A stretch of DNA of 64,000 bases from Henricia sp. BOLD:AAB3569 (lineage: Eukaryota; Echinodermata; Asteroidea; Spinulosida; Echinasteridae), in contig JBBELK010000515.1 in the NCBI GenBank assembly GCA_037783545.1, forward strand, positions 186,001 through 250,000, given 5' to 3'. Shown piece after piece: positions 1-64,000 of this stretch. Numbering within the stretch: position 1 is the stretch's first letter; each line of letters begins with the position of its first letter. The notes beneath the pieces were generated by a model. It ran no database searches and was not told the origin of the DNA. It saw only the letters and a program-made list of their open reading frames with translations. Position numbers and translations under genes: made by a program.

Positions 1-299
1 GCAGTAATAAACTTCAGGAATAAACCGTGTATCACACGGCCGGAAATAAAACTAACTCCAAGGACACGTGATTTATCGGAACCAGAATCTAGTTCCGATA
101 AATCACATGACCTCGATTTTTTGAAAAATGCTCAAAAATGGCACAATTTGGTGGTTTCTTTTCAAGTTCTCTTCAGTCTATTTCGGAAAGACTTTCAGAA
201 TCATGTATGGGTCTATTACGAGCCCAAAATAAGTCGGTTTGTCCCTTTAAATCCATGTCGAATGAAGCATTTCTCTAATGTGAACGGGATCATTCTTAC

Positions 300-608
300 C
301 TCATCATATCCCATACTAGTAAGGTGATGCAGCATCTGCCTATTAACCACCGTCGCCCCTAACGACACACCCTCGCCTACCCCGTTGGCGTTGGGTGGTC
401 CCAGACTATTCCTGATCTCCTCCAACTTCTTCTGGTGCGGGCCAAACTTTTTCCGTCCGATGTCCCTGCCAAGGACCTGACCCCCTTGCGCGCCATTGCC
501 GTTTGCCTGATCCTGGTTTACATGGAGACGGTCGAGGGATTCCTTGATTTCCAGGAGCATTTTCCGATTGTTGGTGACAGTGTTTCGGGGGCGGGCCCCC
601 CTCTGCAT
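300..608 (-). CDS. LATS1: LATS1/2 (Warts) kinase, first coding exon
   Basis: This exon encodes the N-terminus of the Hippo-pathway serine/threonine kinase LATS, which phosphorylates YAP/TAZ in the cytoplasm. Translation from ATG at 608 gives 103 codons and contains the LATS N-terminal blocks in order: RKMLLEIKESL (human RQMLQEIRESL), KKFGPHQKKLEEIRNSL (human PKFGTHHKALQEIRNSL) and NRQMLHHLTSMGYDE, the start of the UBA domain. The exon ends at a consensus donor (GAG|GTAAGA, intron from 299 leftwards), so the intron splits the UBA domain. A strong acceptor (tctttctgttgcag) ends at 694, making 609-693 5' UTR within the same exon; an in-frame stop lies upstream, which fixes the start. The rest, including the kinase domain, lies left of the window. 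The open frame running on to 216 is intron read-through. LATS1 is used for the vertebrate-like single orthologue; LATS2 matches about as well. Confidence 0.87.
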
Positions 609-780
609 TTCTCTGAGTGTTTTTTGCAGGGGGAACACCCTTTGGCCCTGTTACTTTGTTGTCAGTTAGTTTATGTCCACTATGGCATTCTCTCTGCAAC
701 AGAAAGAAAGAATGTGAAAGCTTTTTACCTCAGTATGCCGTGTTCTAAATGACACCACCAAAAAGGCACCAGAAGTTTGA

Positions 781-1830
781 CCTGGGGCCAATTTCATGAT
801 GCTGTTCAGCAGAAAAAAAATGCTTAGCACAGAATTTATTTGCTTTATTATATTGGAAAAAGAGATTGCCGTCTGTAATCTGTATAATTTACTAATATTT
901 TGCTATACTGTTTCTAAAAAACAATTTAGGCTATTTGCCACTAGACCGAATTTCAGGGGTGGCCCCGAGGCAAAGCCGGGGTGAAAATAAGCCTCGTTTC
1001 CCACTTGAAATTCTCACCCACGCGCCACCCCCAAGATTGCTTTTCTCTGGGGCAAGTTCAACCCTGCTCGGGACCAGGCTTTAATATTTTGGCCCCTGGG
1101 CGAGACACATCCCCGTACAATGGCAAAGGTCATTTAAAACAAGCAACATGAATGCCGCGCAACTTTTTACATCCATGCTACCGGTATATGCTGGCATAAC
1201 GTTTTCCACACGTGCGCGTGTGATTCTAATATTTTAAGTTCCAGTTGCACTGCCCAATAATCGCCTTTCAGCTTATACGTCAGCTACGTGTACGTGTATA
1301 TCGCAGGAAAAAAAGACAAATCAGGGGTTGATGAAATTTGTAAATGAATTGCCATTTGGGGGATGACGAAATACAAAAGCCCCAGGGCGAACTATGTGTG
1401 GTTTAAGAAAGACAAAAGACGCGAGCCGGGATTGAACTTGGGCAGCCCCAGTGCGAGTTCGTCCTAGGGTTTCATGTTCTAGTGGGAAAAGACCTTTTGA
1501 TGTACAATTTTCACTGAAAACCATATATGGGTCATTCTATAAATTTGGGGTCCACTTTTTCTGTCCCCGTTACATCTTGTAAAATGTTGTATTTTGTAAA
1601 TTCAGGACATATTCTTTAAATGCCTTCTATTTCAAAGAGTGATTACATAAAATACAATTCATAAAAATATGTTTTGAAGGCATTTTTAATGATACTTGTA
1701 TGGCAAATAGCAGTATGTCAGGTGTAACGGGGACAGAAAAATGTCACACGTTGGACCCCAAATTTATAGAATGACCCATAAAAGTTCTGTGCTAAGCAAG
1801 TTTTTGTGCTAAACAGCATTATGAAATGCA
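781..1830. mobile_element. MITE split by a later insertion
   Basis: The left part (about 781-930) and right part (about 1786-1830) match the two ends of the compact copy at 15678-15923. Left end has CAATTTCATGATGCTGTT and TTAGCACAGAATTTATTTG; right end has TTTTTGTGCTAAACAGCATT. About 850 bp of unrelated DNA sits between them, including another MITE at 1529-1777 and a tRNA-like remnant near 1415-1500. I see nothing coding in the insert. Confidence 0.6.
1529..1777. mobile_element. MITE, GGGTC family, copy 1
   Basis: Inverted ends run GGGTCATTCTATAAATTTGG ... to the complement finishing at GACCC. Subterminal motifs CCCCGTTACA and TGTAACGGGG mirror each other. Flanks are ATAT and ATAA, an imperfect 4-bp duplication. 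Sister copies are at 2001-2246, 24420-24662 and (diverged) 47215-47662. Confidence 0.8.
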
Positions 1831-2000
1831 TAGTTCCGACCTGTCAATCAACCGAACCCGCCGACCAATCACAACAGAGCTAGCAGAGATCACCCACATA
1901 GGTCAAAGTGCACTGTCTAACAACAACATCACGCGATGTTCTGCCCCATACAATTTGTACAGTGTTGTATGCGATGATCCGGGTGAATTTTTGGTTTCAA

Positions 2001-2246
2001 GGGTCTTTCTATAAATTAGGGGTCCAATGTTGGTGTCCCCCATTACATTTTACATCTTGTTTTTTGTAAATTCAGGACACATTCTTTAAATACTTTCCAT
2101 CTCAAAGAGTGAGTACATAAAGTACAATTCATACAAAATGGTTTAAAAGCCATTTTAATGATTTTTGTACGAAAAATAACACATATCAGGTGTAACGGGG
2201 GACACCAAATGTCACACTTTTGGACCCCCAATTTATAGAAAGACCC
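2001..2246. mobile_element. MITE, GGGTC family, copy 2
   Basis: Inverted ends GGGTCTTTCTATAAATTAGG and its complement bound a 246-bp element. A perfect 4-bp target duplication TCAA lies at 1997-2000 and 2247-2250. It carries the same internal TGTAACGGGGGACA motif as its sisters. Confidence 0.85.
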
Positions 2247-2323
2247 TCAAGGCCGATCGTTTCGTTGTTCAAAGGTACGAAAGCACGTATATCATGATAT
2301 GACATCCCTGTATTACTGGCCCT

Positions 2324-2835
2324 TTACACCCCGTTTACACTCGATTCGCCTTTGCCGAATCGAACTCCGCAATTTCCAAAAAGGAGTTGAAGCCGGGTAG
2401 GCACTAAGTGTAAACGCAAGACGTGAATTTAAAAAGGCGGATCAGACCCGGGTCTGATCCGCCTTTTTCAAGTCACCTTTGGGGTAGGGTTGAACCCCGC
2501 AATTGCGGGGTTGAACTTGCGGGGTTGAACCCTGCAATCATCAAGGTCGCTTGTAGTGTAAACGCTACCCGAATACAGATTCGGCAATTTGAGTGTCCTT
2601 GGGGCGGTGCCCGCAGTGTAGTAGATTTAATTGACCAATCTGGCACTAGTGCAGCAACACCTAACAGCTCACGCATGCGCTGCAGTTACATTTAGTGGTG
2701 ACTTTTGCGGTTTCTGAAGCGAGTTGAAGCGATTTGGGGTGTAGTGTAAACGCGGCAAATGTTCAGTTTTGTGGTCGCAATAAAAATGCTGGATCTGTAT
2801 CCACCTTTGCCGATTCGAGTGTAAACGCGGTGTAA
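2324..2835. mobile_element. MITE with GTGTAAACGC motifs and palindromes
   Basis: Inverted ends TTACACCCCGTTTACACTCG and CGAGTGTAAACGCGGTGTAA bound a 512-bp non-coding element. Inside are repeated AGTGTAAACG motifs, a perfect 38-bp palindrome at 2431-2468 centred on CCCGGG, and a 20-bp palindrome at 2493-2512. Superfamily not assigned. Confidence 0.7.
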
Positions 2836-3431
2836 CTCGGTGTGTTCTAAGATAACTGTCGACCCTGAAACATGAATACCTTTGAGTTTTTTCTAACTAG
2901 GCAAACTCGGAACTATGCATTGGCCCCTGCTCTAAGATAAAGGGCTGTCCATAAAGTACACTTGGTACATGTACATACACACGAAACTTTTTAGTGGTTA
3001 TTGGGTCATATAAGGAGAATAAGTCCAACCAGTAAATGGAATTATTTCCAAAGGCCTCACAAGATTCCTTCTTCCAAGTGCTAACCACACACCAAAATAG
3101 CAGTGGAACATAGGGTACGTTCAGACGAGGCGTAAGTTAATCGTTAATCCGAAAATACTAAGTTATTCCTCGTTGGAACGCTCTAATCCACCCGCAGAGG
3201 AGTAAGTTACGCCACCAAGGTGGCGTAACTTATTCTCGCGAAAAGTGGAGGAATAGCGCAAGTTGCGCCAAGGACAACTGTCACCCCCTGATGCGCCGAG
3301 TCGTAAATCTCCGGGGGAACGCAACTGACCTGCCACTTCCTGTAGTAGTTTATTCGCGCTGACCAACTACCATACCCTCCATTACCGTAATATCCACGTG
3401 TATTAAATTCCGATGAGAGAACAACTGGAAC

Positions 3432-3863
3432 ATGGCTGCTGAAAAATATACTCAAATTCGTGGATCAAATTGGCAAAGTCGGGAAATCCTCGCTCTAATA
3501 ACTATTTGGGACGAGGAATTCCATCATGCTGCGCCGGTGATGAAGAAGACCATACTGGAAAGGATTGCGTCCAGATTGGCGGAGTTGCACTTCGGCTACC
3601 CTCCACGGACGACACTCCAAATAAAAAACAAAATCAAGGGGCTGAAGCAGAACCCTAACCCTAACCCTTCTCATGATTTTATCCAGCATGCACTCGATTG
3701 TTACACTCGGCCTCATCATCCGACGACCCCTCTCTTTCACCCCGAATACAGGCAAGCAAAAACGCGAAAAATATCGTTGATCAAATTGCACGGAGCCATT
3801 TTGACATATCCCACATGCACAATGCGCGGTGAGCATACATGTATACTGGGCCTTGTTTATTAG
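3432..3863 (+). CDS. Transposon Myb/SANT-like DNA-binding protein
   Basis: The 143-residue frame has a Myb/SANT-like (trihelix-type) domain over residues 10-75: W16 with the following Q-REILALI, W30DEEF, then ERIASRLAEL and TLQIKNKIKGLKQ, the spacing typical of the Myb-like partner protein of Harbinger transposons, which brings transposase to the element ends. Past residue 75 the frame runs through three copies of AACCCT (3651-3668) and shows no domain, so the true protein probably ends or splices there. It sits wholly inside the 3113-4359 element, so this is a transposon gene and not a host gene. The end is also uncertain because the nested element begins one base later. Confidence 0.6.
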   Translation: MAAEKYTQIRGSNWQSREILALITIWDEEFHHAAPVMKKTILERIASRLAELHFGYPPRTTLQIKNKIKGLKQNPNPNPSHDFIQHALDCYTRPHHPTTPLFHPEYRQAKTRKISLIKLHGAILTYPTCTMRGEHTCILGLVY

Positions 3864-4111
3864 GGAGGTTTAGATGCACGTAAAACGCAAACGTGAACGC
3901 GAAATTATTTCAGCATCGGTCACCTCAGGAGGAGGTCTTACTCTTAGAACTCGGGCTCGAATCTTGGTCACATGCAAAAGTTTTATTTCACCACAAAAGT
4001 AAAAAATGTAGGTTTTTGTTTTCATCTGTTCTATTAAAGTCCTCAGAATAATGACCAAGTGTTTAAAGCATTTCACGTTCGCGTTCGCGTTTTACGTGCA
4101 TCTAAACCTCC
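3864..4111. mobile_element. MITE nested in the Harbinger-like element
   Basis: Inverted ends read GGAGGTTTAGATGCACGTAA and then AACG/GAACG repeats (AACGTGAACGCGAAAT at left; ATTTCACGTTCGCGTT at right). A short sister is at 56102-56252. An internal tRNA B-box-like ggctcgaatctt is present near 3950. No coding sequence. Confidence 0.7.
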
Positions 4112-4359
4112 ATATTATGTTGTGGATGCATTATGGCGCGCCGCCGTTTTCCCGCACGCGCGCTTGCGTGACCGGAAGGTCACCTCAGGAATTTCGCGTT
4201 GCTTAATCTCGGAGGAATAACTTGAGCCACTTTTATCGTGAAGTGCCGGCGTAACTTTTCTGTATGAACGCAAGCGTATTTTGGATTAAGGAATTATTAT
4301 CTAAACAACCCAAGCGCAATTAAAAAAGTACCAACTTGTGCCTCTGTCTGAACGTACCC

Positions 4360-5262
4360 ATAGCTCCAAATGGCAGCTGTTTAAGGTGATTAAAGAGAAC
4401 AGTTATAATCAAATGTTATTATACTGAGAAAGCAATGGCAATATAAAACACCTGTTATGTCATACTGCTAATAAGAAGGCAGTAGGAACACTGCAATGAT
4501 CCACCATTGTCCAGTGTGGGAACATTCCGTGTCAATTAGCACCTATTTAAAGAACAGAGCCTGGGGAGCTGCTTGGGCCAATAAATTGCCTGTCTATATG
4601 GACAAATAATTGGCTATGTCTCCCTACAATGCCCTAGGCAAGCTTGACTCTGGGGTGTGTATCTAGGAATGGATCCAGGCCAGCATTAGAGGCATATTTC
4701 AGGTTATGCTAACACTAGGCCTTTTCCCACTACCCACCTCCGACCCAGGTAACTTTTCTACCCGGGTAGCGGTAAATAACCGGGGTTACATTTAACCCGG
4801 AGTTTCTTTTCACACGACAAGCGTTAACCCGGAGAAGCACTTACCCGGGTCGTCTCTTACATGGGTACAACAGCGACCCTTTTCCCACGGCATTTCTGCA
4901 TGCGCACGTACCCGGGTACACCAATCAGCACAAATACCCAGAAACAATTGCGTGTGGAAAATCGATCGATCAGGCTGCGCGCGCAAACACAAACATGGCG
5001 GACGACACAGAAACATCGCTGGCAATTTAGCTGTTAATATTTCGCATGTTTAATAATATTTATTGATGTGTGCTTTGTCACTGGCCCCACGCGTATTTTG
5101 TTGTACACTACATGTACCTTCAGAAGAGTACCAGTTTGACAGTGCCATTCAAGTGCGGGCGCACTTGCAACCTTTGACCCAATCATTATTGCGGCAAGAA
5201 TTTAACTTTAACCCGGAGAATCGTCTCAAGGTCGCCGTTAACCCCGAGATTGGTGGGTTAAC
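4360..5262. repeat. Gene-free interval with ACCCGGGT-rich repeat
   Basis: About 4720-5260 is studded with ACCCGGGT, TAACCCGG and CCGGGTTAA motifs in both orientations, as in a MITE with degenerate inverted ends, but clean termini were not found. 4380-4700 shows nothing recognisable. Confidence 0.4.
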
Positions 5263-5690
5263 CCGTCGCAATGCACCAGTATTTACTTCAAAAGAGCTTC
5301 ATTGTAAGCCACAATATCATCTTTTTTTCACAAAACGGGTAATAGTAGATTGTTGTTATATTACATGAAGTGTTTTTCACGTTTGTATTTTAAATTACAA
5401 GGACAAAACAGGCATGATAAACATTCACTTCGTGTATTTTCCATTCAATACTGCACAGACCGTTTTGTATGTTTCTCAGGATGACGTCAAAACCCTGTTG
5501 ATAAACAAGCCAAGTGACCTCGAGCGTTTCAGAATTTCGGGTGAAGAGGGTCGGAACTGCTTTACGTTTTAAGCAAAAGCCTGTCGATTTTTTGGGAAAA
5601 ACAAGTTGTGATGGTGTTGTAGACACATACACCTCCATGATAAACAGAAAAACTAACAAAATGTGGAAGGGGGAATTCTAGCTGTTTTTA
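5263..5690 (-). repeat. Dispersed repeat, inverted relative to copy at 29094
   Basis: About 430 bp align in reverse orientation with 29094-29520, for instance TACACCTCCATGATAAACAG here against CTGTTTATCATGGAGGTGTA there. Short open frames in both copies differ and look like chance products. It probably belongs to a longer transposon. Confidence 0.7.
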
Positions 5691-5804
5691 CCTTTTTAAT
5701 GTCTATATTTCCACTTTTTATAAAGAAATTAAATACTCGGCCTAAAATTGATAATTTGGAAATAAAAAAACTTGCGTTTATTTTTACAAACAATCATTGA
5801 TTTT

Positions 5805-5970
5805 CTTGACGGTGTCCGACTGCTTCCTCGCAGTTTACTGACGGTTCCTGATGGTAGTTGTCAGGTCGCAGACTGCTTCCCGACGGTTCGCGACTGCTTT
5901 CCGACTACTTCCCGATGGCTCCAGACTGCTTCCCGACTGCTCCTGATGGATTCTAAAGGTCCCCGACTAT
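5805..5970 (+). repeat. Degenerate GACTGCTTCCCGAC minisatellite
   Basis: Irregular tandem copies of a 14-20 bp unit (GACTGCTTCCCGACGG and variants) occur about eight times. The open frame across it is a by-product of the repeat. The rest of 5691-6043 shows nothing. Confidence 0.6.
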
Positions 5971-6052
5971 CTCCATGGTGATATGATACTCAGTAGGACT
6001 CTTACTAGTTTAAGTACAGTGCACGGAGTCTCAACTGGTGAATGTCCCGTAC

Positions 6053-6440
6053 GCGTGGTTTTTTTTTACACCGCAGCGAGGGGTACACCCCAATTTTTCA
6101 ACCCGAATAGAGTCTAAGTTTCCAATGACTGACACTTCTCGAGTGACAATCTTGGAAATAGTGACAACTCTTACTCTCACTATTAGAGAAAAAGAAGAAA
6201 CCGTGAAAATTCGGAAAATCCCAAACATGCATAGATTCGAACCAGGGACCTTATGATTAATGTCGAGTTCTCTTCTAACCAGACCACGAAGCTGGTTGCA
6301 AACCGACCGCATTCAAAACCCTAAATTCCTTTAAAATAACCAACCCTGAACCCTAACCTATTATATAGTCTCCTCTCAAGACGCTAAAAAGGTACAAACC
6401 CCATTGTTCTCCCCTCGCAGTGGTGTAAAAAAAAGTACGC
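6053..6440. mobile_element. Mutator-like MITE with 9-bp duplication
   Basis: Inverted ends GCGT(GG/AC)TTTTTTTTACACC are followed on both sides by (A/G)CGAGGGG-type sequence. The target duplication GTCCCGTAC is perfect at 6044-6052 and 6441-6449. It encloses a tRNA-derived stretch on the minus strand. Confidence 0.75.
6215..6310 (-). repeat. tRNA-derived SINE fragment
   Basis: On the minus strand an A-box-like TGGTTAGAAGAG is followed about 40 bases later by a B box GGTTCGAATC, the RNA polymerase III promoter layout of tRNA-derived SINEs. The cloverleaf is not complete, so this is not a working tRNA gene. Confidence 0.55.
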
Positions 6441-6449
6441 GTCCCGTAC

Positions 6450-7557
6450 ATACCAGTATGACATTGCTAGTATTAATTTCATTATTGTTTTACAATATCA
6501 CATTATCATGATTATAGCCTGAAGCCAGACACATTGTCTGGTTTTGTAATGTTGTTAAACACACACAATCATGCAGTAGGCCTACAACATGTACAAATAC
6601 GGATTAGTGGATACAATCATCAATGTCACATGAATGTAGCCTCTGCCATGCCAGCTCTGTGCGCACTATGCCATGGCTATGCTAAACAGATTAGGCCTAT
6701 CAACATGATCAACATACATGACATAGGTCCTAATAAATAAATAATTATCAACAACTTACAATGTATTTCGTTTAACGTAAAAATATTCTCGGGTTTTTCC
6801 TTCCACTTCACACCGCCTCTTTTGCCGAACAAACAGTCAGATATATTCCAAATCATGGTTTCAGTCGACGGTGTGTGTCAAGTCGGCACTGCATCAACAC
6901 GTTACCGACGGAAGCCATTTTGGTTTGAAGTCGCCGGTGGTAGATTGGAATTCGCAACTTTTCTCCCAGAAAATTATCCTCACATGGTTCCGGAATAAAA
7001 TTTCCAAACGGACGAAGGTCCCTTTGTTCGGCTTCCCTATTTTATAAGTGAATATTAGCTACCTAATTGGTGATATCCTGGTTACACTTTCGAGAACTAC
7101 CGTAGTAAAATCGGAAATTAAAGCCAGTACTGTACTATACTATACAAACGGTCGGTGACAATATCATTATGCAGTATCTCGCTCAGATTCATGGGAAATT
7201 CTTGCGTTTAGGGAGAATTTAATTGTGATCACGAAAACATTCGACCATAACTGCACGTGCGTAATACAATCTTGTGTAGCCTCGGAGAACCTGTACATAA
7301 TATTTTTGCTAAATGTATAAAAATTTATTTGTTGAATATACGAAATGGTTGAATTTTAAAATTAAAAAGAATATCTTAATTTGTTTGTACTCCGAATTTA
7401 TTTTTGAAATGATACGAAATTTTACAATTAAAGATACTATCTTAATTAGCAATTTATTTATGAAATCATACGAAATTTTAAAATTGAAGAGAATATCTTA
7501 ATTAGCACGTGCTAAGTTCTATTTATTTTTGAATATATACGAAAAGGCTAAAACTAA
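6450..7557. other. AT-rich interval without recognised features
   Basis: Neither strand shows a convincing exon. Around 7310-7500 an ATTTATTTTTGAA / ATACGAAATTTTAAAATT block repeats three or four times as a loose AT-rich direct repeat. Confidence 0.4.
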
Positions 7558-7695
7558 GGCCGTGTCCGAATTCAATGCCTGTGGCTTGAACTTACACACG
7601 ATTCCAGAGAACACGCTAGATAACGGCTTGATAACTTCCCATAAACTCGTGTGTAACTATATTTAGACGTAGCCAATATACTCGGATACAGCCTT
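7558..7695. mobile_element. MITE, GGCCGTGTCCGA family, copy 1
   Basis: Imperfect inverted ends AAGGCCGTGTCCGAATTC and its counterpart CTCGGATACAGCCTT bound about 140 bp. Inside are GTGGCTTGAAC and CGGCTTG(A)T, shared with copies at 8903-9034 and 20848-20965. Confidence 0.6.
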
Positions 7696-8354
7696 AGCCT
7701 AGGCTGCAGTTTCGCGATCGTCACACGCGCAAGTGGTTGGACGACACTAATTAAATTCTCCCAACTCGTTACACGGGAAGCAGGTCAATGAATTTCTTGT
7801 GCGGAATGTCCGTCGTTGTAACCTACAGGTGCTTTGATTGATTGACACTGCGAAGACACCCGCAAACCCCCTCCGAAGGCATTGTTCGCATAGTTTTGTG
7901 GTCACGTGGCCAAATAGTTGGCTACCGCGCATTAATCAAAGTCCAGAAGAGGGCGTCCTCTGCCAATTTTGGCAATTGGTTAATCATCCATGTAGGAAAG
8001 GTTTCCTTCCTCCATGGTTCATCAGTGCACGACCATTGTAACCACGATTGTTTAAAAACAGGCAATTCCTTTTTTTGGTTTCCGATTTACAACAAAAAGA
8101 AATGATTTCCTCTTTCAATTTGCATTCTGTTTATTGATTTATTTCATTTATTAGATCAACAACATCATCGATGCCAACTGCAGATCGTTTTTTTTATAGA
8201 AAATAGTGTTGTAAAATACTCGGACTCGAGTCCCGATCAATACTTAATTGGAGGCATGCAGTTTGCGACTCGATCGAGACTCGAAAGCAGTTTAACTCGA
8301 AGGCAGTACTTGACCTGACTTGGGACTCAAGCAAAGGGAGACCCTCGAACGCGC

Positions 8355-8710
8355 GAATGCTGTTTTACCAGGTCTAGTTGACACTTTTGGACTAACTCGC
8401 AAACCCGTTTGACCAGGTCTCATCAGTGGCGAGTTGACACTTTTGGACTAACTCGCGAATGCTGTTTTACCAGGTCTCAGTGGCTAGTTGACACTTTGGA
8501 CTATACTCGCGAAACCTGTTTGACCAGGTCTCAGTGGTTTATAGATAGTTGACACTTTTGGACTAACTCGCAGAACCAACATGCCGGACTTGACTTGACT
8601 TGGCACTGGTGTCAAATGACTTGACGTGACTTGGGATTTAAAAGCAGTTTGACTTGACTTGACTTGGGACTCGAAGGCAGTTTGACTCGATTCGACTTGG
8701 GATCAAGAGA
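8355..8710 (+). repeat. GTTGACACTTTTGGACTAACTC minisatellite
   Basis: Four imperfect tandem units of about 55-60 bp carry GTTGACACTTTTGGACTAAC and TTTGACCAGGTCTCAG-type blocks (8355-8590). They are followed by a TTGACTTGACTTGGGACTCG repeat tract to 8710. Confidence 0.7.
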
Positions 8711-8902
8711 GGGAGACTCGTTACAATCCTGGAAATATTCAGTTTTTGGAGGGAACATGGAGAAAAAAACCCAATCCACACGTTGTTACAGATGACTACA
8801 CTCTCCCGTGTTGGTCCTCCAGGAGGTAAAGAACATCAAAGCCCCGTGTGGAAACCACAGGAATATTGTTTTAATCGAGAGGTCAACTACGACGACACTA
8901 AG

Positions 8903-9034
8903 CCCATGTCTACATTTAATGGCTGCGGCTTGAAAAAACACAAACGTCAATAGAAGACGCTAGGTAAACGGCTTGAGCACTTTCCATAGACTCGAGTGTA
9001 ATTTCATGATGCAGCCAATGGATTCGGGCAGAGC
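8903..9034. mobile_element. MITE, GGCCGTGTCCGA family, copy 2
   Basis: It shares the ends and the internal GGCTGCGGCTTGAA and GACGCTAGGTAAACGGCTTG blocks with the copy at 7558-7695, and ends in GCAGCCAATGGATTCGGGCA. Confidence 0.55.
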
Positions 9035-9284
9035 CTAATATTGGAACACTGCCCAGCAGAGAAACAAACAGAATTCAGAAACTTGTCAATTGAACTTAAA
9101 AAGGTTTTTTTTTTTTATTTGGTACAAACTTCCTACCACTAGATTTTGCATAGGAAAGTCTGCAGAGTAAATTTGTGTTTCCTTGAGTAATGGGCATATA
9201 CAATCTCAGGGTTTAGTTTGCAGTTTAGAGCACCAAGAAGTTAAAGGCTGCGTCCAAATAATGTCTAGTTTTATGGCTAAGTAA

Positions 9285-9430
9285 TAGACCGTATCGAATA
9301 GCCGCCATTTCGTGGGGCACCTTTTGTTACTTAAACCGTTCAACAATGGAAGCACAATATGTGCAACCATGCATGTCCTCAAGGAACAAAGAAACTGCCC
9401 CACGAAATGGCGGTTATTCGATACGGTCTA
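9285..9430. mobile_element. TA-type MITE, TAGACCG family, copy 1
   Basis: A 146-bp element with inverted ends TAGACCGTATCGAATAGCCG extending through CCATTTCGTGGGGCA. Copies at 44175-44320 and 45572-45716 are almost identical. TA dinucleotides flank copy 2 on both sides, so a mariner-type TA target is likely. Confidence 0.8.
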
Positions 9431-9432
9431 TA

Positions 9433-9596
9433 GACTACTAAGGTATGACGTCAGTTGCCAGGGTAATTGGGTCTAGACATTCGCTGGTAATCTGCAAAGA
9501 CCATTGCTGAAGAGTAGGGAAACAGTTAATTGGTTTCAGTGTAGACCCAGTAACCTTGACAACACATTAAGGGGTGACGTTATCACTTCAGTACTC
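9433..9596. mobile_element. MITE, GACGTCAGTTGCC family, copy 1
   Basis: About 160 bp with inverted ends of the TGACGTCAGTTGCCAGGGTA type. Shared internal motifs TTCGCTGGTAATCTG and GTGTAGACCCAGTAACC recur at 48312-48475, 60064-60225 and 60271-60434. Confidence 0.75.
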
Positions 9597-9689
9597 TACA
9601 CGAGGCACCATATAAAATATTGCATTTATTACTTTGCCGGTATGCCCAATTGCCTATCCATACAAAACCCGAGAGAGAAGAGTTGGATT

Positions 9690-10880
9690 CTTAGGGGGAA
9701 CCTGGGTATACCACTGTGCCTCGTAGGTCAGCTGTTATAGCATCTGCCCAGTGTGTCAGAGGTCTTGGGGGAACCTGAGGGAGATACCACCGTGCCTTAT
9801 AGCTCAGCTGGTAGAGCATCTGCCCGGTGTCGGAGGTCTTGGGGGAACCTCAGGGAGATACCACTGTGCCTCATAGCTCAGCTGGTAGAACATCTGCCAA
9901 GTGTGTCACAGGTCTTGGGGAAACCTGAGGGAGTACACCAAAGTTCCTTATAGCTCAGCTGGTAGAGCATCTGCCCAGTGTGTATAAGAGGTCTTGGGGG
10001 AAACCCGAGGGAGTATACCACTGTGCCTCATGTCTTAGTTGGTAGAGCATCTGCCCAGTGTGTCAGAGGTTTTGGGGGGACCCGAGGGAGTATACCACTG
10101 TGCCTCATGTCTTAGTTGGTAGAGCATCTGCCCAGTGTGTCAGAGGTCTTGGGGGAAACCTGAGGGAGTGTACCACCGTGCCTCATAGCTCAGCTGGTAG
10201 AGCATCTGCCCAGTGTGACGGAGGTCTTGGGGAAACCTGATGGAGATACCACCGTGCCTCCTAGCTCAGCTGGTAGAGCATCTGCCTGGTGTGCCAGATG
10301 TCTTGGGGAAAACCTGAGAGAATATACCACTGTGCCTCATAGCCCAGGTGGTGGAGTATCTGCCTGGTGTGTTAGAAGTCTTGGGGAAACCTGAGGGAGT
10401 ATACCGCTGTGCCTCATTGCTCAGCTGGTAGAGCATCTGCCCAGTGTGTTAAGCCCGCCGCACACCTTTGCGATTTACCGGCACATCGGACACCGGACCA
10501 TCGGATCCGGAAAAATCAAACAAGTTTGATTTGCTCCGGTCTATAGCGTGCGGTCAGACCGGCCCGAATTGTTTCAGCGCACACCTTTCCGGTAAGTGGT
10601 CCGATGATCCGATGTGCCGGTAAATCGCAAAGGTGTGCGGCGGGCTTTAGAGGTCTTGGAGTAAACCTTAGGGAGTATACCACTGTGCCTCATAGCTCAG
10701 CTGGTATCGCATCTGCCCAGTGTGTCAGGGGTCTTGGGGAAAACCCGAGGGAGTATACCACTGTGCCTCATTGCTGAGCTGGTAGAGCATCTGGCCAGTG
10801 TGTCAGAGGTCTTGGAGTAAACCTAAGGGAGTATACCACTGCACTGTGCCTCGTAGCTCAGCTGGTCGAGCATCCATTTA
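9690..10880 (+). repeat. Tandem array of 13 tRNA-derived units
   Basis: Thirteen units with a period of about 74-80 bp each read GTGCCTCATAGCTCAGCTGG, TAGAGCATCTGCCCAGTGTG and TCAGAGGTCTTGGGG. GCTCAGCTGGTAGAGC is a tRNA D-arm with A box. The T-arm is changed to GGGGGAACCTGAGGGAG, so the B box (GGTTCGA) is lost. Unit starts are near 9716, 9792, 9866, 9943, 10023, 10100, 10178, 10254, 10331, 10408, 10686, 10763 and 10847. A fuller parent tRNA-like sequence is seen at 38665-38740 (minus). The array is interrupted by a MITE at 10452-10646. Confidence 0.85.
10452..10646. mobile_element. Harbinger-type MITE inside the tRNA-like array
   Basis: A 195-bp element has near-perfect 40-bp inverted ends starting AGCCCGCCGCACACCTTTGC. 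It is flanked by TTA at 10449-10451 and 10647-10649, the TWA target of PIF/Harbinger. The uninterrupted sister unit at 10366 (GTGTTAGAAG) shows the empty site. Confidence 0.85.
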
Positions 10881-11139
10881 GAGGTCCAAAATTTGTATAT
10901 TAACACACTTAAAGGCACGTCGACCATTGCAAATGATCTGAAAAAGAGATAAAATAGGATTATGCTTGATGGTCGTCCTGAGCTGTACTTAGAAGTTTTC
11001 TATTTTTATGCTAATTAGAATTTACATATTCATGACAAGGCTGCGATGACATCGCACAAACAGCACAGGAATCTCCATAGACTTATGTATAAAATTAATG
11101 TTGGTGGGATTTTCAGGGGATTATTGATGTCTTAAAGGA

Positions 11140-11400
11140 TCGTGTTCACATTTTTCAAGAAAATGGATTTTGTTTTAACCTAACAATCATACAAAATACC
11201 AACCCAAAATACTGGGTAGAAAACATGAAATTTACAATCTCCAATTTGCATGTGGAAGCAAAAGGGTTGGTGTAATTACTGCACTGCTTTATGGAACCAG
11301 ACAATTAAATTAGTTTACAAAACATGGGTGGTTTTTTGACGATATACCTAAAAATATACGGATTGAGAACGCAAAATTTCAGAATGGATTACAGAAAAAT
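11140..11400 (+). repeat. Dispersed repeat, ATGGATTTTGTTTTAACC family
   Basis: It shares blocks AACCTAACAATCAT, GAAATTTACAATCTCCAATT and AATATACGGATTGAGAAC with partial copies near 16280-16420, 21300-21490 and 51950-52250. Ends were not defined. 10890-11140 shows nothing else. Confidence 0.65.
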
Positions 11401-11480
11401 ATATCAAATGTGTGATAATGAGAAAAATATAACAAATATGATATAAAAATCTCAACGTCAATAGGAAAAATGGGGGAGGT

Positions 11481-11514
<34 letters not shown>
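11481..11514 (+). repeat. Homopolymer run of 34 G
   Basis: Thirty-four consecutive G residues follow TGGGGGAGGT. Such a run can form G-quadruplexes and its exact length is unreliable in assemblies. The proline-rich frames on the other strand come only from this tract. Confidence 0.95.
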
Positions 11515-11515
<1 letters not shown>

Positions 11516-11884
11516 AACAAAATGTGATCTGGACACTCCTATACAGGATTGGGAAAAAATTCAAACAGCCTTATCCTTACGTGTGATTGAGGAGGTGTAT
11601 GCTAAAAACCAACTTCAGTACCTCATGTACGTTCCAAGAAAACAAAAAAAACGTGTCCGTGTTCTCAAGAAATTGTGCAAAGCCACAATCCTATTTACGT
11701 TGGTTCCCTGACTACATTGCATAGAAAATGGAGCCATAATACTGCAGTGGGTAGGGGCCTTGTTTTGTTTACAAGAGGGCACTTTTGTAAAAATAATCTT
11801 CAATTATCGTTTAATATCGATATAGAAATGTGCAAAAATGTCCATGAGTTTGGATGGGGAGTCTGGATGCAGAGAAAAACAACT

Positions 11885-11960
11885 TGGCTCCACCGGGATT
11901 CGAACTGCGGACGTTCTGCTTAACGTGCAGATGTCCCTACCAACTGAAATATAAAGCTAA
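11885..11960 (-). repeat. tRNA-like SINE head
   Basis: The minus strand reads a degenerate tRNA: CAGTTGGTAGGGACATCTGC (D-arm/A-box region) and later AGTTCGAATCCCGGTGGAGC (T-arm with B box and acceptor strand). The anticodon arm is degenerate, so a SINE origin is more likely than a working tRNA. Confidence 0.55.
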
Positions 11961-12180
11961 CTGGTGGTCTTGGCTATCACTGATTGGGATTGGCTATCCC
12001 TGGGTCGTCTTCGTCCCAAAAGTTAACCTTTCATACTGTGACTATACATTGCCAGAATGTGTTTACACGTCCTCTGGCATCAAGTGGTTAATAGTTTGAG
12101 GCCCCATCCAACCTATGCGGTTAAACCTGGCCATCAAACTGGAGAAAGAATCTCAGTATGTAGGCCTATGCAGTTGTCGT

Positions 12181-12410
12181 TCATCGCAGGCCCAAGTTTT
12201 TGATGACAAAGATCGCTTCTCCGTCCGTGCCGCAGACGAGCTGGTCTCCTTCGACGTCGAGGCTGTTTACCGGCATGATGTTAGAGGGAAGCACGTGATT
12301 GATGTCGATCTGATTGGTGGAATCACCCATTAGCCAGGGGCTACTGGGAATGGAGGAAGTCGGTTTTAAGGGAATGCCACCGAGACCGAGACTTGGATAG
12401 ATGGAGTCAC
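12181..12410 (-). CDS. NUP43: NUP43 exon 8 (C-terminal, stop at 12181-12183)
   Basis: 230 nt to TGA. SIYPSLGLGG stands where human has a serine-rich linker; then INHVLPSNIMPVNSLDVEG and LVCGTDGEAIFVIKNL match human ITSLLPSRSLSVNTLDVLG and LVCGTDAEAIYVTRHL. The acceptor AG at 12411-12412 keeps phase; the open frame extends upstream to 12477, so an earlier acceptor is possible. Confidence 0.88.
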
Positions 12411-15400
12411 CTAGGACCAAAGCGATTGAAGAAGAAAGACCATAATTTGATAGGATAAAAGAACTGATAGCAATCAAAACAAATTTAAAAGGTTTACAAA
12501 TTTACAACCAAAACATCAGATGGGTTTCATCGGGATTTGAACCCAAGACCTCTACCAGCTGAGCTTTGAAGCACTGTGGTATACTCCCTCAGGTTTTTCC
12601 TAGGACCTCTGACACACCGTGCAGATGCTCTACCAGCTGAGCCATGAGATAAAGATGGCGCTTGCTTAGGGATTAGACTTGTACACGTCTGCTTCGCTAC
12701 TCATGGCAGTCTCGGTCTGCTCGCCAAGCGGCACAGTACATATATGTACATGGTACAGCGCTGTACATGTATGTCATGGCACTTGCATGGCGACTAGACT
12801 TGCACAAGTTTGCTTCGCAGAATTACTGAATCAATTGGGGCACTCGTTAAAAAAATAAGGCCTGCTGGAAGGTCAAAAAAGCAGAAAATTAAATGTGGAT
12901 CGCAGAGCACACAACAAAAAAGCGGAAATCCGTTACAAAATCAGAGACTTCGCAATGAAAAACAGAAAACTCTTAAATCTGGACGTATCGGTAAAATTCC
13001 GGAAATCCGGACAAATCTCACCCTGTGACGCGTGTCATGGCTACTTGTGCAAAGGGTCTATACCACATTGGTAATTTAAATTCAAATTCAGTTTACAAGT
13101 TGACGAGTTTGTTTGTTTTACCTGTTTTGGCATTTTGTGAGCCAGCCGATGACCCTGACCCGTTCCAGTGCAGAACGGAACCATCTTCAGAGCATGTGAA
13201 TAAGTGGTCTGAGCAAGTGGGGTGAAACTTCACCTCCCAAACTGCAAGGGGGGACAAGACAAATATGAGTAAAAATTAAAAACGTAATTTCAAAATTTCC
13301 CACAATTTTAGAAAGTTGGGGGCTGTACGTGAATGTTTGGGTCAACACTCTTGGTGTTGCAGGTTCGACACCCGATTGTGGTACCTGTGCCCTTGAGCAA
13401 GGCACTCAACCACAATTGCTCCATCCTTTGGAAGGGATGTAAAGCCGTTGGTCCAGTGTGTTGTGTAATGCACCTAAACACTTTCTTGCCAGGTTCAGCA
13501 CATATGAAAAATGCGCATGCAAACAAAAGTGTTATCCATGTGCGTGCAAACAAAAACAACCCAACGTGCAGCACTTTGAACGAACCCAACGTGTGTAGAT
13601 TTTGGCAAGATTTTTTGATCAGCACTTAAAGGTACAGTCAAACCTGCATATTAAGGCCACTTTAATAAAGGGGCCACCTATTCATAGTGGCCAGTTATTT
13701 ACAGTCATAAGGACCAAAATAAGTCAAACTAAAAACGCGAATTACTTGAAACTGCAGTATGGGAAACTGCAGTATGGGAAAAACGTAACGTATTGACCAA
13801 ACCTACTTTTTTCTACATAATGTAACGTGAAAACAAATACAAATTAGCTTACTTGGTCCCTGATGACTGTCAAAAAGTGTAACGGGGAATTTTTCTTTCC
13901 TCAAATCCCAGATGTTAAGGATATTATTCTGGCTGCCTGCTGCCACAAGATGCGACTGAGTTGGGTGGCGATCCACGCAGTGCAGTGCTGTCTTCTCACC
14001 CGTACTGAAAAATACAAATAACTAGAGGTATTGTGTTTATAGATAAACACAGAGCTTTTCCGCATTATATAATACCGGTAATAAAATTTTGGGTGAAAGG
14101 TCATCATCTTAATTTTTGTAAAACTTGAAAACTACAGTGAGTTTGACGTACTCAACACAAACACAATGGCTGCGTTCGGGCGTGCAGTTCTCGTTACTCG
14201 GGAGTAATGCGTGCGCATTGCACTCGGGTCACATCACGCGAATGGCAATCAGTGAAGATGGACGTCTCTTGCCATCACTGCACAAAAAATTCCGTTTCAT
14301 TGCTCACAAGAAACTGAGGAAATACAGGCCGTAAGTCGTGAGAACCTTTGATGCCGTCTAAAACAAACCTTAGTGAGTTATTGTTTCAGTTATTAAGTTG
14401 ACACGTTGAGCAAATTCACCAAATATCCCACCCATATTCCACCATCTTCGTACAAATCACATGACACTCGACAGGAGTACGAGCACACTCCCCATTTGTT
14501 GGGGAGTAGTGAGAGCATACTCTCACTGACCCGAGTGTCGTTATTCTTGCCGTTCACGCGCGCAGGAGTATAACTCGTGTTAACACGAGGACACGCCCGA
14601 ACGCAGCCAATGAGCACCAGTTCGGTGAGTACTCCATTTAAGCCCATCATGCTTTGCGCGGAGAGGCATTGTTACGTCATTTCACTTGCGGACTACTTCT
14701 CCAAGGCACCATTTTACACGGGGAAAAAAATCATGTGGTGTTTGTCACCATTACTATCAACACTTTTAGTCGGGTTTTTCTTGTCAACTCGTGAAGTAAA
14801 ATTTTGGGTCAGTGCAAATGATGCATTGAGGCTTTTATAAGGAACTTCAACTCACAGCAGAAAGACTCTTGAAGGTTGTGAGTCGGGTTGTCTAAGATCA
14901 AAGATCTTCATTTGACCAGTAGAGTTGACCGTCACGACTTGGTTGGATTTTAGGTACGTCACTGCATTGATGGAGCTGCTGTCTGCGTCGTCTGTGGACA
15001 AAGTCAATATTGATCATAAAAATCTCTTTCATTGGAATTTATACCGTGTAACAAAAGAAATGTGAATATTTCTTCAGAAACAAGTTTAATCAAATTTGAA
15101 ATTTTCTTGTCCAGTTAAGCCGACATCGAAACTAATGGAAAAGACCCAGTGTATCATTTGCAATGACCTCAAAACGTAATCGACGAGTTTACAGGGCTAA
15201 AGTTCTGAAAGTAAAGATTGAATTAATAGCAACTATCCATTGAAAGGTTTTCGCTCAAAATAGTATAATTTTACCAGAAAATAATCCGTAAAGATGAAAT
15301 TATTTAGATCGTTTGCAAACGATTTACTTATTTTTGGTTCGCATCTACGCGGTCCAAAATGCATGGGCGCTGTGTACTCCGCGTGCGTGTTCCAACGCGA

Positions 15401-18400
15401 TGCATTTTTATGAATCGCGTGCACAGATGTGCGCCACAGAGTGCATGACGCAAGCCACATAGTACCCGATCAACTGAGAACGAATATTTGAAACACCCTG
15501 CCAAGACCAGGAAAACGCATATGGATTTTCATGTTTTTTTTAAACGTGGTACATTTGACAAAGGTGATATTTCTTCGGATGAGTTTGTTGATGTCTTTCT
15601 TTTGATTTATAATGGTTTTATTCGCAGAATCGCTCAAAAACAGATCATCTACAGGGCCTTTAAACCGTATCCAGCTACCTGGGGGCAATTTCATGGTGCT
15701 GTTTAGCACAAAAATTTGCTTAGCACAGAATTTATTTGCCTTGTATTACAAAAATGTGTTGCCGGCCAAAATCGTATGTGATGTGTATTTACCAATATTT
15801 TGCTACTGTTTCTAAAAACACAATTTGACGTAGAATTTTGGCTTGTACATGTAATACGTTTTAAGAAACAAAGAATTTCTGTGCTAATTTTTGTGCTAAA
15901 CAGTGCCATGAAAATGGCACCTGATTTAAAAATAACGAGCTTTTACTGTAACACTGTGTAAATGAGTACTGATTCCAAAAGCGTGCATTTTTCTGAAATT
16001 TTGGGTACTAGTCGAACCTAAAGTTTACCTATTGTTCTGATGGGATGTGGGTTTTCCAGTCTCAAGACGTTAATTCTCCCATCTTCCCCGGTCGTGGTAA
16101 CATCAGTTCCACTCACAGCCAGGCAGGTACATGGGCATGCCCTGGACTGTAGTCGGTGTAAACCTTCCCATCGTCGACTCATGTGTAGTTTCTGTACAAA
16201 GAGGAACAAAAATAAAATTTCAATAAAAATAAACAATTATAATTCAACCAACTATCTCAAGCAATTCATAGTCAGAAACATTGAATGAGCTCGTTCACAT
16301 TTATCCAGAAAATGGATTTCGTTCTAACCTAACAATCATATAAAATACCTCCCCAAAATACTATCCGAGGGAAGAAAACATGAAATTTGCGATCTTCAAT
16401 TTGGATGTGGGTCATTCCATGAAAACGGGACACAGTGTCCCCTTTACGTCGTGACTCTTCTGGAGTTGATTTTTTATAAATACCGGTCTTCAGAGAACGA
16501 TCACCCTCGGCACATAAAGAATATATGACCTCATGAATCGAATACCACCTTTATATGTTGATACTACCTAAAGCAAAACAAGAACAATTCAATAAACTAG
16601 TGCGATCTTCTAAGTGCAAGTGTGACATTTTGAAACTTTGTGGAAAAATTTTGCTCATAATATAACTTGAATCGATAAATAATAATAATAATAATAATAA
16701 AATTGTGAAAATGCTGCAAAAGCAACCCGCATGTAGCCTACCGCCACAAACTAACTGACATCGACATCGACATTGACAAAATCGTCTGCACGTGTACCAG
16801 TTTGTTGGTGCACAGCGAGCGCTAGCGTGAAGCGATATGCGTGCGCATTGTGTGTACGGGCGTAACACGCAGTTTAATTTACCAATGGGAGCCTTGGTAC
16901 AGTGCGTCATGCGTGCTATGGACACGCACAACGTGCAGCATGCTAGAGCGATATAAAGAAATTTGCATACGGCAGGGTGATATGAAGAAAACTTAGATCT
17001 GCCAGTGGTATTCGGTTGTTTTTATTGACTGGACATGTGACTGTTCTGGATCAATTAATTTGCAGTATTCCAAGACGGAATAACAATTATATAATATTGG
17101 ATGGCTTTGAGGGTGATATGAGAATATACCGCACTCGTCATGAAAATACCGAACTCGCCTTCGGCTCGTTCGGTATTTTCATGACTCGTGCGGTATATTC
17201 TCATATCACCCAAAAAGACATCCAATATTATTATTGTTATATAAAATGAAGCCGACACACTTGTAACATTTTTCAGACAGTATAATTTAAAATTCGAAAT
17301 TGTTAAAAGTTCCACAAGCAACAGTAAACATTTAACCCTGGCACCATGGAGCTCCTTTTGTAGCTCCATGCTGGCACATATGGAAACTGTTTTCAAATAC
17401 TTTCGTAATCCCACGTAGGCCTAAAACGTACGGAGAATCGCATTCAGTTCAATTTTGCTTAAGTCTTCAAAGTCCTCTGACAATTCCTTTTCCCTCAAGT
17501 ACAGCTTCAAAATGTTCACTGCTTTCGTGGTGCTTCTCCGTGTCGCTCCGCTTTCTCTATTTTGGAGGATGTCATCATTTCTATCGTATCAAATCTGGGC
17601 TGTGGCGTCGCCATTTTCTTTTCATTTCGTGGAATTGAAGTGCGCGCGCGAGCTCGGTTGGTTTCCGGTTGTGCATACATGCAGAATCGATACTGTTGTA
17701 CAGTATTTTTTGTTACTGTACAGTGTGTGACATTTTCCACCAACAGAGGGCGCTATAACGTACAGTAACAGAAATGCGCGGTATCGCTCACAGCTTCATT
17801 TTATATAATAATATCAATTATTTACACTCGAACCATGTAATATTTGTATACTGTAAACACATACTTGGGATCCCTGCATCAACTTGACCGCTTGCACCGA
17901 GCCATCAGAGGATGCTGCCAGAAATACCTCAGGGCTTACAAACTGCAAAATAAAAATGCAAAGTGAACAACCAAAGTTAATGACCAGGGTGGTTCGAAAG
18001 GATTTTGTAGTGGCGGGCAGTTTACATCAGGGTTCTCCACTGGCCGCCGTCTGGCCGGGTTGATCTGAGCAGCACCCCAACGGCAGCGGTGTAGCCAGGA
18101 CTGTGTCACTTTGGCACAGGGGGGCATTGCTTTGTAGTGGGGGTGCCCAATGGCCTACTGAAAAATTGCCTTCCTACAAAGCGTAGGAAGGGGGAGGGAG
18201 TCGAGGGCCGCGTATGACTTTACGTGCACTGTAAAATGTTGACATTTCACAGTGGTGACAAAAAATGCTAACGGAGGGGGTCTTGAAAAAATTATGCTCT
18301 GTAGAACCGTGAAAATGTTGACAATTGGACGGCCCTAAATGCAGATTTGATGAAAAAACCCACATTTTTGAGTGAGTAAAATTTAAGATTTTGTGAGGAA

Positions 18401-20446
18401 AATCTTTCAGCCTGTTTTATTATGTTTTGTATACAAGGTCCGAGGCCATGATCAACTTTTCAATTCTTGCCAAAATTTCTTCAGAGACCCTATGACGATA
18501 CCTTAAGATCCATGACATCTCCCTTGTGCCTTTCTTGAGCAATAAGCTGTGGTTCCCTGCTGATGTCATCTCCATCCACGTCACCGCTGGCCAATGATGA
18601 ATGATCTCCCATACCAGATAATGCATCGTTTCTGTCCTTGTTGCTTGATGGTAAATGCCACAGGCATAATCTGTTCTCCTGTGTTAAAATTGAAACCTTT
18701 TAAAAGTTGCATGAAACATGAAAGTTTACTAAAGGATATGTTTTGCACGTTGTAATTTCACAGAGTTTAACACAATAAGAATTTAAATAACCCTGAATGC
18801 CGCAATAGGGCGACATTTCGGGAAGACTCTCCCCGGAGACCACCGAAAATTTCGGCAAGAGTCACTCAAAATGACACCTTATTTTTTTACCCAAAGCTTC
18901 CAGAGATGCTTTCAGACCTAAGAGAATCGGTTCTAGACCTAATAAAAATGGTTCTCGATTTTAAAAAAAATGGTTTTTGACCTAAACAAATTATTTTTAA
19001 ACTCAAAAATATTAGGGCGACACCAAAATGTCGCCCTATTGAGCACGTCGCCCTAATATACCTTTTTTACACACGATTTGTCGCCCTATCCTACAATTCA
19101 TAGTTTTCAAGAAGTTGATCATGGATATTTTTCTTCAAGAATTCCGTTGGCATTTTTTCGTAAAAATTTAACAAAGATTTGAATTAAATTACCTCCTGGA
19201 ATCCACAGATCATTAAATTCTAGGATATACTTCCCACTTGCCCTTCTGTCGGAAATGTTGCTTTGTGGGAAGTACTTAGGCCTATATCTTAGATTAAATA
19301 TCTGTCATCGACATTGTCTGTTGATTTCCGGAGCTGAGGTAAATTCCTTCAAATCTTTGTTTGTATGTTACGAAAAAAATACCATTCCGTTTACTGGTCG
19401 CCACTGAGAGATGCCGTGTGGTAGGCCTACTGGTAGAAACAGTTTAGTATTTTCAAGGAAATTGTTGAATGTTTTTAACTCCGACCTGCAAAATCCATTC
19501 TCTTTGTTTAAATATTAACATGTTCGGTGTTCCTACCTCCATGATGCACCTATCAATTCGTCGGGTTCACCACGAAGTGACGTATCCGTCAAAAAAACAT
19601 ATTTTTGGCAATTTCTGTTTTTGGTATAATTTGACTTTATTTGGTGTCCTTAACATTTGTGCAAAGTTACGAGACTTGACAATTTGTATTTTTTTAATTA
19701 CAGAAGTTGCCTAAAACCACGTAACTAATGGGTATGCAAATTTTCTTTTTCACGAAGTGGCGTATCGCGATACGCCACTCATTGAAAAAGATGGTATGTG
19801 CATGAATTGCTTTTTCACGAAGTGGCGTATCGCGATACGCCACTTCGTGAAAAAGCCACGCGCCAGGGCGACGTTGTAAATATTACGCGCGCAGTGAAAT
19901 ACAGACATGGGGCGAATTCTGTGGCAAATCACGCATGGTCGGCATTTTTCTTTTTCACGAAGTGACGAATAAGTTTTAAGCTAGAGTGTTCTTTAATTAG
20001 ACAATCAATACAATAAAAAAGTATAAATTTACGTCATTTAACTCATACTAAAAGTATCACATAAAAAGACTGACGACTTTTCATACAATAACCGGCGAAG
20101 TTGGAGTTTTAAAAATTGACCAACTTTAAAAGCGATTTTCTCAAAACAAAGTTTTACTACTGCGCTCGCGGATACGTCACTTCGTGGTGCACCCGACGAA
20201 TTGTACCTACCCTCGCGCCGCCCCACCCCACCCCCGCGCCGCCCCACCCCACCCCCGCGCCGCCCCACCCCACCCCTTTGGGCAAACAACGTCAGACTCA
20301 GAAATGTTGAAAAAGCAAAAGCTCACATCATTATCCCAGCTTCCGGTAACAAACACAGTGGAAGGCTGCAGACCTTGCAAGTCACCATGCTGCCACCGAA
20401 CTCTGCTCACTTTCTGGGAAATAAATTTCACTGAAACGCTTGCCAT
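12181..20446 (-). CDS. NUP43: NUP43 nucleoporin, complete eight-exon gene
   Basis: NUP43 is a WD-repeat beta-propeller subunit of the Nup107-160 (Y) complex, the scaffold of the nuclear pore, also found at kinetochores. Eight coding exons on the minus strand (20327-20446, 18502-18678, 17865-17942, 16029-16191, 14856-14991, 13853-14004, 13122-13241, 12181-12410) join in phase with GT/AG sites to 1176 nt, 391 residues (human 380). Diagnostic matches to human: KFISQKVSRVRW, FVTGSWDND, TTGEDGRINVL, INAVTYL, ALHCVDRHPTQSHLVA, IWEVKFHP, DHLFTCSEDGS and a C-terminal SLDVEGDQLVCGTDGEAIF. Exon phases 0,0,0,1,2,1,1 match at every join. Introns hold many MITEs and SINE pieces. It lies next to LATS, as in human. 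The last acceptor (12411-12412) is the least certain splice site. Confidence 0.93.
12525..12660 (-). repeat. tRNA-derived repeat, two units (NUP43 intron 7)
   Basis: Read on the minus strand, two units of the same 77-bp repeat as the 9.7-10.9 kb array end in a T-arm with B-box-like GGGTTCAAATCCCGATG. So this copy keeps a tRNA 3' half that the array has lost. Confidence 0.7.
13122..13241 (-). CDS. NUP43: NUP43 exon 7
   Basis: 120 nt after a pyrimidine-rich acceptor (tccccccttgcag), ending ACAG|GTAAAA in phase 1: IWEVKFHPTCSDHLFTCSED, then GSVLHWNGSG; human has MWEVHFHPSNPEHLFTCSED then GSLWHWDAS. Confidence 0.93.
13330..13480 (+). repeat. SINE-like fragment (NUP43 intron 6)
   Basis: GTTGCAGGTTCGACACCCGA resembles a tRNA T-arm. 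It is followed by TGCCCTTGAGCAAGGCACTC, a block I recall as common in marine animal SINEs. Boundaries uncertain. Confidence 0.5.
13853..14004 (-). CDS. NUP43: NUP43 exon 6
   Basis: 152 nt after acceptor gtatttttcag, ending CCAA|GTAAGC in phase 1: LTGEKTALHCVDRHPTQSH, NNILNIWDLR and FPVTLFDSH, matching human LTGDRVPLHCVDRHPNQQH and LSIWDVR. Confidence 0.93.
14167..14609. mobile_element. MITE, TGGCTGCGTTCGGGCGTG family (NUP43 intron 5)
   Basis: Inverted ends TGGCTGCGTTCGGGCGTG bound 443 bp. Internal blocks ACTCCCCATTTGTTGGGGAG and AGTATAACTCGTGTTAACAC recur in a second copy split around 36767-37513. Confidence 0.75.
14856..14991 (-). CDS. NUP43: NUP43 exon 5
   Basis: 136 nt after acceptor ttgtccacag, ending GCT|GTGAGT in phase 2: DDADSSSINAVTYLKSNQ and VTVNSTGQMKIFDLRQ, matching human DNADSSTLHAVTFLRTPE and LTVNSIGQLKIWDFRQ. 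Confidence 0.93.
15678..15923. mobile_element. MITE, compact copy of the 781-1830 family (NUP43 intron 4)
   Basis: Inverted ends CTGGGGGCAATTTCATGGTG and CATGAAAATGGCACCTG, with inner mirror blocks TGTTTAGCACAAAAAT. Length about 245 bp. It shows the unbroken form of the 781-1830 element. Confidence 0.75.
16029..16191 (-). CDS. NUP43: NUP43 exon 4
   Basis: 163 nt after acceptor ctttgtacag, ending ATAG|GTAAAC in phase 1. It carries VTTTGEDGRINVLRLEN and IRTI, matching human VTVGEDGRINLFRAD and VRTI. Confidence 0.92.
16280..16440 (-). repeat. Dispersed repeat fragments (NUP43 intron 3)
   Basis: 16280-16420 matches the repeat at 11140-11400. It is followed by GGGTCATTCCATGAAAACGG and TGTCCCCTTTACGTC, which resembles one end of the GGGTC MITE family without its partner. 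Confidence 0.5.
17081..17239. mobile_element. Near-perfect 159-bp hairpin MITE (NUP43 intron 3)
   Basis: Arms of about 75 bases pair almost completely from TAACAATTATATAATATTGG inwards to a tight CTCGCCTTCGGCTCG turn. Blocks GATATGAGAATATACCGCAC and TCATGAAAATACCGAACTCG mirror exactly or nearly so. Confidence 0.85.
17865..17942 (-). CDS. NUP43: NUP43 exon 3
   Basis: Twenty-six codons between acceptor tattttgcag and donor CAA|GTATGT: FVSPEVFLAASSDGSVQAV, matching human ERIVAASSTGCVTVF. Confidence 0.9.
18502..18678 (-). CDS. NUP43: NUP43 exon 2
   Basis: Fifty-nine codons, acceptor tttaacacag, donor AAG|GTATCG. It begins ENRLCLWHLPSS, completing the WD strand broken after exon 1, and ends HKGDVMDLK (human HHGDVMDLQ). 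Confidence 0.9.
18804..19089. mobile_element. MITE with ATAGGGCGACA ends (NUP43 intron 1)
   Basis: AATAGGGCGACATTTCGG at left and TTTGTCGCCCTAT at right. Two further internal copies (TTAGGGCGACACC and TGTCGCCCTATTGAG) near 19010-19045 suggest a nested or rearranged element. Confidence 0.6.
19554..20203. mobile_element. 650-bp MITE rich in CACGAAGTGGCGTATCG (NUP43 intron 1)
   Basis: Inverted ends CAATTCGTCGGGTTCACCAC and GTGGTGCACCCGACGAATTG. Inside lie repeated CACTTCGTG / CACGAAGTG blocks and a perfect 48-bp palindrome at 19809-19856. A diverged copy is at 38503-39247. Confidence 0.8.
20212..20276 (+). repeat. Triple 21-bp GC-rich tandem repeat (NUP43 intron 1)
   Basis: Three copies of GCGCCGCCCCACCCCACCCC(C) lie about 50 bp from the exon 1 donor. 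The transcribed strand is G-rich (GGGGTGGGGCGG), able to form a G-quadruplex in the nascent RNA. Confidence 0.9.
20327..20446 (-). CDS. NUP43: NUP43 exon 1
   Basis: Forty codons from ATG at 20446 to donor GAT|GTGAGC. It encodes the first blade start, ending TGSWDND. The alanine-rich N-terminus MASVSVKFISQK aligns to human MEEIYAKFVSQK. Confidence 0.93.
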
Positions 20447-20847
20447 TTTAAGTTTAATTCAAGTTTATTTAAACAGTTTTAATTGGTCTACAAAGGTTGC
20501 ACCTGTACGTACATGCACGTGCACAGTACACAACACAAGTCATGTAAGACAAAACCCGCGAAATCCATATCAACCCTGTTCGCCCTCTTGGTGGCGCTAT
20601 ACGTGTTTCGCTGAAGTGGGAAAATGCCACAGACATAAAGAACCTATAGACACACAAGGCCTGTAGAAAAGAACGGCAGGGTACCGTAAGTGAGACGGCG
20701 CCAGACTAAACTCCAAACCATGGGCGGAAGTGATTTTAAAATGTGCACGACTGTAAAGGAAAACGTCGTTCTTTATGTCTGTGGAAAATGCATAGAGTTG
20801 TATATGAGCCGTTATACAACTCTATGGGAAAATGTGAGAAGAATGGC

Positions 20848-20965
20848 CGTGTCCGATCTAAATTCAATGGCTGTGGCTCAAAAATAAATCACGAGTCTGT
20901 GGCGGAAGACGTCAGTTAGACGGCTTGGTTACTTTCCATTGACTTATGTGTATTCATTTCAAGAC
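20848..20965. mobile_element. MITE, GGCCGTGTCCGA family, copy 3
   Basis: TGGCCGTGTCCGATCTAAAT, CAATGGCTGTGGCTC and GACGGCTTGGTTACTTTCCA match copies at 7558 and 8903. Just upstream an AT hairpin (CATAGAGTTGTATA ... TATACAACTCTATG, 20788-20825) stands alone. Confidence 0.55.
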
Positions 20966-21299
20966 GTTTACAAAATTCGAACACGTCCAAAGGTTCGTAA
21001 TTTCCTTGCAAAAATAGAGTCATAAACTAGACAAGATTTGCAATGTCCCTTACTTTCCCAAAAAACCTTACTCCGATGGAAGACAGAAGCAGTTCAAATA
21101 TTATTATGCAATGATTCCGGATTCCGCCTGTGATATCTTTTATGAAAAACGATAATTAAAGATGGCTTACAAGGGCGCCCTCGTACTACTGGTATATTAT
21201 AACAATCATTAATCAACCTTAAAGGTGCTGTTAGATCACTTTTGTTATATATTTTTAATATTTTTCTCATCCAAATATATTATTATTTCTAAGGATAAT

Positions 21300-21500
21300 T
21301 ACAAAACCTACCGATGTTTTGTAAATTAATTTATCCGGTTACAAAAAGTGCAGTGATTACACCAACCTTTTTGCTTCCACATCCAAATTGGATAATGTCC
21401 TGTTTTCTTTCCATGGATAGTATTTCGGGAAGGTATATTTTACATGATTGTTAGATTAGAACGAAATTCATTTTCTGGATTATGAAGGAAAAAAATAGTT
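21300..21500 (-). repeat. Dispersed repeat, minus copy of 11140-11400 family
   Basis: Reverse match: TTGCTTCCACATCCAAATTG and ATTGTTAGATTAGAACGAAA correspond to complementary blocks of the 11 kb and 16 kb copies. 20970-21300 and 21500-21670 show nothing else except a short (TA)n. Confidence 0.6.
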
Positions 21501-21674
21501 TCAGCTTTCCAATGCAAGGCTTCCGCCCGAGATAATTATCTTTTATCTTATATATATATATATGCGTGTTCACACGATTTTTTTAAGAGGGCGCCCTCGT
21601 GAGTGAACGAATCTAGGCCCCTGGCTACCGTGTATTACGGCAATCTTTTAAACTAGGTAGTAGCCTATACATGA

Positions 21675-22146
21675 TTGGTAATCTCAAAAATCAGAAATGT
21701 TCACAGATTTACGCCTAACTTACACAATATAAACGTGATGACCGTAGAAAACCTCCCCTGAATTGGTTTTGTCTAAAGTGCTATAGTCTTTGAGAAATAA
21801 GTAAAACAATTAGTTTTCGTCTCATGAGACGAAAATTAAATTCGCCCCAAAACCATTTCGCCCAAGTGCCATTTCGCCCCCAAACCACTTCGCCCGAGTG
21901 CCATTTCGCCCCAAATCACTTCGTCCAAAACACTACATCTCCCAAATGCTACTTCGCCCAAAAATCACTTCGTGCACAGGCCGTTGTTCAGGGCGAAGTG
22001 GTTTTAGGGCGAAATTACTGCAAACCCTTTTTTGACTGTTTTCTGAAAAGTTAGACGAAGTACGGAGCTGATTTTTGCTCAGGTTGGTTTTAATATATTC
22101 ATTCACACAATGGGATAAAACTATTTGTAACAGTTTACCAATCATG
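21675..22146 (+). repeat. Left arm of a large inverted repeat around the 450-codon gene
   Basis: About 470 bp match 25340-25755 in reverse. Landmarks: AAATCAGAAATGTTCACAGA, the palindrome TCGTCTCATGAGACGA, a tract of degenerate ACTTCGCCC repeats (21840-22000), GTTGGTTTTAAT and AGTTTACCAATCATG. Confidence 0.8.
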
Positions 22147-22206
22147 TAAACTGTCTTTAAGCGAGCGAAATTCCATTATCCAATACCACTAAAAGTTAGA
22201 TCACTG

Positions 22207-23559
22207 CTAGCGTCGAGCTAGACAGCTCCCGTGTAGTTTCCGAATCATTTGGTCCTCCTCCTCGTCAATGACGTCACTTCCAGAACCCTCCTCAACCACA
22301 TCTCTCTCAATACTAGCTTCAGGCCAGTTCTTTGTCAGAAACTTTGCCACTTTGCTCAGCACGTTTTCGTTTTCCCTGCTTTGGTCAACTTTTCTCAGAT
22401 AAAGAACCGTCTCTAATTCTCGCGTTGGCTTGAGGCTTTGCCGCAATGCGATGCTTTTGTCAGTTGGACTGGGTTCCCGAAGTGCATCCTCGCGCTCAAT
22501 TTTTGGGAATCTGTAAGCCGCCCACGGCTCAAAGATTTTTGTGGAACATGGTATAGCTTTCGTTTTGACGGTACGTTTGAGGTTTGGGCTCGTCTGTGGC
22601 CTGTTTACCGACTTACGGCGACAGAGGCGTCCCTGGCGAAGCACACAAGGGGAGAGGGGAGCGGGATGGCCCGGGTTTCCATAACTAGTTGATCTTTGGT
22701 CTTCAACGGAGCGGATTAAGTTTGGGCTGATATGGATGGCTTTTCGGCGCGAGTCAAGCGAGCCTCGGAATGATTGGCAGATAGAATGATTGGCAGATTT
22801 GACAATTTGGTGAGGGTGGTCACGTTCCTTTAGCTGGCCTGTCCTCTTAGAAATACACTGCGATTTGCTTGTCACCAACTTACTTGGAACTCGACCGCAA
22901 TGAGTGGACTTATATTGATTCTGATTCTTAGAGTCTCGGAAGGACACCAGTTTAGATCGCTTGGGCCCGGCAGTTGATGCACGAGGCAAATTAAACGAGT
23001 TACTGGGATGGTGTTCGGGACTTACCGAACGCTCACTCCCTTCACTGCTTTCATCTTTATCGTTTCGTTTCAGAGTCTCTTGCGTTCGTCTCGAAACGGT
23101 CAAGCCTTCGAACAGCAAGTCCACCTCTTTAACAGGAGACGGTGAACAGATTTCATCGTCACTGGAGTCAAGATCGTCTGCGGTTATTGGTGATCTGATT
23201 GCAAGGCGCCTGGCCTGTTGGTTCAACCGATGATCCGAGTATGGTCCTGACACGGTCGTGCCGAACGCAATCGCTTCGCGCCGGAGCATCGTCGACCGAG
23301 TGTCTTGGCCAGAAAACGGTGTCAGTCTCTCAGATCCCAGACGTCTCTTACAGAAAGATAAAGACCCAGGAGACTCCCGGTGCAAGCGAAGCTCAGTCTC
23401 AAGCAATCTCTTTTTTCTCATCAAGTTCCTCAACACAAGATTTCGCTCTCTTTCGATCGCCAATAAATTGATGGCGCTCGCCCGTTGCAGAATCACATTT
23501 GCATGTTGGGATCTTTCCGCGTATGTTCCTTTCACGCAGTATTCCGTCATCTCAGACAT
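22207..23559 (-). CDS. Uncharacterised intronless protein, 450 residues
   Basis: I do not recognise this protein. It is an uninterrupted frame from ATG at 23559 to a stop at 22207. Residues 20-60 (AERSQHANVILQRASAINLL onwards) are helical, heptad-like and charged, consistent with a short coiled coil. The rest is serine-, arginine- and proline-rich and probably disordered, with acidic clusters (DDLDSSDDE near residue 130 and DVIDEEEDQ near the C-terminus). No signal peptide or membrane segment is seen. Base composition is GC-richer than its flanks, and the length is far beyond chance, so it is very likely a real host gene. It may be a retrocopy or a lineage-specific gene. It lies between inverted repeat arms at 21675-22146 and 25340-25755; the left arm ends only 60 bp past the stop. 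Confidence 0.72.
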   Translation of the reverse strand: MSEMTEYCVKGTYAERSQHANVILQRASAINLLAIERERNLVLRNLMRKKRLLETELRLHRESPGSLSFCKRRLGSERLTPFSGQDTRSTMLRREAIAFGTTVSGPYSDHRLNQQARRLAIRSPITADDLDSSDDEICSPSPVKEVDLLFEGLTVSRRTQETLKRNDKDESSEGSERSVSPEHHPSNSFNLPRASTAGPKRSKLVSFRDSKNQNQYKSTHCGRVPSKLVTSKSQCISKRTGQLKERDHPHQIVKSANHSICQSFRGSLDSRRKAIHISPNLIRSVEDQRSTSYGNPGHPAPLSPCVLRQGRLCRRKSVNRPQTSPNLKRTVKTKAIPCSTKIFEPWAAYRFPKIEREDALREPSPTDKSIALRQSLKPTRELETVLYLRKVDQSRENENVLSKVAKFLTKNWPEASIERDVVEEGSGSDVIDEEEDQMIRKLHGSCLARR

Positions 23560-24415
23560 GCTGTGACGTCAGCAAGACTAGCTTACTCTTAACAAAATCA
23601 TTTCTGTAGCAAAATTCCAAGTCGGAAAAGTTTGGCTTGCCTAGGTGGCTTGTGCCCTGACAGTTGTTCACTATACATTGTACACACTCTTTGCACGTGA
23701 CGTCATCAGAAAAACTCTATTCTTGGTGTTAAAAATAAAATTATCACACCTATCTGTCAGAAATCTGCTGTTTCTATTCTCAAATACGTTCACTGAATAC
23801 TTTTAGTATCACCTGGAATACGATTTCCAAAGTTCAACACGAACAATGACGGGAAGCAGTGACTTTTCTTTTAATTTCCAAATAAGATAATCTTAAATTA
23901 CCCATAGCAAGAAATTATACACCCATGTGCGAACACTAAGTTAAATGAGAGATCACATAAGCGAGTAATTTGACGAATGGATGTTTACATTAGCTACAAA
24001 CAACGCACGAATGTGCCCTTTTATAAACACAATGCTTTGGGGTAAACATTCCGAGAAGATGGACAAAAGCGACCAAGCGAACACGATATACCTACCACAC
24101 ATTGTTCGCAGATTTCTTCGAGTCTTTGGTGAAAACCATGCACCAGTAGGTTATATGTCAAAATAGATTTCTCGCGTAAATTTGATCAACATTTTGTAAT
24201 TAGGAAATATTAACACTCTAATGCAGGACTTAATATTGTCACATGGCTGAAAACGTATACAAGGATCTAAAATAACCATACAATATAGGTCTACAATTTA
24301 CTTAACACAAACCAAACAATTATTTCTAATGAATTTTGTTTATACTGCAAGGGTCTGTTTTCACAAGATTGTAAAGTCCCGAACGAACGAAATTCAAAGT
24401 CGACTAACTCTATAC
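23560..24415. other. Upstream region of the 450-codon gene
   Basis: AT-rich, no convincing exon or repeat. TGACGTCA-like motifs near 23566 and 23698 could be promoter elements but this is weak. Confidence 0.3.
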
Positions 24416-24419
24416 GTAT

Positions 24420-24662
24420 GGGTCTTTCTATAAATTAGGGGTCAAAAAGTGTGACATTTAGTGTCCCCCGTTACACCTGATATGTGTTACTTTTCGTACA
24501 ATCATTAAAATGGCTTTTAAACCATTTTGTATTAATTGACTTTATGTACTCACTCTTTGAGATGGAAAGTATCTAAAGAATGTGTCCTGAATTTACAAAA
24601 ACAAGATGTAAAATGTAACGGGGGACACCAACATTGGACCCTTATAATTTATAGAAAGACCC
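24420..24662. mobile_element. MITE, GGGTC family, copy 3
   Basis: Inverted ends GGGTCTTTCTATAAATTAGG and its complement, with a perfect 4-bp duplication GTAT at 24416-24419 and 24663-24666. 243 bp, internally very like copy 2 but in opposite orientation. Confidence 0.87.
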
Positions 24663-24666
24663 GTAT

Positions 24667-25335
24667 AAAATAATTTGAGATAATGACAGAACTCAATTAA
24701 TTCATGTTTTATAGTGTTTGGAGCCAGTACGCTATTTACCGGTAAATGGGTTTACGGGTAAAATTCGGGATCTTTAATAGAAACACGCAAGTGATATATT
24801 CCTTTGTTACAGGTTCGCTTTTCCATGCTCACATACCACAGCAGACTCGTGTAATTTCACGACGTGGCCAGATACCTTTTGACACGGCCTAATTTCAAGG
24901 CATAGATAGCCATATATTCCAGACCAACAAAAGAAACAAGGGAGTATGAATATTTAAATAAATGCACCAATAAAAAAGCAGGGGAATTCCTTTCCCATCA
25001 GAAAATTTATCCGCGTCCGAGTTGCTAATTCGATTTAGTAACTTGTGAATTTGTGGACAAAAACACGTCTTGGACATGAAGAAATTAAGATGGCGCCAAC
25101 CCCGGAACCTATTTTAGACAATAACATTATTATTTGGAAAGTCGTGCCGTTTTGTAAATTGGCTCTCGCGCATCAAAAAACATCTGTCAGCACTTCATTA
25201 AATTATTGAATATATCTTGGCCGTGCTTGTTGTGCAAATAGCGTCTTGGAAGAAAATGAACTTTGGACACCTCGGTTTTTGTGGGAACTAACAAAAAGTG
25301 TCATCATAATTTTTGATTAACTGTTGGCCTTGTTT
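24667..25335. other. Interval without recognised features
   Basis: AT-rich; no exon, RNA gene or clear repeat seen on either strand. Confidence 0.3.
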
Positions 25336-25339
25336 TAAA

Positions 25340-25755
25340 TGTAGAACACATGATTGGTAAACCGTTACAAATAGTTTTATCCCCCTGTGTGATTGAAGAT
25401 ATGCCTGATTAAAACCAACCCGAGTAAAACAGTCGAAAAGCTTTCTCTTCACTTCGCCCAAAAACCACTTCGCCCTGAACCACGACCTGTGCACGAAGTG
25501 TTTTAGGGGCGAAGTGACATTCGGGCGAATTGGTGTTTAGGCGAAGTGGTTTTTGGGGCGAATTGGCTTTTGGGCGAAGTGGTGCAGGGCGAAGTGGTTT
25601 TGGGGCGAAGTGAATTTTCGTCTCATGAGACGAAAAATAATTGTCTTACTCATTTCTCAAAGACCCGTTTTAGGGGAAGCTTACTACCGTTATCATGAAA
25701 TATTGTGTAAATCATGTGTAAATCTGTGAACATTTCTGATTTTCGAGATTCCCAA
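25340..25755 (-). repeat. Right arm of the large inverted repeat
   Basis: Reverse counterpart of 21675-22146, with the same order of blocks: CATGATTGGTAAACCG, ATTAAAACCAACC, an ACTTCGCCC repeat tract (25450-25610), the palindrome TCGTCTCATGAGACGA and AAATCTGTGAACATTTCTGA. Confidence 0.8.
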
Positions 25756-26321
25756 TAGTGAGCAGGGCTTTAAACCGCGATACATAATCGCTTGCGTATC
25801 TTGTTTACTGCTGTCTATCCGACTACATCCGCACAGTTATCTACCGCCTTTTAGGATTCCTCAAGATGTTAAGGCGCGCGCGAAATATTGACAATACTAA
25901 TCTTTAGACAAATGATTCTCAAGTGTCCAAAAAAATGTGTAATCATGTCCCCAAAACACCTTGATATTTTGGGTCAAAATTCAGGAATCACATAATCTAC
26001 AAGACTGGTTCCCTGTCCTCATATTTACTTCCCCTCCGTCGTATATGAGCGAGCAGCGTAGCGCACATGGACAGGGGACCAGCCTAATAATCTACATGCG
26101 CACAACCATTTACCGCTTTAAAGATAAGTGCGTTTTGGGTGTGGCACCTCGAAAAATAGAAAGTTTTTTTAAATTGATATTTTTTTCTAGAAACATACAA
26201 GTTTTTCGCTTTGAAATGAGACATCAACGAAAGAAAATCGACCAACGTTTAGTTATCGAACAATTATTGTCAATATTTCGAATTATTACGGACCGCCAAT
26301 AATTCAAGGCATATCCTACAT

Positions 26322-26530
26322 TATTTTGCCCAAGTCTGTCCCGTATCTGGTCTGCAGTGGGCCACGCACAGCACGCCCTCCGTACCGGTGGCCTGTCCAA
26401 TCTTGTTTCTTCTTTCTCAGAAAGTCTTCCGAGACAGACGAAAAGAGATTTGACAGGCCACTAGTCCAGAGGGCTCGCTGCACGCCGCGGTTCACAGACC
26501 AAATACCAAGTGAGACTTGGGCAAGTCTAT
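26322..26530. mobile_element. MITE with TTGCCCAAGTCT ends
   Basis: TTGCCCAAGTCTG at left and AGACTTGGGCAAGTC at right, with inner mirror blocks TATCTGGTCTG and CAGACCAAATA. The sequence just right of it (26540-26680) is shared with 37600-37800. 25760-26320 shows nothing. Confidence 0.6.
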
Positions 26531-26860
26531 AGTCAAGTAGCAAAAACGGCGGCGTTTTTCAAAGTTTGATGTTTTCTTATTAAAATAAAGTAATTGCTTT
26601 AAAAATTTGTTCAGAGAGAAACAAAAATCGAATTTGCCGAGAACCACGGACTGTATATCTTTAAACAGAGACTAAAAAAGGTCGGCCACTTTTAGTTTGC
26701 ACAATTTATAAAACGCTAAAGTTTTCGTGATACCAATGATGGTTCTGACCATTTAGCAGATGGCCAAAACTTGTGAAGCGAAACAGTTCAGGGATTTTAG
26801 TGTGCTAAGATATCGGAGCGTTCCTCCGTTTCCAAGTTGAAAGGCTAAATTTGTTTCGCA

Positions 26861-27958
26861 CTAAGCGTTTACTTCACGTTTGTCGGTTGGCGATTGATGG
26901 CTTGGCTTCCAATTGATGGCAGAGCTTACTAGTTTGATGGGGAGAGTAGAGCGCGAGGTGGCACCCTCCAGGGTCAGCTGATCGCTTGGGTTAAGCTCAC
27001 TAGGACCTACCCCTCCCGCGCGTCGGCAGGAGAGCACCGACAGCAGAGCGTTCTTGAATTGAGGATTCTTGAAGGCATAGACTACCGGGTTAATGACGCA
27101 GTTAAGAAAGCCCACCGCCAGGACAACGGAAGAGACAAACTGGTCGATGTTGAGGCTAGCTCCTGGAAAGCTTAAATAGAGGAAGATCAGTTGATTGGGA
27201 GCCCAGAGGAATCCGAACAAAACCACCAAACGTTGCAGCATTCGAACGACATTTCGGCGGGCTCTGAGAAGATTACCAGCCGCTATGAGTTGGTGGTGGC
27301 TCTGAAGCACCGACTCACGGGCCTTCAGCGTCCTGATAACATTTGCGTAAGCGTAGAGCATTAAGAGAGTGGGGAGGAGATAGGTTAGCAGAAATGTTCC
27401 GGCGGTGCAGATGATCTGCAGGGCCTTTGAGGGCCAGTGGATTTCGCAGAATCCGCAGGCGTTGACGCGCGTGCTGTATAGACAGTGAGTTTCCAAGATG
27501 GCAGAAGAGATCCAACAGACCGCCACCATGACGCGGATTCTGGGCCGAGTGAAGTACCGACGGTACAGGAAGGGCTTGACAACACACAAATACCGATCAG
27601 CAGTCACTAGAAGCAGGTTATAGATGGACGCCGTTACGCACGTCCACAGAGGAAAATCGGATTTGAAGAAACGGCAGACGAACGCTTTCCAGAAAGGGTT
27701 CGGCGGGTCCAGCTCAGAGACGTACGAACGGCTTGCCATAAATGCCGAACTGCAAAAGTCGGCGAGAGCCAGGTTGAAAAGGATGATGTTGTGTGTTTTC
27801 ATCGGAAGTCTTGGGAGACGATAAAAGACGAGGAATACCAGACCATTGCTCACCAACCCCGTAATGCCAAGTGTAAGGTGCAGTACCGCGCCTCCAACGG
27901 GGTAGATCACGCCGTCCGTGAAGTAGGAATCGCTACAGTTAGTCGTCATTAGATCCAT
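26861..27958 (-). CDS. Class A (rhodopsin-like) GPCR, intronless, copy 1
   Basis: A 365-residue seven-transmembrane receptor in one exon. Family signatures: N38 in TM1 (LVSNGLV), LALAD67 in TM2, C94 before TM3 paired with a cysteine in the second extracellular loop (ACGFCEIHW), D121-R122-Y123 closing TM3, a WAP at 252-254 in TM6 (where most relatives have CWxP), and N290-P-V-V-Y in TM7. N-glycosylation site N7-C-S. The ligand is unknown; overall shape resembles peptide receptors, which is only an inference. A close paralogue lies head to head at 34522-35682, and about 100 bp of upstream DNA is also duplicated. This copy ends 21 residues earlier because a TAG stands where the paralogue has CAA (Q). 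Start chosen at the ATG shared by both copies. Confidence 0.92.
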   Translation of the reverse strand: MDLMTTNCSDSYFTDGVIYPVGGAVLHLTLGITGLVSNGLVFLVFYRLPRLPMKTHNIILFNLALADFCSSAFMASRSYVSELDPPNPFWKAFVCRFFKSDFPLWTCVTASIYNLLLVTADRYLCVVKPFLYRRYFTRPRIRVMVAVCWISSAILETHCLYSTRVNACGFCEIHWPSKALQIICTAGTFLLTYLLPTLLMLYAYANVIRTLKARESVLQSHHQLIAAGNLLRARRNVVRMLQRLVVLFGFLWAPNQLIFLYLSFPGASLNIDQFVSSVVLAVGFLNCVINPVVYAFKNPQFKNALLSVLSCRRAGGVGPSELNPSDQLTLEGATSRSTLPIKLVSSAINWKPSHQSPTDKREVNA

Positions 27959-27999
27959 TTTGTAATTTTAACTGCGATAATGTTCCTCCAAAGCCCAAG

Positions 28000-28512
28000 T
28001 CTGATTCACTCTCATGAAAAACAGATCAGATGCGAAGTAGACATCTGCTATAATCAAACTTATCTGCCTTTCAGCAGCGTCACGTAGACCTACTGAATTA
28101 AGAAAACTATCAGATAACTATATGCCGACTAGCGGGGTTTAAGGTTAAGTTTTCCACTGAACATAACTAGCCTTATCTCATGAAACTCGTAAAAACCACG
28201 TCTAGGTCTATCTGATTATATTTTGCCGACTCTGTGAAATTGCCGATCCCTTTCCCAGCGAGCGATGTACAGACACACTTGGACGTGTTTCTGTAGTCAC
28301 CACTACAAGACGTAATATCCGGATGGTTTGGTAATAAATGTCATGAGCGTTAAAGACGATGTTGCGATGATGTATTTCCGATCGGTTTGTTACAGTTTAA
28401 CAAATTTCTGTTAATAAAAGTCTTTTTACGTTTGATGTTTTTCCGGACCCAGAATCTGATAAAAGCTGCTTCAGCGATTTCACCACGTGACAAATTCGAC
28501 GCCAGGAAAAAC
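28000..28512. other. GPCR copy 1 upstream region
   Basis: 28000-28080 matches the upstream of GPCR copy 2 (AGCAGATGTCTACTTCGCAT in common). The remainder shows no exon or repeat that I can support. Confidence 0.5.
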
Positions 28513-28516
28513 TTAA

Positions 28517-29089
28517 AGTGCCTGTGACATCCTAAACAACTTTGTGCCTAAGCTTTGCTTCATAATGACGGATTACTTGTTCAGCAAGACATACTATTGT
28601 TCGTTTGGATGTAAAATCAATAAAAGGTGGCCTTTTTCAACTTTGAAGATTTCACTGCAATAAATCACAGACAGAGGGCGCTGTTTTGAGTGCATCACAT
28701 AAGGAAGACAGAAGGGAAAAGTTAAGAAAAAACATAAGACTTCAAGTTGGACTTGTGACAAATTGCTGCAGTTTCTACCCCCAATTTTGTCATGGCTTAC
28801 AGCAGGCAACATGTTAAACAAACTAAAACAGCCATGGATTACAAAAGTTTCAAGAAAATTGAGAAAAAAGTGGAATCTTTTGTGCACAGATCAATGTGAT
28901 TTTCCTGTGTTTGCCTCTTGTGACGTCGTGACCTTGGTCATGAATATGCATATTTTCATTAGCATAAAAACTAAAAACCTTTGTTTTAACCCCCAAAGCA
29001 AGCTCCAAATAGGATTTTTATGACTTTAACTGAGTAAAGTGGTTTTAAGGCATAGATTTCATTGATAAAAATCCTAAATAAGGGGCCCT
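28517..29089 (+). mobile_element. TTAA-flanked MITE, copy 1
   Basis: TTAA stands at 28513-28516 and 29090-29093, with ends AGTGCC... and ...GGGGCCCT. Internal blocks AGAGGGCGCTGTTT, CAAATTGCTGCAGTTTC and CATGAATATGCATATTT recur at 52265-52843. TTAA is the target of Kolobok and piggyBac elements. Confidence 0.7.
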
Positions 29090-29093
29090 TTAA

Positions 29094-29520
29094 ACAGCTA
29101 GAATCCCCCCTTCCACATTTTTTGAGTTTTTCTGTTTATCATGGAGGTGTATGTGTCTACAACACCATCACAACTTGTTTTTCACAAAAAATCGACAGAC
29201 TTTTGCTTAAAACGTAAAGCAGTTCCGACCCTCTTCACCCAAATTCTAAAACGCTCGAGGTCACTCGGCTTGTTTATCAACAGGGTTTTGACGTCATCCT
29301 TAGAAACATACAAAACGGTCTGTGCAGTATTGAATGGAAAATACACGAAGTGAATGTTTATCATGCCTATTTTGTCCTTGTAATTCAAAATACAAACGTG
29401 AAAACACTTCATGTAATATGACAGCAATCTACTATTACCTGTTTTGTGAAAAAACGATGAAATTGTGGCTCACAGTGAAGCTCTTTTGAAGTAAATACTG
29501 GTGCATTGCGACGGGTGGTT
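29094..29520 (+). repeat. Dispersed repeat, forward copy of 5263-5690
   Basis: Roughly 430 bp, starting AGCTAGAATCCCCCCTTCCA, match 5263-5690 in reverse. It abuts the TTAA element on its left, so the two may be parts of one larger transposon. 29521-30150 holds nothing else I can name. Confidence 0.7.
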
Positions 29521-30152
29521 TTGTCACGGAACGAACGGCATTCACAGCGGTCTGTGTACGGTCCACTGCGGGCGTAGTTTCCACGTGTTTGGACATCGGC
29601 CGTACAAGTTATAGAATGAGCGACTCATTTTTCTCTCTCTTGGTAATAGAAAAGAAAATCTTTCTGCTCTTTTTTTTTCATAGTGTCTGGTAAAACATGC
29701 AACCACGCAGCTACTGGGCATATCTCTGGCTTTTTGGAACAACAAAATTCTTCAAAAAACACCATCTAAAAGAGACGTTTTCCAAGTTGTTTGCGTGTAA
29801 ACGTATGGAGCTAACTATCGTGTTGACTTCTCTTTCTCAGGATTGCGTCACGGGGTCACGCGCATATCATGAATACCTAATGAGCGTTTCAGAAATCGCG
29901 AAAATCTCATTTTCGAAAAGCGCACTTTTGCTTGCAATTTATCCACTTCAAACCGACAATTAAAAAATAATAAAAATCCACGTCGGCAAGAGGGATGTTT
30001 CATGGACTATCGAAAAAAGCCTAAATGCTGGATTTTCGTCAAGGGGGATTCTTCCTCTTTAAGTAATTTTTTAATCAAATTACCGTGGACGTCGTTTTGG
30101 TAGTTTACATAGTGTTAATTCAATAAGTAGCCGCATTTTAGTATCTGCTTAA

Positions 30153-30530
30153 AGGAACACACCGGCTAACTGTTTACATAATATTTAGTGATGTAGCATC
30201 ATCAACAATAATTGTTGACGGTCCTTGTAAAAATTAATCATCAAAATGTCCCGTAATTAAATTACTAAAAAAGCTTAAAATTAACAAAAACGGTCAATAG
30301 TCGAGTTATACGTTTTACCAGCCGTTCATGTATATCGCGCTAGCCTCACGACTTTTTCGGAAACGATTCGCTCTTCACTTGCCAGCTTTTGCTTTGGATA
30401 GGGCCTATCTCTCATTTTCTGCTGATGATTTCACTGGACAGCCCGGACCACCGAATAGGTTTTTCCGTTTTCTTTGGAGGAGCTGACATTTATGGTTTGT
30501 CTTCACGAACGTACAACTAGCAACCGGTTG
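30153..30530 (-). mobile_element. TTAA-type element, partial copy
   Basis: Preceded by TTAA at 30149-30152 and starting AGGAACACACCGGCTAACTG. It matches the complement of about 37140-37513 (for instance GTTTACATAATATTTAGTGA and TTTCCGTTTTCTTTGGAGGA). The far end is not resolved. Confidence 0.6.
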
Positions 30531-30614
30531 TTGTGACAGTCCCGCGTACGTAGAGATAGAGTACATGTAGGTGTACAGACTAAAACACCTAATGACGAAA
30601 CACATCTGGCGGTC

Positions 30615-30765
30615 CATCCTGAGATCTCAGGGAATTTCCACTCTGCTAAGCGACGATACAATACCCTGAGGAAATCCACGCAAATCTGTGGAGTGAGCCG
30701 GCTGTTGTGTTCGGACAACACAGGAGTTGGGGAGTGCGTTAAAGGGGCACTGTTGCAAGAGGATG
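30615..30765 (+). mobile_element. 9-bp-TSD MITE, short copy A
   Basis: Ends CATCCT / AGGATG; perfect 9-bp duplication CTGGCGGTC at 30606-30614 and 30766-30774. It keeps only the two ends of the 593-bp form at 32475-33067: CATCCTGAGATCTCAGGGAA at left, GGGGCACTGTTGCAAGAGG at right. Confidence 0.9.
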
Positions 30766-31043
30766 CTGGCGGTCTGGCTACAAGAGCCACGACACCGTAC
30801 TGGTTGCAGTGTATGTCACGTTCGCCCGTGTACTGTCCACGGTAAAACTCGCTTCGGTTCCTTGGACTTTTTGAGTCAAAATTTTAAGTCAATTTATGTC
30901 GATTCCACGAATGGTTCATACACCTTCTTCGAATCAAATTATCAGTTTTGTTTTTAATTGACTTGTGACAGTTCGCGTCGAATTTGTAGAGCACCGAAGG
31001 ATTAATAAATACGCACGTCCATATACACAACCTTACTTTCCTC

Positions 31044-31561
31044 TCATAAGTCAGCAACTATAACAGCAAAACACCTTCTGTTGACGTCATGACGCATAAT
31101 GTCTGAGGCATAATCATCCAATGATTCAGAAGGCAACTGTTTTCGTTCGAGCAATTTCGTTTCAATTTGCCACACCCACGAGTCGCCTTGAAAATGATCT
31201 TTCAAAATTTTCTGTATGTTTCCAACAGAAGTTTTAAATTCCTTAAGAACTGTTTCCAAAACGATACGTGCATGACAATCAAGGCTAATACCTTTTTAGC
31301 ATCGGTAAAATCTCTCAAAGCTGCAATGGTTTCGAATTTTGCAATAAATTCATCGACATCCTCATGAGGATTGCCGAAATATTTAACCCCAGAGGAGGAT
31401 AAATCATACTTATTTGACATGTCTGGTTTTTCTTCAAAGCTATTCTCCATAAATAACACTTGAAAAAGAACAATACACAAAATGTTCAGGCATTCGGGGG
31501 TGGCAACTAATTTGCATAAATTCCGTACATACCTCGCAAAATAGCTAAAATAACAATGCAA
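31044..31561 (-). mobile_element. Broken LTR-retrotransposon gag fragment (fossil)
   Basis: Two overlapping minus-strand frames resemble the Gag domain of Ty3/Gypsy-type LTR retrotransposons. The fragment is broken at least once, and no protease or polymerase region is seen. A TGG-starting primer-binding-site candidate near 31757 on the minus strand could mark the border of an LTR lying to the right (roughly 31765 to about 32300), but a matching second LTR was not found. Family assignment is by general resemblance only. Age unknown. Confidence 0.45.
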
Positions 31562-32474
31562 AATCGCAAAAGAAAAAACCCGCTTTAGATAGCCATTTTG
31601 AAATCAAATTGACGCCATTTTGAAAATAGTTACTTACAGAAATCGGCATGGACAGCTGGCATGGGCGCTGGACAAGGGAAAGATCCGATAGGTGTTGGGA
31701 CTCGATGTTCCTTCCACCTACATTTTTAGTTTACGTAATACCCGGATCTTCCACCATTTGTTATGATGTTAACTTAAACCGGGGACACTTGGAGAAATTA
31801 GCAAGCGCAAACTCAGCAAATTAATTATAAAGCAATGAAAAACTAAATCCATTTCCAAAATAATTTGTTGAGGTGTCTTACCTTTCAACAACTGAACACA
31901 ACTAACACAAGTTACACCCTCCCGGTCCAACGCCCTGGTGCCAATAGACTGGTTCCCGTCCACATATCCTCACAGGAGAATATAAGGACAGGTAAAGGGC
32001 GCTTCATCTTGATCTGTAATTGGTCGTCTTTGCGCGTGCGCATTGTGTTTTTTGTATTTAAAAATTGGCCAAGCCCTTTGCTTTAGGCAATGTACTTTAT
32101 TTACATAATTGGATATGTTCGACACGCACGGTCAAGTTACAAATGTCAAATGCAAAATCTGCGCACTTACTAAAAAAAAATTAATAATAATAACCACGTG
32201 ACGGGCAGAATTCTGCCCGTCATGGCTGCCCTAACTTTACCGATCCCTATATTTTCGCAATAAGCGAACCAATCTATAGGGATCGGGAACCAATCTATGG
32301 TGCCAACTGCACCGAAACCACTGGGCGTGGCCACTTATAAAGAGCCAGACGATACCAAACGTTGCTGAGGTGGCGTTGTTAAATTTACATATAAATGAGC
32401 TCCACAACACTAGCATCATTTCGTAAATCTTCGGTCGTTGCCTGGCACCAAAAAGCCCCAGGCCAGTGCAAAAC

Positions 32475-33067
32475 CATCCTGAGATCTCAGGGAATTTCCA
32501 CTCTGCAAAGCGACGTGACAATACCCTGAGAAAATACACGCAAATCTGTGGAGCGAGCCGGCTGTTGTCTTGAGCCAACTCACGCCCGAGTCATTTTGAT
32601 GTAATTTTAATCAATTCGGTCATGTTATGCCGAAAAGAAACAATTTCTATACTTTCCAGAAATTGTATTGGGTTCCGTTCCTTATGACTGTCCCATTCCT
32701 ACCAAACTTTCAAACGACGAACCTTATTTACTCCGCAGTTTTTCACATTAATAACAGGGATGCATGCTGACGAATGTAATGGAATGGATTCCCCAGTATG
32801 CTTTAAATAGCAGCCAATCGCCGACGCGGACAACGGCCAGCATTACCGAGTATATGTATCACATGCATGCACGGTGTTTACAATCTGCGCGCGTTACATT
32901 TGAATGCCTGCAATCGTGCTGCAATGCACTGTAAGCGTCCTGATTGGTCCAGCAGAGGCGACAAGATTTCTGTCGCTAGTCCCACCGCCAAATGGGGCCT
33001 TTTTCAACAGGGCCACTGTACGCAGGAGTTAGAGAGTGCGTTAAAGGGGCACTGTTGCAAGAGGATG
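32475..33067 (+). mobile_element. 9-bp-TSD MITE, full copy B
   Basis: 593 bp with ends CATCCT / AGGATG and a perfect 9-bp duplication GTGCAAAAC at 32466-32474 and 33068-33076. Nearly identical to copy C. A 9-bp duplication points to the Mutator superfamily, although the inverted ends are only about 6 bp. No transposase is encoded. Confidence 0.92.
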
Positions 33068-33390
33068 GTGCAAAACTCGTATTTATGACTTGAGTTTATT
33101 AGGTTGGGTGTTAATGAGCCCATATATTGCCACAAACCGATGTTAATGGTTTTTCTTACTTTGTGCAAACATGCCAAGTTGACTGACTCAAGACTCGGGC
33201 CGGTCATGCAAACGAGATCTTGAAACAAGCACTATAGTTATTTCTATCGCTCAAGTGACAAAAACACTCTTTAGCCTCTGCACCAATTTATTTTGTTTTC
33301 AATTCACGACATTTTTGTAATTTGTTAAACTTCGGCTGCTAAATTACAACATTGTTGCGAGTCCTCATTGCAGCACGGCCTCGCCCATGA

Positions 33391-33985
33391 CATCCTGAGA
33401 TCTCAGGGAATTTCTACTCTGCAAAGCGACGTGACAATACCCTGAGGAAATACACGCAAATTTGTGGAGCGAGCCGGCTGTTGTCTTGAGCCAACTCACG
33501 CCCGAGTCATTTTGATGTAATTTAATCAATTCGGTCATGTTATGCCGAAAAGAAACAATTTCTATACTTTCCAGAAATTGTATTGGGTTCCGTTCCTTAT
33601 GACTGTCCCATTCCTACCAAACTTTCAAACGACGAACCTTATTTACTCCGCGGTTTTTCAAATTAATAACAGGGGATGCATGCTGACGAATGTAATGGAA
33701 CGGATTCCCCAATATGCTTTAAATAGCAGCCAATCGCCGACGCGGACAACGGCCAGCATTACCGAGTACATGTATCACATGCATGCACGGTGTTTACAAT
33801 CTGCGCGCGTTACATTTGAATGCCTGCAATCGTGCTGCACAATGCACTGCAAGCGTCCTGATTGGTCCAGCAGAGGCGACAAGATTTCTGTCGCTAGTCC
33901 CACCGCCAAATGGGGCCTTTTTCAACAGGGCCACTGTACGCAGGAGTTATGGAGTGCGTTAAAGGGGCACTGTTGCAAGAGGATG
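33391..33985 (+). mobile_element. 9-bp-TSD MITE, full copy C
   Basis: 595 bp with ends CATCCT / AGGATG and a perfect 9-bp duplication CGCCCATGA at 33382-33390 and 33986-33994. Copies B and C differ at only scattered positions, so they are young. The 150-residue open frame across it is not supported as a protein. Confidence 0.92.
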
Positions 33986-34521
33986 CGCCCATGACCGCAA
34001 GCCGGATTAAATATGGATTGATAAAGTTAATATCAGTCGAACCTTGATATAATATAGGTTTTCTCGTAATCAGTTTTAACAAAGTACCTCCGGCTCCCCG
34101 TTCGTTTCAGATGCTGCATTCGTTCACAAAGTTACGTGCATATTAAATACACTATAGGCGCTATGAATACAACGCACGCAAACGTAAACTAGCGCACGAT
34201 GCAGAGTAGATTGGTTCCCGATCCCTATAGATTCTCCTGTGTGGAATATGTGGACGGGAACCAGTCTAGATGCAGAGATTTCTGTCCCCACTTTTCACCC
34301 ACAATGCACCGCTGTAAACATTGCGTGACGTCATTATGTCATAGGTCTATAGTCAGCCGCTTGTTCATATCTCTGACAGGCCTACGTGGACGCGGCTGAT
34401 ATGTTTGATGTGTTTGAATTTATAGCAGTAGCAGATGTCTACTTCGCATATAAGTGAAAGTAAATACAGTCACAGCAGGGACTTCGGCTTTTGCAGGAAT
34501 AATTGCAGCCAAAATTGCAAA

Positions 34522-35682
34522 ATGGATCTAATGACGACTAACTGTAGCGATCCCTACTTCACGGACCGCGTGATCTACCCTGTTGGAGGAGTGGAACTGG
34601 CGCTGTACCTTACACTTGGCATTACGGGGTTGGTGAGCAATGGTCTGGTATTCCTCGTCTTTTATCGTCTCCCAAGACTTCGGATGAAAACACACAACAT
34701 CATCCTTTTCAACCTGGCTCTCGCCGACTTTTGCAGTTCGGCATTTATGGCAAGCCGTGCGTACGTCTTCGAGCTGGACCCGCCGAACCCTTTCTGGAAA
34801 GCGTTCGTCTGCCGTTTCTTCAAATCTGATTTTCCTCTGTGGACGTGCGTAACGGCATCCATCTATAACCTGCTTCTAGTGACTGCTGATCGGTATATGT
34901 GTGTTGTCAAGCCCTTCCTGTACCGTCGCTACTTCACTCGGCCCAGAATCCGCGTCATGGTGGCGGTCTGTTGGATCTCGTCTGCCATCTTGGAAATTCA
35001 AACTATATACAGCACGCGCGTCAACGCCTGCGGTTTCTGCGAAATCCACTGGCCCTCAAAGGCTCTGCAGATCATCGGGACCGCCGGAACTTTCCTGCTA
35101 ACCTATCTCCTCCCCACTCTCTTAATGCTCTACGCTTACGCAAACATTGTCAGGACGCTGAAGGCCCGTGAATCGGTGCTTCAGAGCCAGCACCAAGCAA
35201 TAGCGGCTGGTAATCTTCTCAGAGCCCGCCGAAATGTCGTCCGAATGCTGCAACTTTTGGTGGTTTTGTTCGGATTCCTCTGGGCTCCCACTCAACTGAT
35301 CTTCCTCTATCTAAGCTTTCCAGGAACTAGCATCAACATCGACCAGTTTGGATCTTCCGTTGTTCTTGCGATGGGCTTTATTAACTGCGTCATTAACCCG
35401 GTAGTCTATGCCTTTAAGAATCCTGAGTTCAAGAACGTTCTGCTGTCGGCGCTCTCCTGCCGACGCGGGGGAGGGGTAGGTTCTAGAGAACTCAACCCAA
35501 CCGATCAACTGGAACTGAAATGTGTTACCTCACGTTTTACGCTCCCCATTAAACTACTACGCTCTGCCGACAATTGGAAACCAAGCCATCATTCGCCAAC
35601 CAACAGACTTGCGGTATACGCTCAATCCGAAACAAATCCACGTTCCAACTTGACAAGACGAGAAAACGCTCCGACAACTTAA
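34522..35682 (+). CDS. Class A (rhodopsin-like) GPCR, intronless, copy 2
   Basis: A 386-residue single-exon receptor, about nine residues in ten identical to copy 1 (26861-27958) over the shared length. It keeps the same landmarks: TM1 SNGLV, TM2 LALAD, DRY after TM3, the cysteine pair, WAP in TM6 and NPVVY in TM7. The C-terminus continues 21 residues past the point where copy 1 stops. An in-frame ATG lies upstream at 34435, but the matching upstream of copy 1 is closed by a stop right after its own ATG, so the conserved ATG at 34522 (MDLMTTNCSD) is preferred. The pair is divergent, with a 6.6-kb spacer full of repeats. Changes cluster in TM1, the loops and the tail, hinting at some divergence of ligand or coupling. 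Confidence 0.92.
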   Translation: MDLMTTNCSDPYFTDRVIYPVGGVELALYLTLGITGLVSNGLVFLVFYRLPRLRMKTHNIILFNLALADFCSSAFMASRAYVFELDPPNPFWKAFVCRFFKSDFPLWTCVTASIYNLLLVTADRYMCVVKPFLYRRYFTRPRIRVMVAVCWISSAILEIQTIYSTRVNACGFCEIHWPSKALQIIGTAGTFLLTYLLPTLLMLYAYANIVRTLKARESVLQSQHQAIAAGNLLRARRNVVRMLQLLVVLFGFLWAPTQLIFLYLSFPGTSINIDQFGSSVVLAMGFINCVINPVVYAFKNPEFKNVLLSALSCRRGGGVGSRELNPTDQLELKCVTSRFTLPIKLLRSADNWKPSHHSPTNRLAVYAQSETNPRSNLTRRENAPTT

Positions 35683-35694
35683 TAGATTTGATGT

Positions 35695-35815
35695 CAAGTT
35701 GAAGTCGGTAACTGGACCGGTCATGGTTCATAAACAACGGCAGCGTATAGCCGCGAATGGACTGGAAAAAAAGTCTGGTCGACGTCCAGTTACCGACCTG
35801 AGAAAGTTGTTTGTC
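35695..35815. repeat. Short inverted repeat after GPCR copy 2
   Basis: AAGTCGGTAACTGGAC at left and GTCCAGTTACCGAC at right, about 110 bp apart; probably a small MITE just past the stop codon. 35830-36160 shows nothing. Confidence 0.55.
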
Positions 35816-36162
35816 ACTGTACACGGGCTATGGGGTTTGCTACCAAAATTGGACGTTTGAGATTTGATTGGTCGAGGCAAGGGGCTTTATTGATATCCAA
35901 GTCACATTTTCAAAAGCCTGTTTTTGTGAATTACATTTCCTCAAGCAGTAGACCTACCAGTGTTCATTACTCCAGAATTTCAAAATGGGACATAATCATA
36001 TACTAATAATTTGACCTTTCTGTTGGCCCGAGTTTTTGTTAAAAAATCAATTGATAAATACCTTAGACAGTTTACGCATCCTCATTGGCTGAGAACATAT
36101 AACGGACGATAAAGACCAGTGATAAAGACCGGCCGGCTGGCTCGCGTTTGTGCCCGCGCTCT

Positions 36163-36313
36163 AGGGCGAGTTTGTTTCGGACGGATCCAGATTCAGATCT
36201 GCGCAGATACAATTCACGTGACTTGAATTCCTAGTAGAGAGCAGTTTCGTTTGTTTCTGCGCGGTATTAAACTCGGGATCTGGATTCGGATCTGTCGTGA
36301 AACAAACTCGCCC
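36163..36313. mobile_element. MITE with GGGCGAGTTTGTTTC ends
   Basis: 151 bp; GGGCGAGTTTGTTTCGGACG at left and AAACAAACTCGCCC at right; inner mirror blocks GGATCCAGATTCAGATCTG and GGATCTGGATTCGGATCTG. Confidence 0.75.
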
Positions 36314-36407
36314 CAAGTCAGCGCGTATGAAACACGCACACGCACACGCACACAGAAACTGCACGCTCATGAAAGCAAAATGTGCACTGTGACAGAATCT
36401 AGTGCAT

Positions 36408-36666
36408 GGGGTCTATTTCACAAAGACTTGCGACGCGTCGTAAGTGCTCAAATCCATCGCAACTCGTGGAACCCTTCGTAAGTTTACGATGGGTTTTATA
36501 GTTGCATTTCACAAAACACTTTGCAATTTCCGGGCAGAACCGCTACGCGGCGCTATGGCAGAACCCTTCGCAAAGCTGCTATTACCTATTTGGTAGTAGC
36601 AACTTTGCGAAAGGTTCATCAGTTTTTACGACGCGTCGCAAATTATTTCTTTGTGAAATCGACCCC
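36408..36666. mobile_element. MITE with GGGGTC(T/G)ATTTCACAAAG ends
   Basis: 259 bp; GGGGTCTATTTCACAAAGAC at left and CTTTGTGAAATCGACCCC at right. The self-complementary CGACGCGTCG appears near both ends. Confidence 0.8.
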
Positions 36667-36689
36667 AGGTCGTGTGCGCGCGCGGACAC

Positions 36690-37600
36690 CACGGCTGCGC
36701 TCGGCTATCGGGCGTGTACTCGTGTTAACACGAGAATACTCCTGCGCGCGCGAACGGCAAGATTAAAGGTCACACCGGCTTTGTTGGCTATTTTGGGCTC
36801 AAAATTGACCCATACAAGATTCTGAATGCCCTTTCGAAATAAACTGAACATATCCTGAAAAGAAACTATGAAATTGTGCCGTTTTTGAGCAATTTTCGGA
36901 AAAGTCTTGTGTCCAGCCGCATGAAAGTTTCTTACTGCAGAACTGCACCATATTCAACTCTGATTTCCCCCCAATATTTATAAGTAATTGACAAAAGAAA
37001 GACTATTTATACAGGTGTGAAACAAAGTTAAACATAAGTATGAAATTTCGAACATAAATGTTTGTTTCGAGAGTCCGGAGAACGGGAGAGCGAGCGCGTG
37101 CTATACGGCAGGCTATTTGCCCTGCGCAGCACGGCAAATAGCCTGAGTGCACACACGGCCGGGTTGGTTGCTCCGGTGTATATGTACGTTCGTGAAGAAA
37201 AAACATGATGCCAACTCCTCCAAAGAAAACGGAAATTCCTATTCGTTTGTCCAGGCTGTTCAGTGAAATCGTAAGCAGAAAATTGGAGATATCATGTGTA
37301 GGAAAAGAGCGAATCGTTTGTGACAAAGTCGTGAGGCTTGCGCGTAGTTGCAACGGCTGGTAAAGCGTATAACACGTCTTTTGACCGTTTTGGTTAATTT
37401 TGCACTTCCTTAGTAAATTACAGGATATTTTGATGATCTGTTTTCACAACGACCATTAAAAAAGTATTGTCAATGCTGCTACATCACTAAATCATGTAAA
37501 CAGTAGGCCGGCTTTAACGACACTCGTGTCAATGCGAGTATGCTCTCGCTACTCCCCAACAAATGGGGAGTGTGCAGTTGCAGTCAGACCTGGGCAAGTC
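36690..37600. mobile_element. Copy of the 14167 MITE split by a TTAA element
   Basis: Left piece (36700-36766) and right piece (37514-37580) match adjacent blocks of the 14167-14609 element (GTGTTAACACGAG, GAACGGCAAGA, then CGACACTCG, CTCCCCAACAAATGGGGAG). The inserted DNA is 36767-37513. Confidence 0.7.
36767..37513 (+). mobile_element. TTAA-flanked element nested in a MITE
   Basis: 747 bp between TTAA at 36763-36766 and 37514-37517; starts AGGTCACACCGGCT and ends AGTAGGCCGGCT. The 14-kb sister of the host MITE shows the uninterrupted site. Partly matched at 30153-30530. TTAA and an AGG start fit Kolobok; piggyBac is the alternative. Confidence 0.75.
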
Positions 37601-37802
37601 TAGGCATGGCGCAAAAAGAGCCGTATAAAAATGGCGTTTTTTACAGTGTTGCCGATATGTAAAATACTAAGTATGACAAAACATCATTCAAAGTACGATG
37701 TTTTGTCGTGAAAATAAAGCAAATTGCTTTAAAAAAATCGTTCGGAGGAAACAAAATCAAATTTGCTGAGAACGCACGGACTGTATATCTTTAGACCAAA
37801 AA

Positions 37803-37975
37803 TCGTGTCCCCTGAATCAGTTCTACAGAATGCAAACTGCTGATTTGAAAGGTGCCAAACTAATTGTGTTCCAAGCCTCGTCTTTAGATCGAGGTTTGGA
37901 ACGCATACGTAACTGGCACCCTTCCAATCGACAGTTTGCACACTATAGAACTGATTCAGGGGACACGACTGAACC
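37803..37975. mobile_element. MITE with CGTGTCCCCTGAATCAGTTC ends, copy 1
   Basis: TCGTGTCCCCTGAATCAGTT at left and AACTGATTCAGGGGACACGA at right, about 170 bp. A full copy lies at 60925-61100 and a partial one near 55735-55830. 37980-38500 shows nothing else. Confidence 0.8.
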
Positions 37976-38502
37976 GTTAAAACGCGTGAATAGGGTCTGT
38001 AGCTCGACAACATTTATTGCTAATTAACAGATTACATTGTTTATTATTATTATTTTTAATTTTCGAATATAAAATACATAAACAATTCAGACAAAATATC
38101 CACTACTTCAATTCGCGTGGTTTTTCATTTTCTATTCTCTTTAACTGTAAAAACAACCTGCCAATTCGTATACATATACAAAATATTTAGCTTTAAAAAA
38201 AATCACAAACAAATTTATACTGCGCCAAAAGCAATCGCCTAGTATGACTTTCGCGGTATTTTCTGTGGGATTAAAAAATAACATCTTTATAATGTAATAC
38301 ATGTATGTACAGTGTCTCATAATTTTACGTATACATCCAAAGCGAGCGCCATCTTTTTTTAAATTGAGAGTTAGAAACTTTAAGCATCCATACAAGTATT
38401 TATATAAATTATTTTGACTACATTTGTGAGAACTATACTGTTAGCTAAATCAGGGAATCAATAAATGCACGTTTAATCGTTTACGTCATGGGAATTGGTG
38501 TA

Positions 38503-39247
38503 CAATTCGTCGGCGTTTTCACAAAGAGGCGAATTCGTCAAAAACATTTTTTTAGCAATTTTTGTTTTTGGTATAATCTGACTTGATTTGATGTCCTTAT
38601 GGCGAATCGCGATTCACCACTCATTGAAAAATATGAAACAACCAAACTTGGGACGAGAGAAATATCGTAAGGGCCTCATCGGGATTCGAACCGAGACCTC
38701 TGACTCACCGGGCAGATGCTCTACCAGCTGAGCTATAAGGCACAGTTGGTATACTCCCTCAGGTTTTCCCAATGGACCAAATTCTTCTCTCTGTGTTGCA
38801 TGGTAGCGCAACCGGGAAAAGTAACGATGGGTGATCACTCACGCACCATGCCAGATGTTGTGATTGAAAAAGACGGTATGTGCACGAATTGCGTTTTCAC
38901 GAAGTGGCGAATAATGGTATAATGTTATTAGCCACTTCGTGAAAACGCCACGCGCAGGGCGACGTTGCAAAGTACGCGCGTAGTGATTATAAAGACGGGG
39001 GACGAATTCTGTGGCGAATCACGTACTATGGTCGGCATTTTGCGTTTTCACGAAATGGCGAATACGTTTTGAGCCAAATTGTTCTTTAATTAGACAATCA
39101 GTACAATAAAACAGTATATTTTAAAGTCATTTAACGTACACTGAACATATATCACCGAAAAATACTGACGATTTTTGTCAAAGTTGTTAAAAGTGACCAA
39201 CTTTAAAAGCGGATTCGCCACTATGTGAAAACGCCGATGAATTATTG
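38503..39247. mobile_element. MITE, diverged copy of the 19554 family
   Basis: Ends CAATTCGTCGGCGTTTTCAC and GTGAAAACGCCGATGAATTA; internal AATCGCGATTCACCACTCAT and CACTTCGTGAAAACGCCACG match the NUP43 intron copy. A tRNA-like SINE (38645-38860) is inserted in it. Confidence 0.75.
38665..38740 (-). repeat. Near-complete tRNA-like sequence (SINE head)
   Basis: On the minus strand an acceptor stem GCCTTAT pairs with ATGAGGC, the D-arm reads GCTCAGCTGGTAGAGC, and the T-arm carries a B box GGTTCGAATCC. The anticodon stem (TCTGC/TCAGA) has a mismatch and an 8-base loop, and the gene is followed by the CCTGAGGGAGTATACC tail of the SINE, so a tRNA pseudogene or SINE head is more likely than a working tRNA. 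It is the best parent seen for the 9.7-10.9 kb array. Confidence 0.65.
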
Positions 39248-39411
39248 CGATTTTTCAAATTATGTTAAATGGTTATATGGTAAACTTTTCACACAATTGT
39301 TGCTGTCAAATGCTGTGTATGCTAAAATGCCATAATGTTAACCTTTTACATTAAAGTTAGGCCTACTTTCAATTTTGCCGTAAACTATACATAATTATGT
39401 ACATGTACACT

Positions 39412-39977
39412 TGACCAAAAAAGTTCTGTCACCAGTAAGACATTTATTGATATTTATTATTAAATTGGATTTATTGTAGGAAAATATATCAAATGTTAGC
39501 TTCACTGAACAGGAATGCAACAAAGGAGTGTGGGGTCAGAATGAAAAACACCAAAGATCAATGCAACTTGTGATTTGGGCAATTTGTGTGTACTATAGAC
39601 AATTAGGAAATTTGTAAGTGAGTTTGGATTTATCAATGTCTTGTCAAAAACATCCAAATCAAAATGGTTAAATTGTCCAATCTGAATCGTGCCATTGCAT
39701 TGGGTATGGTGGAAGCAAAATACTGAACTGTAACTCCCCTTGCTTGAGTGCAATAAAGTTGACATCGTTGTGTTTTTTTGTGTTTTTTATTCTGACCCCA
39801 CACTCCTTTGTTGCATTCCTGTTCCGTGAAGCTTGCCATCATGGACTCCGTTGAGCTCTATTCCTTTGAGTGATATGTTCAGCTAAAAATTGATATATTA
39901 TTTTCCTACATTAAATCCAATTTCATAATAAATATCTACAAATGTCTTACTAGTGACAGAACTTTTTTGGTCGAGTG
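39412..39977. mobile_element. Foldback element with ~150-bp inverted ends
   Basis: CTTGACCAAAAAAGTTCTGT at left and ACAGAACTTTTTTGGTCGAG at right start arms that run inward through TTAAATTGGATTTATTGTAG and GGAATGCAACAAAGGAGTGT to GGTCAGAAT. The right arm carries a small extra insertion near 39840-39890. No coding sequence. 39250-39410 and 39980-40850 show nothing I can support. Confidence 0.85.
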
Positions 39978-40892
39978 TATTTTGTGTCTTTCCACGGTAA
40001 ACGGATACATTTGGCTACTATAAGAATATATTTCCGTACAAATACCCTTGTCTTACAATAAAATAAGTAACTATGTTTTTCGAGGCCTACATTGTTTGTA
40101 TGAAATTTGGTAATTGTGGCATTTTGGGGCACATAGTGCTTGCTATGGCGATTCACATCATATTGTAAATACGCTTAATTTGGGTGCTTTAACGTCAAAT
40201 CCAGATTTCTCGCATTTGTTGATTGAGATCGTATAAATAAGTATCGTATGAAACTCTAAAGGTTGCCTTAGGGCCGACTTCACAGCCCATGTGGTAAATG
40301 TTCACATATGTTCTTGGTTATCAAATGTACCTGTTATACTATGGAAATATCATTTGCATAAGTCTTGACAATTAAAGTTGCATTGGCCGTGGTCGGTAAA
40401 AAAAGAGTTATATCAAAGAAACGAAAGACATTGTGCCTAACAAAATTAACTCATAATACATTAGTTTAAATTTTATAAAAAGCGGAAACGTGGGAATGTT
40501 AAAATACATTTTTTTAGAGGAGCAATTGTAATACAACAATAGACAAATTGCAAGAACTGTGTAAATGTAGAAAATATCTTATTTCCAACTACTATTTTGA
40601 AAAACAAAATGGCGGCGACAACAAAACAAGCTACCTATTAAGGGGCCCATCTAAAGTTTTCCACATTTTTACAGTTCTATACAGAGATTATTATTTTTCA
40701 AGACACGCACCCACACCCCCACGAAATACTTTATCTGTCAGTGCCATGAAGTGTCAACACGTCATGGCAAGTCCCCATTTCCCTTATATACGACTTCCGC
40801 CTTTCTTGTAGAACCGTGACAATGTTGACAACTTTGGATGGCCCTTATAAGTGCATAGAGTATTTCTTCACATATTTATACTGTTGAGGTGT

Positions 40893-42563
40893 TTAGAGTT
40901 CTGTACTGATAACATTACTATCTTCACGTTCGCCATTTATTGGTATCATATTAGAGTCACTTTCGATGTTGTTGGTGGGCTTTTCATCTCCGGTGATGTC
41001 CTCGGGGTTCAAGTCGTTTTTAGGGTAGCTCTTTCTCATCGAATTGCGATAATCGTCGAAGTTTGGATTGACGTGGTAGGTGAAGGATTTCTCCTCGTCA
41101 GGGCTGATCAGAGCAGCGTCGTCGGCCGTCGTCGAGGCGACCTGTTTGCCTCCGTTCGCGAGAGATGACATGGAGGAGATGCTCTTCATTCTCGGGATGG
41201 GTCTGAGTGCCTCGTCGTCTACGGGGTCATCCTCGGCCGTGGCTCGGTAGGCAGGGATGCTCGTAAGGTCTGGCCCGTAGCCGGCGGACTCCAGATCTAG
41301 AGGAGATCGCGGCGGGTCTCCGTTCACGATTGTATTTCCATAACGGCTTCCGAATCCACCGCGTGTCTGCGTGTAGACGATCCCCGAGTCCACGGTCTCC
41401 ACGTCATCCCGATCCCGCCGAGAGAGGGTCCTCCGGAGACCCGTCTTCTTTTTCTTGTTGATCTCCTTGATCTTTCGCTTTTTTCCGCGCCACCAGCAGG
41501 TAAAGATCACCAGTACTATCAGGACTAGACCGAGGATGATGCCGAGCAGGATCGGACCGACCAGCTGAGCTAGGCTCTTCCCGGGACGAACACGGATGAC
41601 GTGGGTATCAGCGGAGGAGCCCAGGGTATTCACGGCTTCACAGCGGATCGTGATGTTATCATCTTCCATGGTCAGTTCAGGCAAGACCAATCTGGACCCA
41701 CTCTGCTCGAGCCGTGCCTTGTTGAAACGCGGGTGCTCCTCGAACGAGATCTGGTAGTCGGCGTAGCGCCAAGTGTAGGCGAAGTCGGGAGGATTCCCAG
41801 TCGCGACGCACGTTAAACTCGCTTCGAGCCCAGTCTCAAACATGTTCTCTCCTTCGATGGTAACAATGGGAGGGTGCTGGACTTTGAGGGTTACGTCACA
41901 GGATTCGTAGCGGGCGTTATCTGGCTGACAGGTGAATTTCTGCTGATCAGCCGAAGCCTGGGCTAAAAACATGGAGCTTATTCCGGTCCCTTGAGGTCTA
42001 ATCGTGATAGGAGAGCTACTTAGCGGAATATCCCTAAGATACCACATCAGTTTAACGGTGGGGTCGTTTGAAGCGCATTGGAAGGATAAATTGTCTCCGA
42101 TAAGAGCCTCCCTGCCTTCTTTTATCCAGCAAGCCGGATTGCCAGTCGGTGGGACCTGAACGACAGTCAGGGTAGCCGGTCCTGATCTGACCGGCATAGG
42201 AGGCACATCCCCTCTAGAATCACTCAACACAACATTACAGACGTACACCCCGGCGTCTTCTACTTGAGCCTCGCTGATCATGAGATCGTAAAAACCGTTC
42301 GCAACATCCACGTTCACCGAGAATCTCCCCGGAGTGCCCGTTGGTAGTCCCCCGCCGGAATTGATCAAAAGCTCCCTGGAGCTGCCCGGCACGGACCAGA
42401 AAACAGTCACCCGGGTCTGTCCGACCCTACACCTCATCATGACAGGAGTGTTTAGCAAAGCCTCGGTATCTCTGGGCTCGGTGAGGAAAGATTGGGCCCA
42501 CACCAATACCACACAGTTTACAAAAACACTCAATAATGTCGCCGTTTTCCACGGGCCAGCCAT
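40893..42563 (-). CDS. Intronless Ig-superfamily receptor A (3 Ig, TM, long tail)
   Basis: A 556-residue type I membrane protein in one exon. Signal peptide residues 1-23; Ig1 with C45, W56 and C109 (DAGVYVC); Ig2 with C163, W174 and C212; Ig3 with C252, W265 and C308; transmembrane segment about 334-358; then a basic stop-transfer stretch (RGKKRKIKEINKKKK) and a tail of nearly 200 residues, serine- and acid-rich. An extra cysteine pair, C145 before and C222 after Ig2, is shared with the other three Ig genes in this window. Tail tyrosines include DY505RNS (a YxN motif). It probably works as a cell-surface adhesion or recognition receptor; the ligand is unknown. Complete from signal peptide to tail in one exon, so no introns are needed in the coding part. 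Confidence 0.9.
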   Translation of the reverse strand: MAGPWKTATLLSVFVNCVVLVWAQSFLTEPRDTEALLNTPVMMRCRVGQTRVTVFWSVPGSSRELLINSGGGLPTGTPGRFSVNVDVANGFYDLMISEAQVEDAGVYVCNVVLSDSRGDVPPMPVRSGPATLTVVQVPPTGNPACWIKEGREALIGDNLSFQCASNDPTVKLMWYLRDIPLSSSPITIRPQGTGISSMFLAQASADQQKFTCQPDNARYESCDVTLKVQHPPIVTIEGENMFETGLEASLTCVATGNPPDFAYTWRYADYQISFEEHPRFNKARLEQSGSRLVLPELTMEDDNITIRCEAVNTLGSSADTHVIRVRPGKSLAQLVGPILLGIILGLVLIVLVIFTCWWRGKKRKIKEINKKKKTGLRRTLSRRDRDDVETVDSGIVYTQTRGGFGSRYGNTIVNGDPPRSPLDLESAGYGPDLTSIPAYRATAEDDPVDDEALRPIPRMKSISSMSSLANGGKQVASTTADDAALISPDEEKSFTYHVNPNFDDYRNSMRKSYPKNDLNPEDITGDEKPTNNIESDSNMIPINGEREDSNVISTEL

Positions 42564-43400
42564 AACAGACTGTATTCACGCTGACACAAAACAGACGAAG
42601 CAACGTTCAAGCACCAACCATTATGTTCCCAACTTTCCCACGGTTTCCGTTCGTCAGATAACTCTCCTACATCGGAAGCACTTTCGATGAACTGAAATCC
42701 CTTTTCTCAACTTACGATTTTGAGCACCAATTCGTGTATTTCTCTTTTTGTTGGTCGTTAAATTTCTCCTCCTATCTCTCGTCGTGTCCTCCGATTACAG
42801 ATGCGAACATTCAACACCGTGCATCAACTGGTAGCGATTATGGCACACACGACGTCATCACAACCAAGGCCTCGTTACCTTCAATAGCTTTCACAGCCAC
42901 AATAGACCACGCCTGACATACTTAATGCTGCCCAGTCACCCATCAAGCAGCAAATAATAAAGTCATAGATGACAATCAAAATATGAATATTCATAAAGGA
43001 GGTCAATCCTTTCGATGTGGGAGTGCATGCTGAAAGAGCAACAAGTGAAAGGAATTGTGAAAGTGTTTTTGTTCGTTCTTTTAGAAGAGGAGGGGATGTT
43101 TTATCAATAGATACATGCAACTTGTTGTTATCAGTAGTTGGGGCTTGATTATATAGATTGTAAATTCCTGGGAGGAAACTTATAAACATGACCTCTGCAT
43201 TTTTCTCTCTTTTTTTGACCGGATGTTTTGCAATCTATTACAACAAAATTGGCGAATTTATTAGAGAATAGAAATGCAGAAAATAATTTCTGTTCAATTT
43301 TGGATGGTTAATATTTCTTCTGTTCTGTTTTTGCTAATGGTTTCTCACGTACATTATCAAAATTATCTGCTCAATTATTGTTAGTGAAATTTCTGACGTA
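42564..43400. other. Upstream region of Ig receptor A
   Basis: Probable promoter and 5' UTR side of the gene. No repeat or exon is clear; a TGACGTCA-like site near 42850 is weak evidence only. Confidence 0.3.
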
Positions 43401-43635
43401 CAGTTGAAGTCAGAAGTAAAATACAACTGTATGCAACCAAGTGTTACAATAGGTGTGTTTACACCATTTTTGTAACAGTCTTTACTGAAGTCTTGATTTT
43501 GTGGAATTCCTCACGTGCATGGAGTACTTAAAAACATAGCTTGTACACCTTGCAATGGTTCGGGTAGTCCTGTTTACCATTTTGGGTGATGATGGTATAG
43601 TGGTGTGCATGTATTGATACTTTAGACTTTAACTG
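43401..43635. mobile_element. Tc1-like MITE, copy 1
   Basis: TA flanks a 235-bp element starting CAGTTGAAGTCAGAAGT and ending ACTTTAACTG. The ends closely resemble those of the Tc1 group that includes fish Tc1 / Sleeping Beauty (CAGTTGAAGTCGGAAGTTTA). Sister copy at 54291-54523. Confidence 0.8.
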
Positions 43636-43639
43636 TATA

Positions 43640-44172
43640 TGTCTTGTTATTTTGCCCAGTTTCGCACATATTAAATCCAATTAATGCTGCATGCTTTGGT
43701 TTAGTTCCAATAGAAAATGGAAATCTTTCCTCAAATAATTTCCCACAACTTGTGGTTTCTTTCCTTCATTTCAAAATAATAAAAAGCTGCATACTTTCAC
43801 GATTTTTGTTGTGTTTTTGTAACCTTGATAAACGCATGACTGAGCCAATTTTACGCGGTTAAAAAGAAGCGAACAAAAAGTGGGCGCAGATTGTTACCGT
43901 ATAAGGAAGTGAATATCAGAAAGATTTTTTGGCAAGGGTAAACTGATTTAAATAACAATTGTATAAATAAATGTACAGCTTTGTAAGCCGGGACACAAAA
44001 GAGTGGGCGAATAATTATGCAGGCATACCATTGCCTGTGTACGTGATAATGTGCACGTACTGAAATAAATCGTTCTGGTAAAATAGAGTACCGATGTAAA
44101 ACCTCATCCTTTGTGTGCGTGTGGCCAAAATTATTGTATCTATACACTAAAAACCAGTGAACTGTTTGCCTA
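43640..44172. other. Interval without recognised features
   Basis: No exon, RNA gene or repeat found that I can support on either strand. Confidence 0.3.
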
Positions 44173-44174
44173 TA

Positions 44175-44320
44175 TAGACCGTATCGAATATCCGCCATTT
44201 CGTGGGGCACTTTTTGTTACTTAAACCGTTCAACAATTGAAGCACAATATGTGCAACCATGCATGTCCTCAAGGAACAAAGAAACTGCCCCACGAAATGG
44301 CGGCTATTCGATACGGTCTA
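44175..44320. mobile_element. TA-type MITE, TAGACCG family, copy 2
   Basis: 146 bp, nearly identical to 9285-9430; TA on both sides (44173-44174 and 44321-44322). A fragment of the GACGTCAGTTGCC family follows at about 44325-44370, so the two families lie next to each other here as they do at 9.3-9.6 kb. 44400-45570 shows nothing else. Confidence 0.85.
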
Positions 44321-45571
44321 TAGGCGCTTTAGCAATGGACGTTTCAGATTACCAGCGAATGCCACACTGGTATAGGGCCCGCTTCAAACGTCGAACTTGT
44401 GCCGTGACTAATTTAAAAAAAAACGTAAAATTGAATTAAACGAGCAAAAATTTGAACTTGGTGTAAAAGAGTGAATTGTAGGCCTACTATAAATGACGGT
44501 ATAGTGGGCAAATTTGCAGGGGTATGGAATTAGTTTTTTTACTTGTATGTATAATTATCTAGAATATAAGCGAAGTGCACATGAGCGAAAACAAATAAGA
44601 CTAGCACGCAAAAAATGCAAGTTGTAGTTTTGATGTCTCAGCGAACAAATGCGAATGTCTTTAAACAAAATTAAATATCATCTCAGGAATCACATTTAGA
44701 TTTCGCTAAAGTAAATCTATTCCACACATTTCCGCTTGTGGTTTCATTAATCGTGATAATTTCGACAAATTGAGAGAATCCATCTGTATTTATTTTTTTG
44801 TTCGAGGAGAAAGCAGCTTAATGATACAAAGTCCGCTTAATCTTGTTGACAACAAAATTGCTCCGTGTGCATGCAACAAAACCGGGGAGCGATGTTGCTA
44901 TTTCAGCGTACTGCCGAGGTGTCATTTTCACGGGCAGGAAGTCTGATTATACCGGCGTTGGTATAGCAACGGACACCTGCCGAGGTAGCTGACAATAGAC
45001 TAGAATTAATTAGCTTTACCCATAAGAAAGCGAAATGATATTGCAGAGACGAAATAATTGTATTTGACAAGGGGATTTTTGTTATTTAAAGATAAATCGA
45101 GCCATCTTAAAAAGAGGTCCTTGGGACATTGCAGATTACTTGTTATAACCGGAACATTGGTTTTATCGGGAATGAAATAAAACTGAAGAACCAGGAATTG
45201 AGACCGAAGATTTTTCTTGTTAAAGCCCCAATACATCATTTGAAGTGACCCAAAATTTTACTTCACGAGTTGACAAGAAAAAAACCCGACTAAAAGTATC
45301 GATAGCAATGGTTAACAAACACAACATGTTTTTTGTTTTCGTGTAAAATGGTACCTTTATGGGAGACATTGCCAACTAAAGGTGTTTTTTTCAACTCTTT
45401 ACCATTCATTCAGTTCATACACAAATATATTCTTCAGGTTTTCTGAAGTATTACTGCATCTATGTGGCTTAAATTTCTACAAGGCAGTTTATCAACACTA
45501 TTCTGTACTTATGTAATGCTGTTGTTCCTGTTTTTAAAAGTTTTCCAATAATGTAATTATTTAACCTCTTA

Positions 45572-45716
45572 TAGACCGTATCGAATAGCCGCCATTTCGT
45601 GGGGCACCTTTTGTTACTTAAACCGTTCAACAACGGAAGCACAATATGTGCAACCATGCATGTCCTCAAGGAACAAAAAACTGCCCCACGAAATGGCGGC
45701 CATTCGATACGGTCTA
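45572..45716. mobile_element. TA-type MITE, TAGACCG family, copy 3
   Basis: 145 bp, nearly identical to the two other copies, TA on the left and TT on the right. It lies about 100 bp before the 78-bp satellite array. Confidence 0.85.
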
Positions 45717-45823
45717 TTACCGAGGTTTGAGTGTACATTATTTCTGCCTAAACCCACCCTGAACAAAATAATCCCCCTACCGCCCATGTTTACCGAATTA
45801 ACTAACTTATTTTGAATAGTGCT

Positions 45824-46745
45824 GTGCCAATTCGAATAATTTGCTATTCGATATTCCAATCAATTATCGAATAATCGTTCAGACTATTTTAGATACTACA
45901 GTGCCAATTCGAATAATTTGCCATTCGAATATTCCAATCAATTATCGAATAATCGTTCAGACTATTTTGGATACTGCAGTGCCAATTCGAATAATTTACC
46001 ATTCGAATATTCCAATCAATTATCGAATAATCGTTCAGACTATTTTGAATACTGGAGGGCCAATTCGAATAATTTGCCATTCGAATATTTCAATCAATTA
46101 TCGAATAATCGTTCAGACTATTTTGCATACTGCAGTGCCAATTCGAATAATTTACCATTCGAATATTCCAATCAAATATCGAATAATCGTTCAGACTATT
46201 TTGGATACTGCAGTGCCAATTCGAATAATTTACCATTCGAATATTTCAATCAATTATCAAATTATCGTTCAGACTATTTTGCATACTGCAGTGCCAATTC
46301 GAATAATTTACCATTCGAATATTCCAATCAAATATCGAATAATCGTTCAGACTATTTTGGATACTGCAGTGCCAATTCGAATAATTTACCATTCGAATAT
46401 TCCAATCAATTATCGAATAATCGTTCAGACTATTTTGGATACTGCAGTGCCAATTCGAATAATTTACCATTCGAATATTTCAATCAATTATCGAATAATC
46501 GTTCAGACTATTTTGCATACTGCAGTGCCAATTCGAATAATTTACCATTCGAATATTCCAATCAAATATCGAATAATCGTTCAGACTATTTTGGATACTG
46601 CAGTGCCAATTCGAATAATTTACCATTCGAATGTTCCAATCAATTATCGAATAATCGTTCAGACTATTTTGGATACTGCAGTGCCAATTCGAATAATTTA
46701 CCATTCGAATATTCCAATCAAATATCGAATAATCGTTCAGACTGA
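45824..46745 (+). repeat. 78-bp satellite array, ~12 units, higher-order trimers
   Basis: About twelve tandem copies of a 78-bp AT-rich unit (CCAATTCGAATAATTTACCA, TTCGAATATTCCAATCAATT, ATCGAATAATCGTTCAGACT, ATTTTGGATACTGCAGTG). Because 78 is divisible by three and the unit lacks stops, two plus-strand frames and minus frames stay open for hundreds of bases; these are not genes. Unit variants (ATTTC+GCATAC; CAAATATCG; CAATTATCG) recur in order, giving a 234-bp three-unit higher-order repeat over the right half. Confidence 0.93.
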
Positions 46746-47210
46746 CTTGGTCACAATTGTGTATAAATTCAAAAGTAAACGATTTTGATAGTATAGGCTA
46801 CAACAAACTGTGATGCAACGTATAAACTAAAGGATTTAGTTTGCTTTCGTATATAGGTTTCCTTTTGGCAGAATTTAATTCCTGTATAGCAACAGACAGA
46901 ACACCAAATGTTACAAAAATACTAATTGTCGAAGTGCATTTGTTCATCAACTGCATTTGCGAATATTCATATCCTGAAACCATTATTTGGATATTTGAAT
47001 AGTTGAATATCTTGCCATGCACAAAGTCAAAATCGATTGGGGTAAGTTAGCTAGTACTTATTTTGTACATCAAAATAAAAGAGAAAAAAAGTAACTCGGG
47101 ATGCCAAATAACAAATTCAATTTTATTTGTTTGACTTAATTAAATATACACAATTACAGCAACCATAATTCAATATCAAAAATCACAACAACGCGCAGCA
47201 ATATTGATGT
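46746..47210. other. AT-rich interval without recognised features
   Basis: No exon or defined repeat seen. Confidence 0.3.
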
Positions 47211-47214
47211 AACA

Positions 47215-47662
47215 GGGTAATTCCCAAAATTAGGGGTCCAAAATGTTTGGTGTCCCATACGTACGACACTCTCTGTTTTAAAAATCACCACTTATGACCA
47301 CAAATTCTCAGTAATGGACTGTGGCATGTGATTAAAGGGGGCAGCATCATTTTCTTCAATATTTTGTTTTCTGATTCCTGAAAAATATATTCAAAACAAA
47401 AAACCATAAAGGCTTATAATTTGTTTCATGGTATTGAATAGGAGTTTGGTGTCCCGGGTTACCTACGCCAATGAAAATTGGCTGTAGAATGAGTTTGCAT
47501 TAACCTTGGTGCCATATGTACACACAAACATTAAATTTGAGTGGCATTTGTTCAAATAAAAATAATTATTTTCTACTGGGAAACCACTTTCAATCATTAA
47601 AAACACTTGGAAATCTTAAAAAGCATGTCACACTTTTGGAACCCTAATTTTGGGAATTCCCC
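47215..47662. mobile_element. MITE, diverged longer GGGTC-like element
   Basis: Ends GGGTAATTCCCAAAATTAGG and CCTAATTTTGGGAATTCCCC; perfect 4-bp duplication AACA at 47211-47214 and 47663-47666. It shares the GGGGTCCAAAA..TGTCCC-type subterminal layout with the three GGGTC copies but is 448 bp. 47670-48300 shows nothing else. Confidence 0.8.
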
Positions 47663-48311
47663 AACATCAAAAAGACTTTTAATTCAAATTATTGTACCTT
47701 TTAAAATTTTGATTAATACTTTTTCTCGTTTACCCGACATTATGCAAAATACATCTGATTCAATTAAATGTCTAAAATATCTGTATATCTTTTTACAAAA
47801 TATGTACCAGAGAGCTGTTTTCTGTCTCATTTCTGAGTAATATGATGTGTGGAGTAATATGCACTTCGCAGTTCTGTGAAAGTCCAAAGAACTCTAAGTC
47901 ATTTCATAAAAATACAAGATTTTTTGTGTTAAAAAAAATCGTATAGGCCCTAATTATTCAAACCACAAAATACTAGCAACTTTTGGAATATAGTTCTACA
48001 ATTTGTTTTGTGCTGGTAATCCCACGGCTTCCATGCATTAAAATACTAACAGATATTGCCATTTAATAAATCAATCTGTGTAAAGCCAGTATTGTTTTTT
48101 TAACAAGCAATGTATTTCCAATATATTTATTTTCTATTTTTTAGTAATATAAAATATTTTTTAAATTAGAAAAATTTGGCAGAGAAATGTATAAAAAGGC
48201 CCAGCTCAAACGTCCATCTTTTGCCGTGTCTAATTCAATTAATTACAATCAACACAAAAGTAGCAGAAGTTATTTTGCTTCAAACGTCGACTTTTTGTCG
48301 GAAGCAATAAA

Positions 48312-48475
48312 TAGAGTGCTAAAGTGTGACGTCAGTAACCAGGGTAACTGGGTCTAAACATTCGCTGGTAATCTGCACAGGCCATCGCTAAAGCGTGGGG
48401 AAACAGTTCACTGTAGACCCAGTAACCTTGGCAACACACAATGGATGACGTTTTCACTTCAGTACTATACATACA
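48312..48475. mobile_element. MITE, GACGTCAGTTGCC family, copy 2
   Basis: GTGTGACGTCAGTAACCAGG at left, GATGACGTTTTCACTTCAGT at right; internal CATTCGCTGGTAATCTGCAC as in the 9.4-kb copy. Confidence 0.75.
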
Positions 48476-48935
48476 CTTCGCATTTCCGCATACTCGAAAT
48501 TAGTCAATACAACTATGTGTTGTTTCATACAAACGCAAAACTGAACAGCAAAAGAAACGCACATTTACAGATTAATCAAATTTTGAAAATTTCCTTTTGT
48601 AATTAAGCTGACATTGAAATATTCAAAAAGTGAAAAACAAATGCTTTTCTTCTGCTGCTGGGTGTAATTTTGTGATAAAAACATTCAGTCAGAAAAAAAT
48701 GTGTATTCGAAGTATTGAGTATTTTTAAGACGTAGCCAATGAATTTGGGCACGATTATAATCAATCGTAATACCAAGTATATGGACATTATCAACCGGTA
48801 CCAATTCCATTTGTATTCAGTCACGTAGATTAATTTAATTGAATATTGCAGTAATTCGACGTTTAAAGCCACGTCGCCTGTTAGAACGGCAGACTGTCGA
48901 ATTTTTGGCACAAAGTCGGCAGTTGCTTAAAAAGG

Positions 48936-49165
48936 GGTGTGTTTGAAACCCGGAGGTAGCCGGAGGTCGGAGGTAACCCGGAGGTAGAATTTATTGTGAC
49001 CGTGTAGTACATGCTACAACCTACCTCCGGCTTGTTATTTTAATACCACGTAGCTCCGGAGCCACCGTCAACACACCAACTACACGTTAGCAAAAACAAT
49101 CTACCTCCGGGTACCTTTGGGTACCTCCGACCACCTCCGACCTCCGGGTTTTATAAATTTCCCTT
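48936..49165. mobile_element. MITE rich in CCGGAGGTA
   Basis: GAAACCCGGAGGTAGCCGGA at left; CCTCCGACCTCCGGGTTTTA at right. CCGGAGGT or its complement occurs about ten times, mostly near the ends. 48480-48930 and 49170-49460 show nothing coding. Confidence 0.7.
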
Positions 49166-49462
49166 AAAAAGTCAATCTATACTTTATGGGTTTATTTGAA
49201 TTACGCACGACAGAAGTTCGACATTCAAAGAAGGCCTCAGTCCATCATTTATCAAAACAGAATGAGAGTTAAAAATTGAGTACTAATCTTTCAGAAATCA
49301 GTGGCAACAATTTCTCGAACTTGATATCCAAAAACATTTGGGCAAAATATTAGAATCCGTTTCCCTCCCAAAATTAAGTTTGTACCGAGAGAGACAAAAG
49401 CTTGATTTCCTGAAATCTGTCTGCATGACAAAATTAAATTATAACACTCGAAAGTCGAAGAC

Positions 49463-51274
49463 TCACTCCATGATATTAAGTCCCACATTTTTAGTGAAAT
49501 CCAATTCTGCATAGATGATGCGATCAGGAGATTTATTGTCACTTGTTGGAGTCGGAGATGCACTGGAATTGTCTTGACTGTTGTTACTACTCACTGGAAT
49601 ATTGGACGTGATGCTACTGTCCTGACTGGGTCGTCTTTTTAATTCCTCCGATTTCTTCCTGTAGTGTCTTATACGCTTCTTCTTGGAGCCATCTCTTTCT
49701 CCTCCAAGATCGTTCACAGAAGGTTCAGAGTGGTCCGTGGCGTCTGTTTCTCCAGTAGCTACAGAGACAGTGTCTTTTGAGTCAGTGTCTTTTGATAAGG
49801 AGGTCGGACGGGGCGGTGGCGTTGGCATTTTTGTGGGGCCATTCTCAGTTTCTCCTCCTGTCGATGTCGACGGCGTATCAGCTGATTTATGTAACTCAGG
49901 CTTAGATGATACATTTAGTTTCTTAATCTGAGCGTAAATTGGGTCTTTAGTGGGTGCCTTCAGCCGAGCTTTCACCGGGGGCTCCTTGTAATGCTTGGTC
50001 GCCCTTTTCTCTTTCTTTCGTGGTCGTTGAGTTGCTTGTTTCGGGGGAGCGACTGGTTTCTTTTCAAGTGTTTGCACGGGTTTTTCGAACTTCTGGTCTA
50101 TGTTTTTGTTCAGCGTGAGGTTTTTCTTTTTTGGTTTTGGAGCAACTGCAGTTTTGGTATCGGGTTCGGGTCTCGTCTCTTTATTAACTTCGGAAGCAAT
50201 TTCGAATTCGTCTTGCGGAGCCGTTCCCGGCGTTGGATTTGGTTCATCTCTTGTTCTGTCGTCTTCGGGCGCCGCGGAAGCGACCGGTTCTTGGGAGGGA
50301 ACAACGTCCGGAGGTTGCAATATGGCGTCCAGGTTTTCGTAAGGGTGAGGACCGTCTCTGACGGACTGGCGATCACCGTCTTCGCTGGCGAAGTCCACGT
50401 CAATAGCTACGACCGGCGGCGGAACCCATGCTCCCGTCTGCAGGGAGTTCGCGTCCAGGACGGTGTGGGGCTCCAACATGGCTTCCCTGCAGAACCTGCA
50501 TTGACGATGTCTGAAGACGATAAATAGCACCGTAACAAAGAGCAATAGGGCGATGAGGCTCATTAACCCGACCACAACAAAGGGAATCACATCAGTTTGG
50601 GCCGGAGTCTTAAAAATTATAAAACAGCTTTCTGAGATCATATTAGGCCCACTTAGTGCAGCCTCGCAGACGAACGCGGGCTCCGAGTTGGATTCTAACC
50701 TGCCGGTGTAGGTGATGGAAACGGTCGTGTTCGCTCGGGTGGTCTCAATTTTATCAGGAGGCGGGGGTTCGAATTTATCCGGGACCAACAATCTCAATGA
50801 AGTGTTGGCGTGCCCAGTCGACACGCAGGTAATGGTAAAAGAATCCCCAACTGAAATAGTGCCACTGATTGGTAGGCTTTCACAAGCCGGATTCCAAGTT
50901 TTGGGCAAGACTTGCAATTCCCCCACAGACGAGTTCAGTTCTCCGAAGCCGCAATAATAATGTCCCGTGTCCTCAACTTTGCTGTTATTGATAACAAGTT
51001 CCTTATCGAAAGAACCGCCAATAACTGAAAATCGATACAGGTCATCACTAATTTCCATTCCGTCATTCCTGAACCATTTGAGTGGGATGTCATCCGATGT
51101 ATTTCCAGTTACCATGCAGGAGAATTCAACATTCCCTCCCTCGACAACTAGCCGACTTGATGGCTCCCTGTTAAATCTGAGAGCTGCCATATCTCTTGGC
51201 GTGCACGTAATCAAAATCAGCACAGATAAACGCACCAGCCACGCAACCAGTTTCAAACTTCTCCGGTCGGCCAT
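49463..51274 (-). CDS. Intronless Ig-superfamily receptor B (2 Ig, TM, ITIM-like tail)
   Basis: A 603-residue type I membrane protein counted from ATG at 51274, which has a good initiation context and begins a clear signal peptide (residues 1-29); an in-frame ATG at 51382 would add 36 residues and bury the signal. Ig1 has C53, W67 and C108 (DTGHYYC); Ig2 has C150 and C203, bracketed by C131 and C217, the extra pair shared by all four Ig genes here. Transmembrane segment about 229-254. The 349-residue tail is lysine-, proline- and serine-rich, with PY312ENL, IY447AQI and IIY588AEL. The last is a full ITIM consensus (I-x-Y-x-x-L), ten to fifteen residues from the C-terminus, as in vertebrate inhibitory receptors. 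A PTPPPRP stretch near 484-490 could bind SH3 domains. Predicted signalling receptor. Confidence 0.9.
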   Translation of the reverse strand: MADRRSLKLVAWLVRLSVLILITCTPRDMAALRFNREPSSRLVVEGGNVEFSCMVTGNTSDDIPLKWFRNDGMEISDDLYRFSVIGGSFDKELVINNSKVEDTGHYYCGFGELNSSVGELQVLPKTWNPACESLPISGTISVGDSFTITCVSTGHANTSLRLLVPDKFEPPPPDKIETTRANTTVSITYTGRLESNSEPAFVCEAALSGPNMISESCFIIFKTPAQTDVIPFVVVGLMSLIALLLFVTVLFIVFRHRQCRFCREAMLEPHTVLDANSLQTGAWVPPPVVAIDVDFASEDGDRQSVRDGPHPYENLDAILQPPDVVPSQEPVASAAPEDDRTRDEPNPTPGTAPQDEFEIASEVNKETRPEPDTKTAVAPKPKKKNLTLNKNIDQKFEKPVQTLEKKPVAPPKQATQRPRKKEKRATKHYKEPPVKARLKAPTKDPIYAQIKKLNVSSKPELHKSADTPSTSTGGETENGPTKMPTPPPRPTSLSKDTDSKDTVSVATGETDATDHSEPSVNDLGGERDGSKKKRIRHYRKKSEELKRRPSQDSSITSNIPVSSNNSQDNSSASPTPTSDNKSPDRIIYAELDFTKNVGLNIME

Positions 51275-51382
51275 CTTCGTTATAGGTACAGCTTCACCTC
51301 GTGGAGTCAAAAAAACAATAACCACAAACTTTACCAAGCAAGAAACTTTCCCACCATTCGATGTTACAAACTGTTGTCTCAT

Positions 51383-51945
51383 GTGCAGAACTGTGCATGT
51401 CCATAATTATGCGATACTTTTTGGTTAAAACTCAAGTACTCTCACTGTCCGTGCACGTCGAGGTTATACTGTACATACAATCCTGTCCTTGACGAAAAAC
51501 CACGTCACACATTTTGTCCGCAATCCCAGAGTAAAATGTTCGCCCTTTTCACACTTATTTCGCTCAAAATCGCTCGTATTTCAACTCATATCTGTTCGTT
51601 TTTAGCGTGTTGCAGTTGATCCCAACTCTTCGCTTATAAATAAAAAAGGAATCAATTCAACTAGAATATACCGCAACATCAATAACAGCAACTGCACACC
51701 ATATACGCCCATTGTGTGCACGAACACAATGGAACTCGGTGCACGTGTACATGTACGCGGAAATTCTACCTAGCCTGTAGCGAACCAATCATTGAAATCG
51801 TACATCCGGGAATCTCATTCACTTATTCTCTAGTTGTCGACACAATTAAACAAAACAATTAATTATATGTCACTTTGATGTGCATAACGTTACTATATTT
51901 TGCTATGCAGTAGAGGGAAGTTAATTTGCGCATTATGTAAATGAA
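51383..51945. other. Upstream region of Ig receptor B
   Basis: No exon or repeat recognised; GTGCACGTGTACATGTAC-type alternating tracts near 51740 are simple sequence. Confidence 0.3.
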
Positions 51946-51949
51946 TATG

Positions 51950-52255
51950 AAATGAGCGTGTCCAGATCACGTTTTTGGCTCTCATTTTTTCCCATGGGTG
52001 TCGAGATTTTGATACCATATAATATGTCAGATTTTTCTCATTAACATTCTGAAATTTCGCGTTCTCAATCCGTATATTTTCAGGGATATCGTTAAAAAAC
52101 ACCGATGTTTTGTAAACTAATTTATTTGGTTCCGTAAAGCAGTGCAGTGATCACCAACGTTTTTGCCTCCGCATCTAAATTGGAGATTGCAAATTTCCTG
52201 TTTTCTTCCCATGGACATAGTATTTTGGAAAGGTATTTTACAATTTTTGAACGAG
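51950..52255 (-). repeat. Dispersed repeat, long minus copy of the 11-kb family
   Basis: CGCGTTCTCAATCCGTATAT, AAACACCGATGTTTTGTAAA and TAAATTGGAGATTGCAAATT are complements of blocks in 11200-11400. This copy is the longest of the four. Confidence 0.7.
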
Positions 52256-52264
52256 CTGATTTAA

Positions 52265-52843
52265 AAGCTCCCGAAATAAAATAACTTTACACACACTCTT
52301 TGCTGCATATTATGAATCATTTTTTAGAAAGACATCACTACTGTTCATTGTGAAGTAAAATGAATACAAGTTAGCATTTTTTCAACTTTAAAAATATCTG
52401 CACAGAAGCTTACAGAAAGAGAGCGCTGTTTGGGGCATATCACCTCAGGAACGCACAAGAAAAAAAATGCAGTAAAAACATGAAGTTTAGAACTGGAATT
52501 CAATTGTGGCAAACTACTGCGGTTTCCATGCACGTACCTTCTGTTTTTCATGGTTCACAACAGGCAACACGTAAACAAAAACACAAACAGCCATACAAGG
52601 GCTACAGAAGTTTCAAAACGTTGGCGACAATGGTGGAATCTTTTGTGAACATTTGAGTGTGCTTTTCCTGTTTGCCTAATGTGACATCACAACTTTACCA
52701 TGAATATGCAAATTTGTACGAGACAAATTGAGCATAAAACCAAAACCTTGGTTTTTAACTCCTAAACATTTTATAAATATGGTTTTTAGAACAGTAATTG
52801 CATCCTAGTTTCCTTGATAAAAAAATACAATTTTTAGGGTCCT
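52265..52843 (+). mobile_element. TTAA-flanked MITE, copy 2
   Basis: TTAA at 52261-52264 and 52844-52847. Internal blocks match 28517-29089: GAGAGCGCTGTTTGGGG, CAAACTACTGCGGTTTC and ACCATGAATATGCAAATT. 52850-53460 shows nothing except a partial GACGTCAGTTGCC-family fragment near 53345-53420. Confidence 0.7.
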
Positions 52844-53466
52844 TTAAACGGTGTTTTTCTAAATTTGTGCATGAGCCTTATGTCATTTCCCTCCGTTTGT
52901 ACATGTAAGTTGTAACGTGTAGTTTTAGACCCATAAAATAATTGCTCAGGCCGTATACAATCTGTGCTCGTGGTTGAATTGTACAGAGCACGAACATGCA
53001 TCCTTGCGTAATAAAGCCAGGTCTACATGTATTAAACTCCGGTATGGGCGTTGCCCGAACGATTTCTGCATGCGTAATTGCTATGGCATGATGAGATATG
53101 TGATTGCGTGTATAAGCGTACTTGCCATAGAGACGGATATATTTTGCATTTGAATACGTTCTGGTGGGCCTTTTTATTAAAACCACTGATGCCTGACCTT
53201 AGAAGCATATGGGTTGAACTAAACGAAGGCGTTGCAAATGTGTAATGGCTTTTAATGGGGTTTTCCCATATACATTTCCATCGATCGAGTTTTCCCTCAC
53301 TAAAATCGACCATTGATCTCTAAACACTGGGTGGTACGAGAATATTCTATACGAAAGTGTGACGTCCATTGCCTGGCTCTAAACATTAGCTGGTAATCTG
53401 AAACGTCCAGTGCATGAAATAAAGGTAGTTAAAGGTGGTTAAAAAATGAATGCACATTCGTTTTAA

Positions 53467-54099
53467 AGGAAGGACAACACTTGCAAAGGGTTGCCTAACT
53501 CTGTACGCTTCGTGTAAGTCGCCATCTTTTGCAGTTTGGCGCTCGGACTTAGAGGGCGTGAGTCAGAACACAACAGATTTATAGCTCTATGATCTTTACA
53601 TACTTCGCGGCGTATGGGCATCATCCATGCAATCGTTGCATGGTTGACGTAATCATCCCTTTCCAAATTTCAAATATGGCGCAGCACATAGTTGCATTAG
53701 TTGCAGAGTTTATCGACAAAATTAAAGGAAGGGACAACACTTGTTTGAAGTTATCGACGAATTAAATCATAAATTTTTCCGATGTATTGCCCGGTGCATA
53801 AACCTTCATGAGAATCAGAGAATCTTGTTTTCGGTAACCCAATTAATTTTGATGATAAACTCATGCAACTATGTACTGCGCTATATTTGAAAGGGATGAT
53901 GACGTCAACCATGCAACGATTGCATGGATGGCGTCAAGATTGATGCCTTGTTTCCTGACTCCCATACGCCGTGAAGTATGTAAAAATCTGTTGTGTCCCG
54001 ACTCACGCCCTCTCACGTCCGAGCGCCGAACTGAAAAAGATGGCGACTTACATGAAGCGTTCAATGTTCGGCAACCCTTTGCTAGTGTTGTCCGTTCCT
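53467..54099. mobile_element. TTAA-flanked element with ~230-bp inverted ends
   Basis: TTAA at 53463-53466 and 54100-54103; starts AGGAAGGACAACACTTGCAA and ends GTGTTGTCCGTTCCT. Arms mirror through AGGGCGTGAGTC and GCATGGATG blocks for about 230 bp. Long arms, TTAA and an AGG start fit Kolobok. The 138-residue frame inside is incidental. Confidence 0.85.
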
Positions 54100-54290
54100 T
54101 TAAATCCGTTGGCAAGTCACAACGTTATTTAGGATCTAAATTAGGACATTTTTTGGACACGTATAGTGACATTGGTGTCACATTGGTGATGATTATGGGA
54201 TTGTACATGTATTGGGGTGGCGGTACTAATATATATTGTTTTTTAAAGAGAAAATATTCCAAAATAGGTCTCCAGAAATTTAGTTAATTA

Positions 54291-54523
54291 CAGTTGTAGT
54301 CAGAAGTTCACATACAACTGTGTTAAAACTGGTGTGTTTAAACTTGCGTTGTCACCATTTTTGTGACTCTCTTTACTAAAGTCGTGATTTTGTGGAATTC
54401 CTCACTTGCTTGCAGTACTTAAAACATAGCTTACGGACCTTGCAATGGTTCGGGTAGTCCTGTTTACCATTTTGGGTGATGATGGTAGTGGTGTACATGT
54501 ATGTAAACTTCTGACTTCAACTG
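54291..54523. mobile_element. Tc1-like MITE, copy 2
   Basis: TA at 54289-54290 and 54524-54525; CAGTTGTAGTCAGAAGTTCA at left and TGTAAACTTCTGACTTCAAC-TG at right, about 30-bp inverted ends of the Tc1 / Sleeping Beauty type. 233 bp, so no transposase. Confidence 0.87.
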
Positions 54524-54529
54524 TATATG

Positions 54530-55730
54530 TTGTTAAAGGGATTGGGACACAATTTCTGTTAAAAAGCCACTGATGTTTTGCAGATCTGGTATACCTTTAT
54601 CCATACCTTTGAGTTGTCACAACCACAACAGATCACAGCATGTGGCCTACGCCATAAATGAAAGAAATGCTTTCTTTGGTAGGCCTACATGTACTATTGT
54701 TATTCATATTTTACCCCGAAATTGAAGGTCGCAAACCTTGGGTGTGTTTTTCTTCAACAGGATTGTGTTTTGCTAAAACCTCGAAATCACTGACCCGCGC
54801 CATTTGGGCTGTGGTGAAATTTCGTTCCCATGAACGTTGGAATTTAGTTTCTTTTGAATTGGACACTGCTGACGAAATCTATTCATAAACAGCAGATAAA
54901 GGTGGCAGCCATATTGGTTTTCTTTCTTTTTTGGCTTTATTTATTTACACCGATATTTTGATTTGAAGCTTTTACATTTCTACTGAATTTGCCTGGTTTA
55001 AATACAAAAATGTGTAGAAAACTATAATGTTCTTTAGCTTAAAATAAAATGCTTATTTTCAAAATAGTATAAATTTCGAGAAAGGTTTTTTTCTTGTTAT
55101 AATTTTTGCTCTAAACGACCGATTAACATCTATTGCATCTGATTTTTTATATAATATACCAGGAATTTATACAAAATATCCAAATAAAAAGTCATATTTA
55201 CAAGCGGAAAGCACCAATTTAAGATCTACCAGCTACTTCATTTTCGAAAATATTTATGAAATATGGTTAGCAGAAAAAACTGGTGTTTAAAATAATAAGA
55301 TATTGTAGGCGAACTGAATAACAAAAAAATGAAGTCTACAGCCTGCCATTGGTCACCATCTTAACTGGTTTCCTACATTCCTTGGTAACCATGTAAGCTA
55401 TCGTGTACATATCGAGAACGCATTGCGAACAAATGCTTTTGGTGCGTTTCTTAAAATAAAAACAATATTTCCTTGACAATCTTTCTTAAAGAAAGATTAC
55501 CAAAAACCCACGGTAAAACTTTATGCTGAGTCGATAATAAAAAGCAATTTTATGAAAACAAATATCTTCCAATTTTCACAAATTCTTTGGACAAAACAAA
55601 ACTTCTGCAATAGTAGTTCAGATCAGTAACCTCTTTCTTTCAGTCATTTTGATTCCTACAGGCCTTGTTTACATGAGGAACATAATTTCAGTCGTGTCAC
55701 TCGAATGGGTTTATCATATGTACATTGCTG
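54530..55730. other. AT-rich interval without recognised features
   Basis: No exon, RNA gene or clear repeat on either strand. 55735-55830 holds a fragment of the CGTGTCCCCTGAATC MITE family. Confidence 0.3.
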
Positions 55731-56101
55731 ACTGCAAAGGTACCAGACTACTTCGCATTCCAAACTAGTCTGGTACCCTCTCGTTCAGTAGCTTACATTT
55801 TATGAAACGGGTTCAGGGGACATGACTGAAAATGGCGTCTGTGCATGCACATGAAAATCAGAGCCTTTCATGGCACGATGACTATGTGGGTAAACTGCGC
55901 CAAATTGCTGGCAAATTCTTGCCACCTTCAAAATAATCTAATGATAAAGGATTTTGAAGGCCCAAAATATAATAAGTCGTCATGAAATAGGCGTTGATAA
56001 AAAGTCTGGGGTGCGTTCCAGTTACGCGAACGCTCCAAACGTTCGCCACTGGTTACAGTGTTTTTGTGCACTCGTCTATGGAAAGCACCAGCTGTTGGCG
56101 A

Positions 56102-56252
56102 ACGTTGGACGTAAAACGCGAACGTGAACGCGAAATGCTTTGAGGACTTTGTCGTTTACTTTGAGGCAAAATAACTTGCCGTGACAAAAATTCGAACCAA
56201 TGCTCAAGCAATTTCGCGTTCACGTTCGCGTTTTACGTGCATCTATACCTCC
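56102..56252. mobile_element. Short MITE with GTAAAACGCGAACGTGAACG ends
   Basis: ACGTAAAACGCGAACGTGAA at left and TTCACGTTCGCGTTTTACGT at right, about 150 bp. Same family as the nested element at 3864-4111. 56260-56850 shows nothing else. Confidence 0.75.
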
Positions 56253-56855
56253 TATTGTTTGCGCGTTTGAACGCACCCATGATCTATGGGCTTGCAAAAT
56301 GCTCTGTTTATGACCTTTGCTGTATAGTCTATACATAATTTCAGTTAACCTCAACAGATCTATACCTAATCGTGGAAATTTCGTTGCAAAATCGAACATT
56401 TTAGGCATACCTATAGCCCCATCCTGTAAAATTTATCACAATAAGCCTCTAAATATGCAGGAAAATGTCCGCCATTTTGTTTTTATTCGAGCAATTATTG
56501 CAACTGAAATGTGACCGCAACACAAACGGGCCGCAACGTCGGCAATTTGTTTGAATTTTGTTGTGATGTTATAATAAAATCTAAACATTGTATGAAATTT
56601 TGTGATTTTAGCTATTGGGAACATGGTGGTTGCTGTATATATTAACATTTTAAAGAGGCTTAATTTGGGGTCCTTTGACTTTAAACGCAGATTTCTCGCA
56701 TTTGTATATATTCAGACATGGCCAGATTCAGTAAGTGGTAATTAAGCATGATCTTAAAGCGTATTCTAAAACTGTTATTTGGAGCCGACTTTATACAGCC
56801 TATTCGTGGTGGATGGTCACATCTGTTAGAAATGATTTTCCTTTAATTTTGGTGT

Positions 56856-58412
56856 CTACTCGAAGTCTGGATCCATGATCGGTTCTGAAGAAGGGTAAGA
56901 CTGAGACAAAGAATTGCTATGCACACTGTCTCTTTGGAACGTCTCGATACCGTCATTGGCCTCATCGCTTTGGAAAGCCTCGTTGAGATTCTGGTACCTG
57001 GGCCCTTTCTCGCCGGTCTCGAAATCGTTGCTTGTGCTGGCTTCCTTGGGCCCCCCGTCGAAGGGAATCGATTCCTGACCTCCCTGGAAATCCTCGATCG
57101 GAGCCATCTCCTCGTCGTAAACCTCGATGAAGTCCCCGTCCCCTGCCTCTCGGGCTGTAGTCGGTCTGGACCGGTTCACGGAGTACCTCAGTCGGTCTTT
57201 TTGTTTGTCGTCTTCTAGGTTCGATCTGTCCACGCACAAGATGCAGCCGACGACTACGAAGAAGATTAGGACAACGGCAGCAATGGCGCCAATTATGACC
57301 AGGATCAGCCATGTTGGAAGCGCCCCCAGGCGTTGGATCTCCATCCTGTCTTCGCCAACTCCGATCTCGTTAGTAGCGCGGCAGTAGAAGTCCTTCCCGA
57401 CGTCATCTGTCGTCAACTCGATCCTAATTGCCGTTGTGCCTAGTTCGCTTGTAGGTACGGGCTCCGAGGTCTTATTTAAAGGAAGAATAATCCTAGGGCC
57501 GAGTGTTATAGCCGGGTAGCCGTAGGCTTTGCACGTCAGCTCCACTGAAATCGTCTCTAGAAGCTGAACGCCGACAATTTTGGGGGACACGGTAACTTTG
57601 GGTTCAAAGCGGACTTTGAGGAGATTTTGAGGCCCGGATACATCATCATCTGTACATGACCTCTCAGCTGATGTCCTAGCGGGGTGGCTCTCCGTGCATC
57701 GGAAGTAAGACTGATGATCGATACTGGATAGTTCCACCCTAGCCGTAGTCGTCACGAAATCATCTTGTACGATCGTCTGGCTTGGTAGGTCTTCCACCAC
57801 GTTGTTCCCCTTGACTCGGGCCCAGGACAAGCTGGGTAAGGGTATCCCACCCATTGAGGAGCATGTCAGACTCAGAGTGTCCCCCTCCTCGTATTCGCCT
57901 TGGGCGTTGGGCTTCGGTGTCCCGTTGCACTGGAAAAATTCCGGCTGTGGAACCACGGCCTTGTCCACCACCGACAAAATAGCTCCTGCCTCCAAAGCGG
58001 ATGACGCGTAGTCCCTTGGATCGCTAACCAAACAAGTATACGACCCGGTATCAAGGGAAGTCACATTAGCAACTTGGAGGTTATACTCTCCCATCCCTGG
58101 GTCTCCGACGAATTGAAATCTGGGGTAGGAGTTGTGAGTGTTGGTATTTGGACCCAGGGTGAAATCTTTCCCGGCGGCGTTCTCCGCGGATCGCTGGTTG
58201 ATGTTCCAGAAGACGAGATGACTTCCTCGATTGGCGATGGTGCAGTAAAAAGTCACTGGGAAACCTTGGACGGCTGTGGTGTCACTCGGTGTTACCGAAA
58301 ACGACGGCTGGTCGTTACTTTGTGACAAAACTTCCGGTGTCACCAACAAAGCGACAATGACACAACATATGATCGCCACGCGTTGGCACGCCATGCTTAG
58401 ATCAAAATTCAA
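56856..58412 (-). CDS. Intronless Ig-superfamily receptor C (3 Ig, TM, tail)
   Basis: A 518-residue type I membrane protein in one exon. Signal peptide 1-30; Ig1 with C57, W69 and C127 (DTGSYTC); Ig2 with C184, W197 and C239, bracketed by the extra pair C162 and C253; Ig3 with C294 and C344; transmembrane about 366-393; tail of 125 residues. The tail contains LRYSVNRSRPT, FQGGQES and FETGEKGPRY473QNLNEAFQ, all conserved in receptor D (62647-64000), so C and D are the closest pair. Y473QNL is at once a YxN (Grb2-type SH2) and YxxL motif. N-glycosylation sites lie in the ectodomain (NVT at 116, NGT at 163, NKT at 313). Likely a surface recognition receptor; ligand unknown. No vertebrate orthologue is claimed. 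Confidence 0.9.
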   Translation of the reverse strand: MNFDLSMACQRVAIICCVIVALLVTPEVLSQSNDQPSFSVTPSDTTAVQGFPVTFYCTIANRGSHLVFWNINQRSAENAAGKDFTLGPNTNTHNSYPRFQFVGDPGMGEYNLQVANVTSLDTGSYTCLVSDPRDYASSALEAGAILSVVDKAVVPQPEFFQCNGTPKPNAQGEYEEGDTLSLTCSSMGGIPLPSLSWARVKGNNVVEDLPSQTIVQDDFVTTTARVELSSIDHQSYFRCTESHPARTSAERSCTDDDVSGPQNLLKVRFEPKVTVSPKIVGVQLLETISVELTCKAYGYPAITLGPRIILPLNKTSEPVPTSELGTTAIRIELTTDDVGKDFYCRATNEIGVGEDRMEIQRLGALPTWLILVIIGAIAAVVLIFFVVVGCILCVDRSNLEDDKQKDRLRYSVNRSRPTTAREAGDGDFIEVYDEEMAPIEDFQGGQESIPFDGGPKEASTSNDFETGEKGPRYQNLNEAFQSDEANDGIETFQRDSVHSNSLSQSYPSSEPIMDPDFE

Positions 58413-59590
58413 GTCAATGGAACTTCAAATCACACGAGGTCCTCTCTTCGTCTTAGACGTCTTTTAGATTTCACTTCCAACAACGTATTTTAGCTTCACT
58501 CCCGAATCATCAACACGACAGTTTAACATTCAAAGTTCGTGCTGCTGGTTTCTTGATCAAAAAAATCTTTGTGACTTGAATCATCTGTTAAATTTGACGA
58601 AAGAAGTTTATGCTTGTTAGGGCATTTGCCCGTGTAGTCATCAGTCACCCCAGCTTAGTTCAACTGCAATTTTCCACAGCAAACTAACTCACCAGGGCGC
58701 GGTTTGGTTTGTCTTTCATCGTGGTATCTGACCTGTGACCTGTGTTTACTTTCGATTCGTGCTGGAATCAAACATTTTTCCAATGGGGGAGTACAGAGAT
58801 GTGCCTTGCAATCCGCTTTTTAGTTCAGACATTTATTCCTTTCCATAATCCTTTCGTCCAATCATTTATTCTCAATGTTACACTTTTAAATGAGTGAATG
58901 ATAACACTCTAACGATATTTAGCAGAAATATAAGTTTAGTTAATCTATAGGATCGCCCCTCCAAGGCAAGAGTTCCATGACCCAGACGGTGTTTCTAGTT
59001 TGCACAATTCCGAGCTTTCGCTTGTCAAAACAGCGAACAAAAAGGGGGTGTACAATGGGTACATGGCCATGGGGTTTAGCCTGACTCGCTGAGCAAAGGG
59101 GCTGCATTCGTTGGCGTTCGGCTAATTCTTAAACCAACAAAAAACTAGAACTTGACATATTTCTCTTGCCGAGATGTGGGCGAAAGTTGTTATACCAAAA
59201 CAACATGTGAATGGTCATGATCGCATGAAAAATTACTTTGTAAAGTAATAAGAATGACATGATGCAATGCTTGTGGAAAATGCATTTCTTTTGTACGCCC
59301 TTATATAGAGCTCGTACACAAGATACAAAAGTAAATCTACACAATTATTATGAAATACCATATAGTTGATTGATAATGCTGCTGCCCATTTTCGAAATTT
59401 AATCAGTCCTCAAATTTAATTTTCTCTTTGTATATACACCATTAGTTGTTGTTTTTTAACCTACGGCAGAACAAAAGGAGAGGGCGCAATTCCATTCGGG
59501 TATACATTTTATGTAAAAACGTATTTCTTTCTAAGAAATTGATTTACTTGTTGCATGTGTAATCATGGATGTTACAAAGACAGAGCTGCA
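58413..59590. other. Upstream region of Ig receptor C
   Basis: Promoter side of the gene; no exon or repeat recognised with confidence. Confidence 0.3.
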
Positions 59591-59733
59591 TGTATATATA
59601 AAGTAAATGCAGTGACCATCCTCGAGACCGTTAAAAAGTAGCCACTATAAAAAGGTGGGCTCTTTATAAAGGTTGAATTAGCATTGTACACATGGCATTT
59701 GGGACCAAAGATGGATGGCCAGTATATAAACCA

Positions 59734-60000
59734 TCGATATATAATCACTGGATGAAGTATGCAATAGCAGTTCATACGAAAATTGAAGCCATGCGCCGGC
59801 CGCCATTGTACCCCACGAACAATGCTTGGCCTAGACTGCTCCCCGATCCATGCGATCGCTTGCATTCCACTTAACACATGTGGAGCACTAGTGAAGACAG
59901 TATGGCTAGTCTAGGCAAGGCATTGTATTTGGTGGGGTACAATGGTGGACGGTGGCTTCAATTTTAGACGTCGTTGCTTTATCCAGTAATTATATATCGA
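59734..60000. mobile_element. MITE with TCGATATATAAT ends and long arms
   Basis: TCGATATATAATCACTGGAT at left and ATCCAGTAATTATATATCGA at right; arms continue through ATTGAAGCCA, CCATTGTACCCCAC and GGCCTAGACT blocks. About 267 bp. Confidence 0.8.
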
Positions 60001-60063
60001 TGATATAAACAGGTGGCATCTTTATCCAGTAGTCACCATAGACTTGTTTGACTGTAAATGGAG

Positions 60064-60225
60064 AGCCGAAGTGTGACGTGTTTGCCATGGTAACTGGCTC
60101 TAAACATCACGGCTGCCAAATAAAGCGCCATTGCAAAAGTACAGGGACACGGTTAAGTGAATTTTAGTGTAGAGCCATTTCCTACGCAACTAACAAAGGG
60201 GTGACGTATTCACTACCGCTGTCTA
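60064..60225. mobile_element. MITE, GACGTCAGTTGCC family, diverged copy 3
   Basis: AAGTGTGACGTGTTTGCCAT at left, GGGGTGACGTATTCACTACC at right. It sits 45 bp from copy 4. Confidence 0.65.
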
Positions 60226-60270
60226 TGTAATGACGTTTACTTCGAATATCAGATTAAAGCGCGCCCTCCT

Positions 60271-60434
60271 ATAGACTACTAAAGTGTGACGTCAGTTGCC
60301 ATGGTAATTGGGTCTGAACATTCGCTGGTAATCTGAAACGTATATTGGTATAGCGCAGGGAAAGGTTCACTGGTTTTAGTGTAGACCCAATAACCATGGC
60401 AACACACAAGAGGTGACGTTTTCACTTTAGTGGT
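60271..60434. mobile_element. MITE, GACGTCAGTTGCC family, copy 4
   Basis: TATAGACTACTAAAGTGTGA at left and TCACTTTAGTGGTCTGT at right, with TGACGTCAGTTGCCATGGTA and ACCATGGCAACACACAAG as inner mirror blocks; the clearest copy of the family. Confidence 0.8.
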
Positions 60435-60604
60435 CTGTTGTGCCCGCCATGCATACTTGAAAAATGTTAGTTAATAGTCTCAAACAGGTTCAAGCCAGTT
60501 GGTGCTCATTCCACGACCAGAAAATGTCCAATGTATATTGCGTATATTTTTCTAGTATTATCTGGAGTAAATACAGGGAACTAGACAATATGGTGCCACA
60601 TTAT

Positions 60605-60719
60605 GGCCTTTTTTCCAAATCTCGACTTGGGCTCGGGCTCAGGCTCAGGCTCCGGCTCCGGCTCCATGTAAACCACATGGAGCCGGAGCCTGAGCCCAAG
60701 TCGAGATTTGAAAAAGGCC
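60605..60719. mobile_element. 115-bp hairpin MITE with GGCTC(A/C)G repeats
   Basis: GGCCTTTTTTCCAAATCTCG at left and CGAGATTTGAAAAAGGCC at right fold into a near-perfect hairpin. The left arm has six GGCTC(N) hexamers and the right arm fewer, so the arms differ by repeat slippage. Confidence 0.85.
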
Positions 60720-60924
60720 TATATTTACTTTTTCCACCGGGCCTTGGAATGCGCCCATTTTGAATTACGACTGCGCATGCGTAGAACGACCGCGTATGGG
60801 AGCCGCCATCATCCTCTGCGGTTTTTACCAAATACACCAGAATTGTTACAAAATCTTTTTTATTGTCAGATTCAAAAATTGAAGCAAACATGTTATAGAC
60901 CTATTCATGCGAAATGACAATTTC

Positions 60925-61100
60925 ATCGTGTCCCCTGAATCAGTCCTATAGAGTGCAAAGTGCTGACTGGAAAGGTACCAGACTATATGCGTTCCAAGCC
61001 TCGTCTTGACAACGATATTTGAAAGGCATACGTGGCTGGCACCTTTCGAACTTGTAATTTGTATTCTATGGAATTGATTTAGGGAACACGACTGAACCAC
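60925..61100. mobile_element. MITE with CGTGTCCCCTGAATCAGT ends, copy 2
   Basis: TCGTGTCCCCTGAATCAGTC at left and the diverged GATTTAGGGAACACGAC at right; internal GTTCCAAGCCTCGTCTT shared with 37803-37975. Confidence 0.75.
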
Positions 61101-62640
61101 CTGTCTAAGTAATATTGAAATATTGTAAACTAATCAACAAAAATGTACTCTTTTAACTACATCCATGCTAGCAACATAGATAATTATCTTTGCTAACTAT
61201 AGCAAGTAATATTTATTAAGCATGCGATTAAAATGTTTGTTTACATATCACAATAAAAATATACATCTTCAAGTAAACTATTCTCATTTGTCACATAAAT
61301 GCCCATTTACCCTTTTGTCGCGTGAGTTAGTACTTTTAAACTTTCACGTAAATCGACAATTAAACAAAAATGTCAGTCACCATTTCATTTTGTTCTATAT
61401 ATTTACAAAATCAATATTTGCGCAGAAGCTATTTATTTATTTATGTATTTTTATCAAAATCGGCGTAATTTACGACATTAACATAACAAAACTTACAAAA
61501 CCATTAAGTTTATGCGGTCAATCTTTTTTTTAACAATTTTGTTTTTACAAAATGGCCAAACGGTCATTTGTTTATCGACAACAGGTGCGCGCACTTGTTA
61601 AAGACCATCGTGTCATTTGCAGACGAAACGTTTTTTAAGTTGCACTGTCCGATTTTAGGCCGATTTGAGCGTCAATTGTTTTGTTTTAAGTTAAATTGCT
61701 ATTTTTGTATAATAGAAAAAGTTATCAGCATTCATTTGGTACCAAGAAAGTAAAAATCCGTTAAGGATTAATGCCAGAAATAATAGAAAACATGTTGACA
61801 TTCTTAATGAGGTTTTTTACCTGACATAGGGATTCTCCAGATAAATTGATTATTCTTCTAAAAGCCATCATCCTGTGTGATAGTTTTATTTATTACAAAT
61901 TTAGAAAACAAGAAACAATAAAAGACAGGCCCCGTCTTTTATTCGACAGGGTTATGACGTAATGTACATGTGCGAGTACGTGTTGTACATTGTACACATA
62001 CTATGTACATATGAGCGTACGTACATGTACATGTTAAGCCTGTTTCAAGAAAATTATCTCCAGTTCCCAACGTCGGAAATTTAAGTTTTTTTTCTGTATT
62101 TTTCGTTACAGAGACACGTAAGCTTTCTAAATTTGTTCGCTTGTGTGGATTAATTTTGTTTAATCCTTTCACCCAAACGCGGACAGTGAAACTTTAATGA
62201 CATTCATGGTAACAACGGCATTACATATTTATAGAGAAGAATGTTGGTAAACTAGCCTGGAGCAACCTCATATGCACAGATGCAGAAAAACTTTAATACT
62301 CGTGTATTATTTCTGTGTATAGAATGAATGCTAAAAATTAAGTTGAATTCAATAACCCTGCAGTGCTTTAGTGGAAATGAAAAAGCACGCTATAGCAGAA
62401 ATATTAAAGCTAACTTCAGCACAAATGAGTTTAAATCCACTTGTCACGAAATACCATTCAGAGGAACAATATTGAATTTAACTCAATGTTTGATGTTAAA
62501 AGTTCATGATGCCGTGTGAAACAACTGTTAAAGAAATTACTTTCAAAACAATTTTATAAACTTTAAGAGAAAAAAATGTAATATGGAAACCACAACCATG
62601 CATAGTTCTTAATTACCCTGTAACCGCTTGGAAGGGCTTG
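61101..62640. other. AT-rich interval 3' of Ig receptor D
   Basis: No exon or defined repeat. A GTACATGT / ACATGTAC alternating tract at 61960-62035 is simple sequence. The 3' UTR of receptor D must lie at its right end. Confidence 0.35.
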
Positions 62641-62646
62641 CCGTCT

Positions 62647-64000
62647 CTAAACACGACTTAGCTCGGCGTCAGAGGGAGGGGGAGCTGAGAGAGCTTCCGG
62701 TTCGACCACAACATCCGGGTTGAAAACCTCATCGGCTGCCGTGGCATCTTCGTGCATGGATTCGGCGTCACTGGGCGGATCAGGCTGGACTAAATCCTCC
62801 TGGTACGCTACGTTCACATTCTGGTACGTGGGGCCTGTCTCTCCAGTCTCAAAGTCCGAGTTGACGATGGGCTTCCTATCTCCAAAGCCATTCGACTCCT
62901 GGCCGCCCTGGAAGTTGCCGACGGGAACCATTCCGTCGTCTAGGAAGTCATCCTCCCCCTCGTGTCGCATAGACGTCGGCCGTGACTTCTTGGTCGAGTA
63001 GCGGAGACCGTTCACGTCGCCTTTACCGAGGTCTTGGTCGGATCTGTTGACGCACAGGACGCAACAAATTACGCTGATGAAGACCAAGAGTACAACAGCA
63101 ATGGCGGCGATAAGAACAAGGATTAGCCATGTTGGAAACGGTCCCAGTATGATCTCAAGTCTGGCTTCACCAAGGCCCAGTTCATTATCGGCTCGGCAGT
63201 AGAAGTCCTTGTCGACGTCTTCTGCTGATAATTCTACTTCCACCAGGGTCTTGACATCCGTGCCACCTGGATAGCTTCTGGCTGTCTTGTTCACTGGAAG
63301 GATGATCACCGGAGACCGGGTCGGCAAGGGGTTTGCTTTGACCTCGCAGTTCAGTGTCACTTTTCGGGTTTCTAGCTGGTGAACGATGACTACGTTCGGG
63401 ACGAGTGTGACTTCGGGCTTAAAGCGAACATCCATGGGGGACTCGGAGCCAGTGAACGGCGTCATGCATGTTGCTTGAGAACCGGTTGAGATAGCAGGAT
63501 GCTCTTCTATGCATTTGTAGAATGCTTGATTGTCATCGCTCGTCAAAGTAATCTTAGCAATGGCAGTAGTCACATCCCCGCTGACAGTCGTGGTGCTTCG
63601 CAGTTTATAACCGCCACCATAAGAGTCCTCCATGCTTTCGGAACCGCTGATTCTCACCCAGGAAAGCCGAGGGCGGGGCACGCCTCCTTTTGAGTTGCAA
63701 GTAAGCGTCAGGACGTCTCCCTTCATGTATACACCTGGTTTCAAGAGACTATTACCCAACGGGCTCCTGTTGCAATCCGGAATTCTAGTAGAGGGAGGCG
63801 TAGGGGTGTTTTCAACAGTCAATATAGCCGTTGTTTCCATTACAGAGTTCGGATCTTTCATGGGATCAAAGACGATACATTTGTAGCTGCCTGCGTCGCT
63901 TGTGCTAACGTTCATGACATTGAGATTGTATTCGCCTTTGCTCGTTTCGCCAACGAACTTGAAGCGTTGATACGACGTGTGAGTGTTAGCGTTGGGACCC
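62647..64000 (-). CDS. Intronless Ig-superfamily receptor D (5' end beyond window)
   Basis: The frame stays open to the window edge, giving at least 450 residues; the signal peptide and the start of Ig1 lie beyond 64000. Visible, numbered from the edge: end of Ig1 (DAGSYKC41), Ig2 with C101, W114 and C163 bracketed by the extra pair C76 and C178, Ig3 with C218 and C268, transmembrane about 290-317, then a 130-residue acidic tail. The first visible stretch GPNANTHTSYQRFKFVGE matches receptor C (GPNTNTHNSYPRFQFVGD). Tail motifs shared with C: LRYSTKKSRPT, FQGGQES and FETGETGPTY392QNVNVAYQ. Y392QNV is a YxN motif. The ORF's first internal ATG at 63915 is not the real start. Same strand as receptors A-C. 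Confidence 0.9.
   Translation of the reverse strand, partial: GPNANTHTSYQRFKFVGETSKGEYNLNVMNVSTSDAGSYKCIVFDPMKDPNSVMETTAILTVENTPTPPSTRIPDCNRSPLGNSLLKPGVYMKGDVLTLTCNSKGGVPRPRLSWVRISGSESMEDSYGGGYKLRSTTTVSGDVTTAIAKITLTSDDNQAFYKCIEEHPAISTGSQATCMTPFTGSESPMDVRFKPEVTLVPNVVIVHQLETRKVTLNCEVKANPLPTRSPVIILPVNKTARSYPGGTDVKTLVEVELSAEDVDKDFYCRADNELGLGEARLEIILGPFPTWLILVLIAAIAVVLLVFISVICCVLCVNRSDQDLGKGDVNGLRYSTKKSRPTSMRHEGEDDFLDDGMVPVGNFQGGQESNGFGDRKPIVNSDFETGETGPTYQNVNVAYQEDLVQPDPPSDAESMHEDATAADEVFNPDVVVEPEALSAPPPSDAELSRV

Follow-up and report, generated by a model that had tools for sequence, protein, structure and literature searches.

Four minus-strand, apparently single-exon immunoglobulin receptor genes with an extra cysteine pair around Ig2: a candidate local family

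The four genes and their products

The window (the whole stretch of DNA analysed here, 64,000 nucleotides) carries four genes for proteins with immunoglobulin (Ig) domains, named A to D:

Gene A, 40893..42563, minus strand: 556 aa, signal-like start, Ig1-Ig2-Ig3, transmembrane (TM) segment at about residues 338-356, 197-aa tail, C-terminus STEL
Gene B, 49463..51382, minus strand: 639 aa from the first ATG, two Ig domains, TM segment at about 271-289, 348-aa tail
Gene C, 56856..58394, minus strand: 512 aa from the ATG, three Ig domains, TM segment at about 364-382, 125-aa tail
Gene D, 62647..64000, minus strand: 450 aa up to the window edge, where the frame is still open, 134-aa tail

An earlier, sequence-only reading had described these as four intronless type I membrane genes on one strand. 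All four frames are uninterrupted, and A, B and C show the signal-like start and TM segment of such proteins; D, however, is truncated by the edge. Its start lies beyond position 64000, its single-exon build is seen for the visible part only, and that part comprises a partial Ig1 followed by Ig2, Ig3, the TM segment and the tail. One strong hydrophobic segment lies C-terminal to the Ig domains in each of the four genes, and a hydrophobic N-terminal segment is present in A, B and C. Just 5' of the first ATG, an in-frame stop occurs at -15 in A, -27 in B and -33 in C. The 300 bases upstream of these ATGs contain no match to the one simple acceptor pattern used (a run of at least six pyrimidines, up to one further base, YAG). 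An intron in the 5' UTR may still exist. Gene B could also start at M37, which has a better start context than the first ATG and would give a protein of 603 aa. GC3 is 0.59-0.63 in A, C and D and 0.48 in B; the GC content of the window is 34-46% per 4-kb block.

The four proteins belong to the immunoglobulin superfamily, as both Pfam and the core cysteines indicate. Pfam models Ig_3, I-set and ig scored above their cut-offs in all four, with whole-protein Ig_3 values of 76.8 (A), 41.7 (B), 64.2 (C) and 47.5 bits (D) against a cut-off of 30. V-set exceeded its cut-off in A and C and, at 26.1 against 26, in B, and fell below it in D, whereas C2-set_2 exceeded its own in A, C and D; Ig2 of B taken alone reached no Pfam cut-off. 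Core pairs of B-strand and F-strand cysteines number three in A, three in C and two in B, and D shows two full pairs plus the F-strand cysteine of its partial Ig1. With the prokaryote models of NCBIfam, A, C and D gave weak matches below cut-off on hydrophobic segments, and B gave none.

Pfam was run on 23 (8 + 15) of the 35 stop-to-stop frames of at least 110 aa in the window. Two of the 15 other frames had a match at E ≤0.01, one Myb/SANT-like and above its cut-off, the other DMT and below it. For a neighbouring GPCR gene, a search for relatives in viral contigs returned six pattern matches, none of which was confirmed. Gene content suggests that the host is an animal genome.

The cysteine pair around Ig2

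Besides the core cysteines, each protein carries one cysteine ahead of Ig2 and one behind its core pair (codon positions were computed by hand from the residue numbers):

A C145, 42129..42131, minus strand: first extra cysteine, 18 residues before the Ig2 B-strand cysteine
A C222, 41898..41900, minus strand: second extra cysteine, 10 residues after the Ig2 F-strand cysteine
B C167 (C131 from M37), 50882..50884, minus strand: first, 19 residues before the B-strand cysteine
B C253 (C217 from M37), 50624..50626, minus strand: second, 14 residues after the F-strand cysteine
C C156 from the ATG (C162 from an upstream TTG), 57927..57929, minus strand: first, 22 residues before the B-strand cysteine
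C C247 from the ATG (C253 from the upstream TTG), 57654..57656, minus strand: second, 14 residues after the F-strand cysteine
D C76 (counted from the window edge), 63772..63774, minus strand: first, 25 residues before the B-strand cysteine
D C178 (counted from the window edge), 63466..63468, minus strand: second, 15 residues after the F-strand cysteine

The pair reported in the sequence-only reading was found again in 4/4 genes, 18-25 residues ahead of the Ig2 core pair and 10-15 behind it, and its members are the only non-core ectodomain cysteines of A, B, C and the visible part of D. The chance of two extra cysteines in those Ig2 windows, which were chosen post hoc, is about 0.0013-0.0034 per protein for A, B and C. 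The same reading held that the pair had been kept despite low similarity; all four genes do keep it, but C and D, 45.6% identical over 408 residues, do not count as independent cases. A and B have in common an NPAC motif at the extra cysteine. When six domains of titin were aligned to the Ig2 profile, two of them likewise had a cysteine at the second extra position, so that by these alignments such a cysteine is not unique to A-D.

Judged by strand position, an extra disulfide within Ig2 is plausible: one cysteine falls in strand A and the other at or just before the start of strand G, and in Ig domains these two places normally share one end. In a usable but low-quality model of the C ectodomain (pLDDT 74.1, pTM 0.53), C156 lies within a strand that we read as strand A. 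Were the cysteines instead to bond between molecules, the receptors would be covalent dimers, and we regard this as quite unlikely. It gains some room from the models, given that C247 adjoins a low-confidence loop in that of C, that the model of B reaches a pLDDT of only 37.3 and that neither settles the distance between the cysteines; yet the presence of both cysteines in every gene, flanking one and the same domain in strands A and G, would argue for an internal bond.

Relationships among the four genes

Sequence comparison relates C, D and A. The identity between C and D makes them clear paralogues, and as their synonymous sites are saturated (pS 0.743), the duplication is old. By domain, identity is 52% in the visible Ig1 (67 codons, most of the start of Ig1 of D lying off the window), 38% in Ig2 and 48% in Ig3. 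For those parts that allowed a dN/dS estimate, the nominal values stay below 1, though the saturation makes them unreliable; within that limit no sign of positive selection was seen between C and D. The description of these receptors as fast-diverging is thus not borne out.

For A, the evidence of a common ancestor with C and D is good. The A and C ectodomains gave a shuffle z of 18.4, and tblastn aligned the two proteins in both directions: with A as the query, the match had 27% identity, spanned 400 columns and took in the TM segment (residues 25-382, E 3e-9), and with C as the query it had 26% over residues 31-349 (E 3.5e-5). Ig2 of A scored 36 against Ig2 of C, 32 against Ig2 of D, 41 against Ig3 of D and 36 against Ig1 of B; since no counterpart is singled out by score, it is domain order and the cysteine pair that equate Ig2 of A with Ig2 of C and D.

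Gene B is linked only weakly to the other three, with z values of 4.4-7.9 and A as its best tblastn match (25.8 bits, E 0.19-0.24). The single ancestral receptor previously proposed is thus strongly indicated for C and D and well indicated for A, and has weak backing for B. Alternatively, the four might be Ig genes with no kinship or only a distant one, in which case B above all would be an independent retrocopy inserted into this region, with a convergent cysteine pair. B has two Ig domains, a lower GC3 than the others and a tail without detectable homology to theirs, and its best PDB sequence matches (DCC, myosin-binding protein C and NCAM, among the best 60 of 145) differ from those of A and C. 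Its match to DCC totals 39.5 bits across three domains of DCC, with 15.0 in the best single stretch, a scale different from that of the in-window tblastn bits, so that the two are not ranked against each other. However, B shares its strand and single-exon build with A, C and D, has its extra cysteines around the same domain, carries the NPAC motif of A and aligns with A over Ig2 with a z of 4.5 (0/300 shuffles as good). We hold this alternative to be unlikely.

Searches of the whole window with A-D for additional Ig genes or their remnants (tblastn, E ≤1) matched nothing beyond the four genes themselves except for one hit of D. This hit, an 18-residue match of the D TM region at 16920-16973 (E 0.39), was taken as chance. 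Five pattern matches to C in viral contigs were likewise examined, and none was confirmed as a relative. The word family rests here on the four genes. Within the literature covered on intronless or single-exon Ig genes, from which subscription papers were mostly absent, no description of the A-D family was recognised.

Tails, possible roles and comparison with known receptors

By shuffle comparison, tail homology was undetectable for A-B, A-C, B-C and B-D, and marginal for A-D (z 2.3, 10/300 shuffles as good). YxN motifs occur in all four tails, among them YENL in B, YQNL in C and YQNV in D, with a shuffle chance of 0.08-0.22 per tail of at least the observed number. The B tail also contains YAQI and the ITIM-like IIYAEL, the only match to [ILVST]xYxx[ILV] in the four tails (shuffle chance 0.20), and has three YxxI/L/V/M sites in all (0.026). 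No closely spaced, ITAM-like pair of YxxI/L/V was found in any of them. The C-termini are STEL (A), NIME (B), PDFE (C) and LSRV (D), of which, by the rule we take to apply, only those of A and D resemble PDZ ligands. These motifs were picked after the sequences had been seen and are not rare by chance.

Could the locus be an immune recognition cluster, with expanded, diversified blood-cell receptors of which B is inhibitory and the others work through different adaptors, as in paired receptors? Its Ig receptors are tandem, intronless and divergent, B combines the ITIM-like site with two more YxxL/I sites, C has its best PDB match in CD276, and FCRL5 stands among the best 60 of 1911 matches of A. 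Yet A, C and D have no ITIM, the single one of B has a shuffle chance of 0.20, and the ITAM-like pair is missing from every tail. Ig1 is usually the ligand-binding domain, and between C and D its visible part is the best conserved of the Ig domains, the opposite of what a diversified binding domain would show, although D lacks most of the Ig1 start within the window; nor does this pair bear signs of positive selection, within the limits set by saturation. We consider such a cluster rather unlikely as the explanation, and an immune role as such possible.

Our preferred explanation, which we consider probable, is that A-D belong to one old and local family: type I membrane proteins of the immunoglobulin superfamily, each encoded by a single exon, of the general nephrin/Kirre/SYG, nectin and DIP/IgLON kind; by analogy with these relatives, a function in adhesion or recognition is likely. 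Their ancestor would have been intronless, probably through retrocopying of an Ig adhesion gene, and its tandem duplication long ago would have been followed by divergence of the copies. The distal V/I-type Ig1 would bind a partner in cis or in trans, and the disulfide from strand A to strand G would pin the middle Ig2 at its distal end and so stiffen the Ig1-Ig2 junction. Ligand engagement could then lead to phosphorylation of tail tyrosines and docking of SH2 proteins, with the YxN motifs of the four tails and the ITIM-like site of B as candidate docking sites.

A bolder version, which we think improbable, would make A-D a lineage-specific, undescribed family of intronless Ig receptors, in which a middle domain stiffened between strands A and G and a shared binding architecture are joined to signalling tails that have been swapped or rewritten (inhibitory-like, Grb2-like, PDZ-ending), one recognition module being read out through different pathways. 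If the four genes are one family, they would offer a compact case of Ig receptors whose ectodomain plan, along with an added disulfide, was kept through deep divergence while tails were replaced, and the Ig2 cysteine pair could serve as a marker for finding further members in related animals. Should their role turn out to be immune, they would extend the range of Ig-based recognition families in invertebrates.

Second disulfides are also known from Ig domains of other receptors. The second Ig domain of CD2/SLAM proteins has an outer and an inner disulfide, but its first outer cysteine lies about 7 residues before the core cysteine, against 18-25 in A-D. In domain 1 of the IL-1 receptor family, a second disulfide flanks the core one, about 21-23 residues before and 8 after, a spacing similar to that around Ig2 of A-D in a different domain; no IL-1 receptor was present among the PDB matches listed (44/44 for C, the best 60 of 1911 for A and the best 60 of 145 for B).

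In overall plan, A and C resemble the nephrin/Kirre/SYG group in having a V/I-type Ig1 followed by a C2-set_2-like Ig2. The best 60 PDB sequence matches of A include SYG-2, antibody constructs, neuroplastin, Robo and nectin/PVR, and those of C (44/44 listed), headed by CD276 in an alignment that spans the first extra cysteine only, include SYG-1, Rst, sidekick-1 and DIP-alpha. SYG-1 and SYG-2 are thus among the best, though weak, matches of C and A. A Foldseek search with the model of the C ectodomain placed DIP-theta, NEGR1, a marsupial T cell receptor, Rst D1-D2 and Necl-5/CD155 high in the E-value ranking, though their TM-scores were low. However, the known nephrin/Kirre proteins contain introns and comprise some five or more Ig domains, whereas A and C have three such domains and B two, and SYG-2 lacks both extra cysteines in the one alignment (query A) that covers both positions. 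Nectins have a three-Ig ectodomain of V-C-C type and one TM segment. A and C match the V-set and C2-set_2 models, nectin/PVR is a sequence match of A, and CD155/Necl-5 are fold matches of C at 16-18% identity only. We know of no nectin with an extra cysteine pair of the A-D kind. Nectins share an afadin-binding C-terminus, a PDZ ligand, which is not common to A-D, where only the STEL of A and the SRV of D resemble PDZ ligands. Finally, DIPs and IgLONs have three Ig domains, as do A and C, and supply in DIP-theta and NEGR1 the top Foldseek matches of C; Dprs and DIPs are reported to be GPI-anchored (PMC10863630), whereas A-D have a TM segment and long tails.

The four genes and their surroundings

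We regard A, B, C and D, four neighbouring minus-strand genes, as members of one old, local family: intronless Ig adhesion or recognition receptors with a common extra cysteine pair, which may form a disulfide. The surrounding DNA is animal-like judging by its gene content, with a GC content of 34-46% per 4-kb block and few long frames. As the sequence-only reading had described, four uninterrupted minus-strand frames with Ig domains occupy 40.9-64.0 kb, D lying only partly inside the window:

Gene A: 40893-42563, minus strand, uninterrupted frame, 556 aa
Gene B: 49463-51382, minus strand, uninterrupted frame, 639 aa if started at the first ATG, 603 if started at M37
Gene C: 56856-58394, minus strand, uninterrupted frame, 512 aa
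Gene D: 62647 to the window edge, minus strand, uninterrupted frame, 450 aa visible

M37 of B has a better start context than the first ATG (A at -3, G at +4). All four products carry Ig domains above the Pfam cut-off and one strong hydrophobic segment after them, and A, B and C have a hydrophobic N-terminus, that of D being beyond the window edge. Within the coding part, each gene thus consists of one exon and encodes a type I membrane protein, D being partly visible and introns in the 5' UTRs being possible.

Two intronless rhodopsin-type GPCR genes form an inverted pair at 26861-27958 (minus, 365 aa) and 34435-35682 (plus, 415 aa), 92% complementary over 1035 nt. The nearest PDB sequences to the latter are tachykinin receptors (substance-K receptor, E 4e-25), followed by galanin and RF-amide receptors. 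A direct duplication of about 590 bp (32475-33067 and 33391-33985, 98-99% identical, about 916 bp from start to start) stops about 450 bp before this second GPCR gene. Between A and B, a tandem array (45808-46743) holds 12 copies of a 78-bp unit with 95% matches. The period, a multiple of three, keeps a 315-aa plus-strand ORF open there. The Pfam families DUF7790 and ParE_like match this ORF slightly above their whole-protein cut-offs, but no single stretch passes by itself, so a real gene is unlikely. Tandem repeats with a unit of about 77 bp (9706-10449 and 10649-10874) look tRNA-derived (SINE-like) by eye, and an Rfam tRNA match at 38671-38742 (minus; 30.5 bits, threshold 29; no ARAGORN call) is probably a tRNA-derived repeat. 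Short arrays of a 16-bp unit lie in opposite orientation at 21841-21972 and 25494-25613, next to or inside inverted repeats of 68-106 bp. A 148-aa frame at 3417-3863 (plus) encodes a Myb/SANT-like DNA-binding domain above cut-off (E 2e-7), a domain type common in transposon-derived genes. The 450-aa single-frame ORF from an ATG at 22207-23559 (minus) has no match in Pfam with an E-value of 1 or below.

The extra cysteines of Ig2

In A, B and C, every ectodomain cysteine belongs to a core Ig pair except two, which sit either side of the core pair of the second domain, Ig2; the visible part of D shows the same arrangement. The pair reported from the sequence is thus present in all four genes, of which C and D are not independent cases. 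The first extra cysteine precedes the B-strand cysteine by 18, 19, 22 and 25 residues in A, B, C and D, and the second follows the F-strand cysteine by 10, 14, 14 and 15; an NPAC motif at the first is common to A and B. Under random placement, two extra cysteines would take such positions with a chance of 0.0013-0.0034 per protein (A, B, C), the placement windows having been set after looking at the data and C and D not being independent.

In the model of C, the first extra cysteine lies inside a strand at model residues 131-135, read here as strand A, and the second directly follows strand 216-222, adjoining a loop (226-232) with pLDDT under 50. The model of B failed (pLDDT 37.3). Strands A and G of the Ig fold start at the same end of the domain, so a bond between the extra cysteines is plausible.

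Kinship and age

The proposal of one ancestral receptor holds well for C and D (45.6% identity over 408 residues; tail z 26), which are paralogues along nearly the whole visible length, and for A and C (ectodomain z 18.4). With A as query, the match to C has 27% identity across 400 columns, from Ig1 through the transmembrane segment (E 3e-9 in the window); with C as query, it covers residues 31-349 (26%, E 3.5e-5). With ectodomain z values of 7.9 against A, 4.4 against C and 5.1 against D, B is weakly linked to the others; its Ig2 by itself falls under every Pfam cut-off. It counts against the proposal that Ig2 of A scores 36 and 32 against Ig2 of C and D, versus 41 against Ig3 of D and 36 against Ig1 of B, so the equivalence of these Ig2 domains rests on domain order and cysteines. 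No tail homology was found for A-B, A-C, B-C or B-D, and that between the tails of A and D is marginal (z 2.3, 10/300 shuffles as good).

Every tail has a YxN site, the docking motif of Grb2-type SH2 domains (two in A, one each in B, C and D; chance per tail 0.08-0.22). An ITIM-like site, I-I-Y-A-E-L, occurs in the B tail only (chance 0.20), and the C-termini of A (STEL) and D (SRV) resemble PDZ ligands. These motifs are hints rather than tests.

The description of the receptors as fast-diverging was not supported by the dN/dS check on C and D. Saturation at synonymous sites (pS 0.743) shows that their duplication is old, not demonstrably fast. Nominal dN/dS is 0.14 overall and 0.11-0.30 in computable parts, and is undefined for Ig1. 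Identity is 52% in Ig1 (67 codons visible), 38% in Ig2, 48% in Ig3, 63% in the transmembrane segment and 41% in the tail.

Relatives among known Ig proteins

Among the best 60 of 1911 PDB sequences at E 0.01, many of them antibodies, A matched SYG-2, an antibody construct, neuroplastin, FCRL5 and Robo, with the poliovirus receptor further down. The best matches of C (44 sequences) were CD276, SYG-1, Rst, sidekick-1 and DIP-alpha, and those of B, among the best 60 of 145 at E 0.1, were DCC, myosin-binding protein C and NCAM. In a Foldseek search with the C model, the leading matches included DIP-theta, NEGR1, a marsupial T cell receptor, Rst and Necl-5/CD155. Query TM-scores in the top twelve rows were low (0.24-0.35), perhaps because interdomain angles are different or poorly predicted. 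The Ig2 profile first matched titin, receptor phosphatases and SYG-2 (best 60 of 1704 at E 1), which are generic Ig domains. Together, the matches suggest that the genes belong with the adhesion and recognition proteins of the Ig superfamily, and fix no single named family.

Among the PDB alignments listed, that of SYG-2 covers both extra-cysteine places and has a cysteine at neither, and those of CD276 cover the first place only and have none there. Six titin domains were aligned with the Ig2 profile, in alignments that stop short of the first place; two of them carry a cysteine at the second, which counts against the uniqueness of the pair. The kind of system is already known; what is of interest is its cysteine signature and the unusual build of its genes.
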